Positions 1-64,000 of a stretch of 64,000 nt of DNA are shown here, one piece after another; position 1 is the stretch's first letter; every line of letters starts with the position of its first letter. The position numbers were made by a program, and so were the translations under genes. The notes beneath the pieces are model-generated. The model was not told where the DNA came from and ran no database searches. It worked only from the letters and a program-made list of their open reading frames with translations. Source of the DNA: a virus; IMG/VR virus record IMGVR_UViG_3300046461_000454, positions 110,647 to 174,646 of that record; one strand, 5' to 3'.

Positions 1-2
1 AC

Positions 3-539
3 CCGCAAGCTGCTGGGCAAGATATTGTGGCGGCTGGGGTCCTCTACAGCAAGGTGTTTGAGGATGCCACGGTTCGCTTGAACATAGTGGTTGCGGTGGA
101 CCACTGCAAGGCCTTCACGCTCGTCGGAGCCCCTCCGGATTGGGTTCAGCTGAGCCTGCTGCGAGATATCGCGCCGTGGTCCGGCCAGATAATCTACGAG
201 CTCTTGGCCAAGATGCAGGCCTTGACGGACGCCTACTCCGGGGTGATGGCCGAGCTCCGCGCGTTCATTGACCTGATTGTGGCAAAGATCGACACGCTCG
301 AAAGGTTCCTGAAGCACCTGACTGGGATCCTTGACTTCGTCGAAAGTCTGAATCTTGGCTTCTACATTCTCAACGTGCCAGTCACGGACGGTGGGGTGGG
401 TGAGTGGATATCGTTGATTGACAACGCTGGCGGCACGCCGCCGCCGAGCGGGCCGACGGGCTACACGGCAGGCGCTGCTATGGCGTATGTGGCAGCGGAC
501 GTTACGCCGTACGTCACGGCGCTAGATCTGATCTTCTAA
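3..539 (+). CDS. Tail/structural protein, C-terminal part (5' end outside window)
   Basis: The reading frame is open from the first bases of the window with no stop before the first internal GTG at 27, so this is the C-terminal end of a gene that begins upstream. The visible 179 or so residues contain a helical, weakly coiled-coil stretch in the middle and end in a Gly/Pro/Ala-rich hydrophobic tail. I recognise no family. It directly precedes tail and baseplate genes on the same strand, so a tail or baseplate role is inferred from position only. Confidence 0.6.
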   Translation, partial: PQAAGQDIVAAGVLYSKVFEDATVRLNIVVAVDHCKAFTLVGAPPDWVQLSLLRDIAPWSGQIIYELLAKMQALTDAYSGVMAELRAFIDLIVAKIDTLERFLKHLTGILDFVESLNLGFYILNVPVTDGGVGEWISLIDNAGGTPPPSGPTGYTAGAAMAYVAADVTPYVTALDLIF

Positions 540-611
540 GATCCTAATCGTTCGATGCTCCGCCTCCTATAGGCCCGCGGGTCTAGATGTGAAGGGCAAG
601 GTGGAGGCATT

Positions 612-1346
612 ATGGCGTTTGAGTGGGGCGGGACATTCACCCGGAGTCAATTTGAAAGTTTCCGGTCCTATGTCTCGGAGCAGTTTCACCTCATCGATGC
701 CCGCATAAAGCATCTGAAAGCAGAGCGGGCGCGGATTGGCGACCTGGCATTTGCTTTTGATGCTGCCGGTCTGCCGCTCCAGGTCGACAACGACCCACCG
801 ACAACCTATGTCGGGAAGCTTTTTGGCGCCTACGAGGCTCTGGGGGGCAATGCTCAGTTTGACCTGCAGTTCCGGTCCGGTTCGCAGCCAGTTTTTCGAA
901 TAGCTGGAGATGCGAGCCGCGCTGCGCAACTCCTGAGCAACGGGGAAGCCATTCGGGACCACGGCTTGGGCGATGCCGAGTCGGCCGTTACTGTCCAGGC
1001 TCTCCGGGGATGGGTCTCTGCGGACTTGGCGCGGCGTCGCGACTACCTGGAGAGGAAGATCCGCCACGCGCTCGACTATTCCGAGCAGCTCGGGACGGAG
1101 ATCAACGAGCTCCAGCTGCTCAAGGGCGCCCCGGAGCAAGAGGGGTCGCTGGCTTACTACATGGCCATCATCGATTCGTTGGCCGTAAACCGAAATTACA
1201 TGGCCATCACCGACGACACGGCCAGTCCGGATCCCCACGGCAAGTTTGCGAAGGCTCCTGTCGCGGCCTTTATGCCGGGGCCGAAGGGGGCTACCGCGGT
1301 CGCATACCAGAGGACTCTTGATGGTCTTGTGAAACCTACTCAGTGA
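612..1346 (+). CDS. Putative tail/baseplate protein, unknown family
   Basis: Predicted protein of 244 residues, with a GGAGG site four bases before the ATG. The N-terminal 40 residues and residues 125-180 are predicted helical and charged; the second stretch looks like a coiled coil. The C-terminus is Gly/Pro/Ala-rich. No known domain is recognised. It sits between the truncated first gene and a baseplate candidate, all on the plus strand with short gaps, so it probably belongs to one tail operon. The structural role is an inference from context. Confidence 0.6.
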   Translation: MAFEWGGTFTRSQFESFRSYVSEQFHLIDARIKHLKAERARIGDLAFAFDAAGLPLQVDNDPPTTYVGKLFGAYEALGGNAQFDLQFRSGSQPVFRIAGDASRAAQLLSNGEAIRDHGLGDAESAVTVQALRGWVSADLARRRDYLERKIRHALDYSEQLGTEINELQLLKGAPEQEGSLAYYMAIIDSLAVNRNYMAITDDTASPDPHGKFAKAPVAAFMPGPKGATAVAYQRTLDGLVKPTQ

Positions 1347-1363
1347 AGCAGAGAAAGATTTAG

Positions 1364-2479
1364 ATGTCGGCAGACCGTCATATAGACCAACAATGTCCAC
1401 ATGAGGTCTCGGAAGAGGCTTTGTACTTGGCGTCAGATCGCATGACGGTTCGTCCGCTCCGTCCGATCTCAGCGGTGGCCTCAGTCAGGGTGTTGCTCAA
1501 TCACACCATACAGGCCCCGTCGCCCGGGGTGTATCTGCCGGGCAAGGCTTCGGGGACGCGGCGCGGACCGTTTACCGTCACGTCGACCACCAATGTTTTC
1601 CGCCTGAGCGTCAACCAGGAGGCGCCACAGACAGTGGTCCTTCCAAACGTGAACAAGATGGGCGCCCCACAGATGGTGGCTTTGCTCAATCAGCGGTTCA
1701 CCGGCGTGGTGTTCACGGAGAGCAACGACCGGCTCTCATTCGCCTCGCGTGACACGGGGCCGGACGTGAGCATTTTTCTCTACGCGGACAGCACCGCGGC
1801 GACGCTCTTCGGGTTCACTGTTAATCATGAGTACCGTGGACAGACTAGCGTGCCCGGTTGGACGCTAGTCGGCGACCCGAGCTCGCTGCCAGACCGCCCG
1901 ACGCGCCTGATCGTGTTCGATGAGCCGCTGCGCAGCGCCTCAAACTTCGTGGAGATCTCTTACTCGACGGTGCTCTCTGAATGTCGCCGTTGCGGGGGCA
2001 CGGGATACGAGCACGACTGGCGCTACGACATCAACGGCAACTTGATCGAGATCCGAGACGAGGGACTGCTCATTCAGGAACTCCAAAAGGATTTCTATAC
2101 GATCCGGGGTAGCAACCAGTTTCACACCTGGTACGGCACAGGGTTGCTCGATGCGATCGGCAAGAAGCTGGCCTCTGACGGCTTCACTCAGAATTTCATC
2201 GCCGCCGATATTCAACAGGCGTTCTCTCGCTGGCAGAAGATCAAGACGCAGCAAGAGGAGAAGATCCAACAGGAGGTCACGGATAGAGAGTATCCGCTGC
2301 GCTTGTTGTCAGTGAACCTGGAGCAGAGCACGCAGGATCCTACCGTGATCTTTGTCAACTGCGTGGTTCAGAACCGGTCATCAGACCCCATACAACTTAC
2401 GCGAGGCTTGAGGCTACCTCAAGCGTCCGATCCGGGGCGGATTCGACAGTCTCTTTCGGGGTTCGCCCTCAGTGGCTAA
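1364..2479 (+). CDS. Putative baseplate wedge protein (weak gp25-like segment)
   Basis: Protein of 371 residues. A CxxCxGxG zinc-type knuckle (SECRRCGGTG) lies near residue 207. The following segment, with an FYTIRGSNQFHTWYG stretch near residue 245, resembles the gp25-like baseplate pattern in which a short loop leads into a xxGTxxF...YG motif and a helix. This match is by eye and weak. The N-terminal half is beta-rich. Position immediately upstream of the baseplate J-like gene fits the gp25-then-J order known in contractile-tailed phages. Alternatively it is an unrelated tail protein. Confidence 0.5.
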   Translation: MSADRHIDQQCPHEVSEEALYLASDRMTVRPLRPISAVASVRVLLNHTIQAPSPGVYLPGKASGTRRGPFTVTSTTNVFRLSVNQEAPQTVVLPNVNKMGAPQMVALLNQRFTGVVFTESNDRLSFASRDTGPDVSIFLYADSTAATLFGFTVNHEYRGQTSVPGWTLVGDPSSLPDRPTRLIVFDEPLRSASNFVEISYSTVLSECRRCGGTGYEHDWRYDINGNLIEIRDEGLLIQELQKDFYTIRGSNQFHTWYGTGLLDAIGKKLASDGFTQNFIAADIQQAFSRWQKIKTQQEEKIQQEVTDREYPLRLLSVNLEQSTQDPTVIFVNCVVQNRSSDPIQLTRGLRLPQASDPGRIRQSLSGFALSG

Positions 2480-2530
2480 ATCCAATATGCGTAGACTTTC
2501 GAATGCCACGGGGAAAGGAAAGGTCGGCTG

Positions 2531-5500
2531 ATGGCGAGTGCCCCGCAAATCGCGCTGAGAGACGGCAGTGGTGGGTTTACTACAAACCTAGTGTTCTCGA
2601 CTAACGAGGAGGCGATTGTCGTCGAAGGCATTGTGGCCATCGATACGGTCGCGATCCAGGTCTCTGTGAATGGCGGCCAGTTCGTCGCCGATCCGAACCT
2701 GGTCAGCTTCGTGCTCCTCACCTTCACGGTTCCGAATCTTACTGTTTACCCGACCGGGCTGCCTCTCGAGTTCGGAGTAAACACGGTCTTGCTCCGTGCC
2801 ATTGACCTAGTGGGCGGGGTATCTGCCACTTCCTCGGTTGTCGTTACGAGAGTTGTGGCGACCGACACGACCGGGACCCAGATCCCCACCGGCATTCGCG
2901 TGCTTCGCCATCGGGACCGAGTGGACATCCTGGTGGCTAAGCCGGTGGAGTTCCCAGAGGTGGCTACCTTCCTCGGTTTCAACTTCTATGCGTCATCGAC
3001 GCCTGCCGGCGAGAACGGCTACTATCGGATCAACGAGAAGCCGGTCAACGCCCCGAGTGAGTTTCAGCAAGACAACATCCGAGCATTCGATGATCTTGCG
3101 GTCTGGGATGTGAGCTCCGCCAATCGAATCAGGCTGCGGATCTCCGAGGAGGATGTGTTTGGCACCGAGCTCGCCGTTCGATTGGACTCATTCCACGATA
3201 ACATGAACCTAGCCGGTGAGTTCAGATTCACGGGCACATTCCAGAACTACGAGATGCATGAGTTCGTGGTGTTCAGCCACAACCGCAACGGCGGGACGGG
3301 GATCATCAACACTGATCAGTTCGTGAATGTCCCGAGCACGAGTCCGCTGTACTACGTGACGACAGGGGTCTACTTCGATTCGGTCACCAGCAGGGAAATC
3401 GAGACGCCTTACTCGCAAGAGGTGCTCGGGTCCCCGCTGATCGTCGACACGACCATCCGAGACTTGCCTGGACGGACGCAGCTTCAGATCGTGGTCGATT
3501 ACATGAACGCGGTCCTTCGAGTCAACGCGGAGATCTCGCTGATCCCGGGGTCGGTAACCCGGGATGTCGACATCGACCCGTTCGCCTCTGAAGCCGAGCG
3601 CATCTGGTTTCTCGTGGACTTCGTGAGTCGGAGTCAAAGCTTCCTGACCTTGCTCGCACTGGATAACGTTAGTGGCAGTGGCGAGTCAGACCCGGTTATT
3701 AGCAGTGCGTACAAGCAGGCGCTCAAGGCAGCACTTGGCTTGGTCAATGATCAGGCGGTACAGAATCTGATAGACCAGCAGTTCGACAAGCTGGCCGGGA
3801 ACGTCAACAAGGCGAGGCTTCCGGGTCGACAGTCAGTTGGCACCCTCACGCTGTATACCGCTACTCGCCCGACCAAGAACATTCAGGTTCCCGCGGGCTC
3901 GTTTGCTGTCTCCAGCGCAGATGCCAGCGCGGGGATCAACTCGCAGCGGTATCGCATCGGCGGTTCCTTCACGATGGTCGCTGCCAATGCTGACTCGTAC
4001 TACAACTTCAACGAGAAGCGTTACGAGATCCGTGTGCCGATCGTGGCCGAGCAGGCGGGTAAAGCGGGGAACGTCCCTGCGAAGTCGATTCAATCGATCA
4101 CCGGTGTGAGCGGCCTCAAGGCGGTGAACGAGGGGGCAACGGTATTTGGTGACGACCGGGAGACCAACGCAGATTTGGCCGCCCGCGCGATGCTCGGGTT
4201 TGCGTCTGTCGATACTGGCACCGCGACCGGTTACGCGGCTACGGCCGCTGCCAAAGTCGGAGTTATCCGCAACAAGATCATCAAGAGCGGCGACCCGCTC
4301 ATGATGCGCGATTATGACGATGTGCGAAACAAGCACATTGGCGGCAAGGTGGATGTTTGGGTTCAGGGCTTGCAGGAGCGCCAGGTCCAGGACCGCTTCG
4401 CGTTCACATTCGACGTGGCTCTCAACACGCAATGCGAGGTCCTTGATCCTATCAACCTTATCTTCCGCGTGCTCGATTCGCGCGTCACCCCCACTACGCC
4501 GCTGATCGAGATCTTGAACAACGCGCCCCAGGGCTTGGGGGTGCGCAATGTCACGCTGGGCGCTGACTACGACCTCAATGGCGTGACGATTCTGACTTAC
4601 AATACATTTCAGATCGACAACGCTGTGCCGCAGCCCATCACGACCTTGGATGACAACGTCATCGCGGACTATCGTTTCCAAGCGCAGAACAAGCTCTACA
4701 TGACGTTGCAGCCCGTGCGACGCGTAGTGTCGGTTGTCGGTGAGGTGAGCGGATCCTTGACGGAAGGTGTCCACTACAAGCTCTACAAGACGGATGATCC
4801 GTTGCTTGATGGTGAAAGCACGATCGCCAAGAACTACGTAGCCATTACGCCGTCGGGGAACGTTCCGAGCGGCGAGTCGATCACGGTGAACGATGAGCTC
4901 CACGTCTTGATCGGTTTTGAGCAAGAGCCGCTGGATTCGATCGGGGCCAATACGACCACGATCCGGGTGTTCAATGAGCAGCGCACCTTCGAGTATCAGC
5001 CTCCGGGAACGGCGGCGCCGGACTTTGACATTGTCGCGGGGACCCCGACTACTCCGGCTAAAATCGTTCGCACGGCGGCGTCAGCTATTGCGAGCGGCCA
5101 GGAGGTGTCGGTCGACTACTTCCATGACGAGAACTTCACGGTCACCTACGTGATCAACGATCTGCTGCAGCAGCTGCAGATCATCCTCGACAACAAGCGG
5201 CATGTGACCGCGGACGTGCTCGCAAAGCAGGCGATCCTGAATGACATCGATATCGAAACGACCGTCCAGCTTGCCCGTGGTGCGTCGAAGGATTCGACGG
5301 ATCCCATCCTGCGGAACAACGTCTCGCTTGACCTGAACAAGAAGCTCATCGGGCAAGGAGTGGCGCAGTCCAATGTGGATTCGGCCATCGATAATAGCAG
5401 CGGAGTGCAGTTCAACGTTCTGCCCATGGCAAAGATGGCCTACGCGGATGGAAGCCAGAAGCTGCGGGAAGACGTGCTGTCGACCTACAGGCGTGTTGAC

Positions 5501-5965
5501 TCGTTGGATAATGGCGGGAACCTCGGGTACATCCTGACCAATCCGCTTGAGTTTCCGACGACTGATGGTGGGGGGCTCGACACGGAGCACAAGGGCGTGT
5601 TCCAGGACGACATTGTGATGCTCATGTCCCTTGACTTGACCTCCGTCTGCACGGCTGCGAGGCAGGCATTTATCATTGGGGCAGGTGGCGCCATCATCGC
5701 TGGGTATTCGGATGATGCAACTTTGGCTGGCCAGGGGTTTCTGCCCAACCAATACGAAGCGGAGCGACTGCGGCTGACTGCCAATCACGTGGTGGTGTCC
5801 TTGCTCGGGTCGGGGGTCCCGCCTGATAGCCCCACGAATCACGCATACGCGGTGAGCTACATCATCCGTGGTGACAAGGGATCTCACGATATTTCGGTGT
5901 CTGCGATGGAGGTCATCGACCTAGGCGTCCTAACCGTCACCTACCGAGAATTTACGGAGGGCTGA
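2531..5965 (+). CDS. Baseplate J-like protein
   Basis: Large protein of 1144 residues. Residues about 435-610 carry the Baseplate_J pattern: an IPAGS-like turn, then EQAGKAGNVPA, then the GI..V.N...VFGDDRETNADLAARA segment, and a following GTATGY. In contractile tails (P2 gpJ, T4 gp6) this protein forms the wedge ring around the central hub. The protein is much longer than P2 gpJ (about 300 residues), with a beta-rich N-terminal extension of 430 residues and a long C-terminal part. It overlaps the next gene by one base (TGATG) with a GGAGGG site, so translation of the two is probably coupled. Confidence 0.85.
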   Translation: MASAPQIALRDGSGGFTTNLVFSTNEEAIVVEGIVAIDTVAIQVSVNGGQFVADPNLVSFVLLTFTVPNLTVYPTGLPLEFGVNTVLLRAIDLVGGVSATSSVVVTRVVATDTTGTQIPTGIRVLRHRDRVDILVAKPVEFPEVATFLGFNFYASSTPAGENGYYRINEKPVNAPSEFQQDNIRAFDDLAVWDVSSANRIRLRISEEDVFGTELAVRLDSFHDNMNLAGEFRFTGTFQNYEMHEFVVFSHNRNGGTGIINTDQFVNVPSTSPLYYVTTGVYFDSVTSREIETPYSQEVLGSPLIVDTTIRDLPGRTQLQIVVDYMNAVLRVNAEISLIPGSVTRDVDIDPFASEAERIWFLVDFVSRSQSFLTLLALDNVSGSGESDPVISSAYKQALKAALGLVNDQAVQNLIDQQFDKLAGNVNKARLPGRQSVGTLTLYTATRPTKNIQVPAGSFAVSSADASAGINSQRYRIGGSFTMVAANADSYYNFNEKRYEIRVPIVAEQAGKAGNVPAKSIQSITGVSGLKAVNEGATVFGDDRETNADLAARAMLGFASVDTGTATGYAATAAAKVGVIRNKIIKSGDPLMMRDYDDVRNKHIGGKVDVWVQGLQERQVQDRFAFTFDVALNTQCEVLDPINLIFRVLDSRVTPTTPLIEILNNAPQGLGVRNVTLGADYDLNGVTILTYNTFQIDNAVPQPITTLDDNVIADYRFQAQNKLYMTLQPVRRVVSVVGEVSGSLTEGVHYKLYKTDDPLLDGESTIAKNYVAITPSGNVPSGESITVNDELHVLIGFEQEPLDSIGANTTTIRVFNEQRTFEYQPPGTAAPDFDIVAGTPTTPAKIVRTAASAIASGQEVSVDYFHDENFTVTYVINDLLQQLQIILDNKRHVTADVLAKQAILNDIDIETTVQLARGASKDSTDPILRNNVSLDLNKKLIGQGVAQSNVDSAIDNSSGVQFNVLPMAKMAYADGSQKLREDVLSTYRRVDSLDNGGNLGYILTNPLEFPTTDGGGLDTEHKGVFQDDIVMLMSLDLTSVCTAARQAFIIGAGGAIIAGYSDDATLAGQGFLPNQYEAERLRLTANHVVVSLLGSGVPPDSPTNHAYAVSYIIRGDKGSHDISVSAMEVIDLGVLTVTYREFTEG

Positions 5966-6801
5966 TGGCTAGATTTGTCTACGACCCAGGTCGCCTAAAC
6001 AGCACCATCGAGCAGAAGGGCAAGGAATACTCGCTGCGCTTGATGCAGCGGTCCCAGACGATCTTCACAACATTGCTCAACCTGCTGCCGTCGAACTATG
6101 TGTCAGCCGTGCAGGGGCCAAACTATACGCAGGCCCTGAAAGCGGTCGCCGTCGAGTTGGCTCGGCTCGAGCTCGGCTTGGAGGATGTCTCGTTCGACTT
6201 CGATTTCAACCGGACCCGCTCGGACTTTCTGTGGTCGGTGATCGGCTACCTGGTGTTGGTCAACAGCAAGATCCCCGACCTCGGTTTCAGTGACCGTGAG
6301 TTCCGGGACTTTTTTCTCAACCTGATACGCATCTACTTCCAGGGCTCTGTCCCGGAGTCCATGTCGGACGTGGTTGAGCTGTTCGTTAGTGGCGATGTTA
6401 CGGTGACCGAGATGTTCTTGCTGGTGCGGCAGGGCGCGAGCGGCCTGGACATCTCGGATCAGTTTGGTTTCAACATCGATCACCTCGCGGTTCCGGGGGG
6501 CGGCTTTCCTCCTGACGTCTTTGCGGCGGACACAGCTATCCGGCAGCTGCTCGACTTGGTTCGGCCCGCCCACACGCTGTACAGGCTCCGCTACATTTTC
6601 ACGGATGAGGTGTTCCCTCCGCCGGATCCAAATCATCCGGAGGACCCGTTCCATCAGATTCTCGACACCATGCGGTGGAGGCTGGGCATCTATCACTATG
6701 ATGACTTCAGGTCATACTGGGCTGGCATCAAGGACAGGGATCGGTTGGGGCGGAAGGTCAACCGTCGGGTGGTCGGAGAGGATCATAGCGACGACTTCTA
6801 A
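5965..6801 (+). CDS. Tail protein I-like baseplate protein
   Basis: Protein of 278 residues starting at an ATG that overlaps the stop of the J-like gene. The early segment with LLNLLPSNYVSAVQG followed by an acidic helix resembles the start of P2 gpI-like proteins, where LLPP.Y motifs precede a helical region. The J-then-I order is typical of contractile-tail gene clusters and supports the call. The C-terminal half has aromatic-rich helices and a charged tail. Family identity is moderately sure; a baseplate role is well supported by position. Confidence 0.65.
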   Translation: MARFVYDPGRLNSTIEQKGKEYSLRLMQRSQTIFTTLLNLLPSNYVSAVQGPNYTQALKAVAVELARLELGLEDVSFDFDFNRTRSDFLWSVIGYLVLVNSKIPDLGFSDREFRDFFLNLIRIYFQGSVPESMSDVVELFVSGDVTVTEMFLLVRQGASGLDISDQFGFNIDHLAVPGGGFPPDVFAADTAIRQLLDLVRPAHTLYRLRYIFTDEVFPPPDPNHPEDPFHQILDTMRWRLGIYHYDDFRSYWAGIKDRDRLGRKVNRRVVGEDHSDDF

Positions 6802-6826
6802 GGGGTCTGAGCTGTAGCGAGAACCA

Positions 6827-9800
6827 ATGTCGGCAATCAGCCAAGAGAACTATGTCGTCGTGACGTTCGAGACCCTTCTGGATCCACAGGGGGTGCTGGA
6901 CGCGGCGAACTATGTGCTGCGGCCCCTTGATGGCGGGGTGCCTGTTATGGTGCGGGCAGTCACAGTTTTGCCGCCCGTGACAGTGATGCAGGCAGCGGTT
7001 TCGCCGAGCACGAGCTTCATGTTTGGCTCGTCTTCGCTCGGTGCCGATGGGATGTTGATTGCCCCGCCCGCGCACATGGAGGGTGGCTCTGAGTTGAGTG
7101 GGCTCGGCGGCCCGAAGCGAGCGTTAGAGGCTAGTGTCCGCTCTTCGGTCATCCAGGTCCGACTCGAGATCAATAAGCCGACCGATGGCAGTTTGTACGC
7201 CCTTCGTGTCAGTGGCTTGAGCGAGTTCCTTGGCGGGGCGCCATACGCAGCAGCGTGGACCTTCACGGCTTCCTCCTCGAAACCCAAGGTGACCACTGTC
7301 GAGCAGTTCGACGAGGGCCAGGTTTTGGTGACTTTTTCGGAGGCGATGCGGATCGACGCAGCGCTACTGTCCCCGGCAGAGTACTCGATCACGGGGCCGA
7401 GTGCGGTTCGGGTGACGAGCGTTCTGACCGCTGCGGTGAACCAGGTTTTGCTCAACACGGTTGGGCTGTCGACGGGCTCCTACATTGTCGCGGTCAATGC
7501 CGCTGGCACGCCGCATGACCTCGCTGGCAACCCCATTGACCCGGTCTTCAACCAGGCCCTTTTCTCTGGCAGCCCGGCGCTAGCTTCACGATCGATCTTC
7601 ACGGACCACGGGCCAATCAGCAAACCAGAGCTCGTGCTTCAGAGTGGCGCTACCGGTTCGATCAACACAGCGGTTCAGATCACTGTGCCGGGGGCGTCGC
7701 TGTCCGCGAGCGTGATTGGGCTATACCTCCGGTTGAGCGGTACTGCTAATGCGGGCACCTACCGGATCACGTCGATTGTGTCGGCGACCGTGGCGAAAGT
7801 GCGGGCCAGTTTCACGATCCCGGATGCAGCCAACGGAAGCATTGTGTGGGAGCTGGTCGACCCTCGTGCCGGGATGATCGCGGATGACCCTCGTGACGTT
7901 GCGGTTACGATCAACGACGTGGAGGTCACGCCCGAGGCGGTGATCGGTCTGCTGGGTCAGGTGGTGCTCTCCACGGTGCCTGACCCGTCTGACACTGTGT
8001 TGGTCGACTATTCGTGGATTCAAAACCCCGTGGTGGATATCCGGCGTCTGAACTCGAAGGAGTTCCGGCTCAACAATTGGAACCGGGACCTCGGTAGGCC
8101 GACGGATTCTTCGGGGCACAAGTACCGTTACAACAACACGTTGATTCGGCCTGAGAACTTCGTGGTGTTGAGCTCCGAACTGACCGGGACGGCCACATTC
8201 CCCACGAACGTTACGCTTAGCGATGCGTCCGCTCTATTCCTGACGACGATCAACACCGCGTCGTACGTTACCATCACGAGCGGACCAAATGCGGGGCTGC
8301 GCCGGCAGATCGACACGGTTTTCAGCGACACGATGTTGATCTTGGACGCGCCGGTTTTGAGCCTGACTGGCGGCACTTACCGGATCGACCCGGTTGATCT
8401 CCTGGCAATGGTCGACCAGCCGCAGCAGAGGGACCTCAAGTATCGCGCGTACGAGCGGGCCTATTCCGTAGCGCTGAACGATCCAAACCTGCTGCTCCTG
8501 AACTCGCCGAACCATCGCATCGCCTTTCCGCCGCTCTCGCGTACGCTCGAGACGATCTTCATCAACTACCAGGGCACGACGCTGCCCGAGCTCGCCCCAG
8601 ACCCGTGGGTACGTCACGGCGCCGGACAGGCCGTTGTGTCTGGCACGGACCTTGTGGTTACGGACAACACTACGGGACCATCCCCAACCGGCCAGGGGCT
8701 ATTCTGGACCAGGACGGTCGACCTCACCTTTGAGCACGTTTTTGCGATCGCGTGGCGCATGCGAATCGACGCGGTGCCCACACAGGAGGGCGTGTTCACC
8801 GGTGTGGCGGCTGGATACGCCGACCAAGAAACGGCGGTGGTCGTCGGCTTCCTGAATTCCGGCAGCGGCCCGCAGTTCGGTATTCTTCGGCGAGGATTTG
8901 GCAACGACCCGTCTTCTCCGGACGCATGGACCGGTGGGCTCGACACCATGGGCGACGCCACTGGTGAGGCCGCCGACCTGGATTGGGCCATCTTGCGTGG
9001 CTATCGGATTTTCAGAGACCGCGCCGGCATAGTCAGCGTCTATGTGGATGGCTCGATCGTGGCGACTCTGCGCGTTCCATCGGATCAGTTGCCGTATCTG
9101 TCGGAACTGAACGCACCCTTCACCGGGTTGCAAGGGCCGTTTTGGGGCTCCCTGTCTCGCGAGGCGGAGAACTCCTCCGTGTGGAGCTTCGTGCGGTATA
9201 CGGCGATCCCGACGAATCCGCTGCAAGCCGCGCCGTCTGTCTATGTGACGTATGAGGGCAGCACCCCGCCAGAATCAGACCCCCAGCCCTGGACCCCCGT
9301 TGGGTTCCACGGGACTGAGACGATCATCGGCGGGACGCACCTGCTGCTCGACTCCACAAGTGCCACAGACCTCCCTTCCGCGAGTGCTGCGGGGTTAGTC
9401 AGCGGAGACTTCCGAGGTTTCGCGCGCATCGAACCGCTTCTGTCGGAGTCGTACGATACCATTCTAGATATCGACGTTGCGATCCGTACCCACACGCACG
9501 GGATCACGCCAAATGCCGTGATGGCGGCGATTGACGACGGAGACCGCCTAATTCAGCTCAGTTTCCTCTCCGACACGGCCTACCCGAAGTTCAGTTACGG
9601 TGGACGCTCGCTGCCTCCGGCCTTCGCTCCGTATGCGTGGGCTGCCACGGGGACGCAGAGCGCGGTGATGGTTGGGCAGCACCTCCAAATCTCTGACGCG
9701 AGCACCACGGATGGCCTGGTCTATTCACTTCCCGACAACCTGCTGGTCTCGAATCCGGGTCGCGTCATCGGCAACCTGAACGACTACATGCTGGAGTTCC

Positions 9801-11920
9801 GGGTCAATGTCCTGAGCTACACGCCGGATGTGGTCGGGTTCGTTGGCGTGATGTCTTCTGTGTACGATAGCCTCAAGGCCGTCGGTGTCCAGCTCATCGA
9901 GGTTTCGAGCCTGCGGTATGTGGAGCTCCACTCTGATGGTGCGCCGGTTGTCGGCGGACGGTTTGCGTTCAATTGGTTTGGCGACTTTCACACGTATCGA
10001 CTCGCGAAGTCTACGAGCGGTAATCTTGTGTCGTTGTTCGTTGATGGGGCCTTCGTAGGCTCGATTCCATACAGTGCTTTTCACACGGTCGCGCCTTCAT
10101 CGTTGACAGGCATGGCTTCGTTTGGCTCATCCACGCCCCTGAGCATGCAGGCGAGGTCCGTGGCGGTGTGGGTGTACTCGAATTACTGGCGGACGGGTGA
10201 CCCAGCTCGCAAGTACTGTGGGATTTGGAAGGGTTACGATCCGAGCTCGCTCACTGGCTATCACCTTCCTGTGTCTGCAGCTGGCCGTGATGCGGCGGTA
10301 AACGGCAACGTGCTCACGGACATGACTGCCAACTTTGTGGCGAGCGGTGTCGTGATCGGCGACCAGCTGATTGTCGACGATGGGGCTAACAAGGGAGTCT
10401 ACACGGTTCAAAGTGTGGCCCCCGGGTTTGATAATACGAAACTAACGGTCACGGGCATCTTTCCGGAGCAGCCGGCAGAGGTGACTTATCGAACGGTGAC
10501 GGAGACCAATTGGTCGCTACCTCACCGCTATAGGATCGTTAAGGACCCGAGCGGCGGTGTCTCGGTTCTCCTCGACAATGTTCCCGAGGTCCTGATCCAT
10601 GCGGATTACAGCAATACGGCTTTGCCCCCGAGCTCGGCGGGGATCCCACGCGCTATCTCGAGTGGCTTGCCATCGGTGACTTGGGGAGCATTTGACCCGA
10701 CCAACCTGTCGCAGACGTCTTGGAACTTCGTGAAATTGGGCGCCGTGCGCTCGATCTCCGAGCTCGGCATTGTTCCGCATCACCAAGTCCTGAATCAGCG
10801 GAATATCATGGCCTCGTTCGAGCATCATCGAACGAATATCCCGCACACGCACACGAATTTTTGGTCGGAGTCAGAGGGTATCCCTCCACAGACGGAGCCC
10901 GACCTTCTGCGGGACCCGAACCTCATCGCGTTTACCCTGCTGAACGATCGCACTCCGCTGGTGCCGTCGACGCAGACGTACGAGGTCCGTTCCCCCATGC
11001 CTGTTTTGGTCCCGCTGGCAGGGATCGGTAGCCCCGCCATGGTTCTCAATGCTCATAACTTCGCGCTGAATTCGGCGGCGCAGCGGGTCGAGATCCTCGT
11101 GCCGGATGATGTGCTGTACAACAGCCTGCAGGTCATTGAGACCTCGACGGGGGCACCAGATCTCATCGCCCCGTTTGACGATGAGTCCCAGCCCACTTTT
11201 GGCGACATAACCTTTCAGAAGGAGATTTGCCTTTCGTACGACGGCTCGGTCATTCCTGAGAACGACGCAACAGCGTCTACTCCATGGTCGCGCTCCACGG
11301 AGATCGCAACAGGCATAGCGGCCCTCTCTAGTAGCGCGGCGTCGCTGATTGATCTCAGCGCCAGCTTTATATCGGACGGGGTGCAAGCTGGAGACCAAGT
11401 TGAGATCCGCAATACCGCGGCGAAGGGGAACTATCGCGTAGTTTCGGTCGGCCCAACGAAACTCTTTCTAACGCCGGCTCCGCCAAACACTTTGGCAGCG
11501 GTCTATTCCGTTACTACCAAGCAGAGCACAGCGCCGCACCAATTTGCCACAACCTCTGGTGGCATCCTTACCTACGGCACCGACGCTGTTGGCACACGTA
11601 CTCTCTTCCGCAACAACACCCCGCTTCCAGACGCGATCTCACTACGCACAGAAGTAAAGTTTCGCTTACGTTTGGTGCAGGACTCAAGTCTTGGCCTGGG
11701 AGACAGCCAGGTGAGGGTGGGCTTCTCATCGCCGGGTGTGACGGTCGGCCTGGCCTTCGTGACCACGCCTATAGGCGAGCGGTATGTGCTCGCCGTAGAT
11801 CTCAACAATGGGCAAACCGTCGGGGGCATCCGGTTCGATTTCTACGACGGCGCCTATCACGACTACATACTTGTGCGAGACCCAGGGACTAACTCGATTC
11901 AAATCTTCATCGATGTTTAG
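6827..11920 (+). CDS. Giant tail fibre protein with SbsA-like and LamG-like domains
   Basis: Protein of 1697 residues. Around residues 148-245 there is an SbsA-type Ig-like domain (VLVTFSEAM, then AEYSITG, then HDLAGNPI). From about residue 590 onward at least four concanavalin A/LamG-like modules are seen, each with a pattern like YR..K...G.VSV.VDG..V. Such modules usually bind glycans, so receptor binding is likely. The last module stops at IQIFIDV, just where earlier modules continue into the strand after VDG, so the C-terminus looks cut short. The next gene follows after 13 bases. Confidence 0.75.
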   Translation: MSAISQENYVVVTFETLLDPQGVLDAANYVLRPLDGGVPVMVRAVTVLPPVTVMQAAVSPSTSFMFGSSSLGADGMLIAPPAHMEGGSELSGLGGPKRALEASVRSSVIQVRLEINKPTDGSLYALRVSGLSEFLGGAPYAAAWTFTASSSKPKVTTVEQFDEGQVLVTFSEAMRIDAALLSPAEYSITGPSAVRVTSVLTAAVNQVLLNTVGLSTGSYIVAVNAAGTPHDLAGNPIDPVFNQALFSGSPALASRSIFTDHGPISKPELVLQSGATGSINTAVQITVPGASLSASVIGLYLRLSGTANAGTYRITSIVSATVAKVRASFTIPDAANGSIVWELVDPRAGMIADDPRDVAVTINDVEVTPEAVIGLLGQVVLSTVPDPSDTVLVDYSWIQNPVVDIRRLNSKEFRLNNWNRDLGRPTDSSGHKYRYNNTLIRPENFVVLSSELTGTATFPTNVTLSDASALFLTTINTASYVTITSGPNAGLRRQIDTVFSDTMLILDAPVLSLTGGTYRIDPVDLLAMVDQPQQRDLKYRAYERAYSVALNDPNLLLLNSPNHRIAFPPLSRTLETIFINYQGTTLPELAPDPWVRHGAGQAVVSGTDLVVTDNTTGPSPTGQGLFWTRTVDLTFEHVFAIAWRMRIDAVPTQEGVFTGVAAGYADQETAVVVGFLNSGSGPQFGILRRGFGNDPSSPDAWTGGLDTMGDATGEAADLDWAILRGYRIFRDRAGIVSVYVDGSIVATLRVPSDQLPYLSELNAPFTGLQGPFWGSLSREAENSSVWSFVRYTAIPTNPLQAAPSVYVTYEGSTPPESDPQPWTPVGFHGTETIIGGTHLLLDSTSATDLPSASAAGLVSGDFRGFARIEPLLSESYDTILDIDVAIRTHTHGITPNAVMAAIDDGDRLIQLSFLSDTAYPKFSYGGRSLPPAFAPYAWAATGTQSAVMVGQHLQISDASTTDGLVYSLPDNLLVSNPGRVIGNLNDYMLEFRVNVLSYTPDVVGFVGVMSSVYDSLKAVGVQLIEVSSLRYVELHSDGAPVVGGRFAFNWFGDFHTYRLAKSTSGNLVSLFVDGAFVGSIPYSAFHTVAPSSLTGMASFGSSTPLSMQARSVAVWVYSNYWRTGDPARKYCGIWKGYDPSSLTGYHLPVSAAGRDAAVNGNVLTDMTANFVASGVVIGDQLIVDDGANKGVYTVQSVAPGFDNTKLTVTGIFPEQPAEVTYRTVTETNWSLPHRYRIVKDPSGGVSVLLDNVPEVLIHADYSNTALPPSSAGIPRAISSGLPSVTWGAFDPTNLSQTSWNFVKLGAVRSISELGIVPHHQVLNQRNIMASFEHHRTNIPHTHTNFWSESEGIPPQTEPDLLRDPNLIAFTLLNDRTPLVPSTQTYEVRSPMPVLVPLAGIGSPAMVLNAHNFALNSAAQRVEILVPDDVLYNSLQVIETSTGAPDLIAPFDDESQPTFGDITFQKEICLSYDGSVIPENDATASTPWSRSTEIATGIAALSSSAASLIDLSASFISDGVQAGDQVEIRNTAAKGNYRVVSVGPTKLFLTPAPPNTLAAVYSVTTKQSTAPHQFATTSGGILTYGTDAVGTRTLFRNNTPLPDAISLRTEVKFRLRLVQDSSLGLGDSQVRVGFSSPGVTVGLAFVTTPIGERYVLAVDLNNGQTVGGIRFDFYDGAYHDYILVRDPGTNSIQIFIDV

Positions 11921-11933
11921 CTAGAGTGAGCCC

Positions 11934-14432
11934 ATGGCGATCGTAGACATTTCAGCAAATCTGGATGGAGAGGCGACATTAGGCGCAGATGCGAGCGCGA
12001 CCTACGCTGTGAGCTCGACTCAAGCCGGCGCAGCGATTCTAGCCGCTGAGGCCATTATTGGTCCCATAGCGACTCTCGCTGGAGAGTCGACCCTGGATGC
12101 CACAGGAAGCCTCCCCGAGGCGTATCTTGATGGCGCTTCGACGCTGACCGGTGAGCCCGGCGTCTCTTTCACAACGACTGTGACTGTTGCTGGGGCGGCG
12201 GTTCAGACCGCCGACGCAACCGCCACATACCCACGTCAGTCGGCCCTCACTGCGTCTTCGATGGTGTCGATCGTCTTGCCGCCTGTCAGGCAGCGTGATG
12301 CCACTGCGGAGCTGACAGGCGAAGCTAGTTTGACGGTTATTGTTGATGTCCAGGGAGTAGCGAACCTGGCGGGCGAGTCATCAATGACCGCCCTCAATTT
12401 GGCCGTTACTGCGGACTTAGCTGGCCAGTCCTCGATGACGGCTTTAGGTAACCAGCAGGGCAGCGCCGGCCTTGAGCTACCCGGCGACTCCACGTTGACG
12501 GTCACCGTTACCGGTGCGCTTACGGCAGAAGCAGACTTGGCTGGCGAGTCGTCAATGACCGCCCTCAATGGGGCCATCGATGCAGATCTGGCGGGCGCGT
12601 CGTCACTGACCGCTGTGGCGGGCCTGCGTCAGGTGAACACCGCGGGGCTCGCGGGCTCGTCTACTTTGACGGCGACTCCAAGGGTCAATGCAGTAGCGAG
12701 CCTTGCTGGTTCATCTGCGCTAACTGCGACGGCTGCCGCGGGGCTAGGCAACATTGTATTGGCCGACGGTCTGGCCACGATGGGAGCGACCGCTACCGTC
12801 GCTGCGAGTTCGGCTGCTGCGATCCACGGCGACTCGACCCTCGGGGCAGTCTCGAACTACGCAAGAGTACAAGCCTCGGTTGACATCGTTGGTAGCTCTG
12901 AGCTCGCCGCAGACGGAACATTTGTTGGCGCGTACGGTGTCGATAGCTACGGGGGAAGCCCATACGGCAGCTCTCTTCAGAGCTACGGTATCGAATCGGC
13001 TACGGTTTTGTCTTCCACTCAGGTTCGCATCCGCTACACAGCGATGTTCGATCCTGGGTTTCCGCTGCTGCTGTCGATAGCGAATTACTCGATTACGCCG
13101 CCCCTGGTCGTTGACTTCATAGTGCTGGAGACTGCGCAGTCGGTCGTCCTCCACACCGAGCCTCTGGCGGCCATTCTTTACACGGTTACGATTTCTGCGG
13201 CTCGCGGGTTTCTTGGTCAGCCACTCGACCCGGCGCTCAACAGTGCGCAGTTCACCGGCGTCTTGGTGGAGCCCTCTTTCTACGCCGTGGCCACTGGGCC
13301 GACTCGTGTTCGAGCGGTCTTCTCCGAGCCAATGCTCCCTGATTCGTTCGCTGACCTCGCGGAGTACATCTTAACGGACTCCAACGGGACCCCGGTTGCG
13401 ATCACGTCCATCACTATTGAGCAGTCCGACCCCGATCCGGCTAGGTCCATTGCCCTTGTCTTGGGCGAAGAACTGGTACATGCGCGCCACTATCGGCTCA
13501 CCGTCCTTAGCGGGGTCGTCTCTCTGACCCATGCCCCCGTGGTCCCGAACACCGATAGCTTTCAGTATGTGGGGAACCTTCTACAGACTCAGATCCCAGT
13601 GCCGGAATTCTCCGGTGAGGTTTTGTATGGTCTGTACGGCATCCATAACGGTCTCGTCTTTTTCTCACCCGCTCTGGAAAACTCCGCGGCGAATTCAATC
13701 ATTGAAGTTGACCAAGTCGACGTCTGTACGCGGGCCTATGATGAGTATCACCCGCCTCAGCCGCTCGATCCGCGTGCATTGCTGACCCACGGACTCGACC
13801 TGGTTCCGACGCCCGCAGTCAGCGTTATCAACTCGGTTGACTGGGTCCTATGGGCGGCCTTCCCTCGTCTTGTGGAGGCCCGGTTTGATCTTGGCATGGG
13901 CTCGAGCGAGTTCCCGCTCGAAGACACCGTGCCCCGGCCGACAGACGATTGGGCATCGCTCACGGTTACACGAATATGGCCCCCTGGCCGAGTGTCTCTG
14001 TTGAACGGCATGCCCTGGAAACTTTTCGAGGTGGATGGGACATCCGCCAGTCTCGGCGCCGTCGCGGGTGGGTTGATGACGGTCACAGGGCTTTCGGGGA
14101 TGAGCAATCTTGACAGGGGTCAGATCTTGACCATCACGAAAGCCGCCAATCCTGCGAACAACGGAAACTTCTTGATTGTGACGGTCCCTTCATCGAGCAG
14201 CGTCCAAGTAGAGAGTGCTACCGCTGTGGGCTCCGATGCGAACAACGGGAACCTAGTCTGGACGAAGCCCGGGGCCTTTATTGTCGCCGACAACCTGACT
14301 CCATTCCCACCCCCAGGGCCTTCGAGCACAACTGTTTTGGGCCTCTTGCTAGCAGGTGAAGCTGAGCTCCATACCCCGGACTTCGAGCTAGCGGGTGAAG
14401 CCACTGTGGAGGCAGACGCTCTAGTCATCTAA
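11934..14432 (+). CDS. Repeat-rich tail fibre protein with SbsA-like domains
   Basis: Protein of 832 residues. The first 330 residues are built from about 14 degenerate copies of a short repeat of the type LAGESSMTA, spaced roughly 17-25 residues apart. Two SbsA-type Ig-like domains follow (residues about 345-440 and 445-540), similar to the one in the preceding fibre gene. The last 30 residues again carry two repeat copies. Repeats of this sort commonly build a fibrous shaft. It probably forms part of the same fibre or adhesin as the upstream gene; the exact assembly is not known. Confidence 0.7.
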   Translation: MAIVDISANLDGEATLGADASATYAVSSTQAGAAILAAEAIIGPIATLAGESTLDATGSLPEAYLDGASTLTGEPGVSFTTTVTVAGAAVQTADATATYPRQSALTASSMVSIVLPPVRQRDATAELTGEASLTVIVDVQGVANLAGESSMTALNLAVTADLAGQSSMTALGNQQGSAGLELPGDSTLTVTVTGALTAEADLAGESSMTALNGAIDADLAGASSLTAVAGLRQVNTAGLAGSSTLTATPRVNAVASLAGSSALTATAAAGLGNIVLADGLATMGATATVAASSAAAIHGDSTLGAVSNYARVQASVDIVGSSELAADGTFVGAYGVDSYGGSPYGSSLQSYGIESATVLSSTQVRIRYTAMFDPGFPLLLSIANYSITPPLVVDFIVLETAQSVVLHTEPLAAILYTVTISAARGFLGQPLDPALNSAQFTGVLVEPSFYAVATGPTRVRAVFSEPMLPDSFADLAEYILTDSNGTPVAITSITIEQSDPDPARSIALVLGEELVHARHYRLTVLSGVVSLTHAPVVPNTDSFQYVGNLLQTQIPVPEFSGEVLYGLYGIHNGLVFFSPALENSAANSIIEVDQVDVCTRAYDEYHPPQPLDPRALLTHGLDLVPTPAVSVINSVDWVLWAAFPRLVEARFDLGMGSSEFPLEDTVPRPTDDWASLTVTRIWPPGRVSLLNGMPWKLFEVDGTSASLGAVAGGLMTVTGLSGMSNLDRGQILTITKAANPANNGNFLIVTVPSSSSVQVESATAVGSDANNGNLVWTKPGAFIVADNLTPFPPPGPSSTTVLGLLLAGEAELHTPDFELAGEATVEADALVI
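11958..12920 (+). repeat. Degenerate coding repeat, LAGESSxTA units
   Basis: About 14 in-frame units with consensus L-(A/D/T)-G-(E/S/A)-(S/A)-(S/T)-(L/M)-T-A, separated by variable 8-15 residue spacers rich in Ala, Val and Thr. At DNA level the copies share a ggcgagtc(c/g)tc(a/g)atgac core but are not identical. Two more copies lie at 14341-14430. Confidence 0.8.
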
Positions 14433-14453
14433 CCCTCTTATGCGATGGCTGCT

Positions 14454-14460
14454 GGTGTAG
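14454..14460 (+). promoter_or_regulatory. GGTGTAG element (type I)
   Basis: The sequence ctGGTGTAGct lies in the 52-base gap after the fibre gene, 24 bases before the next ATG. A separate ribosome binding site (gagggag) lies in between. Here the element cannot be the ribosome binding site itself, which favours a promoter role. Confidence 0.5.
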
Positions 14461-14484
14461 CTGTCTGCACAAGAGGGAGATCAG

Positions 14485-15132
14485 ATGCGAAGTGTCGAGA
14501 CCTTACCCAGAGCCCAAGAGCGAGCTCCGGGCTTTGCCGTAAGAGCCGCCTGCCAAGAGACCTTTGGCAAAAACTATATCCGCGGTGATGTCTTCTTCAC
14601 GATGAGAGATGGCGAGACCGGGGTGGTTCAGCTGGAGCGACAGCTTCGCAACCTGGTTGTCCTGGATGCGTCGATCCTTATCGCCCGGCTCATGAAGGAC
14701 AGTCTTGAGCCGCCGCATGGGATTTATGCTCTTGCCGTTGGCACAGGCGACACTGGCTGGTCCCTTCAGAGCCCTCCAGCGGCGACCAATACACAGCGCT
14801 CGCTGTACTCGGAGATCGCTCGCAAGACTTTTGCGGATACCAAGTTCATCGATGGCGACGGTGTCCCGAGTGCCATCCCAACAAACGTGGTCGATTTCAC
14901 GACGACTTTTGCAGAGTCCGAGGCGGTCGGCCCTCTGGTTGAGATGGGGCTCTTGGGCGGCAACATCGACACAAACCTAGCCGTTCGTAAGCCAGTCAGT
15001 CCCTCTAATGGGCAGTACGACCCCACCGTTGATCTGACCCCGCATGACACGCTGATAAACTATTTGACGTTCGCAGTCATCAACAAGCCGGCTACAAGCA
15101 CCCTTAGTATCGTGTGGCGGTTGACCTTCTGA
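14485..15132 (+). CDS. Putative virion/tail protein, unknown family
   Basis: Protein of 215 residues with a good ribosome binding site (agagggagatcag) before the ATG. The middle part has the look of a small beta-rich virion domain (GIYALAVGTGDTGW, then a Thr/Asp-rich stretch, ending in TLSIVWRLTF). Proteins with a similar VGTG..GW..Q core are found next to phage fibre genes, but I cannot name a family. Lies between the repeat-rich fibre and the first of two paralogous large virion proteins. Confidence 0.6.
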   Translation: MRSVETLPRAQERAPGFAVRAACQETFGKNYIRGDVFFTMRDGETGVVQLERQLRNLVVLDASILIARLMKDSLEPPHGIYALAVGTGDTGWSLQSPPAATNTQRSLYSEIARKTFADTKFIDGDGVPSAIPTNVVDFTTTFAESEAVGPLVEMGLLGGNIDTNLAVRKPVSPSNGQYDPTVDLTPHDTLINYLTFAVINKPATSTLSIVWRLTF

Positions 15133-15168
15133 TGGATGGGATGATGAAGACTTACATCAAAGGATATC

Positions 15169-17790
15169 ATGACCGCGGATAAGAACTACGGGCCTGCCGT
15201 TTCTGGGTATCTGGTTCCGGATCAGCACGCATGGGAAACTGTTGTCACTCAGGCTGGCAAGCCCCTCCTGGACATCGAGCTAAACCTCAGTCAGGACATT
15301 GACGGCGGGGCGGCACAAGCGGTTGTGCGGCGCTTGATGCCGTCCGGTTGGTTATCTGATGACTTCCTGACCACGTCGAGCTCGACCGGCGCCATCTTTG
15401 CTCCGATCAACGTGGCCAACACGATCGAGATCCCGCCGTTGTTGGCGCACGTGAACGGCTGGTTTATCCCCATCCAACGCACCAATAGCGCGACTACTGC
15501 CAACCGTGTCAATCTCGGCGCTGGCCCCGGGGGAGGGCAGCAAACCAATCTAGTGATTCTTGAGGTGTGGCGGAGACTGATCCCGGCGTCACCGGCGTCA
15601 CCAGCTCCTGCCAACATGACTGGCAAGAGCCCAACAGGCAGGATTTGGTTCAATGGTAACGTCAAGATCGCTCCTGGAGCTGACGACGCAACCTACAACT
15701 TCGATGACGATATTCTGAACGTCAACGTCGGAGTTGAAACCACGAAACGGGTGCAGATCCAATATCGGTTGCGAGCGATTGCCGATGTGGACGTGTTCAC
15801 TTACCCATCCGGTATCGACGACTTCAACGTGGTGGCCCGCACGGTGCCTCCTAACCCGACGACCCCGGATGGCAGCGCCTATCCTGGGCTCGAACCCAAC
15901 TACACGAATCAATGGGCAAACGGTGATACCGGACTCTGGAGAGCTGGAGATGGCGTCCCGACCAACGGTCTGGGGACCGTTGATGGCTACATGTACGCGA
16001 TCCCGCTATTGGCGGTCTTCCGCCGTAATACCGCGCCCTTCAACCGTGCAACCAATCAGAACGGCGGCGCGGCAAGTCCAGGCACATCTGATCGCCCCGA
16101 TGGTCTGTTCAACAACATCATTGCATCCGCAGACCTACTAGATCTGAGACACGGTGTGTCGCCGACTGGTTGGTCATTGGAAGAGGTTCTTGAGAAGAAC
16201 ACGAACGCGATCCTCGACAATTCGTTGCGCACCGAGATCACTGACAATTTGGCAGGGGGCGGATCTCACGGCACAACGGTATTCGTTGCGAATGAGATAG
16301 GGGGCACTCAGACACCGGCGGTTCCCGCTGCTGAGATTCAGCAATTCGATGCGGTGAGGCGCCGATTCTCCGATCGCTCTATCTATGAGACGGTCACGCT
16401 AAGATACCCGGCTCCCGGTGGAGGTTGGGTCGCTGGTAGCGTGGTGACGATTGGTCCAACGTCTCTGCTTGTGTATCCGTACGCGGCATTCGACTGGAGC
16501 AGCTTAGCGCCAGACGGTTCTTTGTTCTTGGATGTGGTCGAGGCTCACTGGGCGGGTCCTTCGGAGTCACACAAGGCAGCGAATGCAGAGCCGCATATCT
16601 CTATTACGGGGCTTGGGTCGGCGCCTGTTGCTCCTGTGGTCATCACAATCGCCGGCACCGTTGCCCCTCTTGGTCTTACCGACGAGAGTTTGTACGTGAC
16701 GCTGCTGGTAGCGTACCCGCGTGGAGTGGGGTTGACCCATACCCCTGTTGAGACCTATGGGGTTGACAGCTTCGAGCTCACTACCGCGCCGCTGCCTTCT
16801 ACAACACCGATCTTCTGCGATAACGCTGTCTTCGATAATCCTGGGCTCAAAAGCTTCGATGAGCCCCACCGTGAAGTGCAGGTCGAGTATCAGACGCTTG
16901 AACTGACCTATACGCAGGGGAACGCGATAGTCACTAACAAAATGACGCTGCCTGAGCGCGCGATCGAGCTCACCTCGGTCTCGACAGCCCCGGTCGCGTC
17001 GGCAACAGCCGGAGCCTTGGACCCCAGCGGGCGAATCGTTACGTTCAACGTCAACACCCCAGCCACTCCCGTCCAGATCACCGTGAAGTATAAGGCGAGG
17101 CGGCCGATACCGCGGCTGACCACCCCTGCGGTCACCCCGCAGCTGTCAATTTACTTCCGTGCCGCCGCGCCTCAGATGGCCCGGGACGCTATCGCTGGCA
17201 TCAGCCTGACTGTTGTTCCGAAGCTGGTCTCCGGCAAACTGATAAGCCTAACAGCTGGTTCCGGCTCGCAGGGTGAGGCATATCCTTTCCCAACTGCGTA
17301 CCTGCAGACCGGCGGCATCTTTCCGCCCGTGGTCGGTGACTTTGACGGTGAGGCAGAGCTCGCCGCGAGCCCTGAGATCAGCGTCGCCAATTTCGATGCC
17401 TCTACGGGCATGCTCTGCCTGCCCACGTATATTTCAATGGTCGCTAGTCCAGAATCGTTGACGTTCCAGCGAGGCCTTGGGGATATCGACGTCGAGGGCC
17501 GAAGCTACTTCACCTCAGTGCCATTGGGGGCGTATGTGCCCAACGCCTATGCTCAAGACTTGAGCAACTCGGATCGGCACAAGAATATGCTCGCCATTTT
17601 GGCGGAGCTGACGAGTGACACTGAGCCCTTGGGACGTCGCGGACAGCTAGTGATCATCCTACTCATTCGATACGCCCTGTTTGACGAAACAAACGGTGTC
17701 TTTTTTGACAGTGAGAGCGCCACTACGAGTAGCACGACTGCGAGTGTGTTTAGGGTCAAGGGACTTCTTTTGAACAAGCGAGCCAACTAG
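15169..17790 (+). CDS. Large virion protein, paralogue of the gene at 21472
   Basis: Protein of 873 residues. The N-terminal 350 residues align clearly with the protein encoded at 21472: shared stretches include QAGKPLLDIELNL / QQGKPPCDGELNL, HVNGWFIP / NVNGWLIP, the RVQIQYR block, GLWRAGDG, and DLLDLRHGVSPTG / DILDLRHAVNPNG. The C-terminal part is different. It is beta-rich, with Ala/Thr/Pro-rich linkers typical of phage appendages. No catalytic motif is seen. A baseplate-attached fibre or adaptor role is plausible. The start at 15169 has an aaaggatatc site. Confidence 0.7.
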   Translation: MTADKNYGPAVSGYLVPDQHAWETVVTQAGKPLLDIELNLSQDIDGGAAQAVVRRLMPSGWLSDDFLTTSSSTGAIFAPINVANTIEIPPLLAHVNGWFIPIQRTNSATTANRVNLGAGPGGGQQTNLVILEVWRRLIPASPASPAPANMTGKSPTGRIWFNGNVKIAPGADDATYNFDDDILNVNVGVETTKRVQIQYRLRAIADVDVFTYPSGIDDFNVVARTVPPNPTTPDGSAYPGLEPNYTNQWANGDTGLWRAGDGVPTNGLGTVDGYMYAIPLLAVFRRNTAPFNRATNQNGGAASPGTSDRPDGLFNNIIASADLLDLRHGVSPTGWSLEEVLEKNTNAILDNSLRTEITDNLAGGGSHGTTVFVANEIGGTQTPAVPAAEIQQFDAVRRRFSDRSIYETVTLRYPAPGGGWVAGSVVTIGPTSLLVYPYAAFDWSSLAPDGSLFLDVVEAHWAGPSESHKAANAEPHISITGLGSAPVAPVVITIAGTVAPLGLTDESLYVTLLVAYPRGVGLTHTPVETYGVDSFELTTAPLPSTTPIFCDNAVFDNPGLKSFDEPHREVQVEYQTLELTYTQGNAIVTNKMTLPERAIELTSVSTAPVASATAGALDPSGRIVTFNVNTPATPVQITVKYKARRPIPRLTTPAVTPQLSIYFRAAAPQMARDAIAGISLTVVPKLVSGKLISLTAGSGSQGEAYPFPTAYLQTGGIFPPVVGDFDGEAELAASPEISVANFDASTGMLCLPTYISMVASPESLTFQRGLGDIDVEGRSYFTSVPLGAYVPNAYAQDLSNSDRHKNMLAILAELTSDTEPLGRRGQLVIILLIRYALFDETNGVFFDSESATTSSTTASVFRVKGLLLNKRAN

Positions 17791-17824
17791 CGCTAGCCCG
17801 GCAATAGCCTGGAGCCGTTGATAT

Positions 17825-18460
17825 ATGAGCATTCACTACCTAGTAGACCCATTCACGCCGGATTCTCAGATTATCGATGTTACCACGTCAGAGAATGGGC
17901 AGACCGATTCGACTGGCGCCCTGCTGATTCGGGTTCCTGACGGGGTCCAGATTCGTGGCAAACCGAAGAATCTGTCGGAACTTCTTCTCGCTAAGGAAGC
18001 TGGAATACAGGCCTCTTACGTTGGGTTTCCTAAGATTCTTGTTGACCATTGTATGACGGTTGACGATACACCCAGTGTGGTGTCGCCATCCAGTCTGCAC
18101 GTCTCGGTCGGTGCAGACATGGCTCAACACTGCATATTCGGCCAGGGCAACCTTATCACCGCGAGTGTTGGTCTCGACAACACGCCGTCAACGTGTGTTG
18201 TCGTTTGGGAGGCATACTCGTTCACGAACAACGATCCAAGCACGGGGCGCTTCTCTCGGACATACGTCGAAGAAGACTCTGACTTGCTGCTTTGCAACAT
18301 CGCCTTCAGCGGCAATCCGAGTATGCCAATCACGAACGGCTCGGTTTTGAACGTGCCAGTGCCTAATCAAGGCAACGCGGTCCAGTTGACCTTCACCAAC
18401 ATGACGACACCAGCTCCCGGACGTCGTCTCTATCTGGGCGGCTGGGCGCTGATCTACTAG
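17825..18460 (+). CDS. Putative virion protein, unknown family
   Basis: Protein of 211 residues, predicted mostly beta strand, with a ggag site before the ATG. It starts MSIHYLVDPFTPD and ends RRLYLGGWALIY, an aromatic ending often seen in small trimeric fibre or cap proteins. No family recognised. It lies directly after the large virion protein at 15169, so it may be its tip or partner; this is inference from position. Confidence 0.6.
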   Translation: MSIHYLVDPFTPDSQIIDVTTSENGQTDSTGALLIRVPDGVQIRGKPKNLSELLLAKEAGIQASYVGFPKILVDHCMTVDDTPSVVSPSSLHVSVGADMAQHCIFGQGNLITASVGLDNTPSTCVVVWEAYSFTNNDPSTGRFSRTYVEEDSDLLLCNIAFSGNPSMPITNGSVLNVPVPNQGNAVQLTFTNMTTPAPGRRLYLGGWALIY

Positions 18461-18536
18461 GGCGGCTGGGTTAAATCCGGCCTCCCGAATGTCCTTGTAG
18501 AACCCTGTTGCTACTGAAAAAGCGGAGGCCCGTGAA

Positions 18537-18962
18537 TTGGATACCTGCGGTAGGCACCTAGTGGTCGAGTTCATCGGATGCGAATTCGGTGCCCTCAATA
18601 ACGTGGACCGGATTCGAGATCTGATGGAGCGAGCGGCTAGGGCGGCTCAAATGACCATTGTCACCTCGGTGTTTCATGCGTTCAAGCCGCAAGGCGTTAC
18701 CGGCGTAGTTGTGTTGGAAGAGTCTCACCTGTCGATTCACACGTGGCCGGAGATTGGCTACGCGGCGGTGGACTTCTACACATGTGGCGACGGCGAGCCG
18801 GGTAAGGCTCGTGAGGTGCTGGAAGAGGGGCTCCAAGCGCAGAGTTTCCAGGTGTTGGACATTGAGCGGGGTCTTAGTCCTCGGGGGCTCGGGAGCAGTA
18901 TGCGGTTGCGATACTACTCGACCGGAACCTGTGGAGCTCAAGGTGACGATCTGACGGCGTGA
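18537..18962 (+). CDS. speD: S-adenosylmethionine decarboxylase proenzyme (bacterial class 1B)
   Basis: Removes CO2 from S-adenosylmethionine to give the aminopropyl donor for spermidine synthesis. The protein is 141 residues, the usual short prokaryotic length. The hallmark EESHLSIHTWPE is present: self-cleavage would fall between E62 and S63, giving a pyruvoyl group at S63; H68 and C83 (in DFYTCGD) are the expected catalytic partners. Residue numbering matches that of the Thermotoga enzyme. The start is TTG at 18537, eight bases after a CGGAGG site; no ATG is available in frame. It is an unexpected metabolic gene inside a tail-gene region and has no visible spermidine synthase neighbour. 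Confidence 0.9.
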   Translation: MDTCGRHLVVEFIGCEFGALNNVDRIRDLMERAARAAQMTIVTSVFHAFKPQGVTGVVVLEESHLSIHTWPEIGYAAVDFYTCGDGEPGKAREVLEEGLQAQSFQVLDIERGLSPRGLGSSMRLRYYSTGTCGAQGDDLTA

Positions 18963-18983
18963 TACTTCGGTTACGCGAGATCA

Positions 18984-19003
18984 CCATAAGCTTTTTCTTA
19001 TGG
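18984..19003 (+). terminator. Small hairpin after speD
   Basis: A 7-bp perfect stem (ccataag / cttatgg) encloses a T-rich six-base loop. It lacks a T-run after the stem, so termination is doubtful. It could instead shape the leader of the gene starting at 19027. Confidence 0.3.
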
Positions 19004-19026
19004 AAGGTGCCCTGTGGGAGACAAAT

Positions 19027-21345
19027 ATGTCCAATATCAAGTGGTGGTTTCTAATCGCGCTAGCCCTAATTATTGGCGGGGGAATCGGCGTGTACTGTGG
19101 CGCCGCGCCAAGTCCAACTACGGGTGGTAATCCGACCGGTGCTGCAGGCAGCAGCAGCCCTCCGATAGTATGCTGTGCCCCGGCGTGGATGTGCCCATCC
19201 TTTGCGGGGTCTGGCGGTGCTGGAGCCGGAGGTGTTGGCGCGACCGGGGGAGCCGGACGTGCTGGTGTCGGAGGTGTCGGTGGACGCGGCGGCGTAGGTG
19301 GCGTTGCCACTGCTGGACGTGGCGGGCGTGGTGGCGGAGGTGGCGGGGTGACCGGTGGGGTCACGGTGAAGACGCCGTTGAAGCTCGACAAGACGCGTGT
19401 GCAGAGTGGACAGACCCTGAATGGAACGGTCGTTTACGGCAATACGTCGAGTGCTCCGATTACACTGCTTGAGATCGCGATCGCGGGGCGTCCACCTGGT
19501 GGCACGCACGCTGACGGTCCCTACGAAGATCTGCTCCCATATGTGACCGATGTGACAATTCCGGCGAACGGTAGCGTGACAGTTAAGGCGTCGCGTACTT
19601 TCACGGCAGATGACCCTGTCGGGCGCTGGGAGTCTTACTCGAGCTATCAAGATGAGACTGGCTGGCATGACGCCACTCCGAGCGTCTATTTCGATGTGAT
19701 CGCAGCCGGTTCTGGTGGCAGCGGTGGCGGTGGCCGTGGAGGCAGCGGCGGTAGTGCGGTCGGTGGTAGCGGTGGCCGTGGTGGTAGTGGAGGCCGCGGT
19801 GGCAGTGGAGGGATCGCAACCGGTGGTAGCGGTGCCGTCGGCGGTGGTGGTGGCGGCTCTGGCGGGTCCGTTGGACCGCTCCCAGGTAAGATGACGGTTG
19901 GTACGCAAGAGTGGTTCATCGCGGACTGGGCCGGCACGTCCATTTACAAGAGTGGCGTCAACTGGGCGACCGCATACTCATCTGGCGCCGACATCTGGAA
20001 CCCGGATTTTCTCACTGACCTGAGCGGGTATTCGACGTTCCGGCACATGGATACCAACGCTGTCAACTGGAGCAAGATCACGAGCTGGGATCAGCGGAAG
20101 CTGCCAACGGATCCTCGGAACGCTGAGATCTACATCGATGGTTCGAGCCCGGATTCAACCACGGGTATGGCCATCGAGTGGCAGATTGATCTTTGCAACA
20201 AGGGCAACGTCGATTGCTGGTTCACGCATCCGTATCTGGCGGATGACAACTATATCAAGCAGGAAGCGACGCTCATCAAGAGCAAGCTCAAGCCGAATCT
20301 TCGCGCCTATATTGAGCTGTCGAACGAGGTCTGGAATGGATCGTTTGCGCAGTTCGCCCAAGCGATTGCTGCCGGTAAGGCTGGCGGCCTACCAGGAGAC
20401 AACGAGTGGTACCAGGGTATCTCTCACGAGATGTACCGAGCTCTGCAGATGTACCAGATCTATCAGGACGTCTTCGGCGCCAGTGAGATGGGCAAACGGG
20501 TCATCCGCGTGTTCTCGGAGTCCGGCAACCTCGACCTGACGAGTCAGGCACTAGTCACCGTCTACAGGTCGACCAAGTGGAATCCGAAGGCCCAGAAGAT
20601 CGACATGATGGCTTTGGCGCCATACATCGGCAACGGCACGAACGGCGCCACTGAAACGTTGGCTCGCTGGAAGAGTGAGGTCGACGAAAAAGTGAGTGGC
20701 GAGCCGATCGCGGTCGGCGTCACTCAGACAGCGAATTACGCCATTCCGATGCTCGGTTGTTACGAAGCGGGAATGCATCACCTGCAGAACGCGGATGTCT
20801 GGGCGTCCAACCAGTCATCGGCTGATGCCTACGTCTACATGCTGACCAAGTTCGCGACGAAGATGAACGCGCCGTGCAACTTGTACACGTTGCACGGGAC
20901 ATGGGCGTCGGGCGGAGCGTGGGGTGTATACGATCACGTGGCTCAGAGTCTAGCGGCAGCGCCGAAGGCTCGCGGCACCAAAGACTGGATCACCGGTGTT
21001 CGTACGCCGACGGCGGTGCAGTTCTCCGGCATACCGTTCATCGTGGTGGTGCTGATCCTATTGCTCTTGAGCTACATCTTGAGAAACCACATTTTCACTC
21101 AGCAGAACTACGAGACGGGCAAGCCTTCGTGGTTCTTCCGGTTGGGCTACAAAACACTGGCGCTGCAGCCAATCTTGGCGGGCCTCCTCATCGGTCTATT
21201 CTGGCTCTACCCAGAGCCATGGATGACCATGCTTATTGAGGGCCTGGTGTACTTCGCATTGGCGGGCGTTGTCTCGGTATGGATATACGAGCTGCTCAAG
21301 GCACTCTTCGTGAAGAAGCCTGATGATTCAGGCCCTTCGAAGTAA
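19027..21345 (+). CDS. Membrane-anchored glycoside-hydrolase-like protein with holin-like C-terminus
   Basis: Protein of 772 residues; the ATG at 19027 is chosen for its gtgggag site. An N-terminal hydrophobic segment (residues 5-22) is followed by Cys24, then two Gly-rich linkers (about residues 55-115 and 225-290) around a beta-sandwich-like domain. The main domain (about 295-660) looks like a TIM-barrel glycoside hydrolase of clan A: the stretch RAYIELSNEVWNG has the Asn-Glu dyad typical of the acid/base glutamate. At the C-terminus (about 670-765) there are three or so membrane helices resembling a small holin. It could degrade host surface polysaccharide or act at lysis. The lipobox is imperfect (GVYC). 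Domain calls are by motif only. Confidence 0.65.
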   Translation: MSNIKWWFLIALALIIGGGIGVYCGAAPSPTTGGNPTGAAGSSSPPIVCCAPAWMCPSFAGSGGAGAGGVGATGGAGRAGVGGVGGRGGVGGVATAGRGGRGGGGGGVTGGVTVKTPLKLDKTRVQSGQTLNGTVVYGNTSSAPITLLEIAIAGRPPGGTHADGPYEDLLPYVTDVTIPANGSVTVKASRTFTADDPVGRWESYSSYQDETGWHDATPSVYFDVIAAGSGGSGGGGRGGSGGSAVGGSGGRGGSGGRGGSGGIATGGSGAVGGGGGGSGGSVGPLPGKMTVGTQEWFIADWAGTSIYKSGVNWATAYSSGADIWNPDFLTDLSGYSTFRHMDTNAVNWSKITSWDQRKLPTDPRNAEIYIDGSSPDSTTGMAIEWQIDLCNKGNVDCWFTHPYLADDNYIKQEATLIKSKLKPNLRAYIELSNEVWNGSFAQFAQAIAAGKAGGLPGDNEWYQGISHEMYRALQMYQIYQDVFGASEMGKRVIRVFSESGNLDLTSQALVTVYRSTKWNPKAQKIDMMALAPYIGNGTNGATETLARWKSEVDEKVSGEPIAVGVTQTANYAIPMLGCYEAGMHHLQNADVWASNQSSADAYVYMLTKFATKMNAPCNLYTLHGTWASGGAWGVYDHVAQSLAAAPKARGTKDWITGVRTPTAVQFSGIPFIVVVLILLLLSYILRNHIFTQQNYETGKPSWFFRLGYKTLALQPILAGLLIGLFWLYPEPWMTMLIEGLVYFALAGVVSVWIYELLKALFVKKPDDSGPSK

Positions 21346-21365
21346 GCGAGTGCGGTAGCGCCATC

Positions 21366-21372
21366 GGTGTAG
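21366..21372 (+). promoter_or_regulatory. GGTGTAG element (type I)
   Basis: cGGTGTAG occurs 14 bases before a strong terminator hairpin, 99 bases upstream of the next large gene. A 30-codon open frame begins at 21383 and would overlap the next ATG. Its role here is unclear; it may start a short attenuated transcript. Confidence 0.4.
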
Positions 21373-21386
21373 AGGGATGTTGATGA

Positions 21387-21418
21387 CGGGCCAGGGTTTC
21401 CGGACCCTGGCCCGTTTT
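21387..21418 (+). terminator. Rho-independent terminator
   Basis: An 11-bp perfect GC-rich stem (cgggccagggt / accctggcccg) with a six-base loop is followed by tttt ct t. It ends the transcription unit of the membrane glycosidase-like gene. Confidence 0.9.
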
Positions 21419-21471
21419 CTTAGAAACTCCCTATCAAGTTTCAAGTTAAGTGACATGAAGGATTACATCAA

Positions 21472-24400
21472 ATGACAACGAACCTTGGTCCAGGGGTGTC
21501 TCGAGTTCTACAATCGGCCGGGACCCAATACGCTGAAACGATCTGGCAACAAGGTAAGCCGCCATGTGATGGCGAACTAAATCTGATGCAGACCTTGGCG
21601 TTGGAGACTGTGCAGTCAGCAGTCCTCCGCGGTACGCCGAGCGGGTTCTTGGGAAATGACACAAACCAGCAGAAGGCCTTCCTGACCAATCCTGCGTGGT
21701 CCAACTACTTCAAATTCGGCCCTCAGCGCACCGGCGAAACGGCCCCGATCATGTGGGCCAACGTCAATGGCTGGCTGATCCCTGTGGCGGGCACCGGGAC
21801 AGGCTCCCCTCCAGGCTCTCCGAATGAGGTCGACTACTCGAACATCATCGCTCTGGATCCACCGCCTGGGGCGGCTGGCGACTTCCGCATCGATTTCGTC
21901 TTTCTCGAGGTGTGGAAGGCGCGCATTCAGCCGAATCCTTCCGCGACCAATAAGCCATCGGCGAGTGCCGTCTACCGGTTCGGTAACGTCGAGGGTGGCT
22001 TCAGCTATCTGCCTGACGACTTGGTTGATCCGGCGATCGGCTTTGAGACCAACCAGCGCGTCCAGATTCAGTACCGCGTGCGTGTCGTGAAGGGCCTTGT
22101 CGGGCTCACCGGCAATCCGGACGGGTTCGATCCCGTGGTTGTCAAGGCACAGGGCGCAGCAGCTACCCCGACGAGTTACACGTTCACGAATATGCGCCAA
22201 GCGCTCGGGGACCCGGGCTTGTGGCGCGCTGGTGACGGGACGCAAAACCTCTTGGGCTCGGTGGACGGCTACTCCTATGCTGTCCCGATCTCGGTTGTCT
22301 TTCGACGCAACGGTGTCAGCTGGAACGGCAACCCATCCCAGAATCTTAACGGCGGGCTCAATCGCAATCCCACGGCGGTCAATCGCACGGGGATCAAGAC
22401 ATTTCTGCCGGCGCCTCCGCTGGCCAGCCCCGTCACGGCTACGGCTACGGCACTGCCTTTAGCGGGCTCCACTAACGTTGCGCTCCTGCCCCTGCCTGCG
22501 AATCCCGCGACGCCGGTGCTCATCCAAGTCGACGATGAGCTCATGTTCTATCAGTCGATCACGGGCACCACGATCAACATCGCGCCGGGCACACGGGGCT
22601 CCAACGGCACGGTCGCAGAGGCGCACAAGGCCGGCGCGCTTGTTCGTGTGGTGTCTGGTCGCCCGGATGGCCTGTTCTCGGACCAGATCGCCAATACGGA
22701 TATCCTGGATCTGCGTCACGCGGTAAACCCGAATGGCTTCGACTACGAGGCCCTGCTCAAAGGCAGCCTAGACAAGCTCCTGCGTGGACAGCTGCGCGCC
22801 AACTGGAAGCTCACCGGCACGGGTCCCCGCGGCGCCTACGTGTCTTACCAAGATGCTCTGACATCGGCGGCCATTTCCTTGGGTGTTACGAAGCTTGATG
22901 CTCCGGACAACATCCGAATGGTGTTCAGCGACGCGGCGACCATTCAGCCGGTCGAGCTCATCTGTCATCCGAGCGAGCTCGCCGTAACAACTGGTGCTGC
23001 GGAGATCAACGAGCGCTGGTCGTTGCAGCTCACGGTCAACATGACCAGCCAGACGCCCGCAGGTCAATTCGGGCCGAACAACGTCATTGTGCTCCCGGTG
23101 AATCAGCTCAAAAACGGGCTCCCGGCGGGCGCTACGGATCAGGTGCGGTGGTTGAACGATGGGGTCGAGGGCGCCGTACGTCTCCGCTTTGAAGGCGAGA
23201 ATGCTGACGTCTCTCCGACCCTCTACACTGTCACGCCGGCATCCCCGGCACCGAACGAGGATCTGGTCATCACGCTAGGTGACGCATTCCCGCTTCAGCC
23301 CAATTTGGCGCCGTCCCCCAGCCTACTGCATATTCGAGCTCACATCGTCTATGGCGCGGGGCGTGGTCTTGCGCGTCGCCCGGAGGCTATCCACTCCGTT
23401 TCCTACATCACTCCATCGTCGGACCTCCTCACGCAATCGGCGGGAGTTCCAGCCAGCAACAAGGGAGCTCGGGTAGGTTGGGCTCCGCTGTGGGGTAAGT
23501 ATCGAAACGCGGCCTTCAATGGACTGCTGCCAGTCACCGCGGAGACGTATGCGGACCTCGGGAGCAAGACCATGGTGGTCACGCCGTTCCGCCGTATCGA
23601 TTTTCCGAAGCTCTTGACGATCGATGGTCGATCAGCGAACCCAAAGCAAGACCCAAAAGCCGGCACCGTATCAACGGGTACGCTTCCCGGAATTAATAGC
23701 GTCACGATCACCGCGAGCGCGACCAATGTGGTTGCGGGGGATGCACTCCTGATTCCGGAGCCCAGCGCGGGCGCTGGTCGATATACGGTTACTGCGGCCG
23801 TTGGTACGACGATCACGGTAGACCGGCCCATACGCGGTCCTTCAGGAGCTGTCAGCTTCACGATTCATGAGTCTCAGGGGCTGATGCCGCTTTTCGATAA
23901 GGACGTGAATCCAATTCCTAAGTGGGAACGGACAGACCCCCTCGGGTTGTTCTGCTGCACCAAAGTTGGTAACGCCTCGGGACCGGGATCTATCGGTGAT
24001 GCCTACGAAAGCATCTACGTTTCGTTGCCGCGGCATCTCGTTCCGGCATGGGGCGAAATTCATGTGCCGATGTTGGCGATCGAGACTGCCACCTTTCCGA
24101 CGGGGATCAACTACATGGTCCGGACCAGCACTCTGGACACTCCCCCAGAGGGGGAAGCCAACTATGTAGCCTACCACGGCAGTGGTGGTTCAAACGAATA
24201 CTCGGTGTTTAGTCAGAAGACGCCCGCGACAGTCTCGTCTACGTCGATCCCGATCACCTATAACAAGGCAGAACTCGGCAATGAAGGTAGTCAGTGGGCC
24301 GGTATTCGCTTCTTCAATGACCCTCGTGGTCTCGGTCGTCAAGGGCTGGAGTTCCCCCCATTCTATGGCATAGCGCGGATCTTTGGCGTCTATCAGGTTG

Positions 24401-25869
24401 TGGACTACAGCGTGAATGGCAGTCCGTTCACGAACGCACGCCAGAGTGGCGGCACTGGCACAGCGGTCAATTTGCTACGGAAATCGATGGGGCCACAAGA
24501 CGGTCCTCCGATGTGGATTGAGACCGATGCGGACGGCGACTCGACGTTCATCCTGAACGCCAAGGCCATCGATATCTCGAAGGCTCCGGCTCCCCTCGCT
24601 AACTTTGCGGATGGGTCTTACGTGGTTGAGGCTGTGGTGTTCGGCTTTGATCGCGGGTCATTCGACTTGACTAAGGAGTTCCGCCTTGTCTTGACGAGGC
24701 CTCTTAACACCAACGGCTGGGCTAATGTCGGGGGTGCTGGGGTAAACACGACCCCCGCAGGGCGCGCGAGCAACATCAACAAATGGGTAGAAGGCCTCGC
24801 GGGCCTCTTGCCAGGGCCAGCGCAGCAAAGCGACCAGATCCTAGTGAACTACTCGCGGACCCCGTATCAGGGGGACGCATGGGGCTCACAAACCAACAAC
24901 ACGGACATCCCTTACGCGCCTGGGCCGTTGCGGTCTGAGACCGCCTACCAACTGAGCCACACGAAGCTCAACACCTCCGGTCTTACTCGTCCGAACCAGA
25001 AGGTCCTTGAGGTTTTGGCGGCGACCAGCTTCTCGACCGACCTGGGCACGGGGCGCTATTCGGGAGACGCCGTCGTAGATCCGTTGGACTTCAAGAATGT
25101 TGGTTTTGAAGACCAGAGCGCCTACCCACCGGACATTGCTACCGCGGATCGCCCAAAGGTCATGGCGGCCAATTTCGCCGCGGCTGGAACGGATATAACG
25201 AGCATCGGTTCCGAGTATCTCGGGTGCACGGAGCGTTTGCCGCTCGGCGCTTTGTTTCGTGACAAGGACTTCCGTGGTCAGGCTTTTACTACCCACTCGT
25301 TAGCGCCGCTCGTCTATGCGGATGTCGTAGGTGACGGACCCGCAGTCGGTTTGGCATCACCGAACAATACGGAGCAGAACGAGATCCCGCTCAACACGGC
25401 CAACTCCGGCGTGGGCTCACCGGGCGATATCTTGGTGCACGTCGACGGCGAGCAGTTCAGCACCTCGCTTTTGACGAACTATCGCGTTACTCGCGGCGGG
25501 TCCGTGTTCACGGCCAGTGGGACATGTCTGGGCGGCGCGCTCTCCATGCAAAACATATCGGCATTTCCCCAGACCAATCATGTGAACGCTGTGCATGGGC
25601 GCGCGATGTTGGTGCGAAATGCCGTCACTAATGTCGGGCTCAACGAGGTTTCGGCGGGTGATGAGCTCATGATGCTCATCGTAACCAGCGTCCAGCACCG
25701 CCCGCCCCAACTCAATCTGGCCCCGTCCAACATCACCATCGGTACGAACGGCACGGGTGAAGGATATTCAGCGGCTGACCTCTATCGTATCGAGGGGCAC
25801 CCGCTTGTGCGGAACAACGTTCATATGCAAGTGGACCCAGCGTCGATCGTATTGGCGCGAGGGGGCTGA
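21472..25869 (+). CDS. Very large virion protein, paralogue of the gene at 15169
   Basis: Protein of 1465 residues. Its N-terminal third aligns with the 873-residue protein at 15169 (shared GKP..D.ELNL.Q, VNGW.IP, RVQIQYR, GLWRAGDG, RPDGLF and DLRH motifs). A short insertion at about residues 320-385 has a separate small beta domain. The C-terminal two thirds are beta-rich with no enzyme motif. A purine-rich site (gaaggattacatcaa) precedes the ATG. Probably a baseplate-attached appendage or decoration; the duplication suggests two related fibres or adaptors on one tail. Confidence 0.7.
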   Translation: MTTNLGPGVSRVLQSAGTQYAETIWQQGKPPCDGELNLMQTLALETVQSAVLRGTPSGFLGNDTNQQKAFLTNPAWSNYFKFGPQRTGETAPIMWANVNGWLIPVAGTGTGSPPGSPNEVDYSNIIALDPPPGAAGDFRIDFVFLEVWKARIQPNPSATNKPSASAVYRFGNVEGGFSYLPDDLVDPAIGFETNQRVQIQYRVRVVKGLVGLTGNPDGFDPVVVKAQGAAATPTSYTFTNMRQALGDPGLWRAGDGTQNLLGSVDGYSYAVPISVVFRRNGVSWNGNPSQNLNGGLNRNPTAVNRTGIKTFLPAPPLASPVTATATALPLAGSTNVALLPLPANPATPVLIQVDDELMFYQSITGTTINIAPGTRGSNGTVAEAHKAGALVRVVSGRPDGLFSDQIANTDILDLRHAVNPNGFDYEALLKGSLDKLLRGQLRANWKLTGTGPRGAYVSYQDALTSAAISLGVTKLDAPDNIRMVFSDAATIQPVELICHPSELAVTTGAAEINERWSLQLTVNMTSQTPAGQFGPNNVIVLPVNQLKNGLPAGATDQVRWLNDGVEGAVRLRFEGENADVSPTLYTVTPASPAPNEDLVITLGDAFPLQPNLAPSPSLLHIRAHIVYGAGRGLARRPEAIHSVSYITPSSDLLTQSAGVPASNKGARVGWAPLWGKYRNAAFNGLLPVTAETYADLGSKTMVVTPFRRIDFPKLLTIDGRSANPKQDPKAGTVSTGTLPGINSVTITASATNVVAGDALLIPEPSAGAGRYTVTAAVGTTITVDRPIRGPSGAVSFTIHESQGLMPLFDKDVNPIPKWERTDPLGLFCCTKVGNASGPGSIGDAYESIYVSLPRHLVPAWGEIHVPMLAIETATFPTGINYMVRTSTLDTPPEGEANYVAYHGSGGSNEYSVFSQKTPATVSSTSIPITYNKAELGNEGSQWAGIRFFNDPRGLGRQGLEFPPFYGIARIFGVYQVVDYSVNGSPFTNARQSGGTGTAVNLLRKSMGPQDGPPMWIETDADGDSTFILNAKAIDISKAPAPLANFADGSYVVEAVVFGFDRGSFDLTKEFRLVLTRPLNTNGWANVGGAGVNTTPAGRASNINKWVEGLAGLLPGPAQQSDQILVNYSRTPYQGDAWGSQTNNTDIPYAPGPLRSETAYQLSHTKLNTSGLTRPNQKVLEVLAATSFSTDLGTGRYSGDAVVDPLDFKNVGFEDQSAYPPDIATADRPKVMAANFAAAGTDITSIGSEYLGCTERLPLGALFRDKDFRGQAFTTHSLAPLVYADVVGDGPAVGLASPNNTEQNEIPLNTANSGVGSPGDILVHVDGEQFSTSLLTNYRVTRGGSVFTASGTCLGGALSMQNISAFPQTNHVNAVHGRAMLVRNAVTNVGLNEVSAGDELMMLIVTSVQHRPPQLNLAPSNITIGTNGTGEGYSAADLYRIEGHPLVRNNVHMQVDPASIVLARGG

Positions 25870-25878
25870 TGGGTTGGT

Positions 25879-25885
25879 GGTGTAG
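25879..25885 (+). promoter_or_regulatory. GGTGTAG element (type I)
   Basis: tGGTGTAG with nine bases to the ATG of the SNF2-type helicase. No purine-rich ribosome binding site lies between element and start (ctgcccacg). It opens the replication block after the end of the virion genes. Confidence 0.6.
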
Positions 25886-25894
25886 CTGCCCACG

Positions 25895-27667
25895 ATGGCA
25901 GCCTCTGAAGACACCACCTCCAAGCACGCCAAGGTCTATGAAACCCTCAAAAAGGTCCGCGCTAGCAAAGACGTAACGCTCAAGCCAATCGGGATGCTGC
26001 GCCAGGAGATCCAAGTCCTGGATGGCACGCTGCAGCCACTCTCGATCAGGTATTACCAGGTCCAGGCAATCTTCCACCTGCTGAGTATGAAGCGGATGGT
26101 GCTCGGCGATGCTACGGGCACAGGCAAGACTCTCGTCTTGATCGCATCCCTTTGTTACACGTGGGAAAAAGAGCCCGACAACAAGGTCATTGTGGTGTGC
26201 CCGAAGTCGGCACTTCGCCAGTGGTGTTCCGAGATCGAGAAGTTCACCACGGGCATCACCACATACGTTGTCGACGGGACGCCAAACGAACGCAAGCAAA
26301 CGTATCTAGAGTTCGCCCTGCACAAGGGACCCACGAAGCCGGTGATGCTGATGGGGTACGCGCCCCTTGTGCGAGACTGGCATCAAGGGGCAAAGCCCTC
26401 ACCTTTGATCAAAGGCAAGCCAGACCCGAAGGTGCCACCTGTCCGTGGGACCCTCGACGGGATCACGGCTCGCATCCCGCACCTCACCATTGCCTTCGAT
26501 GAAGCGACGGCATTCAAGAGCGACCGCACCAAGACATGGCAGGTCTGCAAAGAGCTGTCCGACCGAGCGAGTCGTTGTTATGGGCTAACCGCCACGCTGC
26601 TGAAGAACAACCTGATCGAAGGGTTCTCGATCTACAAGGTGATCTACTCGCAGGTCTTCACGACCAAGTCGGCCTTCCTTCGCGAGTACTGCGTCACGAG
26701 ACTGCAGAGCGTAGCCGGGTCACGGAAGATCCCGATCGTCGTAGGCTACAAGAACCTGCAGGCCTTCCGCGACCGGATTGATCCATTCTTCTTGGGCCGA
26801 CCCAAGCACGAGATCTCGAGCGAGCTGCCGACGCTCATCACTCGGGAGGTCGCGTGCGAGCTCTCGGCCGCTGAGGACGCCAAGTACAGCGAGGCCTTGT
26901 CCGGCATGCTCGCCTTGGGCGACGGCAATCTCAAGGACTACTCTGACAACAAGACCCTTGTCGCGCTGATTTACTGTCAAAAGACCGTCGATTCGATGTC
27001 TCTGCTCAAGTACGACGCGGGGGACTTGATCGAGCTCGACGTTGTCAGCGGCGAGGAAACGGAAGTCCGCGCCTTGGGCGCCAAGGAGCAAGCCTTGCTC
27101 GACTTGCTGACTGAAGAGTTCAGCGATGAGAAAGTCATCGTCTACTGCCGCTTCACGTCTCTGATCACTCGCCTGCGCGACATCTGCAAAAAGGCCGGGA
27201 TCGAGAGTGTAGAGGTGAGCGGCAAGGTCACGGATACGAAGAGCAACCCGGCGCGCAAAAAAGCACAGGATGCGTTTCAGGACCTGAAATCCAGTGTACG
27301 GGTGATCTTCATCTCCGACGCAGGCTCGGAGGCGATCAACCTCCAGGCGGCGTCAGCCATGATCTTCTACAACGCCCCGTGGAGTTGGGGCAACTACGTG
27401 CAGCTGCTTGGCCGGCCAATTCGTATCGGCTCGCCGCACCAACACGTGATCGCGCTGCACCTTGTAGCCGAGCGCCCACGCAGCACGGAGAAGCAGCGCA
27501 AAACCATCGACCACTACACGCTCGAGATTCTTCAGAAGAAAAAGGACCTCATAGACAAGGTCCTTGGTGAGTCTGCGGTCGGAGCCTTGGACTTTGACCG
27601 CAGCTCGAACTTCACGGTTGACCTAGCCAACAGCCTTAGGAGCCGAGCCAATGACTCAAGTCAATAG
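25895..27667 (+). CDS. SNF2/DEAD-like superfamily 2 helicase
   Basis: Protein of 590 residues with both RecA-like lobes. Lobe 1: Q-like RYYQVQAI near residue 52, Walker A GDATGTGKT at 71-79, Walker B DEAT with D202, motif III-like GLTATL. Lobe 2: VIVYCRF, then SDAGSEAINLQAAS (motif V) and QLLGRPIRIGS (motif VI with both arginines). The spacing fits SNF2-family ATPases found in phages, which remodel or unwind DNA at forks or during recombination. It is the first gene of the replication block and overlaps the next gene by 17 bases. The start is fixed by the GGTGTAG element nine bases upstream. Confidence 0.85.
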   Translation: MAASEDTTSKHAKVYETLKKVRASKDVTLKPIGMLRQEIQVLDGTLQPLSIRYYQVQAIFHLLSMKRMVLGDATGTGKTLVLIASLCYTWEKEPDNKVIVVCPKSALRQWCSEIEKFTTGITTYVVDGTPNERKQTYLEFALHKGPTKPVMLMGYAPLVRDWHQGAKPSPLIKGKPDPKVPPVRGTLDGITARIPHLTIAFDEATAFKSDRTKTWQVCKELSDRASRCYGLTATLLKNNLIEGFSIYKVIYSQVFTTKSAFLREYCVTRLQSVAGSRKIPIVVGYKNLQAFRDRIDPFFLGRPKHEISSELPTLITREVACELSAAEDAKYSEALSGMLALGDGNLKDYSDNKTLVALIYCQKTVDSMSLLKYDAGDLIELDVVSGEETEVRALGAKEQALLDLLTEEFSDEKVIVYCRFTSLITRLRDICKKAGIESVEVSGKVTDTKSNPARKKAQDAFQDLKSSVRVIFISDAGSEAINLQAASAMIFYNAPWSWGNYVQLLGRPIRIGSPHQHVIALHLVAERPRSTEKQRKTIDHYTLEILQKKKDLIDKVLGESAVGALDFDRSSNFTVDLANSLRSRANDSSQ

Positions 27668-28526
27668 TCCTCCGGTATGCCGTCTCTGCAACGGTGAGCA
27701 GTGGCGTGAAGAGGTTCGGGATGGTGAGATCGCATCCTGGCCCTGTCTCTGTCTTCGGCGCGAGATGATGCTCCAGTTCCTGGGGTCGGAGCTCGCGAGA
27801 GCCAAGCACCACAAGAGCGAGCTCTTCATGCCGGAGCTCGACCCCGAGACCAATCAGGTCATCGGGGACCGCACTCTAGACAACCTTTTCATCAAGGGCG
27901 TGTGGTCTGAAGCTGCGGCGCATCTTAGGTGGGCACTGTCCGGGAAAAAGTCGGTGTTGCCGGGCTTCTCCTTTCGGATGGTGAACGATGAAAAGCTCTT
28001 GCGCGTGTGGTTGGGCCAGTTCTCGTACAGTAACCGGTCGAAGAAGGTCCGGGATGACCTTGCCACGTTCAACAACCTCAGCGACTTGATCTCCGATTGC
28101 TCTCTGCTGATCGTCAGACTAGGGCAACTCGGCTACAAGAACGTGGCGGCGGGCGACGTTCTTCAAGAGGCTCTCAATATCAGGGCGACCGAATCCAAGC
28201 CAACCTGGCTCATCGAGGGCGAGGAGTACTTTGGCGATGGGCACAAGTTTTACAACGATACGGTAGGGACATACATCACGAACAACTTTGAAGTCGTCGA
28301 TGTAGGAGGCGACGTCAAGGCGGCCCGTGAGCTCCGCGCTAGCATGCAGGCCCTCGGGGAGACCGTGGCGATGGGCCTCGATATCGAGCCCGTGGTTGGT
28401 TCAATCGAGACCAAGGAGGCCTTCACGGCGGAGCCCGGCGCTCTGCAGAACAGGGGTCGCTCCAAGTTAAAGAAGTGGGGTCGCGGGGGACGTAACAATT
28501 CAGGTGGGGGGCTTCCAGGACTATGA
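27651..28526 (+). CDS. DnaC-like helicase loader, degenerate (no P-loop)
   Basis: Protein of 291 residues. The N-terminus has a zinc-type cluster (CRLCNG at residues 10-15 and PCLCLRR at 31-37) like that of phage DnaC-type loaders. Residues about 150-190 read DCSLLIVRLGQL...EALNIRATESKPTWLI, which lines up with the DnaC Walker B to sensor region (sDLLiiDDlg...l..il..R....kPtilTTN), but the acidic Walker B residues are replaced and no Walker A is seen. Location just before the DnaB-like helicase, with a 4-base ATGA overlap, supports a loader or helicase-partner role. The C-terminal tail is Gly/Arg-rich. Confidence 0.6.
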   Translation: MTQVNSPPVCRLCNGEQWREEVRDGEIASWPCLCLRREMMLQFLGSELARAKHHKSELFMPELDPETNQVIGDRTLDNLFIKGVWSEAAAHLRWALSGKKSVLPGFSFRMVNDEKLLRVWLGQFSYSNRSKKVRDDLATFNNLSDLISDCSLLIVRLGQLGYKNVAAGDVLQEALNIRATESKPTWLIEGEEYFGDGHKFYNDTVGTYITNNFEVVDVGGDVKAARELRASMQALGETVAMGLDIEPVVGSIETKEAFTAEPGALQNRGRSKLKKWGRGGRNNSGGGLPGL

Positions 28527-30010
28527 CTAAGCGTCTACTGCGGTCTGTCATTGAGTACGATCAAGAAGTGTCGTCGGCCAATCTGGTTCGCAACTTTCAG
28601 CATCTGCGCAAGGCTGTCGACTCGGGGACGATCACTTGGGGTCGGCCTGATGATGAGAGCATCTACCGCTTCATCCAGGGCTTCTTTACCCAATACTTTG
28701 AGATGCCAGCCTCGACCACGGTCTCAGACTATTTCAATAGTGTGGAGCGATCTGACTTCGCACTGCGGGTCGCCGAGATCGGGATTGAGCGTGCCTATGC
28801 ACGCACTAACTACATAGCGTTGCTGCGCGCGTTGCAGGACGAGGTGGTCAGGGGAAAGGCCCACAACATCATCAAGGAGGCCAACGAGATCCTGATGAAA
28901 GGCAAGACCGACGAAAAGACAGGGGAGATCACGAAGGGGCTGGAGCCGGCGTTCGTGTATCTCAGTTCCAACCTGCAGGAGCTCCGCGTCACTGAGAACA
29001 ATGCGCAGATTCACGGTGATATCCGCACCGACGGTGCCGTGATTCGCGAGGAGTACCAGCGAGCAGAGAACGACCGCGGCAAGGCCCTTGGGGCCATCTC
29101 AGGGCTCCGTGAAATGGACGAGGCGTGCAAGGGCGCCAAGAAGGGCGAGCTCTGGATACACGCCGCGTTTCCGGGTGAGCTCAAGACAATGCTCGCCTGC
29201 AACTGGGCTTACAACACGGTGACTCGCTTCAAGAAGAACGTTGTCTACGTCTCGTTCGAGATGCCGCGCGAGCAGATCCGCAGAAACATCTTGGTCCAAC
29301 ACTCAGCCAACGCCCGTTTTCGGCAAATGGGTTTTCAGCCACTCGACTACGGCAAGATCAGGGACGGCGAGCTCACGCCCGAGGAGAGAGACTTCTACCT
29401 CAACCATGTCGTAACGGACTTTGAGAGCAACCCGACGTACACGACGTTCGAGGTTGTCACCCCGGACCGTGAGTGGACCACGGCGGACATCAAGACCGAG
29501 CTCGAGATGTTGCACCGGGAGTTCGAGGTGGGGCTGGTGATATTCGATCACGGGCAGTGGATCGAGGCACGCAAAGCACGCAAGAACAAGGACTACACGA
29601 TCGAGATCAACTCGGTGATCAATGACTGCAAGCGGCTGGCTCTGACGTTCGACAACAATGCCGGAATCCCCGTCATCATGCTGTTTCAGATCAATCGCAA
29701 CGGCAAGACCGAGGCTGACAAGAACGACGGCATTTACAAGATGAATGCCCTTACGTACGCAAACAACTGCGAGAAGACCGCGGACGTCATCACGACCTCG
29801 TACCTCAATGAAGAGCTGCGCAAAATGGGCGCGACTAAGTTCACGAATCTAAAGAACCGAGACAACCGGCTCTTTGACCCGTTCACGGCCCGTGTGCAGT
29901 TCGCCTGTCGCAGGATCACGTCGGCGGCAAGGGAGGGCGGTGAGGGGTTCGTGGTCGACGATCACGACGCGATGATGACCGGCGGCGGCGGTATTGACGT
30001 GCAGCTCTAG
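28523..30010 (+). CDS. dnaB: Replicative DNA helicase, DnaB-like
   Basis: Unwinds DNA at the fork as a hexamer. The protein is 495 residues: a helical N-terminal domain (about 1-185) and a RecA-type C-terminal domain. Motifs: the P-loop position reads HAAFPGELKTML, lacking the usual GxGKT but keeping Lys-Thr; then NVVYVSFEMPREQIRRN (H1a), GLVIFDHGQW (Walker B, D near residue 344), IPVIMLFQIN (H3) and a final Arg-containing KNRDNR (arginine-finger region). The variant GE-x-KT loop is seen in other phage DnaB-like proteins, so activity is likely retained. The gene overlaps the loader gene by four bases. Confidence 0.85.
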   Translation: MTKRLLRSVIEYDQEVSSANLVRNFQHLRKAVDSGTITWGRPDDESIYRFIQGFFTQYFEMPASTTVSDYFNSVERSDFALRVAEIGIERAYARTNYIALLRALQDEVVRGKAHNIIKEANEILMKGKTDEKTGEITKGLEPAFVYLSSNLQELRVTENNAQIHGDIRTDGAVIREEYQRAENDRGKALGAISGLREMDEACKGAKKGELWIHAAFPGELKTMLACNWAYNTVTRFKKNVVYVSFEMPREQIRRNILVQHSANARFRQMGFQPLDYGKIRDGELTPEERDFYLNHVVTDFESNPTYTTFEVVTPDREWTTADIKTELEMLHREFEVGLVIFDHGQWIEARKARKNKDYTIEINSVINDCKRLALTFDNNAGIPVIMLFQINRNGKTEADKNDGIYKMNALTYANNCEKTADVITTSYLNEELRKMGATKFTNLKNRDNRLFDPFTARVQFACRRITSAAREGGEGFVVDDHDAMMTGGGGIDVQL

Positions 30011-30018
30011 GGGGGACA

Positions 30019-30654
30019 ATGCCCAGGCAAAGTCACGAGCTCGACAGCTACGAGTCTCGCTTCCGCGACTGGTATAAGCTAAGGGCTGCCAACATCCGCA
30101 GCCATGTCTCCGCAGCTGATGTCCTGAGTCGTAACGGGGTCACGCTGCGGAGACATGGCTCCGCTGCCGAACAGATCTCATGCCCATTCCACGGCACGGA
30201 CAGTCACCCGAGCGCAAAGTATTTTCCAGAGGAAGGCGATAGCCAATCCCATGTCTGGTGCTTCGTGTGCCACGAAAACTGGGATGCAATCGGTCTGTGG
30301 AAAAAGTTCACGGGGACTGAGCGCTTCACGGATATCTTACGTCAGATAGAGCGCGACTTCGGGTTGACCGTCCCGGACCCCCCACTCACTAGAGGCGAGG
30401 ACGAAAGACGCGTTGAGGACCCATTGGCCGTGGAGGTGGAACGCTTGCTTGACAGCTGCGAGCGGCTACTGCGGGAACACCGTGACTCCTTTGAGTTGAC
30501 GCGCCATCTCAAGCTGGGGTCAATCCTTGACCTCACGCGCCATCACTTGGAGCGTGGCCGGATCGATATGCAGACCGGAAAACAACGGTTGAGTCAGATC
30601 GCGAACCGCATTCTATCAGAGGCAAGCCGTGCCAAGGCGTCTGCAGCTACCTAG
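30019..30654 (+). CDS. CHC2 zinc-finger protein, primase-like
   Basis: Protein of 211 residues. The region 55-110 fits the DnaG-type CHC2 zinc-binding domain: SCPFHGTDSHPSAKYFPE, then VWCFVCHENWDAIGLW, giving ligands C, H, C, C. This domain recognises template sequence in primases. No Toprim or polymerase core follows; the rest is a charged helical tail. It may be a primase subunit that needs a partner encoded elsewhere, or an auxiliary DNA-binding protein. It lies between the DnaB-like helicase and the polymerase, as expected for a priming factor. Confidence 0.75.
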   Translation: MPRQSHELDSYESRFRDWYKLRAANIRSHVSAADVLSRNGVTLRRHGSAAEQISCPFHGTDSHPSAKYFPEEGDSQSHVWCFVCHENWDAIGLWKKFTGTERFTDILRQIERDFGLTVPDPPLTRGEDERRVEDPLAVEVERLLDSCERLLREHRDSFELTRHLKLGSILDLTRHHLERGRIDMQTGKQRLSQIANRILSEASRAKASAAT

Positions 30655-31042
30655 CCGGGAGATGGGCACCTTACAGCTGTATCTCATCTACTGCTACGGG
30701 GACAAGTGGGAAGAAGAGTGGCTGCCTATGCAAGGAGTGCTCGACCTTCCTAGCGTGAGCAAAGAGGTGATGGATCACGCTCTGCGTGGTTGGACTAGGC
30801 CTTTGGTGGATTCGCTTGGTCCGCCTCCGAAGGGCAAGCTCTTGCTGCTGCCTCGTTCTGCCCGCACTTGTGCGAACAAGGGGACGTGCCCTTCGTTCGA
30901 TGCAAAACAGTGCGGGCTCCTGCTCAAAAAAATGCCGTGGTGTTTCGAGTCGGAGGGGCTGGAACCGCGGCTTTTAGTCGCTGAGGTCATCAAGCTTTGG
31001 AGAGAGGAGGTGTACGTGGTCGTTGTTAGGGAGGATGCATGA
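30629..31042 (+). CDS. Unknown protein with Cys cluster
   Basis: Predicted 137 residues from GTG at 30629, preceded by an agagg site; it overlaps the previous gene by 26 bases. An ATG at 30662 is the alternative start, giving 126 residues, but it has no well-spaced site. Four cysteines (CANKGTC, KQCG, MPWC) between residues about 87 and 110 may bind metal. It ends with an ATGA overlap with the polymerase gene, so it is co-translated with the replication genes. Function unknown. Confidence 0.55.
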   Translation: MPRRLQLPSREMGTLQLYLIYCYGDKWEEEWLPMQGVLDLPSVSKEVMDHALRGWTRPLVDSLGPPPKGKLLLLPRSARTCANKGTCPSFDAKQCGLLLKKMPWCFESEGLEPRLLVAEVIKLWREEVYVVVVREDA

Positions 31043-33993
31043 GCCAAATCGATGATGATCTAGACTTCGAAGCGTTGCTCGTGGACAAACAACAAGAGGC
31101 CCCGCCGACGGTGAAAGAAGCAGCACCCGTCGCGGCCCCTGCAGAGGAGGAGGAGGATCAACCAGACTGGATGGCTGATGAACTAGCCACCATTGAGAAA
31201 GCGGCACCCCTTCAACGGAAGCTTCTCGTAGAGGTGGAGGGCGATGACCCGCTCGATTTCCTTTCGAGCTCCGGGATCAAACCTGATCGCACGGTGCCCG
31301 ACCTAAAAGAACCGTGGATGAATCACCACAAGTTCACCCTGGTGACTTCGGTTGAACAGGTGAATCAGATCGTGGACGAGTGCATCCGGGCCGGTTCGTG
31401 TTCGCTGGACCTCGAGACTGAGGGGCTGGACAACCGGATTCAGTATCGAGCCGACAACTCACCTGAGACCGTGCACAAGATCGTGGGGTTCTGCATCTCG
31501 CACGATGGCAAGGAGGGGTTTTACATTCCTGTTAGGCACACCCCTACTGACGGTGGGCCGGATCTGAATGTTAGACCCATCGAGCAGGTTGAGGCTGCTA
31601 TTTCGCGGCTGTGCCACGCGGCCATCCCGGAGGGCACGCCAGAGGACAAGGCGGCGGACCCGCTGTCTTACAAGTGCTCGCCGCCCAAGCTGGTCATCTA
31701 TTTTTGGAATGCGCAGTTCGATCAAGAGTTTCTGTATCCAGTGACCGGGATCGATTGGTGGCATCCATCATCGTTTGAGGATGGCATGCTCGCGTCTTTT
31801 TGCATCTACGCGGGCGATAAGCAGCTGGGCCTCAAGCCCAAGGCTAAAGAGTTCCTTCGGGACCCCGATGGCAATCCGTACACGATGATCAAGCTGAAGG
31901 ACCTGTTCTTCGGTCGAGCGAAGGACATTCGCTTCGCGCTCTTAGCGCCGGATGAGCCGGGTGTCTTGAGGTACGCCGGCTCGGATGCAATCTGCACTTA
32001 CCTGCTCTGCAAGCTGCCGCGGATCGTGCCGCTATGCCATGAGCGGCACGGGAACATCTACCGCATCGAAAAGCAAACCTCATGCGCGCTTCGTCCCATG
32101 GAGCGAGCTCGCATCCGCATCAACCGGGAGCATGTTCGCGGGCTCCTTCTGGAGCAGGAGGCCATTAAGGCGGAGCTCGTAGAGAAGATCCGCCGATTCT
32201 CCATCGAAGCACGTGGCATGGAGGTCGACCCAAACTCCCCGAAGCAGCTGTCTGAGTTCTTGTTTGGGGAAAAGCCCGGTGGGCTCGACATCACGCCGAA
32301 GCCAGAGAAGAACGCCGCGAGCGGCCAGTACAAGACTGACGGCGAGACGCTCGAGCTGTTGGCCAAGGCGCCGAAAGCACCTACCATTCTGAAGGACATT
32401 GTTAGGTATCGAGAAGTCGATAAGTTCATCGGGACCTACCTATTAGGGCTCACCAACAACCCTGACGAGAACGATGAGATCCGTGTCTCATTCAAGCAGA
32501 CCGGCGCCGCATCAGGACGATTTAGCGCACCGGCGGGTGAAGCCGACCAGGGGTACTCCGGGATACCCGTTCACGGGATCCCGAAGGACTCGGACCTCCG
32601 ACGTGATTTCGTCGGGCGCCTGGGGTTCGCAGTACTCAAGGCAGATTATGCCGGACAAGAGCTACGCATCGGAACTAACGTGGCGGTCGAGAAGGCCTGG
32701 ATCGAGGAGTTTTTGAAGGGATCCGGTGATCTTCACACGCTCACGGCTCGAGCGTTCTTCGGTAAGGAGGATGTTAGTAAAGAGGAACGAGGCATGGGGA
32801 AAGCGGCGAACTTCGCGCTTCTCTATGGTGGCGGGACCAAGGCGCTCATGGCTGCCACGGGCTGCGATGAAATGGAGGCCAAGCGGCGCAAGCATGCGTT
32901 CGACAAGGCTCTGCCGAATTTCGCCGCCTGGGTGAAAAAGCAACACCAGAAGGTGAAGGACCAGCTCGGGGTGACGACGGCGTTCGGGCGCTGGCTCTCT
33001 TTGCCGGACGCGAGGCACGAAGACCGTGCGGTGCAGGCGGCAGTAGAGCGGCATGCGGTCAACTATCAGATCCAGGGTGCCGGCGCCGACATCATGAAGA
33101 TTAGTCTCATCCTGCTCACCAAGAAGTTCCACAAGGAGGGCTGGCTCAAGAACGGGGGTGATGACTCTGTGCGAATGCTTCTAACCGTGCACGATGAAAT
33201 TGTTTTCGAGGTGAGGTATGACCGCGTCGCGGAGGTGCTCCCCATCATTGTAGATCTGATGGAGTCCCCTTGGCGGTTGCCTAACAATCCGCGGTGGGTC
33301 GTACCTTTGATCGTTGAGCCACTCGTCGGGTTCAACTGGAAGTCGGGCTTTGCCGTCGAGCGAGCCAAGAAGGAGCGAGACATCAAGGAGAGCGAGATCG
33401 ACCGTTACGAGAACGAGATCCCACTCCGCAAGCATGAGGTCTTGATGAACGGGTTTGTGTACAGCACGACCCGCAAGGCTGAAAAGGACAAGGCCACGAA
33501 ACAGGTGACCGAGGCCCCTGACCAGCAAGAGGTGCTCGAAGGGGATGTATTCAGGATCATCGATGCACCATGGCTCGTTGGCAAGGCGTTGCCGCCGACG
33601 CCGGGTCCAGGCTCTGGCGGGGCACCGCCCGAGCCGAAGCCGGAAGCTCCAAAAGCTGTCTACGCAGAGCCGGTGCCTATTCGGGCGGCGGCCCAGCCAG
33701 TTCGAGCGGTCTCGCCGATTGGAGCCCCGCCGCCATGGCTCAAACGCGGGGAGCTCAAGCTGCGGATCGAAAAGCTCACCCTGCAGACGGCTGACCAAGT
33801 TTGCGATGTCATCGTCAGCACGACTGACAGAGATGACGGGCTAGACCTTCATCTCACCGACGTGAGCGGGACCGTCAGTCTCTTCGGCCCCTGGATCTGC
33901 CCCGTCAACAAGAAACGCTTCATGGATTGCCTTGGGAGGCTGAATCTTCTGTGCGAGGCGGAGAACGAATATGGCGCCCAAGAAGCGAGTTGA
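31039..33993 (+). CDS. polA: Family A DNA polymerase with 3'-5' exonuclease domain
   Basis: Protein of 984 residues, the probable phage replicative polymerase. Exonuclease motifs are intact: Exo I LDLETEG (D124, E126), Exo II WNAQFD, Exo III YAGSD. Polymerase motifs: A is ADYAGQELR with D536, B is GMGKAANFALLYGG, C is TVHDEIVFE with D719. The first 100 residues are acidic and low in complexity. After the catalytic core there is an extra C-terminal stretch of about 200 residues with a Pro-rich linker and an OB-like end (LHLTDVSGTVSLFG), absent from standard Pol I. No 5'-3' exonuclease domain is seen. Overlaps genes on both sides. Confidence 0.95.
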   Translation: MSQIDDDLDFEALLVDKQQEAPPTVKEAAPVAAPAEEEEDQPDWMADELATIEKAAPLQRKLLVEVEGDDPLDFLSSSGIKPDRTVPDLKEPWMNHHKFTLVTSVEQVNQIVDECIRAGSCSLDLETEGLDNRIQYRADNSPETVHKIVGFCISHDGKEGFYIPVRHTPTDGGPDLNVRPIEQVEAAISRLCHAAIPEGTPEDKAADPLSYKCSPPKLVIYFWNAQFDQEFLYPVTGIDWWHPSSFEDGMLASFCIYAGDKQLGLKPKAKEFLRDPDGNPYTMIKLKDLFFGRAKDIRFALLAPDEPGVLRYAGSDAICTYLLCKLPRIVPLCHERHGNIYRIEKQTSCALRPMERARIRINREHVRGLLLEQEAIKAELVEKIRRFSIEARGMEVDPNSPKQLSEFLFGEKPGGLDITPKPEKNAASGQYKTDGETLELLAKAPKAPTILKDIVRYREVDKFIGTYLLGLTNNPDENDEIRVSFKQTGAASGRFSAPAGEADQGYSGIPVHGIPKDSDLRRDFVGRLGFAVLKADYAGQELRIGTNVAVEKAWIEEFLKGSGDLHTLTARAFFGKEDVSKEERGMGKAANFALLYGGGTKALMAATGCDEMEAKRRKHAFDKALPNFAAWVKKQHQKVKDQLGVTTAFGRWLSLPDARHEDRAVQAAVERHAVNYQIQGAGADIMKISLILLTKKFHKEGWLKNGGDDSVRMLLTVHDEIVFEVRYDRVAEVLPIIVDLMESPWRLPNNPRWVVPLIVEPLVGFNWKSGFAVERAKKERDIKESEIDRYENEIPLRKHEVLMNGFVYSTTRKAEKDKATKQVTEAPDQQEVLEGDVFRIIDAPWLVGKALPPTPGPGSGGAPPEPKPEAPKAVYAEPVPIRAAAQPVRAVSPIGAPPPWLKRGELKLRIEKLTLQTADQVCDVIVSTTDRDDGLDLHLTDVSGTVSLFGPWICPVNKKRFMDCLGRLNLLCEAENEYGAQEAS

Positions 33994-34606
33994 CCTGTAT
34001 GCGGAGTGCAACATAGAGCCGCGAGCTCCACTGGATGTGTTCACAGCGGAGTGTTGCGTGCGTTGCGTCAACCCTGATTGCAGCCGCAGCCGTTTCGGCG
34101 ACTCAAAGTTCGAGGACAGGGTTTCTAACTGGTACGAGAGGCTGTTCTCTGAAGTGCCTAGAATGCTTCCCAACGATGAGCGATTTGGGTCAATCGCTGG
34201 TCAGAAGTTTCTGTTGATCGACCCCGCGCGACCGGCACAGCCGGCGAACTGGGTTGACCCGAGAGACCTGGAAGTCACGAGAGTCACTGTCCCCTCACCA
34301 GCACCTGTTGCCAAGGCGCCGGTCACTCCTGAACCGATAGTAACCCCCGAGCCCGAGCCTGAGCCAGCTCCTACCGTGGAGCCGCCGCCTGTGGCTGAGG
34401 CGACCCCATTGCCCACGGAGCCCAAGACTCCCACGGCTCCCGCGAGACCCGACCTGGCGTTTACGAATACGCCAGCGAAACCCGGTCAGATGATTGGGAA
34501 TAGACAGAAGCCCACACCGTCAGAGTGGCCCGCATCGCCGCCAGTTGAGGCACCGCCAGATGCTCTGATCGTGAAGACCGGAGCGAAAGTGAGGATAGGC
34601 GCGTGA
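33971..34606 (+). CDS. Unknown protein with zinc knuckle and Pro-rich linker
   Basis: Protein of 211 residues, overlapping the polymerase gene by 23 bases. Residues 28-38 (CCVRCVNPDC) form a probable zinc knuckle, followed by a short helical region; residues 100-165 are Pro/Glu/Ala-rich and disordered, and the end carries basic and hydrophobic residues. It could tether two partners in the replisome, given its coupling to the polymerase, but no family is recognised. Confidence 0.6.
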   Translation: MAPKKRVDLYAECNIEPRAPLDVFTAECCVRCVNPDCSRSRFGDSKFEDRVSNWYERLFSEVPRMLPNDERFGSIAGQKFLLIDPARPAQPANWVDPRDLEVTRVTVPSPAPVAKAPVTPEPIVTPEPEPEPAPTVEPPPVAEATPLPTEPKTPTAPARPDLAFTNTPAKPGQMIGNRQKPTPSEWPASPPVEAPPDALIVKTGAKVRIGA

Positions 34607-34612
34607 GCCGTT

Positions 34613-34619
34613 GGTGTAG
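34613..34619 (+). promoter_or_regulatory. GGTGTAG element (type I)
   Basis: tGGTGTAG lies seven bases after the stop of the zinc-knuckle gene and 43 bases before the ATG of the DUF2997-like gene, which has its own weak site (agggaagc). It marks the start of a new unit. Confidence 0.5.
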
Positions 34620-34662
34620 CTGATGCCGTCCGCACCAGATCCATCACCTAGGGAAGCGCCTC

Positions 34663-34839
34663 ATGAAGGGTAAGACCACTATTATGAGAGACGGCACGAT
34701 AGTCACAGAGGTCCTCGACCGCGAGGGCAGTGACTGCAAGGAAGTCTACAAGTTGACAGAGCGTCTCGGTCAGACGACCGGAGAGGAAGTCACAGGCCCG
34801 GACTGCGACACGACCATCGAGACTACCTCCGACGCTTGA
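34663..34839 (+). CDS. Small DUF2997-like protein
   Basis: A 58-residue protein. The layout, a short beta strand, the turn RDGTIVTEV, then EGSDCKEVYKLTERLG, fits the DUF2997 pattern (strand, dG-i-..ev, G..C...l..l...lG). The following gene is DUF1257-like and the next an AAA+ ATPase; these families recur together in cyanobacteria and some phages, which supports the call. Molecular role is unknown. The short length rules out an enzyme. Confidence 0.65.
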   Translation: MKGKTTIMRDGTIVTEVLDREGSDCKEVYKLTERLGQTTGEEVTGPDCDTTIETTSDA

Positions 34840-34877
34840 GCCCAAGAACACCGGAACCAAGAAGAAGAGGTATTTTC

Positions 34878-35204
34878 ATGTCGAGAAAGATCACGAACAA
34901 ACTCAACATCACGGACGCGGACCTTGCGAAGGACTGTCTGCACCTGGCTGGTCTAGATTTCCAAGAGCATGGTAAGACGCTGTTGATCACGTCGGGCGAG
35001 CTTCATCATGCGAGGCTCGACCTAGAGACTGGGATCATCTCTGGGGACTCTGATCATGGGCACTCAGCCGCTAAGTTTGGCATGCTCCGCCAATACTACG
35101 CTGAGGCGCAACTGCGCCAAGAGTACGCGAAAAACGGCACTACGGTCGACGAAAGACAGAGCGATCTAGACGGCAACATCGTGCTCATGTGGCACATGGC
35201 CTGA
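34878..35204 (+). CDS. DUF1257 / Ycf35-like protein
   Basis: Protein of 108 residues from ATG 34878, which has an agaagagg site; a TTG at 34836 would add 14 unlikely residues. The C-terminal half (FGMLRQYYAEAQLRQEYAK, then TTVDERQSDLDGNIVLMW) matches the DUF1257 ending, in which a helix Y....l..ea...G..v.e...dG.i.l is typical. The N-terminus (MSRKITNKLNI) matches the usual MSHFT.I.T.I start loosely. Known Ycf35 proteins have no proven function. It is clustered with a DUF2997-like gene and a Ycf46-like ATPase. Confidence 0.7.
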   Translation: MSRKITNKLNITDADLAKDCLHLAGLDFQEHGKTLLITSGELHHARLDLETGIISGDSDHGHSAAKFGMLRQYYAEAQLRQEYAKNGTTVDERQSDLDGNIVLMWHMA

Positions 35205-35223
35205 GCTCTGGCTGGCTGATTTA

Positions 35224-35266
35224 CCAAAGGCTCTGCTGGCGACCCCCAGCAGGGCCTTTGGTGTTT
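35224..35266 (+). terminator. Rho-independent terminator
   Basis: A 16-bp stem (ccaaaggctctgctgg / ccagcagggcctttgg, one G-T wobble) with a six-base loop is followed by tgttt. It separates the DUF2997/DUF1257 pair from the ATPase gene. Confidence 0.75.
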
Positions 35267-35268
35267 CT

Positions 35269-35275
35269 GGTGTAA
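35269..35275 (+). promoter_or_regulatory. GGTGTAA element (type I)
   Basis: tGGTGTAA just after a terminator, nine bases before the ATG at 35285. No ribosome binding site lies between (ttggccggc). Confidence 0.6.
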
Positions 35276-35284
35276 TTGGCCGGC

Positions 35285-36835
35285 ATGCTCCCGGAGTTCA
35301 GCTTCTATCTCCACTGCATCACACGGTTGATTTACGTCGTCACCGATGAAGAGGACAGGTTTCTCAATCAACTCAAGGAAGGGCTGCGTCGAGACAACAA
35401 GGTCGCTAATGTCCGCGTCTACAACGCTGCTTTCGGTCTCATCCCGCTGCTCGATCTGATCGACGATTGGAAGCGCAAGGAACACAAGATCGACAAGGAC
35501 ACCATCAACATCCAGGACGCGCTGACTGCAATCTACAAGGACGAGGCGAGCCCACAGCGCAAGTACTACGTGATCACCGACCCAGAGCGCTGGCTACAGG
35601 ATCAGCACGTGCAGCGTCGGCTTCTGAACATCTTGCACCAAGTGCACAACGACAGCGGCACGGCGAAGATCATCATTTGTGTTGGTAGCCGCCGCTACAT
35701 CCCGGAGAAGCTACAGCGGTACACAGAAGTGGTGCATGACACGGGGCTCACGGCAGATGAGATCCTCAAGGTCGTCTCCGATACGTGCGGCGAGCTCGAG
35801 GTGCCGTTGCCAGAGAATCCCGAGGGGATATTTCGAGGCCTGACATCCTTCGAGGTGCAGTCAGCGCTCATCCAAGGATACAAGCGTGACTCGCTCAGGG
35901 ACCGGGACGAGCTCGCACGGTACAAGTTTCGGCAGCTGCGCAAGACTGACCTGGTTCACTACGTCGACACCTCCAAGTACTCGTTCGAGCAAGTAGGGGG
36001 AGTCGCCCGCTTCAAGAAGTGGGTGCAGATGGCGAAAGCGACCTGGACCCCAGAAGGGCAAGCCTTTGGACTTGAGCCGCCCAAGGGTGTTCTGGCCGTG
36101 GGTGTCTGGGGCACTGGCAAGTCTCTGAGCATAAAGGCGTTGGGTAACGCGTGGGGGCTGCCTGTGATTCAGCTCGAGATGGGGAAGCTACGGACCGCCG
36201 AAGTCGGGGGCTCGGAAGCCAACATGTATCGTGCGCTTCGCATCATTGAGTCTATGGCGCCTTGCATCGTCTGGGTGGATGAAGCCGAGAAGAGTTTCGC
36301 CGGCAGTCACTCTTCTTCGCAGACCGACGCTGGCACTACGAGTCGATCGATTGGTATCCTGTCGACATGGTTGCAGGAGACCAAGGCTCCCGTGTGCTTG
36401 GCAATGACTGCCAACTCGCTCAAGACCTTGCCAGTTGAATTCGTGAACCGCACCGATGACAGGTGGTTTTTTGACCTCCCGTCCGTTGAGGACCGCGTCG
36501 ATATTCTCAAGATTCATCTCGCTAAGCGGGGCCAAGATACGAGGGGGTTCGACCTCGCGGCACTGGCGGACAAAGCCAAGCTGATGGTCGGTCGAGAGAT
36601 CGAGCAAGCCATCAAGTCAGCTTTGACGGCGAGCTTTGACGCTAGGAAGCGCGGCTTGGATGAGGGCATCTTGCTTAGGGAGCTCGGCCGTAAGCCGCGC
36701 ATTGTGAAGACCATGGTTACGGAGATCAACGAGACGCTCGACTGGATCGGCTTCGACCCCGAGATAGATGACGGCATTAGAGCTCGCTTCGCAGCAGACC
36801 CCAGTGGCAATGATCGCAAATTCTCAGTCACGTGA
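35285..36835 (+). CDS. Ycf46-like AAA+ ATPase
   Basis: Protein of 516 residues; the ATG at 35285 is chosen over TTG at 35276 because it is nine bases from the GGTGTAA element. The N-terminal half (about 1-240) is the Ycf46-type domain, with ITDPERWLQD and VGSRRYIPEKL. The AAA+ core follows: GGVARFKKW, then PKGVLAVGVWGTGKS (Walker A), CIVWVDEAEKSF (Walker B) and VNRTDDRWFFDLPS (arginine finger region). Ycf46 proteins are linked in the literature to photosynthetic CO2 use in cyanobacteria; here a general remodelling or disassembly role is more likely. Linked to the two small genes upstream. Confidence 0.8.
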   Translation: MLPEFSFYLHCITRLIYVVTDEEDRFLNQLKEGLRRDNKVANVRVYNAAFGLIPLLDLIDDWKRKEHKIDKDTINIQDALTAIYKDEASPQRKYYVITDPERWLQDQHVQRRLLNILHQVHNDSGTAKIIICVGSRRYIPEKLQRYTEVVHDTGLTADEILKVVSDTCGELEVPLPENPEGIFRGLTSFEVQSALIQGYKRDSLRDRDELARYKFRQLRKTDLVHYVDTSKYSFEQVGGVARFKKWVQMAKATWTPEGQAFGLEPPKGVLAVGVWGTGKSLSIKALGNAWGLPVIQLEMGKLRTAEVGGSEANMYRALRIIESMAPCIVWVDEAEKSFAGSHSSSQTDAGTTSRSIGILSTWLQETKAPVCLAMTANSLKTLPVEFVNRTDDRWFFDLPSVEDRVDILKIHLAKRGQDTRGFDLAALADKAKLMVGREIEQAIKSALTASFDARKRGLDEGILLRELGRKPRIVKTMVTEINETLDWIGFDPEIDDGIRARFAADPSGNDRKFSVT

Positions 36836-36842
36836 GGTGCAA

Positions 36843-37967
36843 GTGTCGAATCTAGTTAAGCTTGAAGGTCTCGAGGCATTGACGGCCCCGCCAAGGGCTG
36901 ACCTCCTTTTGGCTCGCCGTGCGATTCACGCAAGTCCGGAGCTCCAGCAGCTGTTCGATGATGCTGCTACTCAAGGATGGGAGGTTGATCGCTTGGCGAG
37001 TGCCATAGATGATGGGCTGCGGCGGGCCTTGGGCACATCGATCGGGGCTGCGACCGCGTTATTCTTGGCGGAAGAGTTCGAGGCCCGCGACAAACAGCAG
37101 ACCCTATTGGTGTCCGCGGACACAGGGCTTGCTGTTGCCCAAGTCCCTCCGGACGCTCTCTATCAACCAGACCCGGTTGCTCGTGAAGGAACGGACCAGC
37201 TGGCGACCCCGCTCATGCGGCTGAAGCCGGAGGTGGAAGCAGCGATTGTGCAGCACCACTATCGGCGTGCCGAAGATCGGAGCCTGACCGCCAAGCTACA
37301 GCAACGGGCGCGCAGCAGTGAGCTTCAAAAAGCAGAGGGTGACGCCAGATTTCGGATCGCAACTCGGAGCGGTCGCACAAGCCTTGCGGAGCAGCTACGC
37401 GGCGAGCTCCCCACGCTGCTCAGTGATCATCGCGGCGCGAGCGGTCGCCTATTGCGGCTGTGCAGGCTGAATGAGCCGGTTCCGAGCTCGCACAGCCTGA
37501 CGCTCGAGTGGACCCTGTTCAGCCAGGTCTCAATGCTAGTCGCGGATGGGCTCGCCAACAATCTCCGGCATGACTCGTACGGGTCGGCCCGGGGCCGGAT
37601 TCGCGCTGGGTGGACCCGAAGCCTAGCGAAGGCTATCGCGACTTTGGCGCATCTCAAGTGCGCGAAAGTCCACGTGAGGACCCGTGAGTTGGGGCCGGAG
37701 GGGCTACTGATCGCCGAGCCCAATGCGGTTGCGATGGGCTTACATGCGAAGTCCTTGTTTACCGTGGAGGCACCGTCGGTGCTTCTCAACAGCGATGTTT
37801 ACCTTACTTTCAGATCCGACTACCGACTAGACGCCTACGAATCCCAGGCGCGCTGGAACCTAGATGCATCGATTGACGTGTGTATGCATCTTGACCCGGA
37901 AGCCGTCAGTGCTGTCATTTTTACAGACGTGGTGGAATCTGGCGTTTCTGTTGAGGTTCTTCCGTGA
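36843..37967 (+). CDS. Unknown protein
   Basis: Protein of 374 residues starting at GTG 36843, three bases after a GAGGTG site. An earlier in-frame start would overlap the ATPase gene by 68 bases. The protein is mainly helical in its first 200 residues, with a beta-rich C-terminal region. A very Arg-rich central part (EDRSLTAKLQQRARS, RSGRTSLAEQLRGE) suggests nucleic-acid contact. No family recognised. Confidence 0.6.
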   Translation: MSNLVKLEGLEALTAPPRADLLLARRAIHASPELQQLFDDAATQGWEVDRLASAIDDGLRRALGTSIGAATALFLAEEFEARDKQQTLLVSADTGLAVAQVPPDALYQPDPVAREGTDQLATPLMRLKPEVEAAIVQHHYRRAEDRSLTAKLQQRARSSELQKAEGDARFRIATRSGRTSLAEQLRGELPTLLSDHRGASGRLLRLCRLNEPVPSSHSLTLEWTLFSQVSMLVADGLANNLRHDSYGSARGRIRAGWTRSLAKAIATLAHLKCAKVHVRTRELGPEGLLIAEPNAVAMGLHAKSLFTVEAPSVLLNSDVYLTFRSDYRLDAYESQARWNLDASIDVCMHLDPEAVSAVIFTDVVESGVSVEVLP

Positions 37968-38001
37968 ATTCCCTTGTGGTTGGGCGCAATAGAGGCACTC
38001 G

Positions 38002-38295
38002 TTGGCAGATTCGAGAGATGCAACCTCCGAGGAGCGGGCTCTACGGTCCTTACTCCAGTACCTACGGCAGGAACCTGCCAAGATGCATTGCGTTGGACCC
38101 ATCTCTTTGTGGCTGTGTGGGGGCTATCCGATTCATTGGGTCGAGAAGTTGATGGAAGACCTCGTGCTAGCCAAGATACTGCGCCCAGCTACGCCGCAAG
38201 AGCTGGCAGAGCACGATTGTCGTCATGGGTACTTCGTGACCCCCGAGGGGCTGGTTGCCTTGCCAGCTGAGGATCGATCATACGGGGCTACCTAG
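38002..38295 (+). CDS. Small unknown protein, winged-helix-like
   Basis: Protein of 97 residues from TTG 38002, with an agagg site seven bases upstream; a stop in frame just before leaves no other good start. The order helix, helix, LVLAKILRP..., then GYFVTPEGLVALP has the look of a small winged-helix DNA-binding fold. Two other frames here are open, but only this one ends exactly before the next promoter-like element. Function unknown. Confidence 0.5.
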   Translation: MADSRDATSEERALRSLLQYLRQEPAKMHCVGPISLWLCGGYPIHWVEKLMEDLVLAKILRPATPQELAEHDCRHGYFVTPEGLVALPAEDRSYGAT

Positions 38296-38296
38296 C

Positions 38297-38303
38297 GGTG
38301 TAG
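38297..38303 (+). promoter_or_regulatory. GGTGTAG element (type I)
   Basis: cGGTGTAG with nine bases to the GTG at 38313, and no ribosome binding site between (agccggcgc). Confidence 0.6.
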
Positions 38304-38312
38304 AGCCGGCGC

Positions 38313-38870
38313 GTGAAAGCCAAACGCGTATTGGTTGATGTAGACCAGGTACTCTGTGATTTCGCCACCCCCGCAATTCAGTATGTGCGGGAGCAGTTCG
38401 GAGTGGACCTGGAACTATCTAGGCTGAGGCATTGGGACATGTTCCTGACGCTGTCGGCAGAACAGTTCCGGGCATTTGAAGAGGATTTCTTTGTAGAAGG
38501 CCGCTGTGCTTCGCTCGAGCTGTACCCCGGCGTAGTGGAGGCCGTCGAGGCCATCCGTAGGCACGCAGAGGTCGTAGCGGTCACGAGTCCGCCTCGTTAC
38601 AGCCGCCACTGGGTCCACGAACGCACGGAGTGGTTGAGCTCTAGGCTAGGGTTCGACCACAACTCGATTATTCACACTAGGGCCAAGCACATGATTGTTG
38701 GGGACATGCTGGTCGACGATTCGCCAATCAATGTGATCAAGTGGCAACAGCATCACCCTCAAGGCGTTGGTCTCTTGTGGGCTTTGCCGAATACAGAACA
38801 CCTTACAGAGTGTGAGGGCTTCCGTGTGCGAACCTGGGATCAGGTCCTAGGGCGCGTTAAAGCTTTGTAG
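38313..38870 (+). CDS. HAD-family 5'(3')-nucleotidase-like phosphatase
   Basis: Protein of 185 residues starting at GTG. HAD motifs: I DVDQVLCDF (D9 nucleophile and D11), II VTSPP, III with Lys in RAKHMI, IV GDMLVDDSP. The cap insertion after motif I and the overall size fit the 5'(3')-deoxyribonucleotidase (NT5C-like) group, which dephosphorylates dNMPs. In a phage this can balance nucleotide pools or act against modified nucleotides. Substrate is not determined by sequence. Confidence 0.8.
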   Translation: MKAKRVLVDVDQVLCDFATPAIQYVREQFGVDLELSRLRHWDMFLTLSAEQFRAFEEDFFVEGRCASLELYPGVVEAVEAIRRHAEVVAVTSPPRYSRHWVHERTEWLSSRLGFDHNSIIHTRAKHMIVGDMLVDDSPINVIKWQQHHPQGVGLLWALPNTEHLTECEGFRVRTWDQVLGRVKAL

Positions 38871-38909
38871 AGATCACAGTCACCACGCTCAACTAGGATT
38901 GGATCGATT

Positions 38910-39587
38910 GTGTTAACAGACAAGCAACGGCAGAAGATCGTCGGCAAGCTGGCCTCGGAGCCATCTGACTCTAAGCTCGCGGACAAGTTCGGGACTAGCC
39001 GTACGACCGTTTGGCGACTCCGGCAAGAAGAGACAGCGAAGCAGGCAAAGCTAAAGAGAGCAAAGGCACGCATGAAAGCCAAAGAAAAGATCAAGCCAGC
39101 GGTGAAGACGGTTCGAGCTCCTGTGCCGATGCCAGTAGCACCAGTGGCGCCCGTCGAGGCAAAGCCAGCAGCGGTAGACCCAACACCGAAGGTTGACGTT
39201 GAGCCGAGCGTTCTGGGCACCTATTTCGCCGTGCAGCTCCTGCGGTGCGAGCACATCAAAGAGGTCGCCAATGCCGTTATGCAAGCGGCAGAGACGCGCG
39301 GGGCTCTGTTCCGTAAGCTGCAGGTGATGGACCTCGTGTCTGTCGGAACGGTGACCTTCGTTCGGTTTCGTTCTGATCTGGCCAATCCCGGCGCGGTACT
39401 CACGAACCTAAACCGTGGGTTTATCTCCTTCTTGGATGGCAACTACCGGATCACGTTCGCGGACGGGCGGCAAGGGGTGAAGTTCCCAACCACGATCATG
39501 TGCTCGGTCCAGAAGGTCGGGTTCGGGCAGACCTTCGCTGGCCCCAAGATCAAGCGCTGGGCACAGCAGTTCGCTAGCGCCAGCTAA
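38910..39587 (+). CDS. Helix-turn-helix DNA-binding protein
   Basis: Protein of 225 residues from GTG at 38910; a ggattgg stretch lies upstream but no clear ribosome binding site. Residues 1-40 (KQRQKIVGKL, then SKLADKFGTSRTTVWRLRQE) form a resolvase/Hin-type HTH. A basic helix (residues 45-65, AKLKRAKARMKAKEKIK) and a Pro/Ala/Val-rich linker lead to a C-terminal domain of about 120 residues of unknown family. A transcription regulator is likely. Confidence 0.65.
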   Translation: MLTDKQRQKIVGKLASEPSDSKLADKFGTSRTTVWRLRQEETAKQAKLKRAKARMKAKEKIKPAVKTVRAPVPMPVAPVAPVEAKPAAVDPTPKVDVEPSVLGTYFAVQLLRCEHIKEVANAVMQAAETRGALFRKLQVMDLVSVGTVTFVRFRSDLANPGAVLTNLNRGFISFLDGNYRITFADGRQGVKFPTTIMCSVQKVGFGQTFAGPKIKRWAQQFASAS

Positions 39588-39610
39588 TCCTCCTTTGCTC
39601 GCGCTGAGAT

Positions 39611-40363
39611 ATGCGTGTCGCGACTGTGCAGACCTGCCCTGTGTTCATGGACCGGGCCGGCAACATCAAACGTTTGAGAGAGCTGGTGGTCCGTGCCGCC
39701 ACAAACGGCGCGAAGCTTGTCGTGCTGCCAGAACTGGCGACCACTGGCTACTCGTTTATGAGCCGGGCTGACGCGGAGCTCAACGCCGAGATCCTGCAGT
39801 ACCCGTCGGAGGCTCCGCACAGCAGTTTCAGCGTGTTCCGAGCTCTGGCGCGCAAGCACAATGTCTACATCGCATGGGGCTTGGTCGAAAAGTCGGCGGG
39901 CACTGGCAACCTATTCAACAGCCAAGTTCTCATGTGCCCCGACGGCGGTTTTGAGTCGTATCAGAAGTGCAACCTATTTGGCAATGACTGGCTATGGGCG
40001 AGCGAGGGGCGAAGCAATCCCCCCGTGCGCCGAATCGTGGTCGACGGCAAGGCCTATAAAGTTGGGCTGCTGATCTGCCGTGACGTGCGGGACAAGGCCG
40101 ATAACCGCGACAATCTCTATGAGCCGGGGGACGCTGACGTGGTTGTGTATTCGGCGAACTGGGGCGACGGCGGATTCCCAGCAACGGCATGGATCAACTT
40201 CGCCAAGAACAACCGTACGTCGCTCGTGGTCTCGAATCGCTACGGCCATGAAGCCAACAACAACTTCGGGGAGGGCGGGGTGTGCATCATCCGCCCCGAC
40301 CGATCTGTGACGTGTGAGGGGCTGGTCTGGAGCGAGGACTGCATCGTTTACGGGGATGTCTAA
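39611..40363 (+). CDS. Nitrilase-superfamily amidohydrolase
   Basis: Hydrolyses C-N bonds using a Glu-Lys-Cys triad: E41 (LPELATTGY), K119 (YQKCNLFG) and C156 (LLICRDVR). Length 250 residues, at the short end for the family. The general fold looks complete, ending in an IIRPDRSVTCEG strand. Neighbour genes do not fix the substrate. Members include N-carbamoylputrescine amidase (polyamine synthesis), omega-amidase and NAD-related enzymes. The presence of speD 20 kb upstream makes a polyamine role tempting but unproven. It overlaps the next gene by one base. Confidence 0.8.
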   Translation: MRVATVQTCPVFMDRAGNIKRLRELVVRAATNGAKLVVLPELATTGYSFMSRADAELNAEILQYPSEAPHSSFSVFRALARKHNVYIAWGLVEKSAGTGNLFNSQVLMCPDGGFESYQKCNLFGNDWLWASEGRSNPPVRRIVVDGKAYKVGLLICRDVRDKADNRDNLYEPGDADVVVYSANWGDGGFPATAWINFAKNNRTSLVVSNRYGHEANNNFGEGGVCIIRPDRSVTCEGLVWSEDCIVYGDV

Positions 40364-41523
40364 TGATAGGTGAATCTAGGGTGACCTCTGATGTTTCGGT
40401 AGCCGGTCGAGTGCTGGCTCGTTACCTCCACGCAAAAGCGAAAGGGGTCTCGCTGGTCCCCGAGTACAAGGAGGCGCTGGAGAAGTTAGGGCAAGGTGAT
40501 GCTGATCCGGCAGTGAGCTTCGCAAGGCGGGTAGTGGACCTCATTCTGCCCGGTGGCGATCGCGCGCCCTGGTTGGCGGGCCTCAGCGTTCAGAAAATGA
40601 ACGCGGTCAACTCGCTCTATAAAGATGCGAGCCGGCTGCTCGATCAGGACGTTGCCATCCTGGCGCAGCGCAAAGGGGACGATGAGAAGCGGCTGGAGTG
40701 GATGAAGTACATGGCCTTTAACATGGCCAAGTGGGCGAAGGACGTCCGCACGCTTGAGATCGCGTCGGCGCTTGGTGATGCGGAGAGCGAGATCCCGCAT
40801 GGCCCATTCACGGTTATCCCCATTCCGGGACTCACGAAAAAGCAAGTCGAGGAGGCGCTGGCGGCTTTTGACGCCGCCGCGGACAAGGTCCGGCAGAAGT
40901 TCCCCAAGGTTCTCTACGGCAAGGTTTTCCTCAGCAAGCACCTGAAGAAGGGCACGGCCGCTTGGTACGAGGCGGGTACCGACACCCTGGCGCTAAACGT
41001 CCTTGCCAAGAAGCGGTTCGACGACGTCTATACGATCGTCCATGAATTGGGGCATCGGCACGACGCCAAGTTCGCGAGCGTAGAGGGCAAGCGAGAGTAT
41101 TTTAGGCTCTCTACACAGAAGGTCTACGAGACCGTGCCCTTTGACGCCAAGCTACGTGAACAGCTGGCCGATGAGTGTGTAGAGATGGTCAAGAAGAAGG
41201 CTTTGGGCCAGCCTATGCCTCCGATGTCTGCCAATCTTGTGATGTGGCTCAAGAGTCCGCACCCTCATCATAAGGGGGACGTGCGCGCTCTCACGACGTC
41301 ATATTTACAGGGTAAGCTTGATGAGAAGGAGCTGCACGCGGCCATCAAGGGTAAGGAAGACGTCAGTCTTTCGACCGGTCAGGTCCTGCACGGACCTTTG
41401 GCGGTCACTCCATATGGAGCGACGCATCCGAGGGAGAATTACGCGGAAGGCTTCGCACACTTTGTCTTGGGCATGGACATGCCGCCCGAGCTCGCCGCGA
41501 TCATCGCTGCGGAAAGCAAGTGA
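40363..41523 (+). CDS. Zincin metallopeptidase-like protein
   Basis: Protein of 386 residues. HELGH in TIVHELGHRHD (H227, E228, H231) gives the zinc site, and E362 in NYAEGFAHF is the likely third ligand, as in gluzincins. The N-terminal 130 residues are helical and begin with the segment SVAGRVLARYLHA, a short motif also seen at the start of three other proteins here (42830, 56494, 59707). It may be a virion-packaged or processed protease. The same C-terminal layout is seen in the protein at 59707. Confidence 0.7.
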   Translation: MIGESRVTSDVSVAGRVLARYLHAKAKGVSLVPEYKEALEKLGQGDADPAVSFARRVVDLILPGGDRAPWLAGLSVQKMNAVNSLYKDASRLLDQDVAILAQRKGDDEKRLEWMKYMAFNMAKWAKDVRTLEIASALGDAESEIPHGPFTVIPIPGLTKKQVEEALAAFDAAADKVRQKFPKVLYGKVFLSKHLKKGTAAWYEAGTDTLALNVLAKKRFDDVYTIVHELGHRHDAKFASVEGKREYFRLSTQKVYETVPFDAKLREQLADECVEMVKKKALGQPMPPMSANLVMWLKSPHPHHKGDVRALTTSYLQGKLDEKELHAAIKGKEDVSLSTGQVLHGPLAVTPYGATHPRENYAEGFAHFVLGMDMPPELAAIIAAESK

Positions 41524-41527
41524 GCTC

Positions 41528-41534
41528 GGTGTAG
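41528..41534 (+). promoter_or_regulatory. GGTGTAG element (type I)
   Basis: cGGTGTAG with eight bases to the ATG of clpX at 41543. Confidence 0.6.
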
Positions 41535-41542
41535 CTAGGGCT

Positions 41543-42799
41543 ATGCCGGCTCGTTCAGAGAAACGCTGCAATTTCTGCAATCGCCCGCGCAACGAGGTTA
41601 AGAAGCTCATCTCTGCGGACGCTGACAGCGCCTGCATTTGCGATCGGTGCGTCGCCAATATCGGCGATGTCTTATCGAAGTCCATCGCGGCCGACAAAGT
41701 TGACGACAAGCCTCTCAAGAAGCCCCGCGAGATAGCGGCCTGCATCTCAGAGACCGTGATCAGCCAGGACGCTGCCAAGCAGGAAGTGGCGATTGCCGTC
41801 TATGAGCACTATCGGCGGCGAGAGATCCTACGGGCGGGCGGCTCTCTCATGATTGACGGTGAGCCCGTGGAGGTAGAGAAAAGCAACATTCTGATGCTGG
41901 GTCCATCGGGCTCGGGAAAGACAGCGATCGCACGCGCGGTCGCCAAGATGATTGACGTCCCGTTCTACGTCGGCGATGCGACCCGGCTAACCCAGGCGGG
42001 CTACGTCGGGGATGATGTCGAGTCCTTGCTCCAGGGGTTGATGGCGGCTGCGGGCAATGATGTTGAGCGCGCTCAGTGGGGGATCATCTTCATCGACGAA
42101 ATTGACAAGCTGGCTCGCAAGTCGGGTCGCAACGCTTCTGGCTATCGTGATGTCTCCGGCGAAGGGGTGCAGCAGTCCCTCTTGAAGCTGATCGAGGGCT
42201 CGGTGGTCCCGATTCCGCGAGGGCGCGCTCCCAACTCCGGCGCCCGCGAGAGGGATATGATCGACACCACGAACATCCTCTTCATCTGCGCCGGCTCTTT
42301 TGCAGGGATCGAGGATGTGATCGCGCAGCGACTCAACAAGGGCGCCCGTCTTGGGTTTGGCAACGAGCTGCGGGCCGAATACAGCAAGACCGAGCTCTAC
42401 CGTGAGGTGACGGTCGAGGATGTCCAAGAGTTCGGACTCATCCCCGAGTTAGTTGGGCGGCTTCCGGTGTTGACATCTACGCTAGAGCTCACGGAGGAAG
42501 AGCTGATCGAGATCCTCACGACCCCGCGGAGCTCGTTCTGTAAGCAGTTCCGAGCGCTGTACCTCTTGGATGGCATTGATCTCAGATTCGAGCCTGATGC
42601 GCTACGCGAGCTCGCCCGTCTTGCAAAGTTGCAATCCACGGGTGCACGGGCGCTGCGGACCATCCTCAAACGGGTACTTAAGCCCTATTCCTACGAAGCC
42701 CCCAATGACTCGGATATCATGGAGATCCACATCACAGCGGAAGCGGTTCAAACGCCCGGCAGTGGTATCGTAGTGCGCAGTCCCATCGCGACGGTATGA
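41543..42799 (+). CDS. clpX: ATP-dependent protease ATPase subunit ClpX
   Basis: AAA+ unfoldase of 418 residues, close to the bacterial length. N-terminal zinc-binding domain with C9, C12 and C33, C36. Walker A GPSGSGKT (120-127), pore loop GYVG (153-156), Walker B IIFIDEID (181-188), arginine finger region PELVGRLP (R306), sensor 2 GARALR (366-371). An LGFG segment at 270-273 sits where the ClpP-binding IGF loop lies in host ClpX, so it may still dock on host ClpP. No clpP is in the window. The start at 41543 fits the GGTGTAG spacing; an upstream extension would overlap the zincin gene. Confidence 0.9.
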   Translation: MPARSEKRCNFCNRPRNEVKKLISADADSACICDRCVANIGDVLSKSIAADKVDDKPLKKPREIAACISETVISQDAAKQEVAIAVYEHYRRREILRAGGSLMIDGEPVEVEKSNILMLGPSGSGKTAIARAVAKMIDVPFYVGDATRLTQAGYVGDDVESLLQGLMAAAGNDVERAQWGIIFIDEIDKLARKSGRNASGYRDVSGEGVQQSLLKLIEGSVVPIPRGRAPNSGARERDMIDTTNILFICAGSFAGIEDVIAQRLNKGARLGFGNELRAEYSKTELYREVTVEDVQEFGLIPELVGRLPVLTSTLELTEEELIEILTTPRSSFCKQFRALYLLDGIDLRFEPDALRELARLAKLQSTGARALRTILKRVLKPYSYEAPNDSDIMEIHITAEAVQTPGSGIVVRSPIATV

Positions 42800-42829
42800 C
42801 GCCTAGCCCTTTTATCTGCTGCTCTGGGT

Positions 42830-43408
42830 ATGAGCGTGCTGTCCGACCGAGTGCTGCGTCGATTTCTTGAAGCCGGGCGTGCGAAGTCGGCTCCCGCGAA
42901 AGTGGAGCCGTATTTCAAGAAAGTGAAGAAGCAGAACCCTGACTATTCTGACTCTCAAGCGTGGGCGACGGCCTGGTCCATCTACTGCAAGCACAAGAAA
43001 CCAAGCGACCCATCGTGCCACCAGGATGATTACTTAGAGGGTCGATCCAAGAAGGCCAGCCCCGCGTATGACAAGAAACGCATGAGTTTGCTCTTGGTGT
43101 CCGACGGCCCGCTGCCGATGGCGGTCAACCGTGAGATTGCTCGCGAGCATATCACGATTCAGAATCTGGCCCCCTATGAAGAGGCTGACATCCCTCTGAA
43201 GATCTTGGGTACGGAGAGTCACGCACCGGCGGAAGCCGAGATGAGTGAAACGCGGCTCGATCTTGAGTATCCCGTCGGCAATGGGGATTCTCCCGCCGAT
43301 GTGGCTAGCCTAGTGCGTCTAGCGCTGGACAATGTTGCTCGCAAGCATGGCATTAGAGTGGAGCCATGTGCGTCTAGCTACCATCCGAGACCACGTTTGG
43401 CCAAGTAG
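42830..43408 (+). CDS. Unknown protein with conserved AWATAW..YCKHKKP domain
   Basis: Protein of 192 residues. It begins with LSDRVLRRFLEA, similar to the N-terminal tag of the zincins. Residues about 28-66 (YFKKVKKQNPDYSDSQAWATAW, then SIYCKHKKPSDPSCH) form a small conserved domain often seen in phage proteins of unknown role. The C-terminal half is a separate alpha/beta segment. A ribosome binding site is not obvious before the ATG. Confidence 0.6.
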   Translation: MSVLSDRVLRRFLEAGRAKSAPAKVEPYFKKVKKQNPDYSDSQAWATAWSIYCKHKKPSDPSCHQDDYLEGRSKKASPAYDKKRMSLLLVSDGPLPMAVNREIAREHITIQNLAPYEEADIPLKILGTESHAPAEAEMSETRLDLEYPVGNGDSPADVASLVRLALDNVARKHGIRVEPCASSYHPRPRLAK

Positions 43409-43425
43409 CTCCGGTCATTGCTTCC

Positions 43426-43432
43426 GGTGTAG
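43426..43432 (+). promoter_or_regulatory. GGTGTAG element (type I)
   Basis: cGGTGTAG with eight bases to the ATG at 43441 (aaggtccc between; it includes an aagg that could serve as a weak ribosome binding site). Confidence 0.6.
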
Positions 43433-43440
43433 AAGGTCCC

Positions 43441-44274
43441 ATGTCGAAACCTCCTAGGAGCGGCGTTGTAGAGACGGTCCCTTACAGCCTCTCTCGTTAT
43501 ACGGATCTTCCTGCGGCGAAGTGGAGTTGGTTTGAGAGCTGCCTAGCCGCTGAGCAGATGATAGCGTTCGATTCGAAGACTGGCGCCCCTAGCGTCTGGT
43601 CCCTTGCCCCCGAGGAAACCCTGGCGCTTGTCTTCTGGACGAAAAACCCGACCAACCTGATCGCTAGTCAACTCAGGCTGAAGGGATACAACGTTGTGAT
43701 TCACATGACAGCGACTGGTTGGCGCGAGGTCGAAAAGGGGACGCCCACGATCAATGAAGCTGGGCGGCTGCTGGTTGAGGCCGTGAAGGCCTTCGGTAAC
43801 GTCCACTGGCGATTCAGCCCGATCCCGCTGCTGTCTACCCAGATGGTTCTCGAGCGGTTCAGGTACCTACTGGAGTACGCCCACCGGGCCGGTCGCCGCG
43901 AGGTCTTTGTCTCATTTCTTCAGCCGAACGATTCAATCCCAGAGACGCGCAGTTGCTCCGAGCGCTTCGAGCTCCTGAATCGTCTGGCAGAGATTGCGGC
44001 GCCGGCTGGCATTCAGGTGATGTTGTGCAAGGACGACCGATCTTTTGATGATTGGCAGGGGGCGCAGTTTCTCCTTGCCCCATGTGTGCCGGCTTCTGAT
44101 TTCTCACGTGGCGGCCTAGCGCTTGAGTCGTGCGAGTGTGTCGCGATGGTCGACCCCTTCACGTTGAACGAGTCCTGCCTCTATGGTTGCCAGTACTGCT
44201 ATGCCGGCGACAAGTCTCTGGCACCTAAGAAGCGGAACACAAATCGCGGGTTGACCGTGATTCGGGGACATTGA
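43441..44274 (+). CDS. DUF1848-like protein with radical-SAM-type Cys cluster
   Basis: Protein of 277 residues. The stretch LVFWTKNPTNL and the C-terminal CLYGCQYCYAG fit DUF1848, whose members carry a CxxxCxxC cluster at the C-terminus that may bind an iron-sulphur cluster. FRFSPIP-type features (here HWRFSPIPLL) and VSFLQP in the middle also fit. DUF1848 is related to radical SAM enzymes of the spore photoproduct lyase kind, but its substrate is not known. A role in DNA or nucleotide chemistry is a guess. Confidence 0.7.
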   Translation: MSKPPRSGVVETVPYSLSRYTDLPAAKWSWFESCLAAEQMIAFDSKTGAPSVWSLAPEETLALVFWTKNPTNLIASQLRLKGYNVVIHMTATGWREVEKGTPTINEAGRLLVEAVKAFGNVHWRFSPIPLLSTQMVLERFRYLLEYAHRAGRREVFVSFLQPNDSIPETRSCSERFELLNRLAEIAAPAGIQVMLCKDDRSFDDWQGAQFLLAPCVPASDFSRGGLALESCECVAMVDPFTLNESCLYGCQYCYAGDKSLAPKKRNTNRGLTVIRGH

Positions 44275-44277
44275 CCG

Positions 44278-44471
44278 CTCACTTTGTTTTATGGCCGTGC
44301 GGCAGTAGAAGGCAGTGATCGAATCTTGGCCAGTATTTCGGAACCCAGACGGGGGCCGATTGGCGATGACGATGACTAGCCAAACAATAACGTAGCCATA
44401 GTGGCGCCGTTGGGATCACTGGCAACGCTGTTGCCTTGCTTGATGCCGCGTGCAAAGACACTGGCGTTCTT
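44278..44471 (+). other. Non-coding gap, nothing recognised
   Basis: About 195 bases without a convincing gene. I see no tRNA-like T-loop (GTTCRANNC) on either strand, and no strong terminator. It ends with a promoter-like variant before the gene at 44486. Confidence 0.5.
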
Positions 44472-44478
44472 GGAGTAG
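44472..44478 (+). promoter_or_regulatory. GGAGTAG, variant of the type I element
   Basis: tGGAGTAG with seven bases to the ATG at 44486. It differs from the consensus at one base. The ggag core could equally be a plain ribosome binding site. Confidence 0.4.
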
Positions 44479-44485
44479 TGTTGCT

Positions 44486-44767
44486 ATGAAACTAGACCTT
44501 GACCTTGACAATCTCCGGAGTGACTCCATAGATTTTACCCAAGCAGAGGCAGAAGAAGCTATCTCTGTCAAATCTGCCTCTGCCATGATTGACCATCTTA
44601 AGACTCTGCATTGTCGCGAGTGTGGGGATGCCATCTTTCCGGCTTCCCACGAGCAGCGCCGACTTGCAGGGGTCCTGTATTGCCGAATGCGCCTTGCCTG
44701 TGAAGGTATGCACGAGACCCGGATCGTCTTTCTGGTCTCGGACCTCCAGAACAAGGCTGTTGAGTAA
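44486..44767 (+). CDS. Small zinc-ribbon-like protein
   Basis: Protein of 93 residues from ATG 44486. CRECG and, after 26 residues, CRMRLAC give four cysteines suited to one zinc ion. The N-terminal 40 residues are acidic and helical. No family recognised; a small adaptor or regulatory protein is likely. The downstream gene starts five bases after its stop. Confidence 0.55.
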   Translation: MKLDLDLDNLRSDSIDFTQAEAEEAISVKSASAMIDHLKTLHCRECGDAIFPASHEQRRLAGVLYCRMRLACEGMHETRIVFLVSDLQNKAVE

Positions 44768-44772
44768 TCCTC

Positions 44773-45210
44773 TTGAGTTTTGACGTAGGTATGTCTTGCG
44801 GATGCCAAAATACACCCTGTGCTTGTGGTCCTTGTGGTCCTAACGCGGGGTTTCCTCCGGGGACCGGGCTTGGTACCGGGACCCGTTGCGATCGTTACCA
44901 GCCGGGGCTGAGGAATGTGTGGGTTGAGCGCGGCTGTACGCCCAACGATGTCACAGCACCCGGGGTCTGCCTGCTGGATACGATGAGCGATGCGCAGATC
45001 ATCCACTCGTTGGAGAGAGATGATCAAGCTAGGGAGGACCTCTTAACGGTCACCTCTGACCCCGCTTTGTTGGAACTGGCAAGGACAGTCCCTCGTCTGC
45101 CGACTGTCGAGGAGGCGGACGTTGAGCAAGCCTTGCTCAATCAGCCAAACAACTCCGGCTCCATCCCGTTCTACTCGCTCTTTCGCGGACAGCCGCCGTT
45201 TGCTCAATGA
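44773..45210 (+). CDS. Cys-rich small protein, unknown
   Basis: Protein of 145 residues from TTG 44773, or 139 residues from ATG 44791; neither has a strong ribosome binding site. The first 40 residues are Cys/Gly/Pro-rich (CGCQNTPCACGPCGPNAG), recalling small structural or metal-binding segments. The rest is acidic and helical. No family recognised. Confidence 0.55.
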   Translation: MSFDVGMSCGCQNTPCACGPCGPNAGFPPGTGLGTGTRCDRYQPGLRNVWVERGCTPNDVTAPGVCLLDTMSDAQIIHSLERDDQAREDLLTVTSDPALLELARTVPRLPTVEEADVEQALLNQPNNSGSIPFYSLFRGQPPFAQ

Positions 45211-45226
45211 CCCTCTGGAGAGCTCA

Positions 45227-45628
45227 ATGAATCGTCACGCGCGGCGTGCCGCGAAAAGCAAAACGCCACACGCCGAAGTCTCAAAGACGCTTGAAGGGAT
45301 TCGCGAGTTCGCCAGCATCGCGGAAGAGTTCAAGCCCTACCTTGCCCAGATCGGTGCACTGCAGGCTCAACTCGAGAGTGCCACGCAAATCCTGCGTGAA
45401 CTGGAAAACATCCCGCAAGATTTGCGCGCGCTTCAAGACGAGAACCGAGCTCTGCGGGGCGAGCTCAAATTCCATGCGGCAGTGTTCAGGCGAATGTTTG
45501 CCCGCGGGATGGATGTGCCCCTGGACACGATCGTTTCAATGGAGACCGAAATTCATAATGCCCTCAAGACCGTTCAATCCGCCCCCGAAGGCTCAACGGA
45601 AGATTCAGGCGCCCGTACGCAACCTTGA
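45227..45628 (+). CDS. Coiled-coil protein
   Basis: Protein of 133 residues from ATG 45227 with a ggag site. It begins MNRHARRAAKSK, a common start of small phage proteins, followed by a predicted coiled coil (residues about 25-80: EFKPYLAQIGALQAQLESAT and further heptads). Likely a small structural or scaffold-like protein. Function unknown. Confidence 0.6.
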   Translation: MNRHARRAAKSKTPHAEVSKTLEGIREFASIAEEFKPYLAQIGALQAQLESATQILRELENIPQDLRALQDENRALRGELKFHAAVFRRMFARGMDVPLDTIVSMETEIHNALKTVQSAPEGSTEDSGARTQP

Positions 45629-45815
45629 TTGGTACCGACTCATGCAGTTGGTGATTCGGCGCGCTGAAGAACTCCAAGATCGGCAGTTGCCCGGCCTTCG
45701 CAGGGCGCTTGCGGAGGGGAAGGCCGAACAAGCCCTACGCCGGCTCGGCATAATTCATGTAGGGGACATTGAGCGTGAGTTCCCCCTTTCCACAGGTCCG
45801 TCAAGCCGAGCCTGA
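45558..45815 (+). CDS. Small unknown protein, overlapping frame
   Basis: Protein of 85 residues from ATG 45558, overlapping the coiled-coil gene by 71 bases in another frame. The unique part after 45628 encodes a helical basic region (RLMQLVIRRAEELQDRQLPG, then RLGIIHVGDIER) ending before an intergenic gap. ATG 45642 is an alternative start that avoids most of the overlap. No family recognised. Confidence 0.4.
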   Translation: MPSRPFNPPPKAQRKIQAPVRNLDWYRLMQLVIRRAEELQDRQLPGLRRALAEGKAEQALRRLGIIHVGDIEREFPLSTGPSSRA

Positions 45816-46022
45816 TCACGTCAATAGTGAGTCGATCTTCGTAGAAGTCATTCCTCAACAACAACCCGTGCACGTTGCTGGGTTACATTGATCGTGTTAA
45901 TCTCGGCTAGGATAAGTCGAGTAAATAAGTAGGACCAAACCCCACCTTGTCACTCGTGCTTATCCAGTGCCCTACCGTTGAAGGTCTTCGTCTGGAAAAC
46001 ACGCAAATGGAGATGCGTACCA
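45816..46022 (+). promoter_or_regulatory. Intergenic gap with weak sigma70-like promoter
   Basis: Two hundred bases without a gene. TTGATC and GATAAG are separated by 17 bases around 45880-45915, matching four of six bases at each box. No GGTGTA element or hairpin with T-run is seen. An in-frame TTG at 45978 could extend the next gene, but ATG 46023 has the better site. Confidence 0.3.
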
Positions 46023-46778
46023 ATGTCAGAAAGTGTCCCGTCACCGAACATCTCTGAGGAGATCACTCGTCTTCGAACCCTGCTATCGAAACAGCTGAAT
46101 GACGCCAAGGCGCGTCTCAGTGTGGCTCAGGCAGGATTGTCCGCAGCGCAAACGGAGCTGGAGGCGGCTACCGTTGACGCGGACATGGCTGAAAAGCAGT
46201 TCGCGGATTACAACGTTCTGTTTCAAAAGCAGCCCGCGGCTGCCGCGAAGGGCAACGCCAAGCCCGGCCCCGTCGCCAAGTCCGGAGCTAATGCGACGCC
46301 TGCAAAGGCTGCAAAGGTTGTCGTTCAGAACAAGCCGAAAGGTGCGCCAGGTCGCCCGAAGCAGGCGGCTGGTGGATCCATTGCTGGAACCGTTCCTGAG
46401 CGCCTCGCGTATGTCATGGGCCGGCGGATCTGGACAGCTCCGGAGCTGGAGGCAGCCTTAGAGACAGCCGGTGTCCATCTGAAGTCCGGCAACGTGAAGA
46501 GCTACATTTCGACCACGCTGAATTCCAGCATGAAGAACGCAAAGGGGCCGGATGGCACCGAGCTCAAGGGTACCAATGGGAAGCCCATCAAGGTCCACGT
46601 GTTCAAGAACGTAGATCGCGGGCACTACCGTGTGGCGACGGCAGAGGATACCCAGATCGAGCTGGCGGAGATTCGCGTGCGTGAAGCGGCCGGCGACGAT
46701 GAAGGCGAGACTCCGGCTGACGAATTGTTCGCCAAGAGGGGCATCGATGTTCGTGGGGCTATGGCCGCGAACCACTGA
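46023..46778 (+). CDS. Putative DNA-binding protein, coiled coil plus winged-helix-like domain
   Basis: Protein of 252 residues from ATG 46023 with a ggag site ten bases upstream. Residues 10-60 are a coiled coil; 65-115 an Ala/Lys/Pro-rich linker with an AT-hook-like GRPK; 125-190 look like a HARE/winged-helix domain (PERLAYVMGRRIWTAPELEAAL and further). The C-terminus is acidic. This composition recalls nucleoid-associated proteins. It has its own terminator downstream, suggesting a single-gene unit expressed at high level. Confidence 0.6.
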   Translation: MSESVPSPNISEEITRLRTLLSKQLNDAKARLSVAQAGLSAAQTELEAATVDADMAEKQFADYNVLFQKQPAAAAKGNAKPGPVAKSGANATPAKAAKVVVQNKPKGAPGRPKQAAGGSIAGTVPERLAYVMGRRIWTAPELEAALETAGVHLKSGNVKSYISTTLNSSMKNAKGPDGTELKGTNGKPIKVHVFKNVDRGHYRVATAEDTQIELAEIRVREAAGDDEGETPADELFAKRGIDVRGAMAANH

Positions 46779-46785
46779 GAGCGAA

Positions 46786-46848
46786 GAACGAGGGGTTTGA
46801 GAGGTTTTGGAGGGGACCGGTAGTTATCGGCCCCCTCGTTCTGTTTTT
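46786..46848 (+). terminator. Rho-independent terminator
   Basis: The 10-bp outer stem gaacgagggg / cccctcgttc closes a 36-base loop containing a small inner hairpin (ccgg / tcgg) and is followed by ctgttttt. It lies eight bases after the stop of the DNA-binding protein gene. Confidence 0.75.
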
Positions 46849-46856
46849 GTGGCCGC

Positions 46857-46863
46857 GGTGTAT
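46857..46863 (+). promoter_or_regulatory. GGTGTAT element (type I)
   Basis: cGGTGTAT directly after a terminator, with eight bases to the GTG at 46872. Confidence 0.6.
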
Positions 46864-46871
46864 TGGGGACC

Positions 46872-47396
46872 GTGGATGCAGGAGACCTCATTCAGTGGCG
46901 CGGGCTACTCTGGCTGGTCCGCAAGGTAGACCGCGAGCTCGTGACCGCCGTTGTCGAGTCGGCGGATCGCCGCACCGAGGTACTGCCGTCGGACGCTGAC
47001 CAGACCGGCGCCTGTGAGGTCTGGTGCAGCCCCCCGCGAGAGTGGCCGTCGGCTGCATTGCCATTTTGTAGTCTCACGCGTCTTGGCCACGTCTGGCGAG
47101 CCAGAACGGAACTGACGCGGCTGCAAGACTGGGTGAAGCTGGACGATTTTCAGATCGGTGGCGCGCTCTACCTCAACCCCGAGCTGCGTCTGGGGTACGG
47201 GGACCGCCTCACGGTCGTGTATCTGGGCTCGCGAGATAGGCGGACCGCTCGCTCTGTGGAGATCCCACGGCACTTTAGCCCGCTGCCGACAAGGCACCCG
47301 ACCGCTGGGGCGCCGACCGCTGGGGCGCCGAGCGGTGCTGCACTTGCCGCACCAAAGAGCTCGACCTTGTTTCGATTGCTCAAGGATCCTGAATGA
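46872..47396 (+). CDS. Unknown protein with small beta-rich N-terminus
   Basis: Protein of 174 residues. GTG 46872 is preferred over TTG 46863 because of the element spacing. The N-terminus (DAGDLIQWRGLLWLVRKV) looks like a small SH3-like beta barrel. A Gly/Ala/Pro linker at about 145-155 is made by an exact 15-base duplication. No family recognised. It overlaps the next gene by four bases. Confidence 0.55.
   Translation: MDAGDLIQWRGLLWLVRKVDRELVTAVVESADRRTEVLPSDADQTGACEVWCSPPREWPSAALPFCSLTRLGHVWRARTELTRLQDWVKLDDFQIGGALYLNPELRLGYGDRLTVVYLGSRDRRTARSVEIPRHFSPLPTRHPTAGAPTAGAPSGAALAAPKSSTLFRLLKDPE
47301..47330 (+). repeat. Two exact tandem copies of a 15-base unit
   Basis: accgctggggcgccg occurs twice in direct contact, encoding TAGAP twice. 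Such a unit can change copy number by slippage without shifting the frame. Confidence 0.85.
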
Positions 47397-48019
47397 AGCG
47401 GCATCTTCCTATTCTTGCGGAGCGGGCGGTTGGGCACATCAAGGCCCTCCAGATAAAGACCGGCCATGAGCACGAGCTGCAGATGCGCCTCAATGAGCCG
47501 TTCACGTCATGCCGGAAAGGTTGCGCATCGTGTTGCAGCCACCCGTTTTTGATAACGATCGCCGAAGGGCTCATCTTGTACCGTTGGCTACACGAGAACA
47601 AAAAGTGGACACCTCGTGTGCGCCGTGAAGTAGAGGAAGCGAGAGGCCAGACGCTTGGGCTCCCATTTGAGATCTGGCTTCTAAGTAACATCCGTTGCCC
47701 GATCTTAGATGCGGAGGGGGCTTGCTCTGCTTACGAAGCGAGACCCTTGAGGTGTCGTCTCACGTTCTCAACGGGCGACCCGCGGCAATGTCGCCCAAAT
47801 GAGCTCGGAGCTCAGACGCCGATTGTCCCGTACGCAGACACCATGGTTGCGTTCACTCGCGCGAGTCTCGAGATTTTGCAGAAAGCCAACGCGAGAAGCA
47901 GTCTTATGCCTCTCGCGGAAGCAGTGCTTCTGGCTGAAGCGATCGAGACGGGCAAGCTGGACATTAGAGACACTGAATTACAGCACGTAAAGGACTTGAT
48001 GGATGGCCAGCCCCAGTAA
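47393..48019 (+). CDS. YkgJ-family Cys-cluster protein
   Basis: Protein of 208 residues. CRKGCASCC at residues 41-49, then CPILDAEGACSAYEARPLRCR further on, fit the YkgJ (Fe-S or zinc cluster) family pattern CxxxCxxCC...C...C..Y..RP..CR. Members bind a metal cluster; their role is not clear and some are linked to rRNA or flagellin modification. Overlaps both neighbours, so it is in an operon with them. Confidence 0.75.
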   Translation: MKRHLPILAERAVGHIKALQIKTGHEHELQMRLNEPFTSCRKGCASCCSHPFLITIAEGLILYRWLHENKKWTPRVRREVEEARGQTLGLPFEIWLLSNIRCPILDAEGACSAYEARPLRCRLTFSTGDPRQCRPNELGAQTPIVPYADTMVAFTRASLEILQKANARSSLMPLAEAVLLAEAIETGKLDIRDTELQHVKDLMDGQPQ

Positions 48020-48287
48020 CTGCTGCATGTGCGGAGAGATGTTCATTTTTGGCGAGGTGCTCTACCTTACCAATGAAGAGGTGGCAACGATTGGCCACGA
48101 TACCCAGCGAGAGGTTCCCTACTGTCGAGACTGTCTAAAGTCTATGCGCAACCTTCATCAAGGGGCCAACATCTTGGCCGGCGTTTTCGAGCGCAAGCTG
48201 AGAGCTGCTGGTGTAATTGGAGCGGACGCGGTAGCCGACAAATTCAAAGAGAGGCTTGTGGCAGCGGCCACACGAAAGCTCCAATGA
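48003..48287 (+). CDS. Small zinc-finger-like protein
   Basis: Protein of 94 residues. CCMCGE near the start and YCRDCL at about residue 40 give two CxxC knuckles with about 30 residues between them, typical of a small treble-clef or zinc ribbon. The rest is a helical tail. It overlaps the YkgJ-like gene by 17 bases. No family recognised. Confidence 0.6.
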   Translation: MASPSNCCMCGEMFIFGEVLYLTNEEVATIGHDTQREVPYCRDCLKSMRNLHQGANILAGVFERKLRAAGVIGADAVADKFKERLVAAATRKLQ

Positions 48288-48943
48288 CCATCACAGTCGA
48301 AGAACATCTGGCGGCATTTGTGGAGTATGGAGAAGAGCATTGGCGGGGAGAGGTGCAACGCCTCATTGTCGACGCCCTTCGCACTGGCTCTGCTAAGCAC
48401 GAGGCCTTCTGGCGGGACTTCACCAAGGACTTCGATTGGTTGGATTGGGACCTGCTCAAGCAGCAAGCCCAGCCCACAGCACCCCGGACCGAGCAGTTGG
48501 TCGCGGAGGCGTTCAAATCACAGATGCCTGGGATCAAATCACAGGCGCAGTACGACGCAGCGGTCGGAGCTCTTGAAGCCACGCGGCTCGTGATCAACTC
48601 CCTCTTGAATGTCGACCGGAGAGGCGAGCTCGATGCCCAGCGGGCGCTTGAGCTCGCTTTCGATGCGGTGCGTAAGGCGACCGAGCTGACGCGCAAGCTT
48701 GAAGAGGCACCAGAGGCTGCAACCAGCGACGCCGCGAAGCAATTCAAGGACGCTCCGGCGCAGTACCAGGAAGTCGAGATTCATAGTCAGCTTACGCTAG
48801 AGCTGCAGTTGATCCGATCGGTCGGCGCGCTCAACGATTGGTATGCCTCGACCAGGGACCGGCGCGACAAAATCGTGACCCAGAGCATGCGGAACGAATT
48901 GCTTGACGCGATTCGGGCGAAGCGCAACGCTTTGGCAGGCTGA
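48284..48943 (+). CDS. Unknown helical protein
   Basis: Protein of 219 residues with an ATGA overlap with the previous gene. It is nearly all helix by composition, with acidic and aromatic early residues (EEHWRGEVQRL, FWRDFTKDFDWLDWDLL) and a long charged helix later. It ends one base into the SLOG gene (TGATG overlap). The function is unknown, but the coupling to the SLOG and macro domain genes suggests a link with them. Confidence 0.6.
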   Translation: MTITVEEHLAAFVEYGEEHWRGEVQRLIVDALRTGSAKHEAFWRDFTKDFDWLDWDLLKQQAQPTAPRTEQLVAEAFKSQMPGIKSQAQYDAAVGALEATRLVINSLLNVDRRGELDAQRALELAFDAVRKATELTRKLEEAPEAATSDAAKQFKDAPAQYQEVEIHSQLTLELQLIRSVGALNDWYASTRDRRDKIVTQSMRNELLDAIRAKRNALAG

Positions 48944-49425
48944 TGATCGTCTCATTCACGGGCCATCGCCCCCAAAAGTTTGGCGGCTTCAAGCCATGTG
49001 CCACGCATGATCGGGTCCGAGCTCGCGTGCGTGAAAAGCTCTTGGAGCTCAAGCCCACAGAAGCTGTTTCGGGGATGGCTCTTGGTTTTGACCAATGGGC
49101 CACGGAGGTCTGTCTAGAGCTCGGGATCCCGTTCACTGCTGCGGTGCCCTTTCCGGGGCAGGAGCTCGAGTGGCCATGGCCCGCGCAACAGCTCTATTAC
49201 ACGCTTATCAAGAAGGCGGCGCGGGTTCATGTGGTCGACCAGGTGGCTCCGGAAGCGCGTTGGGAGGCCATAAAGAAACTTCACGCCCGCAACCACTGGA
49301 TGGTCGATAACTCTGACGCTCTGGTCGCCGCCTGGGATGGGAGTAGGGCCGGCGGCACCGCGGCGTGCGTCAGGTACGCTCAAAAGGTCGGGCGCGTGGT
49401 TCACCGGATCGGTGATTGGTCATGA
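48943..49425 (+). CDS. SLOG-fold protein, YpsA/DUF1273-like
   Basis: Protein of 160 residues, a single Rossmann-type SLOG domain. Motifs: FTGHRPQKFGGF at the start, SGMALGFDQWA near 43, PFPGQELEWPW near 70, RNHWMVDNSDALVAAWDGSRAGGTA near 115. SLOG domains bind nucleotides, including NAD-derived signals in immune systems such as Thoeris. Followed by a macro domain gene with an ATGA overlap, so the two probably act on related ligands. The exact ligand is not shown by sequence. Confidence 0.85.
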   Translation: MIVSFTGHRPQKFGGFKPCATHDRVRARVREKLLELKPTEAVSGMALGFDQWATEVCLELGIPFTAAVPFPGQELEWPWPAQQLYYTLIKKAARVHVVDQVAPEARWEAIKKLHARNHWMVDNSDALVAAWDGSRAGGTAACVRYAQKVGRVVHRIGDWS

Positions 49426-49895
49426 TCAACTACGCCCAGGGCGACGCAACCGTCCCGCGGCTGGCTCGATGCGAGACCGGGATGATCGTTCATGTCTGCA
49501 ACGACCGCGGCGGCTGGGGCCGCGGCTTCGTCCTAGCTATCTCCAAGCGTTGGCCTCAACCCGAGGCTCAATACCGGCGCTGGCATCGCACGAACAGCAA
49601 CGAGCAGATGGAGCCGTTCGAGCTCGGCAACATCCAGTATGTGCGGGTCGAGCCCAGCATCTACGTGGTCAATATGATTGCGCAGGCCGGCTACGGTACG
49701 ATCAGGCGCCCGCTCCGGCTCGAAGCGCTCGAACATTGTCTCGAGAAGGTCGCGCAACTAGCGCTGGAGTTGAAAGCCTCTGTTCACATGCCGCGTATCG
49801 GCACTGGGTTAGGGGGAGCATTTTGGGAAGCTGTGGAGCCGATCGTGGCTCGGCAGCTCCAGGAACTTCCAGTGACAGTCTACGACTTTGCCTGA
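49422..49895 (+). CDS. Macro domain protein (ADP-ribose binding/hydrolase)
   Basis: Protein of 157 residues from ATG 49422, overlapping the SLOG gene by four bases. The INYAQGDAT start, VHVCNDRGGWGRGFVLAISKRWPQPEAQYRRW and HMPRIGTGLGG match macro domains of the TARG1/Poa1-like kind, which bind ADP-ribose and can remove it from targets or hydrolyse phosphorylated forms. In a phage it may counter defence by ADP-ribosylation or NAD signalling. Catalytic detail is inferred from the family. Confidence 0.85.
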   Translation: MINYAQGDATVPRLARCETGMIVHVCNDRGGWGRGFVLAISKRWPQPEAQYRRWHRTNSNEQMEPFELGNIQYVRVEPSIYVVNMIAQAGYGTIRRPLRLEALEHCLEKVAQLALELKASVHMPRIGTGLGGAFWEAVEPIVARQLQELPVTVYDFA

Positions 49896-49897
49896 TC

Positions 49898-49904
49898 GGT
49901 GTAG
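49898..49904 (+). promoter_or_regulatory. GGTGTAG element (type I)
   Basis: cGGTGTAG three bases after the macro gene stop, 23 bases before the next GTG. A strong AAGGAGG site lies between, so the element is separate from ribosome binding here. Confidence 0.55.
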
Positions 49905-49927
49905 GGGCTCCGAAAGGAGGCCTCTAC

Positions 49928-50896
49928 GTGTTAGATCTAGATGCCCTGACTCAAGTCACTGATATCGTATGTCACGACAACTGTGCTGACGGCACTGTCT
50001 CGGCGATGCTGCTGCACGATGCATTACCGCTCGCGAATATACAGTTTTGCCAGTACGGAGCTGCTCAAGAGAAACTTGAGGTCAAACCGAACACGCTGTT
50101 CTGTGACTTCTCTCCGCATGAATCGCGCTATCAGGAGTTCGTGGATGCGGGGGCCATCATCCTCGACCACCATAAGAGCGCTAAGCCCATTGTTGAGGCA
50201 TTCGGAGAGCGTGGTGTGTTCGGGGATGAAGTGACTGAACCAGGGGTGTGCGGAGCGGTTCTGGCTTTCCGCCACGTCTGGCTTCCAATGACGAATCTAA
50301 AATCCACGCATGACGATGAAGTCCGGTTCGCTGCAGAGATTGCCCGGTTGAGTGGGATTCGAGACACCTGGCAGAAGCACGACCCGGACTGGCCCAAAGC
50401 ATGCGAGCTAGCGGAAGGTATCCGGTTCTTCTCACAGGAGAGCTGGTTAGTTTACGCCCCGTTCTCAGCGGCTCGCAAACCTTGGTGGGATGCTCGGCGG
50501 TCGGTGGGCCAGCGGCTGGTAGAACAGCACCATGGGACCATTCTCAAGGCTCTCGATGGCGCCTACCACTTCACGAGCCCCGGCGGAACACGGGTAGTCA
50601 TGTTCCAGGGGACGAAACTTACTAGCGATGCCTGTGAAGTAGTGAAGGATGGAGCCGATCTCGTTGTAGGGTTTGATTATTTTGCCATAGTGGATGGACA
50701 AGCCCCCCTTGGGTACTCTCTCAGATCCAACCACTCCGCGTTCGACTGCGCGGCCTTCTGTAAGAGCATGGGTGGAGGAGGTCATACCAAGGCTGCTGGG
50801 TTTTCCGTGCGTTTCGATCCAGCACTTGGGGCTAGCGATCCGTACTCACTTTTTCAAAGCAAAGTCAGCAAGTATGAAGCCGCGACAGGGGTTTAA
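49928..50896 (+). CDS. DHH-family phosphoesterase
   Basis: Protein of 322 residues starting at GTG 49928, seven bases after AAGGAGG (49914-49920). CHDNCADG (residues 15-22) is motif I, DHH at 80-82 is the signature, and GGGGHTKAAGF near 282 marks the DHHA1 domain. The family cleaves short RNA, pAp or cyclic dinucleotides (NrnA, GdpP types) or ssDNA (RecJ). The short length and DHHA1 fit NrnA-like enzymes best. It follows the SLOG and macro genes and could break down signalling nucleotides. Confidence 0.85.
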   Translation: MLDLDALTQVTDIVCHDNCADGTVSAMLLHDALPLANIQFCQYGAAQEKLEVKPNTLFCDFSPHESRYQEFVDAGAIILDHHKSAKPIVEAFGERGVFGDEVTEPGVCGAVLAFRHVWLPMTNLKSTHDDEVRFAAEIARLSGIRDTWQKHDPDWPKACELAEGIRFFSQESWLVYAPFSAARKPWWDARRSVGQRLVEQHHGTILKALDGAYHFTSPGGTRVVMFQGTKLTSDACEVVKDGADLVVGFDYFAIVDGQAPLGYSLRSNHSAFDCAAFCKSMGGGGHTKAAGFSVRFDPALGASDPYSLFQSKVSKYEAATGV

Positions 50897-51221
50897 TGTT
50901 CGTCCATATCGGCCGCAATGGGTCCGAGCTCTTGGCGGACCTTTGGGTGGCCGAATCCCTCGACGCTGGCTCGAGCGGCGTGACCAGGCGGGCAACCACA
51001 ACATCTGGGTCATCCACACCGACTCAACCAAGGAGTGCCCCGGGATGTACTTGGTCCGGCACTGGCAAGTGTCACCCCGCGGGAAAATCCGTAAGGCCAT
51101 CTTTCCACGCCTCGCCGCGACAAGCCTCTTAGAAGCTAGGGCTCTCATACCCTACGACTCTCAGTGCACAGACGGCTGCGATGGGGCCGCCATGCACAAG
51201 GTTCTCGAGATCTGGTATTAG
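50874..51221 (+). CDS. Unknown protein
   Basis: Protein of 115 residues from ATG 50874, overlapping the DHH gene by 23 bases. It has a basic N-terminus (MKPRQGFNVRPYRPQWVR), a beta-rich middle (NIWVIHTDSTKECPGMYLV) and a Cys pair near the end (CTDGCDG). No family recognised. It is the last plus-strand gene before a convergent pair. Confidence 0.5.
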   Translation: MKPRQGFNVRPYRPQWVRALGGPLGGRIPRRWLERRDQAGNHNIWVIHTDSTKECPGMYLVRHWQVSPRGKIRKAIFPRLAATSLLEARALIPYDSQCTDGCDGAAMHKVLEIWY

Positions 51222-51230
51222 GGATCGGCC

Positions 51231-51270
51231 AGCCCAGAGATCAGCGTTGCGATCGCTGTTTCTCTGGGCT
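51231..51270. terminator. Bidirectional terminator-like hairpin between convergent genes
   Basis: A 10-bp stem (agcccagaga / tctctgggct) with an inner 5-bp stem (cagcg / cgctg) lies between the ends of the plus gene at 51221 and the minus gene at 51274. No long T-run follows. Confidence 0.6.
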
Positions 51271-51273
51271 CGT

Positions 51274-52371
51274 CTACCCCATTCGCTCTATGATGGTCAG
51301 GCACAGTTCGTCGAGCTTCTTTCGGTCAGGCTGCCTAGGGAGCTTGGAAGACTTCACGAGCTCGCCGAGCTCGGCATCCTGGCGGTCGGAGTATTCCAGC
51401 AGTTGCTCGTATGTCCAGCAGCCATCGCGAATCTCGAGTAGCTCCTGGGCGTCGGGGCGACGCACGCGGACCACACCTTCGGTCAAGAGCTCCCGGCACA
51501 TCTTGGTTAGCCGAACGAGGTGCATCGCGTGTTTCGAGTCGTACCCGTACTTCTCTTCAAGGGCGGCGCGGGCAGGGTTCCGGTTCGTTTTCCAGTCCTG
51601 GTACTGCTGCCACTCTTTCAATCGGCCCGTGTACTGGCGCTCGAGGTCTAGCAGCCGGATGAAATTCTCATCGAGCCCAATCGCGCGACTCGCGGCTAGC
51701 CAAACCTTGGCGTCGAGCTCATCCCAGCTCCACTGGGTGATCTCGGTGAGCCGGCGCATGAATTCGTCCTGGACCGCCTGCCTTGTGGCGGGGTCCAGGT
51801 GCTCCATTTCATGCCAGCTCCACTGATCGACTTGCTTGGTAACAGCGGCTTGAGCTGCCGCGAGTTGATCGGCGGGGATCACGGTGCGTTCAGGGAGCCC
51901 AAACTCCTGCCGCGTTGGCGCCGCCTTTGGCGGGGACTTCAGCCATCTGTGGTGGCCTTGTATCCGGCGCAGCTGCGCCCTCGCGTAACCGCTGAAGGTG
52001 TGCTTGGCCTTCTGGCTAAGGAACGCATCGCGATTTTCGAGCAGAACCTCCATCACCGGGTGCACCACGAGATGGTCGCTCGGGTCGGTGAAAAGGATCT
52101 CGAGGGCGTTGGGATTGGCGTCGGCCGCGAGCTTGACGAACTTTCGTAGGTCGAAAATAGTGAGGTCTACCGGCTCGTTTTGTACCGCCTGCTCGAACGT
52201 CTCGCTGATCCCGAGGTAATAGTGAATCGGAGCGACGGTGATCCCCCGGAGGTCCAGGTCGCTTGTTGGCAACGAGGTGCCGTAAGCGTGCGACCCGTGC
52301 CGCGTCAGATAGATGGTCCGCTCCGGGAGCCACTTGAGTTGCCCCGTGTATTGATTCCAATCGAAATTCAC
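51274..52371 (-). CDS. YcgL-type nucleotidyltransferase
   Basis: Protein of 365 residues from GTG at 52371. GSHAYGTSLPTSDLDLRGI (G26-I44) is the polymerase-beta-type nucleotidyltransferase motif with D38 and D40 as metal ligands; a third Asp may be in VDLTIFDL. The helical C-terminal region (residues about 220-330) fits the predicted nucleotidyltransferases of the YcgL group found in phages. These may modify RNA ends or small molecules. The start is set eight bases after a GGTGTAG element. Confidence 0.8.
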   Translation of the reverse strand: MNFDWNQYTGQLKWLPERTIYLTRHGSHAYGTSLPTSDLDLRGITVAPIHYYLGISETFEQAVQNEPVDLTIFDLRKFVKLAADANPNALEILFTDPSDHLVVHPVMEVLLENRDAFLSQKAKHTFSGYARAQLRRIQGHHRWLKSPPKAAPTRQEFGLPERTVIPADQLAAAQAAVTKQVDQWSWHEMEHLDPATRQAVQDEFMRRLTEITQWSWDELDAKVWLAASRAIGLDENFIRLLDLERQYTGRLKEWQQYQDWKTNRNPARAALEEKYGYDSKHAMHLVRLTKMCRELLTEGVVRVRRPDAQELLEIRDGCWTYEQLLEYSDRQDAELGELVKSSKLPRQPDRKKLDELCLTIIERMG

Positions 52372-52379
52372 TCACGGGG

Positions 52380-52386
52380 CTACACC
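52380..52386 (-). promoter_or_regulatory. GGTGTAG element (type I), minus strand
   Basis: The minus strand reads tGGTGTAG followed by ccccgtga and the GTG start at 52371: eight bases between. Confidence 0.6.
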
Positions 52387-52396
52387 ATGGGGTCGG

Positions 52397-53050
52397 CTAC
52401 GAGCTCGCCAAGATCTTCGTGATGTTTCTGCGGGCCTGATCTTCGAGCCTGGTTCGGAAGAACTCCGACAGGAAGATCGACTTTTTTGCTAGCAAGCCAC
52501 CAAGGAAAGCTTTGCGTCCCAGCGCCACTTGCTCGGGCGTGTACTTGAGACGCAGCTCGGCGACCACATTCATGTTGTTGTACACGACCGTTTCCCAGTG
52601 ATATTGCCCAAGGCTCGCGATGTCGGCGTCGAGAAGGACGCAGCCTGCCAGTGGCGCGTCACCGGCGCCAAGTTTGCCGTGCTGCGCGGTGAGCATGATG
52701 AGCTGGCCAATCTGGGCCAACGATTCCTCGGAAACTACCCCCTTCAACTCGTTGCGCATGAGCTCGCAGCTCTGCTGTTCGTTGCTAGGGCTCCCCGCGG
52801 CTGTGTAGACCACATCATGGAAGAGCGCCGCGAGGCGGAGCTCTTGATGCGTGAATGGGTGGAGGGCCTCTTCTGTGTAGTCCTCACAAGCCCGGTTGAT
52901 CCAGCTCACTACCTCGACCGCGTGATCGAAGTCGTGATAATAGCGACCATCCCCCTCGTAGTGTTGACGTACGTTTTCTAGGGATTCTGGGCGTACGATT
53001 CCGTCCAACGTCCCCAAGGCCAAGTCGGTTTCTAATTGGGTGTAGAGCAT
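52397..53050 (-). CDS. HD-domain phosphohydrolase
   Basis: Protein of 217 residues. Metal ligands: H39 and H43 in RYYHDFDHA, HD pair H78-D79 in ALFHDVVY, and a later Asp in LLDADIASLG. This order fits the predicted metal-dependent HD hydrolases (COG4339-like). They act on nucleotides; the exact substrate is unknown. Its start lies eight bases from a GGTGTAT element. With the neighbouring nucleotidyltransferase it forms a minus-strand pair, each with its own element. Confidence 0.8.
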   Translation of the reverse strand: MLYTQLETDLALGTLDGIVRPESLENVRQHYEGDGRYYHDFDHAVEVVSWINRACEDYTEEALHPFTHQELRLAALFHDVVYTAAGSPSNEQQSCELMRNELKGVVSEESLAQIGQLIMLTAQHGKLGAGDAPLAGCVLLDADIASLGQYHWETVVYNNMNVVAELRLKYTPEQVALGRKAFLGGLLAKKSIFLSEFFRTRLEDQARRNITKILASS

Positions 53051-53058
53051 GCCGGATC

Positions 53059-53065
53059 ATACACC
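53059..53065 (-). promoter_or_regulatory. GGTGTAT element (type I), minus strand
   Basis: The minus strand reads tGGTGTAT, then gatccggc, then the ATG at 53050. A plus-strand GGTGTAG lies at 53039-53045, so the two form an inverted pair across the start codon. Confidence 0.6.
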
Positions 53066-53107
53066 AGCGCTCAGATCCTTTGAGCGGGGCTCTGCGGTGT
53101 CCGGCGT

Positions 53108-53135
53108 GATAGGCAGGGTCCATTCCCTGCCTATC
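53108..53135. repeat. Hairpin repeat, copy 1
   Basis: Perfect 11-bp stem gataggcaggg / ccctgcctatc with the loop tccatt. Its right flank ctggttccttccccctggga is shared with copy 2. It lies between divergently arranged genes. Confidence 0.85.
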
Positions 53136-53226
53136 TGGTTCCTTCCCCCTGGGAAATTCTTGGTGATGTCGAATTGTTGGTCGTGAACCTCGAAGTCGCG
53201 GTGTGTTAACCAGACAGGAGGTCACG

Positions 53227-53661
53227 ATGAAAGCGACACGGTATAGCCAATCCAAGGGCTTTGAGGACGTGGAGATCGATGACAAGTTCTACTTCGATAT
53301 GTGGGACCGATCGGAGACTTGCAAGAGTTGGGGCCAAATCGACGGGGTCTGTGACTACCCCGGAAGCAATCGCGCCATCCACTGCTGGCTTACGGGCGAT
53401 AAGGAATGGCCGGAGATCGTAACGATTTCCTCGGTCGGCTGCGAGGTCGTGGTGTTTAGCAGCAGCGCCGATCGCGTGGCCTACATGCATCAATTCGCGA
53501 CGCCGATGCAGACAGAGCAGCTCGACAGACTACAGCTGATTACCGGGAAGATGTTTCGCGCCATGCACGGGCACAGCACAGATACAATTTGTCAGAGCTG
53601 CGACCCGGAAGGTTGGCGCCACATGCAAAATCGCCTTCAGCGTGCAGCCAATGCAAGCTGA
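53227..53661 (+). CDS. Unknown protein
   Basis: Protein of 144 residues from ATG 53227, which has a strong AGGAGG site six bases before it; an upstream TTG at 53203 is less likely. It is a compact alpha/beta protein with HCWLTGDKEWPEIVT and several Cys (C41, C50, C60 region; CQSC near 125). No family recognised. First plus-strand gene of the small-gene accessory region. Confidence 0.65.
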   Translation: MKATRYSQSKGFEDVEIDDKFYFDMWDRSETCKSWGQIDGVCDYPGSNRAIHCWLTGDKEWPEIVTISSVGCEVVVFSSSADRVAYMHQFATPMQTEQLDRLQLITGKMFRAMHGHSTDTICQSCDPEGWRHMQNRLQRAANAS

Positions 53662-53683
53662 CAGGAGTTAGACCCAGACTTTC

Positions 53684-53740
53684 AGGGGAAGCAACCGGAT
53701 AAGCAGGGTCCATCCCCTGCCTATCTGGTTCCTTCTCCCT
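53684..53740. repeat. Hairpin repeat, copy 2 (extended)
   Basis: Core ccggataagcaggg / ccctgcctatctgg with loop tccatc. Here the stem continues outward: aggggaagcaa on the left pairs with ttccttctccct on the right, giving roughly 25 paired bases. The right flank continues to resemble that of copy 1 as far as gtgat. Confidence 0.85.
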
Positions 53741-53780
53741 GAGCTTGCTGGCAAATTTCCTTGTGATAAAAGATGCTTGT

Positions 53781-53954
53781 ATGAAGCGCCATCCCTGCAA
53801 GACCCGATGCAGCTGCGACGATCCACGCTGCGAGCGCCGATGCAACTCTCTGCATCGGGACGCCAAGCGTGATCCCCTAGACGGCCGTGGGACGAGATAT
53901 GGCCAGGGTGCCTGGAGCCAAGAACGGGCGCGCCCTAATGATCATGATGACTGA
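53781..53954 (+). CDS. Possible small Cys-rich protein
   Basis: A 57-residue frame from ATG 53781 with the cluster CKTRCSCDDPRCERRC near its start. No ribosome binding site is visible and it overlaps the next gene. The Cys spacing suggests a small metal-binding protein, but it may be a chance frame. Confidence 0.3.
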   Translation: MKRHPCKTRCSCDDPRCERRCNSLHRDAKRDPLDGRGTRYGQGAWSQERARPNDHDD

Positions 53955-54291
53955 AATCGAGCTACTTGAGGCCGCTAAGGCGGAAGCCTTTCAACGCTAT
54001 GCCGAGACGTCTACTCGACTGCACGACGCCTATTGGGAGCGCCTGCAAGCCCACCTGCCGGAGATTACCGCCAAGCTGACAGAGCAGTACCCGCACGCGA
54101 CCGTGTCCACTAAGCGCACCCAGTGGACCAACGAAGGCGAGTTCTTCTTCGACCATTGGGTGCACATCAACTTACACTCGCCCCTTTCGTTCGAAGATGA
54201 GCCGGCGGTCTACGATTGGATTTATGCCAACATCCCGTTAATCGCGAACAACGGCGTCTGCTTAGGGATCGAGGGGGAAGGAACCGGATAA
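53899..54291 (+). CDS. Unknown small protein ending inside a hairpin repeat
   Basis: Protein of about 130 residues from ATG 53899; ATG 53938 or 53947 are alternatives (the last starts MTEIELLEAAKAEAF). It is a helical protein with a Trp/Phe-rich middle (EGEFFFDHWVHINLHS). The last codons (GEGTG, stop) are supplied by the left arm of hairpin copy 3, so the repeat has set or changed the C-terminus. No family recognised. Confidence 0.55.
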   Translation: MARVPGAKNGRALMIMMTEIELLEAAKAEAFQRYAETSTRLHDAYWERLQAHLPEITAKLTEQYPHATVSTKRTQWTNEGEFFFDHWVHINLHSPLSFEDEPAVYDWIYANIPLIANNGVCLGIEGEGTG

Positions 54292-54317
54292 GCAGGGTCC
54301 ATTCCCTGCCTATCCGG
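54271..54317. repeat. Hairpin repeat, copy 3 (overlaps a stop codon)
   Basis: Core stem ccggataagcaggg / ccctgcctatccgg with loop tccatt. The left flank gagggggaaggaa is the reverse complement of the right flank of copy 1, showing that the whole element is palindromic and can be read in both orientations. Confidence 0.85.
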
Positions 54318-54380
54318 TTAGCTGCCAATCGGCGTCGTGCGCCCCGGTCAATTCCGAGGGCTTTTACGTGGAGCTGAGCC

Positions 54381-54387
54381 GGTGTAG
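54381..54387 (+). promoter_or_regulatory. GGTGTAG element (type I)
   Basis: cGGTGTAG with nine bases (aacgagctc) to the ATG at 54397. Confidence 0.6.
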
Positions 54388-54396
54388 AACGAGCTC

Positions 54397-54600
54397 ATGC
54401 CAATAGACATCGCGACGGCCCTACTCATTGTCGACGACGACCTCCCTGACGGGGCATATTTCGCGATGCTCGGTGAATTGACCGGGTTACCACCTGACGC
54501 AGTGGCAGAGGCTTTGGTGGAGCGTGCCGAACGGATGGAGTCGCTTGCGCCTACGCCGCAAGCGAAGAAGCGCAAGCGTTCGAAGAAGCGCAAGCGATGA
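54397..54600 (+). CDS. Small protein with basic repeat tail
   Basis: Protein of 67 residues. The first 45 residues form an acidic, helical domain (IATALLIVDDDLPDGAYF). The end, KKRKRSKKRKR, comes from a direct repeat of gcgaagaagcgcaagcg-type units. The opposite charges of the two halves suggest contact with nucleic acid or an acidic partner. No family recognised. The start is supported by the GGTGTAG element. Confidence 0.55.
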   Translation: MPIDIATALLIVDDDLPDGAYFAMLGELTGLPPDAVAEALVERAERMESLAPTPQAKKRKRSKKRKR

Positions 54601-54701
54601 CATCTTGGATAGGCAGGCCGTCGAGCAACCACTTATCGAGCGCGCCTTGTGAAGGCACGGCGTTGAGGTCCGGCCTCCCACTCTAGAAAGGTGCCAGACC
54701 A

Positions 54702-55058
54702 ATGCGTAAGATTGCCGATGCCGATGAACTTGAGATCGAGCTGCGCCGCCTCCTTGCCTACGCGCAGACCGATAAACCATCCCGTTCTCGGCTCGCCAGC
54801 GAGCTGGAGTCTCTCCGCGCCCGTGTTGCCGGCGAGCACACTCGACTCGCGGCTGAGCTGACTGACGAGGGACGCATGGTCGCCAGTATTGAAGGGCCAA
54901 TAGAACAAGTGAAGAGGGTCGCCCGCGGACTGATGGGGAGTCGCGGACTCAGCGCTGACACAAAAATTGCCGTGCGGAAATTCGCAACTGTTGTCACCGA
55001 ACTGGACGATGTCTTCGGAAAATTGATCTGGTTGATCACAGCAGACACAGGCAACTGA
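54702..55058 (+). CDS. MRKIA-family cassette protein, copy A
   Basis: Protein of 118 residues. The first 45 residues (MRKIADADELEIELRRLL, then AYAQTDKPSRSRLASELESL) match the shared N-terminal module of the proteins at 55122 (minus), 56350 (truncated) and 62478. The rest is a different, mainly helical domain. The leader before the ATG also resembles that of the other copies (aaggcacggcgt..gaggtccggcctc). Function unknown; the modular pattern suggests a common targeting or regulatory segment fused to variable ends. Confidence 0.65.
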   Translation: MRKIADADELEIELRRLLAYAQTDKPSRSRLASELESLRARVAGEHTRLAAELTDEGRMVASIEGPIEQVKRVARGLMGSRGLSADTKIAVRKFATVVTELDDVFGKLIWLITADTGN

Positions 55059-55064
55059 TACAGA

Positions 55065-55097
55065 CGGATAAGCAGGGTCCATTCCCTGCCTATCCGG
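55065..55097. repeat. Hairpin repeat, copy 4
   Basis: Stem cggataagcaggg / ccctgcctatccg with loop tccatt, followed by ggttagc as in copy 3. It lies between the convergent ends of copy A and copy B of the MRKIA family and may end transcription from both sides. Confidence 0.85.
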
Positions 55098-55121
55098 TTA
55101 GCGTCGCGCTGCAGAGCGACG

Positions 55122-55667
55122 TCAACGGCCGCTTTGAATCTGCTTCGAGATCCACAGTGACACGGCCATCATCGCCTTGGCCATAGGCTCGCGGTCCTTG
55201 ATAGGGAAGCTTTCGCGTTTCTGTTTCCCGATCAGGTCGGTCAGGTCAATGGCGTCGAGGTCGGGCAATCCGCCTGCACCCTTGGGCGTATCCTTAGGCT
55301 CTGACACATTGAAATAGACATGGACTGCCTGCTCGCCTTCGCCCATCTCGATATAGATGTTGCTACTCCACCCAAGGGGGCTCTCTAGATTGACAGTGCT
55401 TCCAGAGTTTGTGCGGTGCATGTCGATGTTGATGTGGTGGTCTCGCCAGCCGCCGACGCCGCTGAATCGTGCTTTCATGAGCTCACCGAGCTCCACCGCC
55501 CACTCGACCTTGGCGTCCAGGAGCGGGCCTCCACTAGAAGCGAGCCGAGTTGAAAGGGTCTTCAGTTCTAGAGCAATGCGTTCTCTAGACGGCCTATTGC
55601 TCCCTGTGTAAGCGATGAGCTTCCGCAGCTCGTCCTGTAGCTCGTGGGTGTTGGCGATCTTACGCAT
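55122..55667 (-). CDS. MRKIA-family cassette protein, copy B
   Basis: Protein of 181 residues on the minus strand. The first 45 residues (MRKIANTHELQDELRKLI, then AYTGSNRPSRERIALELKTL) are the shared module. The C-terminal domain (about 50-181) is alpha/beta with a Gly/Trp/His-rich middle (GVGGWRDHHINIDMHR) and no known family. The leader upstream (minus) carries the shared blocks ctctgtgaaggcacggc and gaggtccggcctc. It is inverted relative to copies A and C/D. Confidence 0.65.
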   Translation of the reverse strand: MRKIANTHELQDELRKLIAYTGSNRPSRERIALELKTLSTRLASSGGPLLDAKVEWAVELGELMKARFSGVGGWRDHHINIDMHRTNSGSTVNLESPLGWSSNIYIEMGEGEQAVHVYFNVSEPKDTPKGAGGLPDLDAIDLTDLIGKQKRESFPIKDREPMAKAMMAVSLWISKQIQSGR

Positions 55668-55743
55668 CGGTCAGGCTCCCTTGGGTTGAGGCCGGACCTC
55701 AGCCGTGCCTTCACAGAGCGCAGCAGATAAGAGCTTTCTTGGC

Positions 55744-56220
55744 TCAAGGGCCTGTGTAACCCGCTGGGCGGTTACGACTCGCCTCATCAAGGGGCATCCA
55801 ATGATAGGCCCCGGCGTCGCACGGAAGCGCCTCAAGATCGCCGAGAGAGGCCCAAGTCGCCCACGCAAATCGACCCGCGGCCCACATCTCTTGACTCCCA
55901 TCAAAGTCCGGTTCGCGCAGCCGTAGCATCAGATACCCGGTCGTCATCGTAGGGGGTTGCGCGGGAGGCGGCTCGCACCCGGATTTTTGGGTCGGCCCTC
56001 CGCAACCACAGCCAGGTCCCGCGGCTGTTTGATAGACCAGGCCGGCATTGTCTAGCTTCTCTAGGGCAGCGTTGACTCGCGCTTGCGTTTGGTGGTCGGC
56101 CCCGCAATCAAACGGCCCGACGGGCAGCCTTGGGTCCAGGCAATCTACCCAGAAGCTCCAGTTGCATCCTGGGTAAGCGCATCTAACTTCTACGGACCCG
56201 AGCGGCCGAATGTCATCCAT
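55744..56220 (-). CDS. Unknown protein with Cys motifs
   Basis: Protein of 158 residues from ATG at 56220, set by a GGTGTAA element eight bases upstream; longer versions on this strand would run through the repeated leader. It has CAYPGCNWSFW near residue 13, a later DCGADH and a Cys/Gly-rich GCGCGGPTQKSGC linker, suggesting a small zinc-binding N-terminal domain. The C-terminal half contains a Trp/Ala-rich helix. No family recognised. Confidence 0.55.
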   Translation of the reverse strand: MDDIRPLGSVEVRCAYPGCNWSFWVDCLDPRLPVGPFDCGADHQTQARVNAALEKLDNAGLVYQTAAGPGCGCGGPTQKSGCEPPPAQPPTMTTGYLMLRLREPDFDGSQEMWAAGRFAWATWASLGDLEALPCDAGAYHWMPLDEASRNRPAGYTGP

Positions 56221-56228
56221 GTGGGTTG

Positions 56229-56235
56229 TTACACC
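56229..56235 (-). promoter_or_regulatory. GGTGTAA element (type I), minus strand
   Basis: The minus strand reads cGGTGTAA, then caacccac, then the ATG at 56220: eight bases between. Confidence 0.6.
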
Positions 56236-56268
56236 GCTGGGGGCAACGCTAGCGTCGTTGTTTCTGCG

Positions 56269-56349
56269 CAGTAAAGCACTTGTGGTTCGAGCTCTGTAAC
56301 AAGGGCACGGCGCACAAGTCCGAGCCTCTCGAAAGGATCGCCCAGACCC
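56269..56349 (+). repeat. MRKIA leader repeat, copy C
   Basis: About 80 bases that match 62401-62477 closely: cagtaaa.cacttgtg, gagctctgt.aca.gggcacggcgcacaagtcc, gcctct.gaaagg, then a short spacer and ATGCGCAAGATCGC. acttgtg and cacaagt (56278-56284, 56313-56319) form a stem around the shared middle. Confidence 0.8.
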
Positions 56350-56448
56350 ATGCGCAAGATCGCCAATACGAGTGAACTGGAGCTCGAGCTGCAGCTCAGA
56401 ACACTTGGAACAGCGGCACAAGGCACCAGTGCCCTGCTGCGAGGCTGA
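56350..56448 (+). pseudogene. Truncated MRKIA-family copy C
   Basis: A 32-residue frame that starts MRKIANTSELELELQ like the other copies but soon changes and stops. The full leader is present, so this is probably a broken cassette whose C-terminal part was lost or replaced. The next gene begins 45 bases on. Confidence 0.6.
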
Positions 56449-56493
56449 CAGTGCGCGACTAGCACCGACACCAGACTTGGCGGCGAGCAATAC

Positions 56494-56928
56494 ATGGACG
56501 ATTTGGCGACGCGCATCACGAGGCGATTCCTATTCGCGATGGCGCACAATCGGGCGCTTTACAAAGCGGGCCTGGCCAAGCATCTGAAAGGCGGACTACG
56601 GGAGTATTACAAGGCTTGCCTAGGTCGGAAGACTGGGTACATGGCTTCGGTTCCGGCATGGGACACCGAGGTCAAAAAACTGTTGACAGCGTTCTCTAAC
56701 GCGATGGAGCACGCCATCCAAGGATTCAGCGATCGAGGTAAGGCCGTCCAGGAGACAATTGCCGATGTGAAGAGCGCGGATGAGCGAATTCGTCGCAAGG
56801 CAGTCAGCGAGTTCATTAAAAAGGTCCCGGATATCAACAAGTTACGTGTGACGTTGGACGACCAAGACACCGCAGGTTTCTGGACGCGCGTCGATGAGAC
56901 CATGGCCGCTGAACGTGCTATCCCATAG
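56494..56928 (+). CDS. Unknown protein with N-terminal RxxRRFL tag
   Basis: Protein of 144 residues. It starts MDDLATRITRRFLFA, similar to the starts of the proteins at 40363, 42830 and 59707. The rest is helical, and its end (LRVTLDDQDTAGFWTRVDETM) resembles the end of the next protein (LQHHLDDNDVADFWSTIYKAL), so the two genes probably arose by duplication. Weak ggcgag site before the ATG. No family recognised. Confidence 0.6.
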   Translation: MDDLATRITRRFLFAMAHNRALYKAGLAKHLKGGLREYYKACLGRKTGYMASVPAWDTEVKKLLTAFSNAMEHAIQGFSDRGKAVQETIADVKSADERIRRKAVSEFIKKVPDINKLRVTLDDQDTAGFWTRVDETMAAERAIP

Positions 56929-56931
56929 GTC

Positions 56932-57324
56932 ATGAGGGTTGCACTTGCGAAGCCACTGCCAGAAGCACAGAACGCGCTGGAAAACGAACTAGAGTCCAGC
57001 CTCGCAAATGCGTTTAGCATGTTCTGCCTACAGCGCCTGGCTCACAAGAATGGGCTCACGCTGGAGACCCAACTTCATGAGAAGAGCTTCGCGCAGAAGT
57101 TGCGGAAGTTTCGGAAGGCTTGCCGCGGAGCGGGAGAGCAGGTGCCGGGTGCACCTGTAGTGGTGGCGCGGATCATTGCCGTGGTGGCGTCACGCATTCC
57201 CAAATCGCGTAGAACGTCTGAGCGCATCATGGACACTGCGCCCACAGGCAAGCTCCAGCACCACCTCGACGACAACGATGTCGCAGATTTCTGGTCAACC
57301 ATCTACAAAGCGTTGAGCACCTAG
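56932..57324 (+). CDS. Unknown helical protein, relative of 56494 gene
   Basis: Protein of 130 residues starting three bases after the previous stop. Helical throughout, with a Lys/Arg-rich middle (FAQKLRKFRKACRGAGEQ). The C-terminal LDDNDVADFW stretch is shared with the upstream protein. It lacks the N-terminal tag. No family recognised. Confidence 0.6.
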   Translation: MRVALAKPLPEAQNALENELESSLANAFSMFCLQRLAHKNGLTLETQLHEKSFAQKLRKFRKACRGAGEQVPGAPVVVARIIAVVASRIPKSRRTSERIMDTAPTGKLQHHLDDNDVADFWSTIYKALST

Positions 57325-57359
57325 CCTGCTCTCAGGTAGGACTTCTCCAGGATTCTAGG

Positions 57360-57402
57360 CTAGGCAGCGCTCGCGAACGAGCCGCCAGTCCCTGCCTATC
57401 CG
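57360..57402. repeat. Hairpin repeat, degenerate copy 5
   Basis: ctaggcag (57360-57367) pairs with ctgccta (57392-57398); the inner part differs from the other copies and has its own stem gctcg-cgaa-cgagc. The right half tccctgcctatccgg is that of the repeat family. It lies between convergent genes and may terminate both. Confidence 0.6.
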
Positions 57403-57417
57403 GGCACCAGCCGGTGA

Positions 57418-57864
57418 CTATCTCCCGGGGACGTGGTCAGCGCCGAGCTTGAGCAGCGCGGCCCTGTGGTCGGCCCAGCTCCGCAGGTAGATGACCGTGC
57501 CGTCCTCGACGATGATTGTCGGGTCAGTCACTTCACGCATCACGACCCAGTCAATGTCATGCGTGACGCTGCCGATGGTTAGGGTGGTCCCCGTAACTTC
57601 TCCATGTAGGAGATCGGCTGCTACTTCCGCCTTGCGCGCCCCGGTCGTACCGCCAGTCAAGAGCGCATGCAGGTCGGCTAGGATTTGCCCGAAGCGCGGC
57701 GCGGGGTCCGGCAGGCCGGCGTCTTCAGCCACACAGCGGGCTCTCCGATCAATCCTGTTGATTGCGTCGGCCAGGGCGTCGCCAAGACGGTCCAGGCTAA
57801 GCCTCTCTCCCCGAACATAGCCACCTGGCACAAGCCCCCTGAGATTCTTCAAGCTCTTGCTCAC
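57418..57864 (-). CDS. Unknown protein
   Basis: Protein of 148 residues from GTG at 57864. Helical N-terminal two thirds with a basic start (MSKSLKNLRGLVPGGYVRGERL); C-terminal beta segment (IIVEDGTVIYLRSW). Preceded by the type II leader, whose GTCTC ends six bases before the start. No family recognised. Confidence 0.6.
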   Translation of the reverse strand: MSKSLKNLRGLVPGGYVRGERLSLDRLGDALADAINRIDRRARCVAEDAGLPDPAPRFGQILADLHALLTGGTTGARKAEVAADLLHGEVTGTTLTIGSVTHDIDWVVMREVTDPTIIVEDGTVIYLRSWADHRAALLKLGADHVPGR

Positions 57865-57870
57865 CCGTGA

Positions 57871-57899
57871 GAGACAATCGACAACGGTCGAACTTCAAG
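57871..57899 (-). promoter_or_regulatory. Type II leader (CTTGAAGTT ... TGTCGATT-GTCT), copy 1
   Basis: On the minus strand: CTTGAAGTT, 15 bases ending TGTCGATT, then GTCTC, then six bases to the GTG. The pattern is shared with 59117 (+) and 61077 (minus). Confidence 0.6.
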
Positions 57900-57924
57900 G
57901 CAAGCACTGAGCTCCGCGCATGCT

Positions 57925-58137
57925 CTAGGCCGTTTTGCGGACGTGCGGATCGACGATGCTCGCTCGCTTGACTAGATGCATGAGGGCGGTGTTCTTGGTC
58001 GAACTATCCTTGCCGTGACGCGCGAGGTCGCCGAGCTCATCCGCAGTCAAGACCTCCCAGTCGATTGGCTTGCGTCTCGGCGGGACGTTTTCCTCGATAA
58101 GGAGCGGCTTGGTCGTACTAGCTCGAGAATCGTACAT
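57925..58137 (-). CDS. Small unknown protein
   Basis: Protein of 70 residues on the minus strand, basic N-terminus and a short helical region (WEVLTADELGDLARHGKDSS). A sigma70-like promoter (TTGACA, 18 bases, TATCGA) lies upstream. No family recognised. Confidence 0.5.
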   Translation of the reverse strand: MYDSRASTTKPLLIEENVPPRRKPIDWEVLTADELGDLARHGKDSSTKNTALMHLVKRASIVDPHVRKTA

Positions 58138-58147
58138 TGTATAACTC

Positions 58148-58177
58148 TCGATACTTCCAAGACAGGAAGAATGTCAA
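58148..58177 (-). promoter_or_regulatory. Sigma70-like promoter
   Basis: On the minus strand TTGACA (58177-58172) and TATCGA (58153-58148) are 18 bases apart, upstream of the gene starting at 58137. The -35 box is a perfect consensus match; the -10 box matches weakly. Confidence 0.4.
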
Positions 58178-58182
58178 GGTCT

Positions 58183-58215
58183 GGTGTAGGCGAGGCTCAT
58201 GCCTACGGCTACACC
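58183..58215. promoter_or_regulatory. Inverted pair of GGTGTAG elements
   Basis: GGTGTAG at 58183-58189 (+) and its complement at 58209-58215 (minus GGTGTAG) face each other around a shared CATG. Each has an ATG at 8-9 bases, but the frames that follow are only 42 (+) and 8 (minus) codons. It may be an operator-like pair or a promoter for a very short RNA. Confidence 0.4.
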
Positions 58216-58278
58216 AAGTGCGTCATTCACGAGGCAGTCCATCCCGACCAGCCTCTGCGAGCTTTCTGGGAAATCAGG

Positions 58279-58974
58279 TCACCCGATGCGCTTGATCTTG
58301 ACGCCACCGCCGCCAATCCCGAGGTAAACGTGCTGTCCGACGCGGAGCCGACGCAACGCAGCAATGTCTTGGAGGTCCAGCGGTGCCACATCTGGGGCAC
58401 TGTTGTCTGCAATGAACTGAGCGAGCGACACCGGCTCATGGTCACCAGTCAAATCGTACAGGTCCAACATGATCTCCCCATCGGAAGTCGCGACCGGTCG
58501 ACCGGCAGCTGACAGGTTCATCATGGTGCCGCCGAACGCCTTGCCACATTCGTCGCAGTAGAACACCTGATCGCGGCCCTTCTTCCCGTTGTCCTCGTGA
58601 GGACCGGGATTGCCGCATTTCGGACACTTGCTGTTGCGAGTGAATGAGGACTTTGGCGCTGCTTCACCCGGTAGCTCGTGGCCGTTGCCGCCGAGCGCCT
58701 TGTTGGCAGCTTCAAGAAGCACTTCGCGATCGGACTCATACACGTGGTGCTCTCCAGCCATCACTACCAGATCGTACAGAGCACGTGGCACCGCGCCGGA
58801 CGGACGCCGTGGCAGCTCATCACCAGGCTCGACACCCAACGCACGCAGGCCGGCCTCAAGCTGAGGGCTCATACGGTTGCCATACCCTTGATCGTACTTG
58901 CCGCGGAGCCACAGGTAGAGATCCTTGAGTGCCTTCTTGGCGTCCGACGCCTCACGTCGAAAGTCGTAGGTCAT
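58279..58974 (-). CDS. Unknown protein with zinc ribbon
   Basis: Protein of 231 residues from ATG 58974 (a longer version from 59022 is possible). It starts MTYDFRREASDAKKALKDLY, a start reminiscent of the protein at 62962 (MTYDYRD). CPKCGN and, 21 residues later, CDECG form a zinc ribbon near residues 120-150. The end (LRRLRVGQHVYLGIGGGGVKI) is beta-rich. Possibly a nucleic-acid-binding protein; no family recognised. Confidence 0.6.
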   Translation of the reverse strand: MTYDFRREASDAKKALKDLYLWLRGKYDQGYGNRMSPQLEAGLRALGVEPGDELPRRPSGAVPRALYDLVVMAGEHHVYESDREVLLEAANKALGGNGHELPGEAAPKSSFTRNSKCPKCGNPGPHEDNGKKGRDQVFYCDECGKAFGGTMMNLSAAGRPVATSDGEIMLDLYDLTGDHEPVSLAQFIADNSAPDVAPLDLQDIAALRRLRVGQHVYLGIGGGGVKIKRIG

Positions 58975-59076
58975 GGGTCTGTCTATTTCTACCACAGGAT
59001 TGTTGGAGTGTCGTTCGTGCACACATCGTAACCCGTTTCACATGATGTGTCATAAACGGTTTGCGACGAGCCCGTA

Positions 59077-59098
59077 AGCTGGGTCCATTCCGCCAGCT
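59077..59098. repeat. Hairpin repeat, degenerate copy 6
   Basis: Stem agctgg / ccagct around the conserved loop core gtccattccg. The arms differ from the main family but the loop is kept. It lies between divergent genes. Confidence 0.5.
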
Positions 59099-59116
59099 CG
59101 ACGACCAGCTGGTGCC

Positions 59117-59145
59117 CTTGAAGTTTGCCCCGTGTCGATTGTCTT
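59117..59145 (+). promoter_or_regulatory. Type II leader, copy 2
   Basis: CTTGAAGTT, 15 bases ending TGTCGATT, then GTCTT, then six bases (caggac) to the ATG at 59152. Confidence 0.6.
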
Positions 59146-59151
59146 CAGGAC

Positions 59152-59367
59152 ATGCCGCGGCGTTATACCGTCACTCTCCGCAATATCACTTGGGGCGACT
59201 CCACCTGCGACCAGGCCGGTCCCATCCATGCGGTGGATCTTCCCTCCAGGTTTCGGTGCGTCGCACTGGCGAGCTCGGAGGATGCGGCGGTAGATGCCGC
59301 AATGAGTGCCGCAATCGAGTCCACCGGCTACGACATTCTTGAGGTTGGCGAATCTCTCGTTGACTAG
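59152..59367 (+). CDS. Small unknown protein
   Basis: Protein of 71 residues. Beta-rich start (RRYTVTLRNITWGDSTCDQA) and a helical end (DAAVDAAMSAAIESTGYDIL). The start is fixed by the type II leader. It contains two Cys but no recognised motif. Function unknown. Confidence 0.55.
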   Translation: MPRRYTVTLRNITWGDSTCDQAGPIHAVDLPSRFRCVALASSEDAAVDAAMSAAIESTGYDILEVGESLVD

Positions 59368-59395
59368 CATTGCAGCGTACATTGAGGGACACGGT

Positions 59396-59710
59396 ATGAC
59401 CAAGAAGCGCAAAAATCAGTCTCCGGGTGTCGGTATATTTAAAGAGGTGCTCAAGGCAACTCCTGCCTCCATGTCTGCATGGGTCAGTGTTGCACGCGCG
59501 CTTGGTTGGAAGTTACGCGGGGTAGGGAGTGACGACCCCTACGAAGCGCCCGAGGAGCTCACCTCTCCCGAAGGTCTATCCTTTGTGTTTAGACCGGCCA
59601 CCACCTATTTAGCTGAGCCGGTGGACAGCTTTGAGACCAGCCGCCTCGATCGGTGGATGCGGGAGGAGACCGGCGTTCTGCAGCAGGTCAAGGAGCGACT
59701 AGGGGCATGA
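59396..59710 (+). CDS. Small unknown protein
   Basis: Protein of 104 residues from ATG 59396 with a gaggg site. Basic start (MTKKRKNQSPG), an amphipathic helix around residues 15-35, then a short alpha/beta region. It overlaps the zincin gene by four bases (ATGA), so it is likely its operon partner. No family recognised. Confidence 0.6.
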   Translation: MTKKRKNQSPGVGIFKEVLKATPASMSAWVSVARALGWKLRGVGSDDPYEAPEELTSPEGLSFVFRPATTYLAEPVDSFETSRLDRWMREETGVLQQVKERLGA

Positions 59711-60573
59711 TGCCAACGGGGTCGGTAGAGGTTTTTTCAAGCTCCCTCTACATGTACTCCGTTGCTCACGCCGTGCTGGCGCGGTTTGTCGAATCGGCGC
59801 CCGTCACTGCCCCCTATCTGCAAAAGCTCATCGCGTTCATGGAGGCGGCGAATACCTCTGAAACGTCCGAGTGGCGCGGCGGCTGGACGTCGACGATTCG
59901 CCGTACGCAAAGCTGGTTGAAACAGATTGCGGCGAATGACGTGTATGACGTCCCGAAGACCGTTGGCGAGATGTTCCAGTGGTTCGAGGGTTGGTCGGGC
60001 CTCGAACCGCCACAGGTCGCCGAGCTGAAAGACGTGGCAATGCCGCGAGCCCCGAAGAGCAAGCCGGAGGCCTCGTTCTACGACGCCCGCCGCGAGCTCG
60101 AGAAAGTCACCGGGAAGAACGTCACCTACGAGGGCTCGCTCGAACACCGCAAGGACGCACCAGAGCTAATAGCGCTGTGGAGCCGAGCCTTCAAAAAGCT
60201 CAAGGCGCCCGCAAAACGCGCCATGGGCGTCGTGAGCAAGATACTGCTGGCGAACAAGGCCCGCGGTTCAGAGGACGCCTCTTGGGATGGTCAAGGCACA
60301 ATGCGCCTAGTGCTCCGAGAGGGGCACATGCCAAATATCGACGTTTTGGCGACCTACATCACTCACGAGCTGGGGCATGGTGTTGAGGAGCGGCACCACG
60401 TCGACCTCCACGCGCCGCCGTGGGGTCAGCCGCCTTTCATCTCTGACTATGCGGAGAGCAAGCCAAACATTGAAGACTTCGCAGAGTCCTTCGCGAGCTA
60501 TGCACTGGAGCCCGGCCATCTTAAGGCCAAGGCTCCGGACAAGTTCACAGCCCTGAAGGCACTGCGACTGTGA
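59707..60573 (+). CDS. Zincin metallopeptidase-like protein
   Basis: Protein of 288 residues. HELGH in TYITHELGHGVEE (H220, E221, H224) is the zinc motif, and the Glu in NIEDFAESFASY is a probable third ligand, as in the 40363 protein. The N-terminus carries SVAHAVLARFVES, similar to SVAGRVLARYLHA of that protein. The two are probably distant paralogues. Role unknown: processing of virion proteins or attack on host proteins are possible. Confidence 0.7.
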   Translation: MMPTGSVEVFSSSLYMYSVAHAVLARFVESAPVTAPYLQKLIAFMEAANTSETSEWRGGWTSTIRRTQSWLKQIAANDVYDVPKTVGEMFQWFEGWSGLEPPQVAELKDVAMPRAPKSKPEASFYDARRELEKVTGKNVTYEGSLEHRKDAPELIALWSRAFKKLKAPAKRAMGVVSKILLANKARGSEDASWDGQGTMRLVLREGHMPNIDVLATYITHELGHGVEERHHVDLHAPPWGQPPFISDYAESKPNIEDFAESFASYALEPGHLKAKAPDKFTALKALRL

Positions 60574-60574
60574 C

Positions 60575-61042
60575 CTAGTACATGGTGCCCACACCGCGGC
60601 CTTCATATCTGATCTTGCCTCCGCCGTCGTACATGGGGCCGTTGAGCGACGTGAATGTGGGTTGCCCTTTCAGCTCGGGGCGAAGGCGTGATGTCCTAGA
60701 TGAGTAGCCAACATGTTTGATTCCCATGCCGGCCATTGCCGCGATCAACTCTGCCGAGCTCGAGAAGGTCAAGGTTTTGTCGCCTACTCCGTACACGTTG
60801 TAGACCGCTGATCTTGGCATAGAGGCCAGAATCGCCCCCAGTTGGTTCACGAGCTGCTTGATTTGCTCCCCGTTTGCTTCAGCCAACTCTTGATTGCCGT
60901 CGTGTGCCTCGACCCACGCCGCCACTCCGTTTGGCAGGTAGTTCAGGAGGTCAATGGCTTTGCCAATGTTCTCAGCGGGTGTGGCATACGCCGTGCGCGG
61001 GGCCGGGGCAACGTCTGACTTGGTTGTGATTTGTTGGGTCAT
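60575..61042 (-). CDS. Unknown protein
   Basis: Protein of 155 residues on the minus strand. Helical in its first 100 residues (ENIGKAIDLLNYLPNGVAAW), then beta-rich with a Gly-rich end (YDGGGKIRYEGRGVGTMY). Preceded by the type II leader. Its end nearly abuts the end of the zincin gene on the other strand. No family recognised. Confidence 0.6.
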   Translation of the reverse strand: MTQQITTKSDVAPAPRTAYATPAENIGKAIDLLNYLPNGVAAWVEAHDGNQELAEANGEQIKQLVNQLGAILASMPRSAVYNVYGVGDKTLTFSSSAELIAAMAGMGIKHVGYSSRTSRLRPELKGQPTFTSLNGPMYDGGGKIRYEGRGVGTMY

Positions 61043-61048
61043 GCCCTC

Positions 61049-61077
61049 AAGACAATCGACAGGGGCTAAACTTCAAG
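61049..61077 (-). promoter_or_regulatory. Type II leader, copy 3
   Basis: On the minus strand: CTTGAAGTT, 15 bases ending TGTCGATT, then GTCTT, then six bases (gagggc) to the ATG at 61042. Confidence 0.6.
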
Positions 61078-61150
61078 CACACGGGCCGTCTTCACGAAGC
61101 CGCAGAGAATCGCCATAGGACTCGTGCGGCGATGTGCTCTTGAGCGTCCA

Positions 61151-62347
61151 TCAGGCCCTCAGCTCTACGTCTAGGATGTGCCGGAACAGGACCTTGTCCG
61201 CTATGCTCCAGCGATGATTGTTGAGCTCTTCTCGAAGCATATCGACGATACCGGCGCGTTTCGCCGGGTCCGTGGTCGCCTTGATGCGCTTACGCAACGC
61301 GACGAGCATTTTGGCGAACTTGAATTCGTGGTCTCCGTCGGCTCGGTCGTAGGCCTCATACATGCGTTCACGTGCACGCGAGGTGGGTTCGGATGAGGGG
61401 CTCGATCGCGGCGTGCGTTTCTTGGTCGCTGGCTTACGCGCCTGCTTCACAATCGCGAGGATTTCTTTCGCGTCGTCCTCGGTCAAATCGTAGTAGTCCG
61501 CAAGCTCTCCTGGGAAGCGTGAGATCCGATTCAACCCGAACGCATACCACTCGTCGTGTGTGAGCTTTAGACGTATGATCTGGTCGATCTGTTTCTTCGT
61601 GGCCGGTGGCTGTTTCGCCTTCGGCGGCGGTTCTTGATGCTGCTTTGACTTCGCAGCCGATGTGACGGCGGGGCGCAAAATACGCAGGACCTTCTCAGCC
61701 TGGTCCTGAGTCCAGCGCCTGATATCCATTTCTCCGCGGTTTGGATATGGGATGATCCGATAGAGCCCGAGGTCGTCCCATGTGGATGGGTTGACGTTGA
61801 TGTACTGCTCGTACGAACGCAGGAGTTTCAAGGTTTCGTCGATTTGCGCGGGCGTCGCCAGTGGCTCGTTTGGAGCATCCTCTCGCCACTGTCTGAGAAT
61901 CCTCAATATTGCGTATCCTTCGGCATCGGTCAGATGAGAGAAGGCGGATGCGTTGGTCTCAAACGGCACAATCCGATGCAAGCCCAGCTTCCTCCATTCC
62001 AAGGCATTCATGGCGAAGTGCCGGGCGTACGCCACGATCTCGCCTAGCTGGACTGGGGTGATCGGGCCGGCGCGCTTTGGCGTGGGAGGGGGCGGCGGCG
62101 GCGGGGGACGGTAATCATATGACGGCGCCATCGCGGGTTTGGCCTTGCCCCGCAAGATGTCGTAGGCCTCATTCACATCTTGGATTTGCTTGATCGTCCC
62201 GCCCTTGTCAGGGTGCGCCGCTTGCGCCTTCTGCCGGTAGATCGCCTTGAGATCATCGGGAGACATGTAGCCGCCCGGCGGGACACCCAATACTCGCTTG
62301 GCATCGTCAAGGGTCAGGGTCGAACGAGCCGCAAAAAGGTCAAACAT
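61151..62347 (-). CDS. J-domain (DnaJ-like) protein with three C-terminal repeats
   Basis: Protein of 398 residues from ATG 62347. Residues about 10-60 are a J domain: AHPDKGG contains the HPD triad needed to stimulate Hsp70 ATPase, preceded by AIYRQKAQ and followed by QDVNEAYDILRG. A Pro-rich linker leads to three similar units (about 80-140, 155-215, 235-300), each with a (L/F)GL.RI stretch and a following LT...A..IL.I helix. The C-terminus is charged and helical. It may recruit host DnaK to phage targets. No GrpE or DnaK in the window. Confidence 0.8.
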   Translation of the reverse strand: MFDLFAARSTLTLDDAKRVLGVPPGGYMSPDDLKAIYRQKAQAAHPDKGGTIKQIQDVNEAYDILRGKAKPAMAPSYDYRPPPPPPPPTPKRAGPITPVQLGEIVAYARHFAMNALEWRKLGLHRIVPFETNASAFSHLTDAEGYAILRILRQWREDAPNEPLATPAQIDETLKLLRSYEQYINVNPSTWDDLGLYRIIPYPNRGEMDIRRWTQDQAEKVLRILRPAVTSAAKSKQHQEPPPKAKQPPATKKQIDQIIRLKLTHDEWYAFGLNRISRFPGELADYYDLTEDDAKEILAIVKQARKPATKKRTPRSSPSSEPTSRARERMYEAYDRADGDHEFKFAKMLVALRKRIKATTDPAKRAGIVDMLREELNNHRWSIADKVLFRHILDVELRA

Positions 62348-62400
62348 ATCGCAGCGGATGTATAAAGCTTTCTGCCACGTTCCTAACGGGAGCAAGCAGG

Positions 62401-62477
62401 CAGTAAACCACTTGTGCGGCGAGCTCTGTGACAGGGCACGGCGCACAAGTCCGGGCCTCTTGAAAGGCACCGACCCC
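62401..62477 (+). repeat. MRKIA leader repeat, copy D
   Basis: The intact form of the leader at 56269. acttgtgcg (62410-62418) and cgcacaagt (62442-62450) form a 9-bp stem; then gggcctct.gaaagg and the ATG. Like copy C it lies head-to-head with a minus-strand gene. Confidence 0.8.
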
Positions 62478-62915
62478 ATGCGCAAGATCGCTAACACGTC
62501 CGAACTACAATCCGAACTGCGCCGCCTCCTTGCTTACGCGCAGAGTGAACGGCCCTCACGGCGGCGCATTGCGTCTGCTCTTGAAGATCTCAGTCTCCGG
62601 CTCGCTAAGGTCACACCTAGCGAGACGATTGGTTGGAAGGAAGTCAAAGACGGCGTCTGGCTTGCGCGAGCGAAGTATGCTGACGGCGCCACACACTCGT
62701 TTGGCATCTACGAGGACGGCGACACGTTTGGCGTGGAGGTCGACACCCCTGACGGCACCTATCAGCGCAAGAAGCCGTTTGACTCATTTGAGAAGGCGCG
62801 AAAGTACGCGGCTAAGTTCATCGATAAGGCAAATGGAAACGCTATGCTCGCCGATGTCTTGGACAAGGACTTCAAGCCCGTGCAGGGCCGCCCTCACGTG
62901 AGCCCGCTGAACTAA
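62478..62915 (+). CDS. MRKIA-family cassette protein, copy D
   Basis: Protein of 145 residues. The shared module (MRKIANTSELQSELRRLL, then AYAQSERPSRRRIASALEDL) occupies residues 1-45. The C-terminal domain is different from those of copies A and B: a beta-rich part (GVWLARAKYADGATHSFGIY) and a helix with FDSFEKARKYAAKFID. Family unknown; the leader upstream contains a stem. Confidence 0.65.
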   Translation: MRKIANTSELQSELRRLLAYAQSERPSRRRIASALEDLSLRLAKVTPSETIGWKEVKDGVWLARAKYADGATHSFGIYEDGDTFGVEVDTPDGTYQRKKPFDSFEKARKYAAKFIDKANGNAMLADVLDKDFKPVQGRPHVSPLN

Positions 62916-62961
62916 GGCAGCTCCCCGAGGCCACTCAACAAGCCGGGATAGGGCCTTGCCT

Positions 62962-63663
62962 ATGACCTACGACTACCGCGACATACATATCGCCTCTGCC
63001 GACCTGCACGGCTTGGTAGCGAAGTACATGTCGATGTTGGGCCTGGACGTCGCGCCAGTCGTGAAGGTGAAGAATGCCATTGGTGCGAGGAACCTGGGCA
63101 CCTGCAAGTGGACCCCCGGGCAGCCGACCAGCACGATAGAGGTTCAGAAGACTGTGACGGGTAACCTGGCCACACTCGAGCGGGTAGTGGCGCATGAGAT
63201 GGCCCATCACGCGGCCTTTCTAGATGCCATCAAGGCCATGCAGGCCATTGTGCTGGAGAGAGGCTCCGAAGCGGGGCCGTACGTGCGCGGGTACCTTCAA
63301 GATTTGCGCCGCAGCGATGGGCATGGGGAGGAGTGGCTGCGGTACGTGAAGATCATCAACGCGCAGATGGGTAGCGATTTCGTCACCCAGAAGAGTGATG
63401 AGACCTACGTCCAGGATGCGGAGACCAAGCCCTACTACGTCCTGATTGCCGCTTTGCCCAACGGCAAGTACGGGTATCAGATTGGGGTGAGCTTGTCGGC
63501 AAAAATGAAGCAAGTCATCGAAAGGGCGGGTCAGGCCTACGGAGCCAAGCTCATTAAAACGACGGACGCCAGATGGCAGCACGGGCCTAGGATTGGCAAC
63601 CCGAGCTGGGCAACATCTGGCGATAAGCAAGACGAGATGAAGCGTCTACACGGTGCGGTGTAG
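62962..63663 (+). CDS. SprT-like zincin
   Basis: Protein of 233 residues from ATG 62962 (TTG 62956 is possible). VVAHEMAHH (H78, E79, H82) and, 40 residues later, GHGEEW (H121) give a zinc site of the SprT/Spartan-like type. SprT-like domains occur in proteases that act on DNA-bound proteins. The C-terminal third is a different small domain without a clear zinc ribbon. It is the third zincin in the window. A convergent hairpin lies after its stop. Confidence 0.7.
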   Translation: MTYDYRDIHIASADLHGLVAKYMSMLGLDVAPVVKVKNAIGARNLGTCKWTPGQPTSTIEVQKTVTGNLATLERVVAHEMAHHAAFLDAIKAMQAIVLERGSEAGPYVRGYLQDLRRSDGHGEEWLRYVKIINAQMGSDFVTQKSDETYVQDAETKPYYVLIAALPNGKYGYQIGVSLSAKMKQVIERAGQAYGAKLIKTTDARWQHGPRIGNPSWATSGDKQDEMKRLHGAV

Positions 63664-63665
63664 AC

Positions 63666-63690
63666 ATTGGGCGGCGTCTCCCCGCCCAAT
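63666..63690. terminator. Bidirectional terminator-like hairpin
   Basis: Stem attgggcgg / ccgcccaat with a seven-base loop between the convergent ends at 63663 (+) and 63704 (minus). No T-run on the plus strand. Confidence 0.55.
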
Positions 63691-63703
63691 GCTCCCAGGT
63701 TGG

Positions 63704-64000
63704 TCAAAACGCGCGGTAGAACTGGTCGAAATCCTTGGCGCTAAGCTCCTGCTTCGCGAACGCCATGAGCTGTTCGTATAGCCCGTGCCGGTAGTCGGAC
63801 AGCTTTGAGGGTAAACAGCCCTCCAAGTCTACAAGCTGCCGCACCAGGTCGAGCTTCTTTGCGAGCTCCTTCGCCCCGAGAGCCTTGGCGCCGGCTACAT
63901 AGGCGGCCGTGTGGTCGTTACGTGCAGTCATTTCCGAGATCTGGTGGATCGCGGTGCTGATGTCGATCTTCGGTGCAACCAGTTTCAACTTCGTTCCCAT
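63704..64000 (-). CDS. Unknown helical protein (may extend beyond window)
   Basis: 98 residues on the minus strand, starting with an ATG at the very last base of the window; an earlier start outside the window cannot be excluded. Helical, Lys/Ala-rich (AGAKALGAKELAKKLDLVRQ). No family recognised. Confidence 0.55.
   Translation of the reverse strand: MGTKLKLVAPKIDISTAIHQISEMTARNDHTAAYVAGAKALGAKELAKKLDLVRQLVDLEGCLPSKLSDYRHGLYEQLMAFAKQELSAKDFDQFYRAF

Follow-up and report, generated by a model that had tools for sequence, protein, structure and literature searches.

YGGTGTAR as a probable start-codon-proximal promoter core for leaderless mRNAs in a huge-phage lineage

The short element YGGTGTAR recurs at a nearly fixed distance before start codons in a group of related phages, where it is probably the core of a phage-specific "-10-only" (extended -10) promoter from which the RNA would usually begin at the start codon. 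This promoter and leaderless reading, first put forward in an initial annotation of one stretch of the DNA, is well supported, although not proven, by the peak in spacing, the register and levels of Shine-Dalgarno (SD) sites and the preference for divergent starts. The anatomy of the element was observed directly, and from it we infer the RNA 5' end and thus leaderlessness.

Copies of the element in the 64-kb window

The window analyzed here comprises the last 64,000 nucleotides of a 174.6-kb phage contig. It contains 18 copies of YGGTGTAD compared to 5.35 +/- 2.22 in dinucleotide shuffles, none of which (0 of 100) reached 18, and the comparison with shuffled sequence that the initial annotation had proposed thus revealed enrichment. 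All 16 copies listed there were recovered by the scan together with two additional ones at 48209 (within a CDS) and 63656 (forming the stop of a CDS), both of which may be chance occurrences. The plus-strand coordinates given earlier mark the first G, one base past the Y. The 16 copies are as follows:

25878-25885, plus strand: core, 9 nt 5' of ATG; helicase gene 25895-27667 (590 aa, phrog_62)
35268-35275, plus strand: core, 9 nt 5' of ATG; AAA ATPase gene 35285-36835 (516 aa)
38296-38303, plus strand: core, 9 nt 5' of GTG; NT5C-like nucleotidase gene 38313-38870 (185 aa)
41527-41534, plus strand: core, 8 nt 5' of ATG; ClpX-like gene 41543-42799 (418 aa)
43425-43432, plus strand: core, 8 nt 5' of ATG; DUF1848 gene 43441-44274 (277 aa)
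46856-46863, plus strand: core, 8 nt 5' of GTG; gene 46872-47396 (174 aa)
54380-54387, plus strand: core, 9 nt 5' of ATG; small gene 54397-54600 (67 aa)
58182-58189, plus strand: uncertain core copy, 9 nt 5' of ATG; 42-codon ORF only
52380-52387, minus strand: core, 8 nt 5' of GTG; RlaP-like gene 51274-52371 (365 aa)
53059-53066, minus strand: core, 8 nt 5' of ATG; gene 52397-53050 (217 aa)
56229-56236, minus strand: core, 8 nt 5' of ATG; gene 55744-56220 (158 aa)
58209-58216, minus strand: core copy, ATG 8 nt off with a stop after 8 codons and no supported gene start; faces the copy at 58182
14453-14460, plus strand: far copy, ATG 14485 (+25; 215 aa); short leader with SD GAGGGAG
49897-49904, plus strand: far copy, GTG 49928 (+24; 322 aa); leader with SD AAAGGAGG
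34612-34619, plus strand: far copy, 43 nt 5' of ATG 34663 (58 aa); SD-like TAGGGAAG
21365-21372, plus strand: far copy, about 100 nt 5' of tail-protein gene 21472-25869

Ten of the 12 copies described as lying 8 or 9 bases before a start codon open a credible ORF, while the remaining two (58183 on the plus and 58209 on the minus strand in the earlier numbering) do not. Three of the four copies farther upstream had been credited with ribosome binding sites of their own. Such sites were clear downstream of 14454 and 49898 and plausible for 34613.

Position, sequence and relation to ribosome binding sites

Beyond the window the enrichment was far stronger. Across 1728 starts called with a home-made gene caller in nine related phage contigs, GGTGTA was found 8-11 nt 5' of the start in 138 cases compared to 1.9 expected. 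The full YGGTGTAD occurred 109 times at 8-13 nt versus 0.88 in dinucleotide shuffles of the upstream 40-mers (maximum 5 in 50 shuffles). The distance plot, the second check proposed initially, exhibited a sharp peak at 9 nt (65 cases) and 10 nt (53 cases), which places the TA near -11/-12, as expected of a -10 element when the start codon is the first codon of the transcript with nothing ahead of it. A minority of copies is spread out to 13-16 nt, which would give some of the mRNAs a leader of a few bases. At 8-13 nt GGTGTA was present 120 times in sense and twice in antisense orientation, and one-base variants were hardly used 8-11 nt before starts, with the TA almost invariant. Among the near copies a Y precedes the core in 147 of 153 and an R follows it in 130 of 153; the same flanks are present in far intergenic copies and are much weaker in copies within CDS.

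Since the TAG or TAA of the element could act as an in-frame stop behind which gene callers set their starts, the spacing might be an artefact, and at 10 nt the TAG is indeed in frame with the start. This explanation has a negligible probability and was refuted by the largest class, at 9 nt, in which the TAG is out of frame, as well as by the agreement of start positions across orthologues; moreover, TAT and TAC copies exist and other TAG words displayed no comparable peak.

The element is also retained at orthologous genes. The best-conserved target is the helicase gene 25895-27667 (phrog_62), whose orthologue is preceded by the element in all nine phages despite divergence of the DNA on either side. 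Upstream of the AAA ATPase it was kept in contigs G001, G007, G011, G005 and G009 and absent in G006 and G004, while it was kept for the ClpX-like gene in G001, G007, G011 and G004 and for the DUF1848 gene in G007, G011 and G004. In G010 (42% helicase, GC 64%), for which only 57 genes were available, GGTGTA preceded none of the starts.

An element positioned mostly 9-10 nt before starts could alternatively contribute to translation initiation, with GGUG pairing with the CACC of the 16S tail as an offset SD site or making some other contact with the ribosome. GGTG is complementary to the conserved 3' tail of 16S rRNA. We nevertheless consider this explanation improbable, as did the initial annotation, and the offset SD site was rejected on its register and on the SD test. 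While GGAGG peaks 4-7 nt and GGTGAT/AGGTGA 2-4 nt before starts, GGTGTA peaks at 9-10 nt and its GGTG ends 11-12 nt before the start, several nucleotides out of register, and the UA is not complementary to the 16S tail even though the TA is nearly invariant. GGTGAT and GGTGAA were not enriched, and were nearly absent, at the element's position before starts of the related phages. An SD site at -9 to -4 was present in 9% of the genes with a near element, close to the random level of 7%, compared to 20% of other genes and 29% of those with the element 20-40 nt away (near versus far, p=0.002; far versus none in the window -12 to -4, p=0.005). GGTGTA was still enriched at 20-49 nt (66 versus 11 expected), and where the distance was 20-40 nt, intervening SD sites were enriched. 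The element furthermore prefers divergent starts, with 35% of the genes carrying it having a divergent upstream neighbour versus 14%.

A promoter core accommodates these observations. In agreement with the initial view that a clear -35 is missing, an alignment of 153 near copies had no conserved position between -45 and -2 on the upstream side of the core; a second, minor class carries a -35-like CTAGAGTTT/CTTTAGATT about 17 bp 5' of the same TA. Some back-to-back cores are only 2-7 bp apart, and any -35 box would therefore fall in the start region of the opposite gene. A pyrimidine at -1 was modestly preferred (81/121 versus 657/1211, p=0.007). As non-coding targets, tRNA genes provided too few cases, with the element 10-12 nt upstream of 2 of 134.

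The few inverted pairs (TACACC-N2-GGTGTA, TACACC-N7-GGTGTA) would also fit an operator, i.e. a binding site for a phage regulator near promoters rather than the promoter core. We regard this as very improbable, and a palindromic operator was rejected because such pairs are infrequent and no single spacing prevails among them (the commonest, 7 bp, in four cases), while the typical copy is single, strand-specific and tied to a start codon.

According to the proposed mechanism, RNA polymerase guided by a sigma-like specificity factor would open the DNA at the TA, and RNA would start about 9-11 bases 3' of it, usually at the start codon or within 1-2 bases, yielding an mRNA devoid of leader and SD site. 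An element located 20-50 bases upstream would instead give rise to a short leader carrying an SD site.

Candidate recognition factors

The suggestion that the recognizing factor is not encoded in the window is consistent with our results, and two sigma-like candidates are encoded elsewhere in the same phage: a sigma-region-2 protein of 302-321 aa split by an insert of about 120 aa and a 208-aa protein with tandem sigma region 4 (TIGR02937, 5e-13). We favour a phage-encoded recognizer, at slightly less than even odds; either or both proteins may act with the host core RNA polymerase. For the five intact region-2 proteins TIGR02937 was the top match in 5/5, below threshold, with the stretches on either side of the insert matching profile positions 3-49 or 48-116, and PF04542 was matched, again below threshold, in the three intact proteins scanned. 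As the spliced version was chosen after weak matches had been seen, the search with intact sequences is the better evidence. AlphaFold models of the region-2 protein (3 and 5 sequences) had a pLDDT of 45 and were not used for fold search; its profile had no sigma match among PDB sequences.

Recognition by a host sigma factor, such as a FliA/sigma28-like or other alternative sigma, with the same promoter and leaderless mRNA, is a realistic though not favoured possibility. Sigma28-type recognition has a layout similar to an 8-bp extended -10, and the distant relative LR745208 has a FliA-like bipartite class (TAAA-N15-(G/A)CCGATA, with SD in 69%) and a variant element, yet no region-2 homologue could be detected in it, which weakens the assignment of the region-2 protein. 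On the other hand, all of the longest family contigs encode the sigma-like proteins, and a pattern-based scan of bacterial genomes detected no region-2 homologue of cellular origin. The host search likewise yielded no homologues of the helicase in bacterial genomes.

Catalytic-motif searches identified no phage RNA polymerase and no cellular-type NADFDGD; for the PF00940 search a working control was lacking. The 1465-aa protein encoded by 21472-25869, which contains a conserved DADGD resembling an RNA-polymerase motif, was rejected as an RNA polymerase since its matches were to families of tail proteins and never to a polymerase.

Comparison with known systems and significance

The late promoters of T4, which depend on the sigma gp55 and the co-activator gp33, consist of about 8 bp in the -10 region only and resemble an extended -10, and the sigma protein, which has domain 2 but lacks a normal region 4, is complemented by a separate region-4-like partner (PMC2988020). 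Recognition of YGGTGTAR would be similarly confined to the -10 region, apart from the minor class with a -35-like box, and a candidate region-2 protein with sub-threshold sigma similarity may again have a separate region-4 partner. In contrast to T4, the sequence is YGGTGTAR, the RNA is apparently leaderless, an insert interrupts the region-2 protein and its candidate partner has two region-4 repeats; the likeness noted for the sigma candidates is one of layout. In Deinococcus-Thermus a -10 motif (TANNNT) by the start codon gives rise to leaderless mRNA via the host housekeeping sigma with no need for a -35, and these leaderless genes are a fraction beside SD-led ones (PMC12340547). YGGTGTAR shares the -10-like position a few bases 5' of the ORF (9-10 nt after the TA) and differs by a strict GGTG before the TA, by no preference for T at the sixth position and by its occurrence in phages. 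Short, jumbo-phage-specific promoters at many genes are also known from phiKZ (TATG) and AR9 (AACA-N6-TA/G), whose late promoters are served by phage multisubunit RNA polymerases (PMC5312081). Catalytic-motif searches revealed no RNA polymerase in the YGGTGTAR phages, and 5' UTRs in AR9 span 26-491 nt.

Among distant relatives, Tunturiibacter phage Tunturi_5 (PP885688) codes for an ECF sigma factor, gp211, and a promoter-like element of its own is located close to gene starts, of which some seem to be leaderless. This element is bipartite (AATAATC-N19-TGGGTATTA, placed 6 nt 5' of the start), GGTGTA was not enriched before Tunturi_5 starts, and direct profile comparison of its sigma with the region-2 protein was not significant. 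LR745208 shows what appears to be the same leaderless/leadered split as the YGGTGTAR phages, with little SD (26%) in its variant GYGTAA class. That a dedicated split sigma, composed of the region-2 protein with its insert and the tandem region-4 protein, reads YGGTGTAR for much of the gene expression in this huge-phage lineage to make mRNAs leaderless by design, beside separate leadered, SD-dependent expression, is a speculative and rather unlikely proposal.

For a phage family with contigs of up to 417 kb that is almost unannotated, YGGTGTAR provides a precise start-codon-proximal signal that allows more reliable calling of both gene starts and small genes. It would represent a new promoter class tied to leaderless translation in phages, with two unusual sigma-like proteins named as candidate recognizers, and the related layouts with different sequences in LR745208 and Tunturi_5 make it testable whether phage sigma factors and their promoters co-evolve.

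Copies of the element in the window and in related phages

All 16 copies of YGGTGTAD listed in the initial annotation, which read the element as a promoter core making leaderless mRNAs, were confirmed in the sequence, and the window contains 18 copies versus 5.35 expected by chance. Twelve of the listed copies had been placed directly before gene starts; ten of these open a credible ORF, while the starts following 58183 (plus strand, 42-codon ORF) and 58209 (minus strand, 8-codon ORF) are doubtful. At 58182-58216 of the window, two YGGTGTAG copies face each other, each overlapping the putative start of the other, with no long ORF from either. Two copies provide the stop codon of a gene:

Window 63656-63663: copy whose TAG terminates the gene at 62962-63663
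G000 (family phage contig) 69727-69734: copy whose TAG is the stop codon of a gene; a gene starts 7 nt downstream

The window is the terminal part of a 174,646-base IMG/VR virus contig, the remainder of which was also analyzed, and GGTGTA led all 6-base words in over-representation before gene starts on this contig (13 versus 0.5). Related IMG/VR contigs (6-417 kb) were found via DNA polymerase and helicase; among them, G003 (255 kb) matches the window's contig at 98-98.7% identity and extends farther, G004 was analyzed over 400 of 417 kb and G002 over 240 of 398 kb. Wherever a contig had 66 or more called genes, GGTGTA ranked first or second among the words enriched upstream of starts. The enrichment held beyond the window: across 1728 starts on nine contigs, called by a simple Markov caller and thus computed rather than curated, GGTGTA was present at 8-11 nt in 138 cases versus 1.9 expected, with only 0-7 occurrences of each single-base variant, although these family counts are not all independent since G007 and G011 are closely related. 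Start codons most often lay 9 nt (65 cases) or 10 nt (53) after TA, a peak that recurred in G002 and G012, and C or T preceded GGTG in 147 of 153 copies.

The helicase gene carried the element upstream in all nine phages with differing flanking DNA, as did the AAA, ClpX-like, 100-aa and 283-aa genes in most phages. Many target genes are of replication type or small and unknown, and few copies lie in the conserved structural block. None of the open-licence papers searched named GGTGTA together with phage and promoter.

ARAGORN called tRNA-Pyl, which could be an amber-suppressor tRNA, as the only tRNA on each of G001 (45239; GGTGTA 12 nt upstream) and G007 (134711). Three other contigs carry large arrays, with 38-52 tRNAs per contig, and several GGTGTA copies directly follow an apparent tRNA 3' end and precede a small gene:

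G003:200265-230915, tRNA array
G005:224455-247748, tRNA array
G004:64058-93812, tRNA array

Transcription start versus ribosome contact

Shine-Dalgarno (SD) words occupy positions 2-7 nt ahead of starts and the element 9-10 nt; its TA is almost invariant though unable to pair with the 16S tail. Among genes carrying the element at 9-10 nt, 8.6% had an SD 4-mer at -9 to -4; the share was 19.6% where the element was missing and 28.8% where it lay 20-40 nt away, versus 7.2% in random 6-mers (near versus far genes, p=0.002); in the -12 to -4 window, the far genes reached 59.6% versus 39.3% for genes without the element (p=0.005). SD presence is therefore set by the distance of the element and not by the element itself, a dependence consistent with transcription starting about 10 nt past TA rather than with ribosome contact.

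Far copies at 20-49 nt were in excess (66 versus 11 expected) and retained much of the Y/R flank. Genes with the element 41-100 nt away showed no SD excess (7.5%), so many such copies may be chance occurrences or serve uncalled small genes. Divergent starts were more frequent with the element (35% versus 14%), some back-to-back pairs having just 2-7 bp between cores, and a pyrimidine was commoner as the base before the start at element genes (p=0.007).

Related promoter classes and candidate recognisers

Some genes of G004, G005, G007 and G011 carry a degenerate GGTGTAGTAC/GGGGTAGACC plus CTAGAGTTT or CTTTAGATT about 17 bp upstream, a putative -35/-10 arrangement. In the distantly related 485-kb phage LR745208 (helicase 40% identical), the variant (R)GYGTAA occurred 7-10 nt before 36 starts versus about 0.5 expected, with SD in 26%; this enrichment was visible by positional analysis but not in a 50-kb look or pattern counts. 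Its bipartite class TAAA-N15-(G/A)CCGATA, mostly 13-21 nt before starts, had SD in 69% versus 35% of other genes. This FliA/sigma28-like putative promoter, TAAA-N15-(G/A)CCGATAg (L155-L170, L191-L199), precedes about 35-39 genes of the phage, with SD downstream. The whole genome of the Acidobacteriota phage Tunturi_5 (PP885688) showed promoter-like AATAATC-N19-TGGGTATTA, 6 nt ahead of some starts and 12-26 nt ahead of others, often with an SD-like stretch at the longer distance, and encodes an ordinary ECF sigma.

A search for the cellular-type polymerase motif NADFDGD found none. A 302-321-aa putative sigma-region-2 protein is present in G002, G003, G004, G005 and G012 (from the same metagenome as G001). 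The NCBIfam sigma70-ECF model was the top, sub-threshold match of all five intact proteins, best over the N-terminal part (profile 3-49) in three and the C-terminal part (48-116) in two. The two matching stretches flank an insert of about 120 aa; once this was removed, at a join point chosen by us, Pfam Sigma70_r2 aligned near full length in all five. The absence of this protein from G001, G006, G007, G009 and G011 says little because these contigs may be fragments. That LR745208 also lacks it does count against the protein being the only recogniser. Two sigma-region-4 repeats, scoring above the model cut-off, make up a 208-aa protein that is present in G000, G003, G004, G005, G012 and LR745208 (two homologues) and is about 75% conserved within the family:

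G000:14154-14780, tandem region-4 protein
L040:3955-4581, tandem region-4 protein

The region-2 and tandem region-4 proteins, tied to the element by co-occurrence only, are candidate recognisers.
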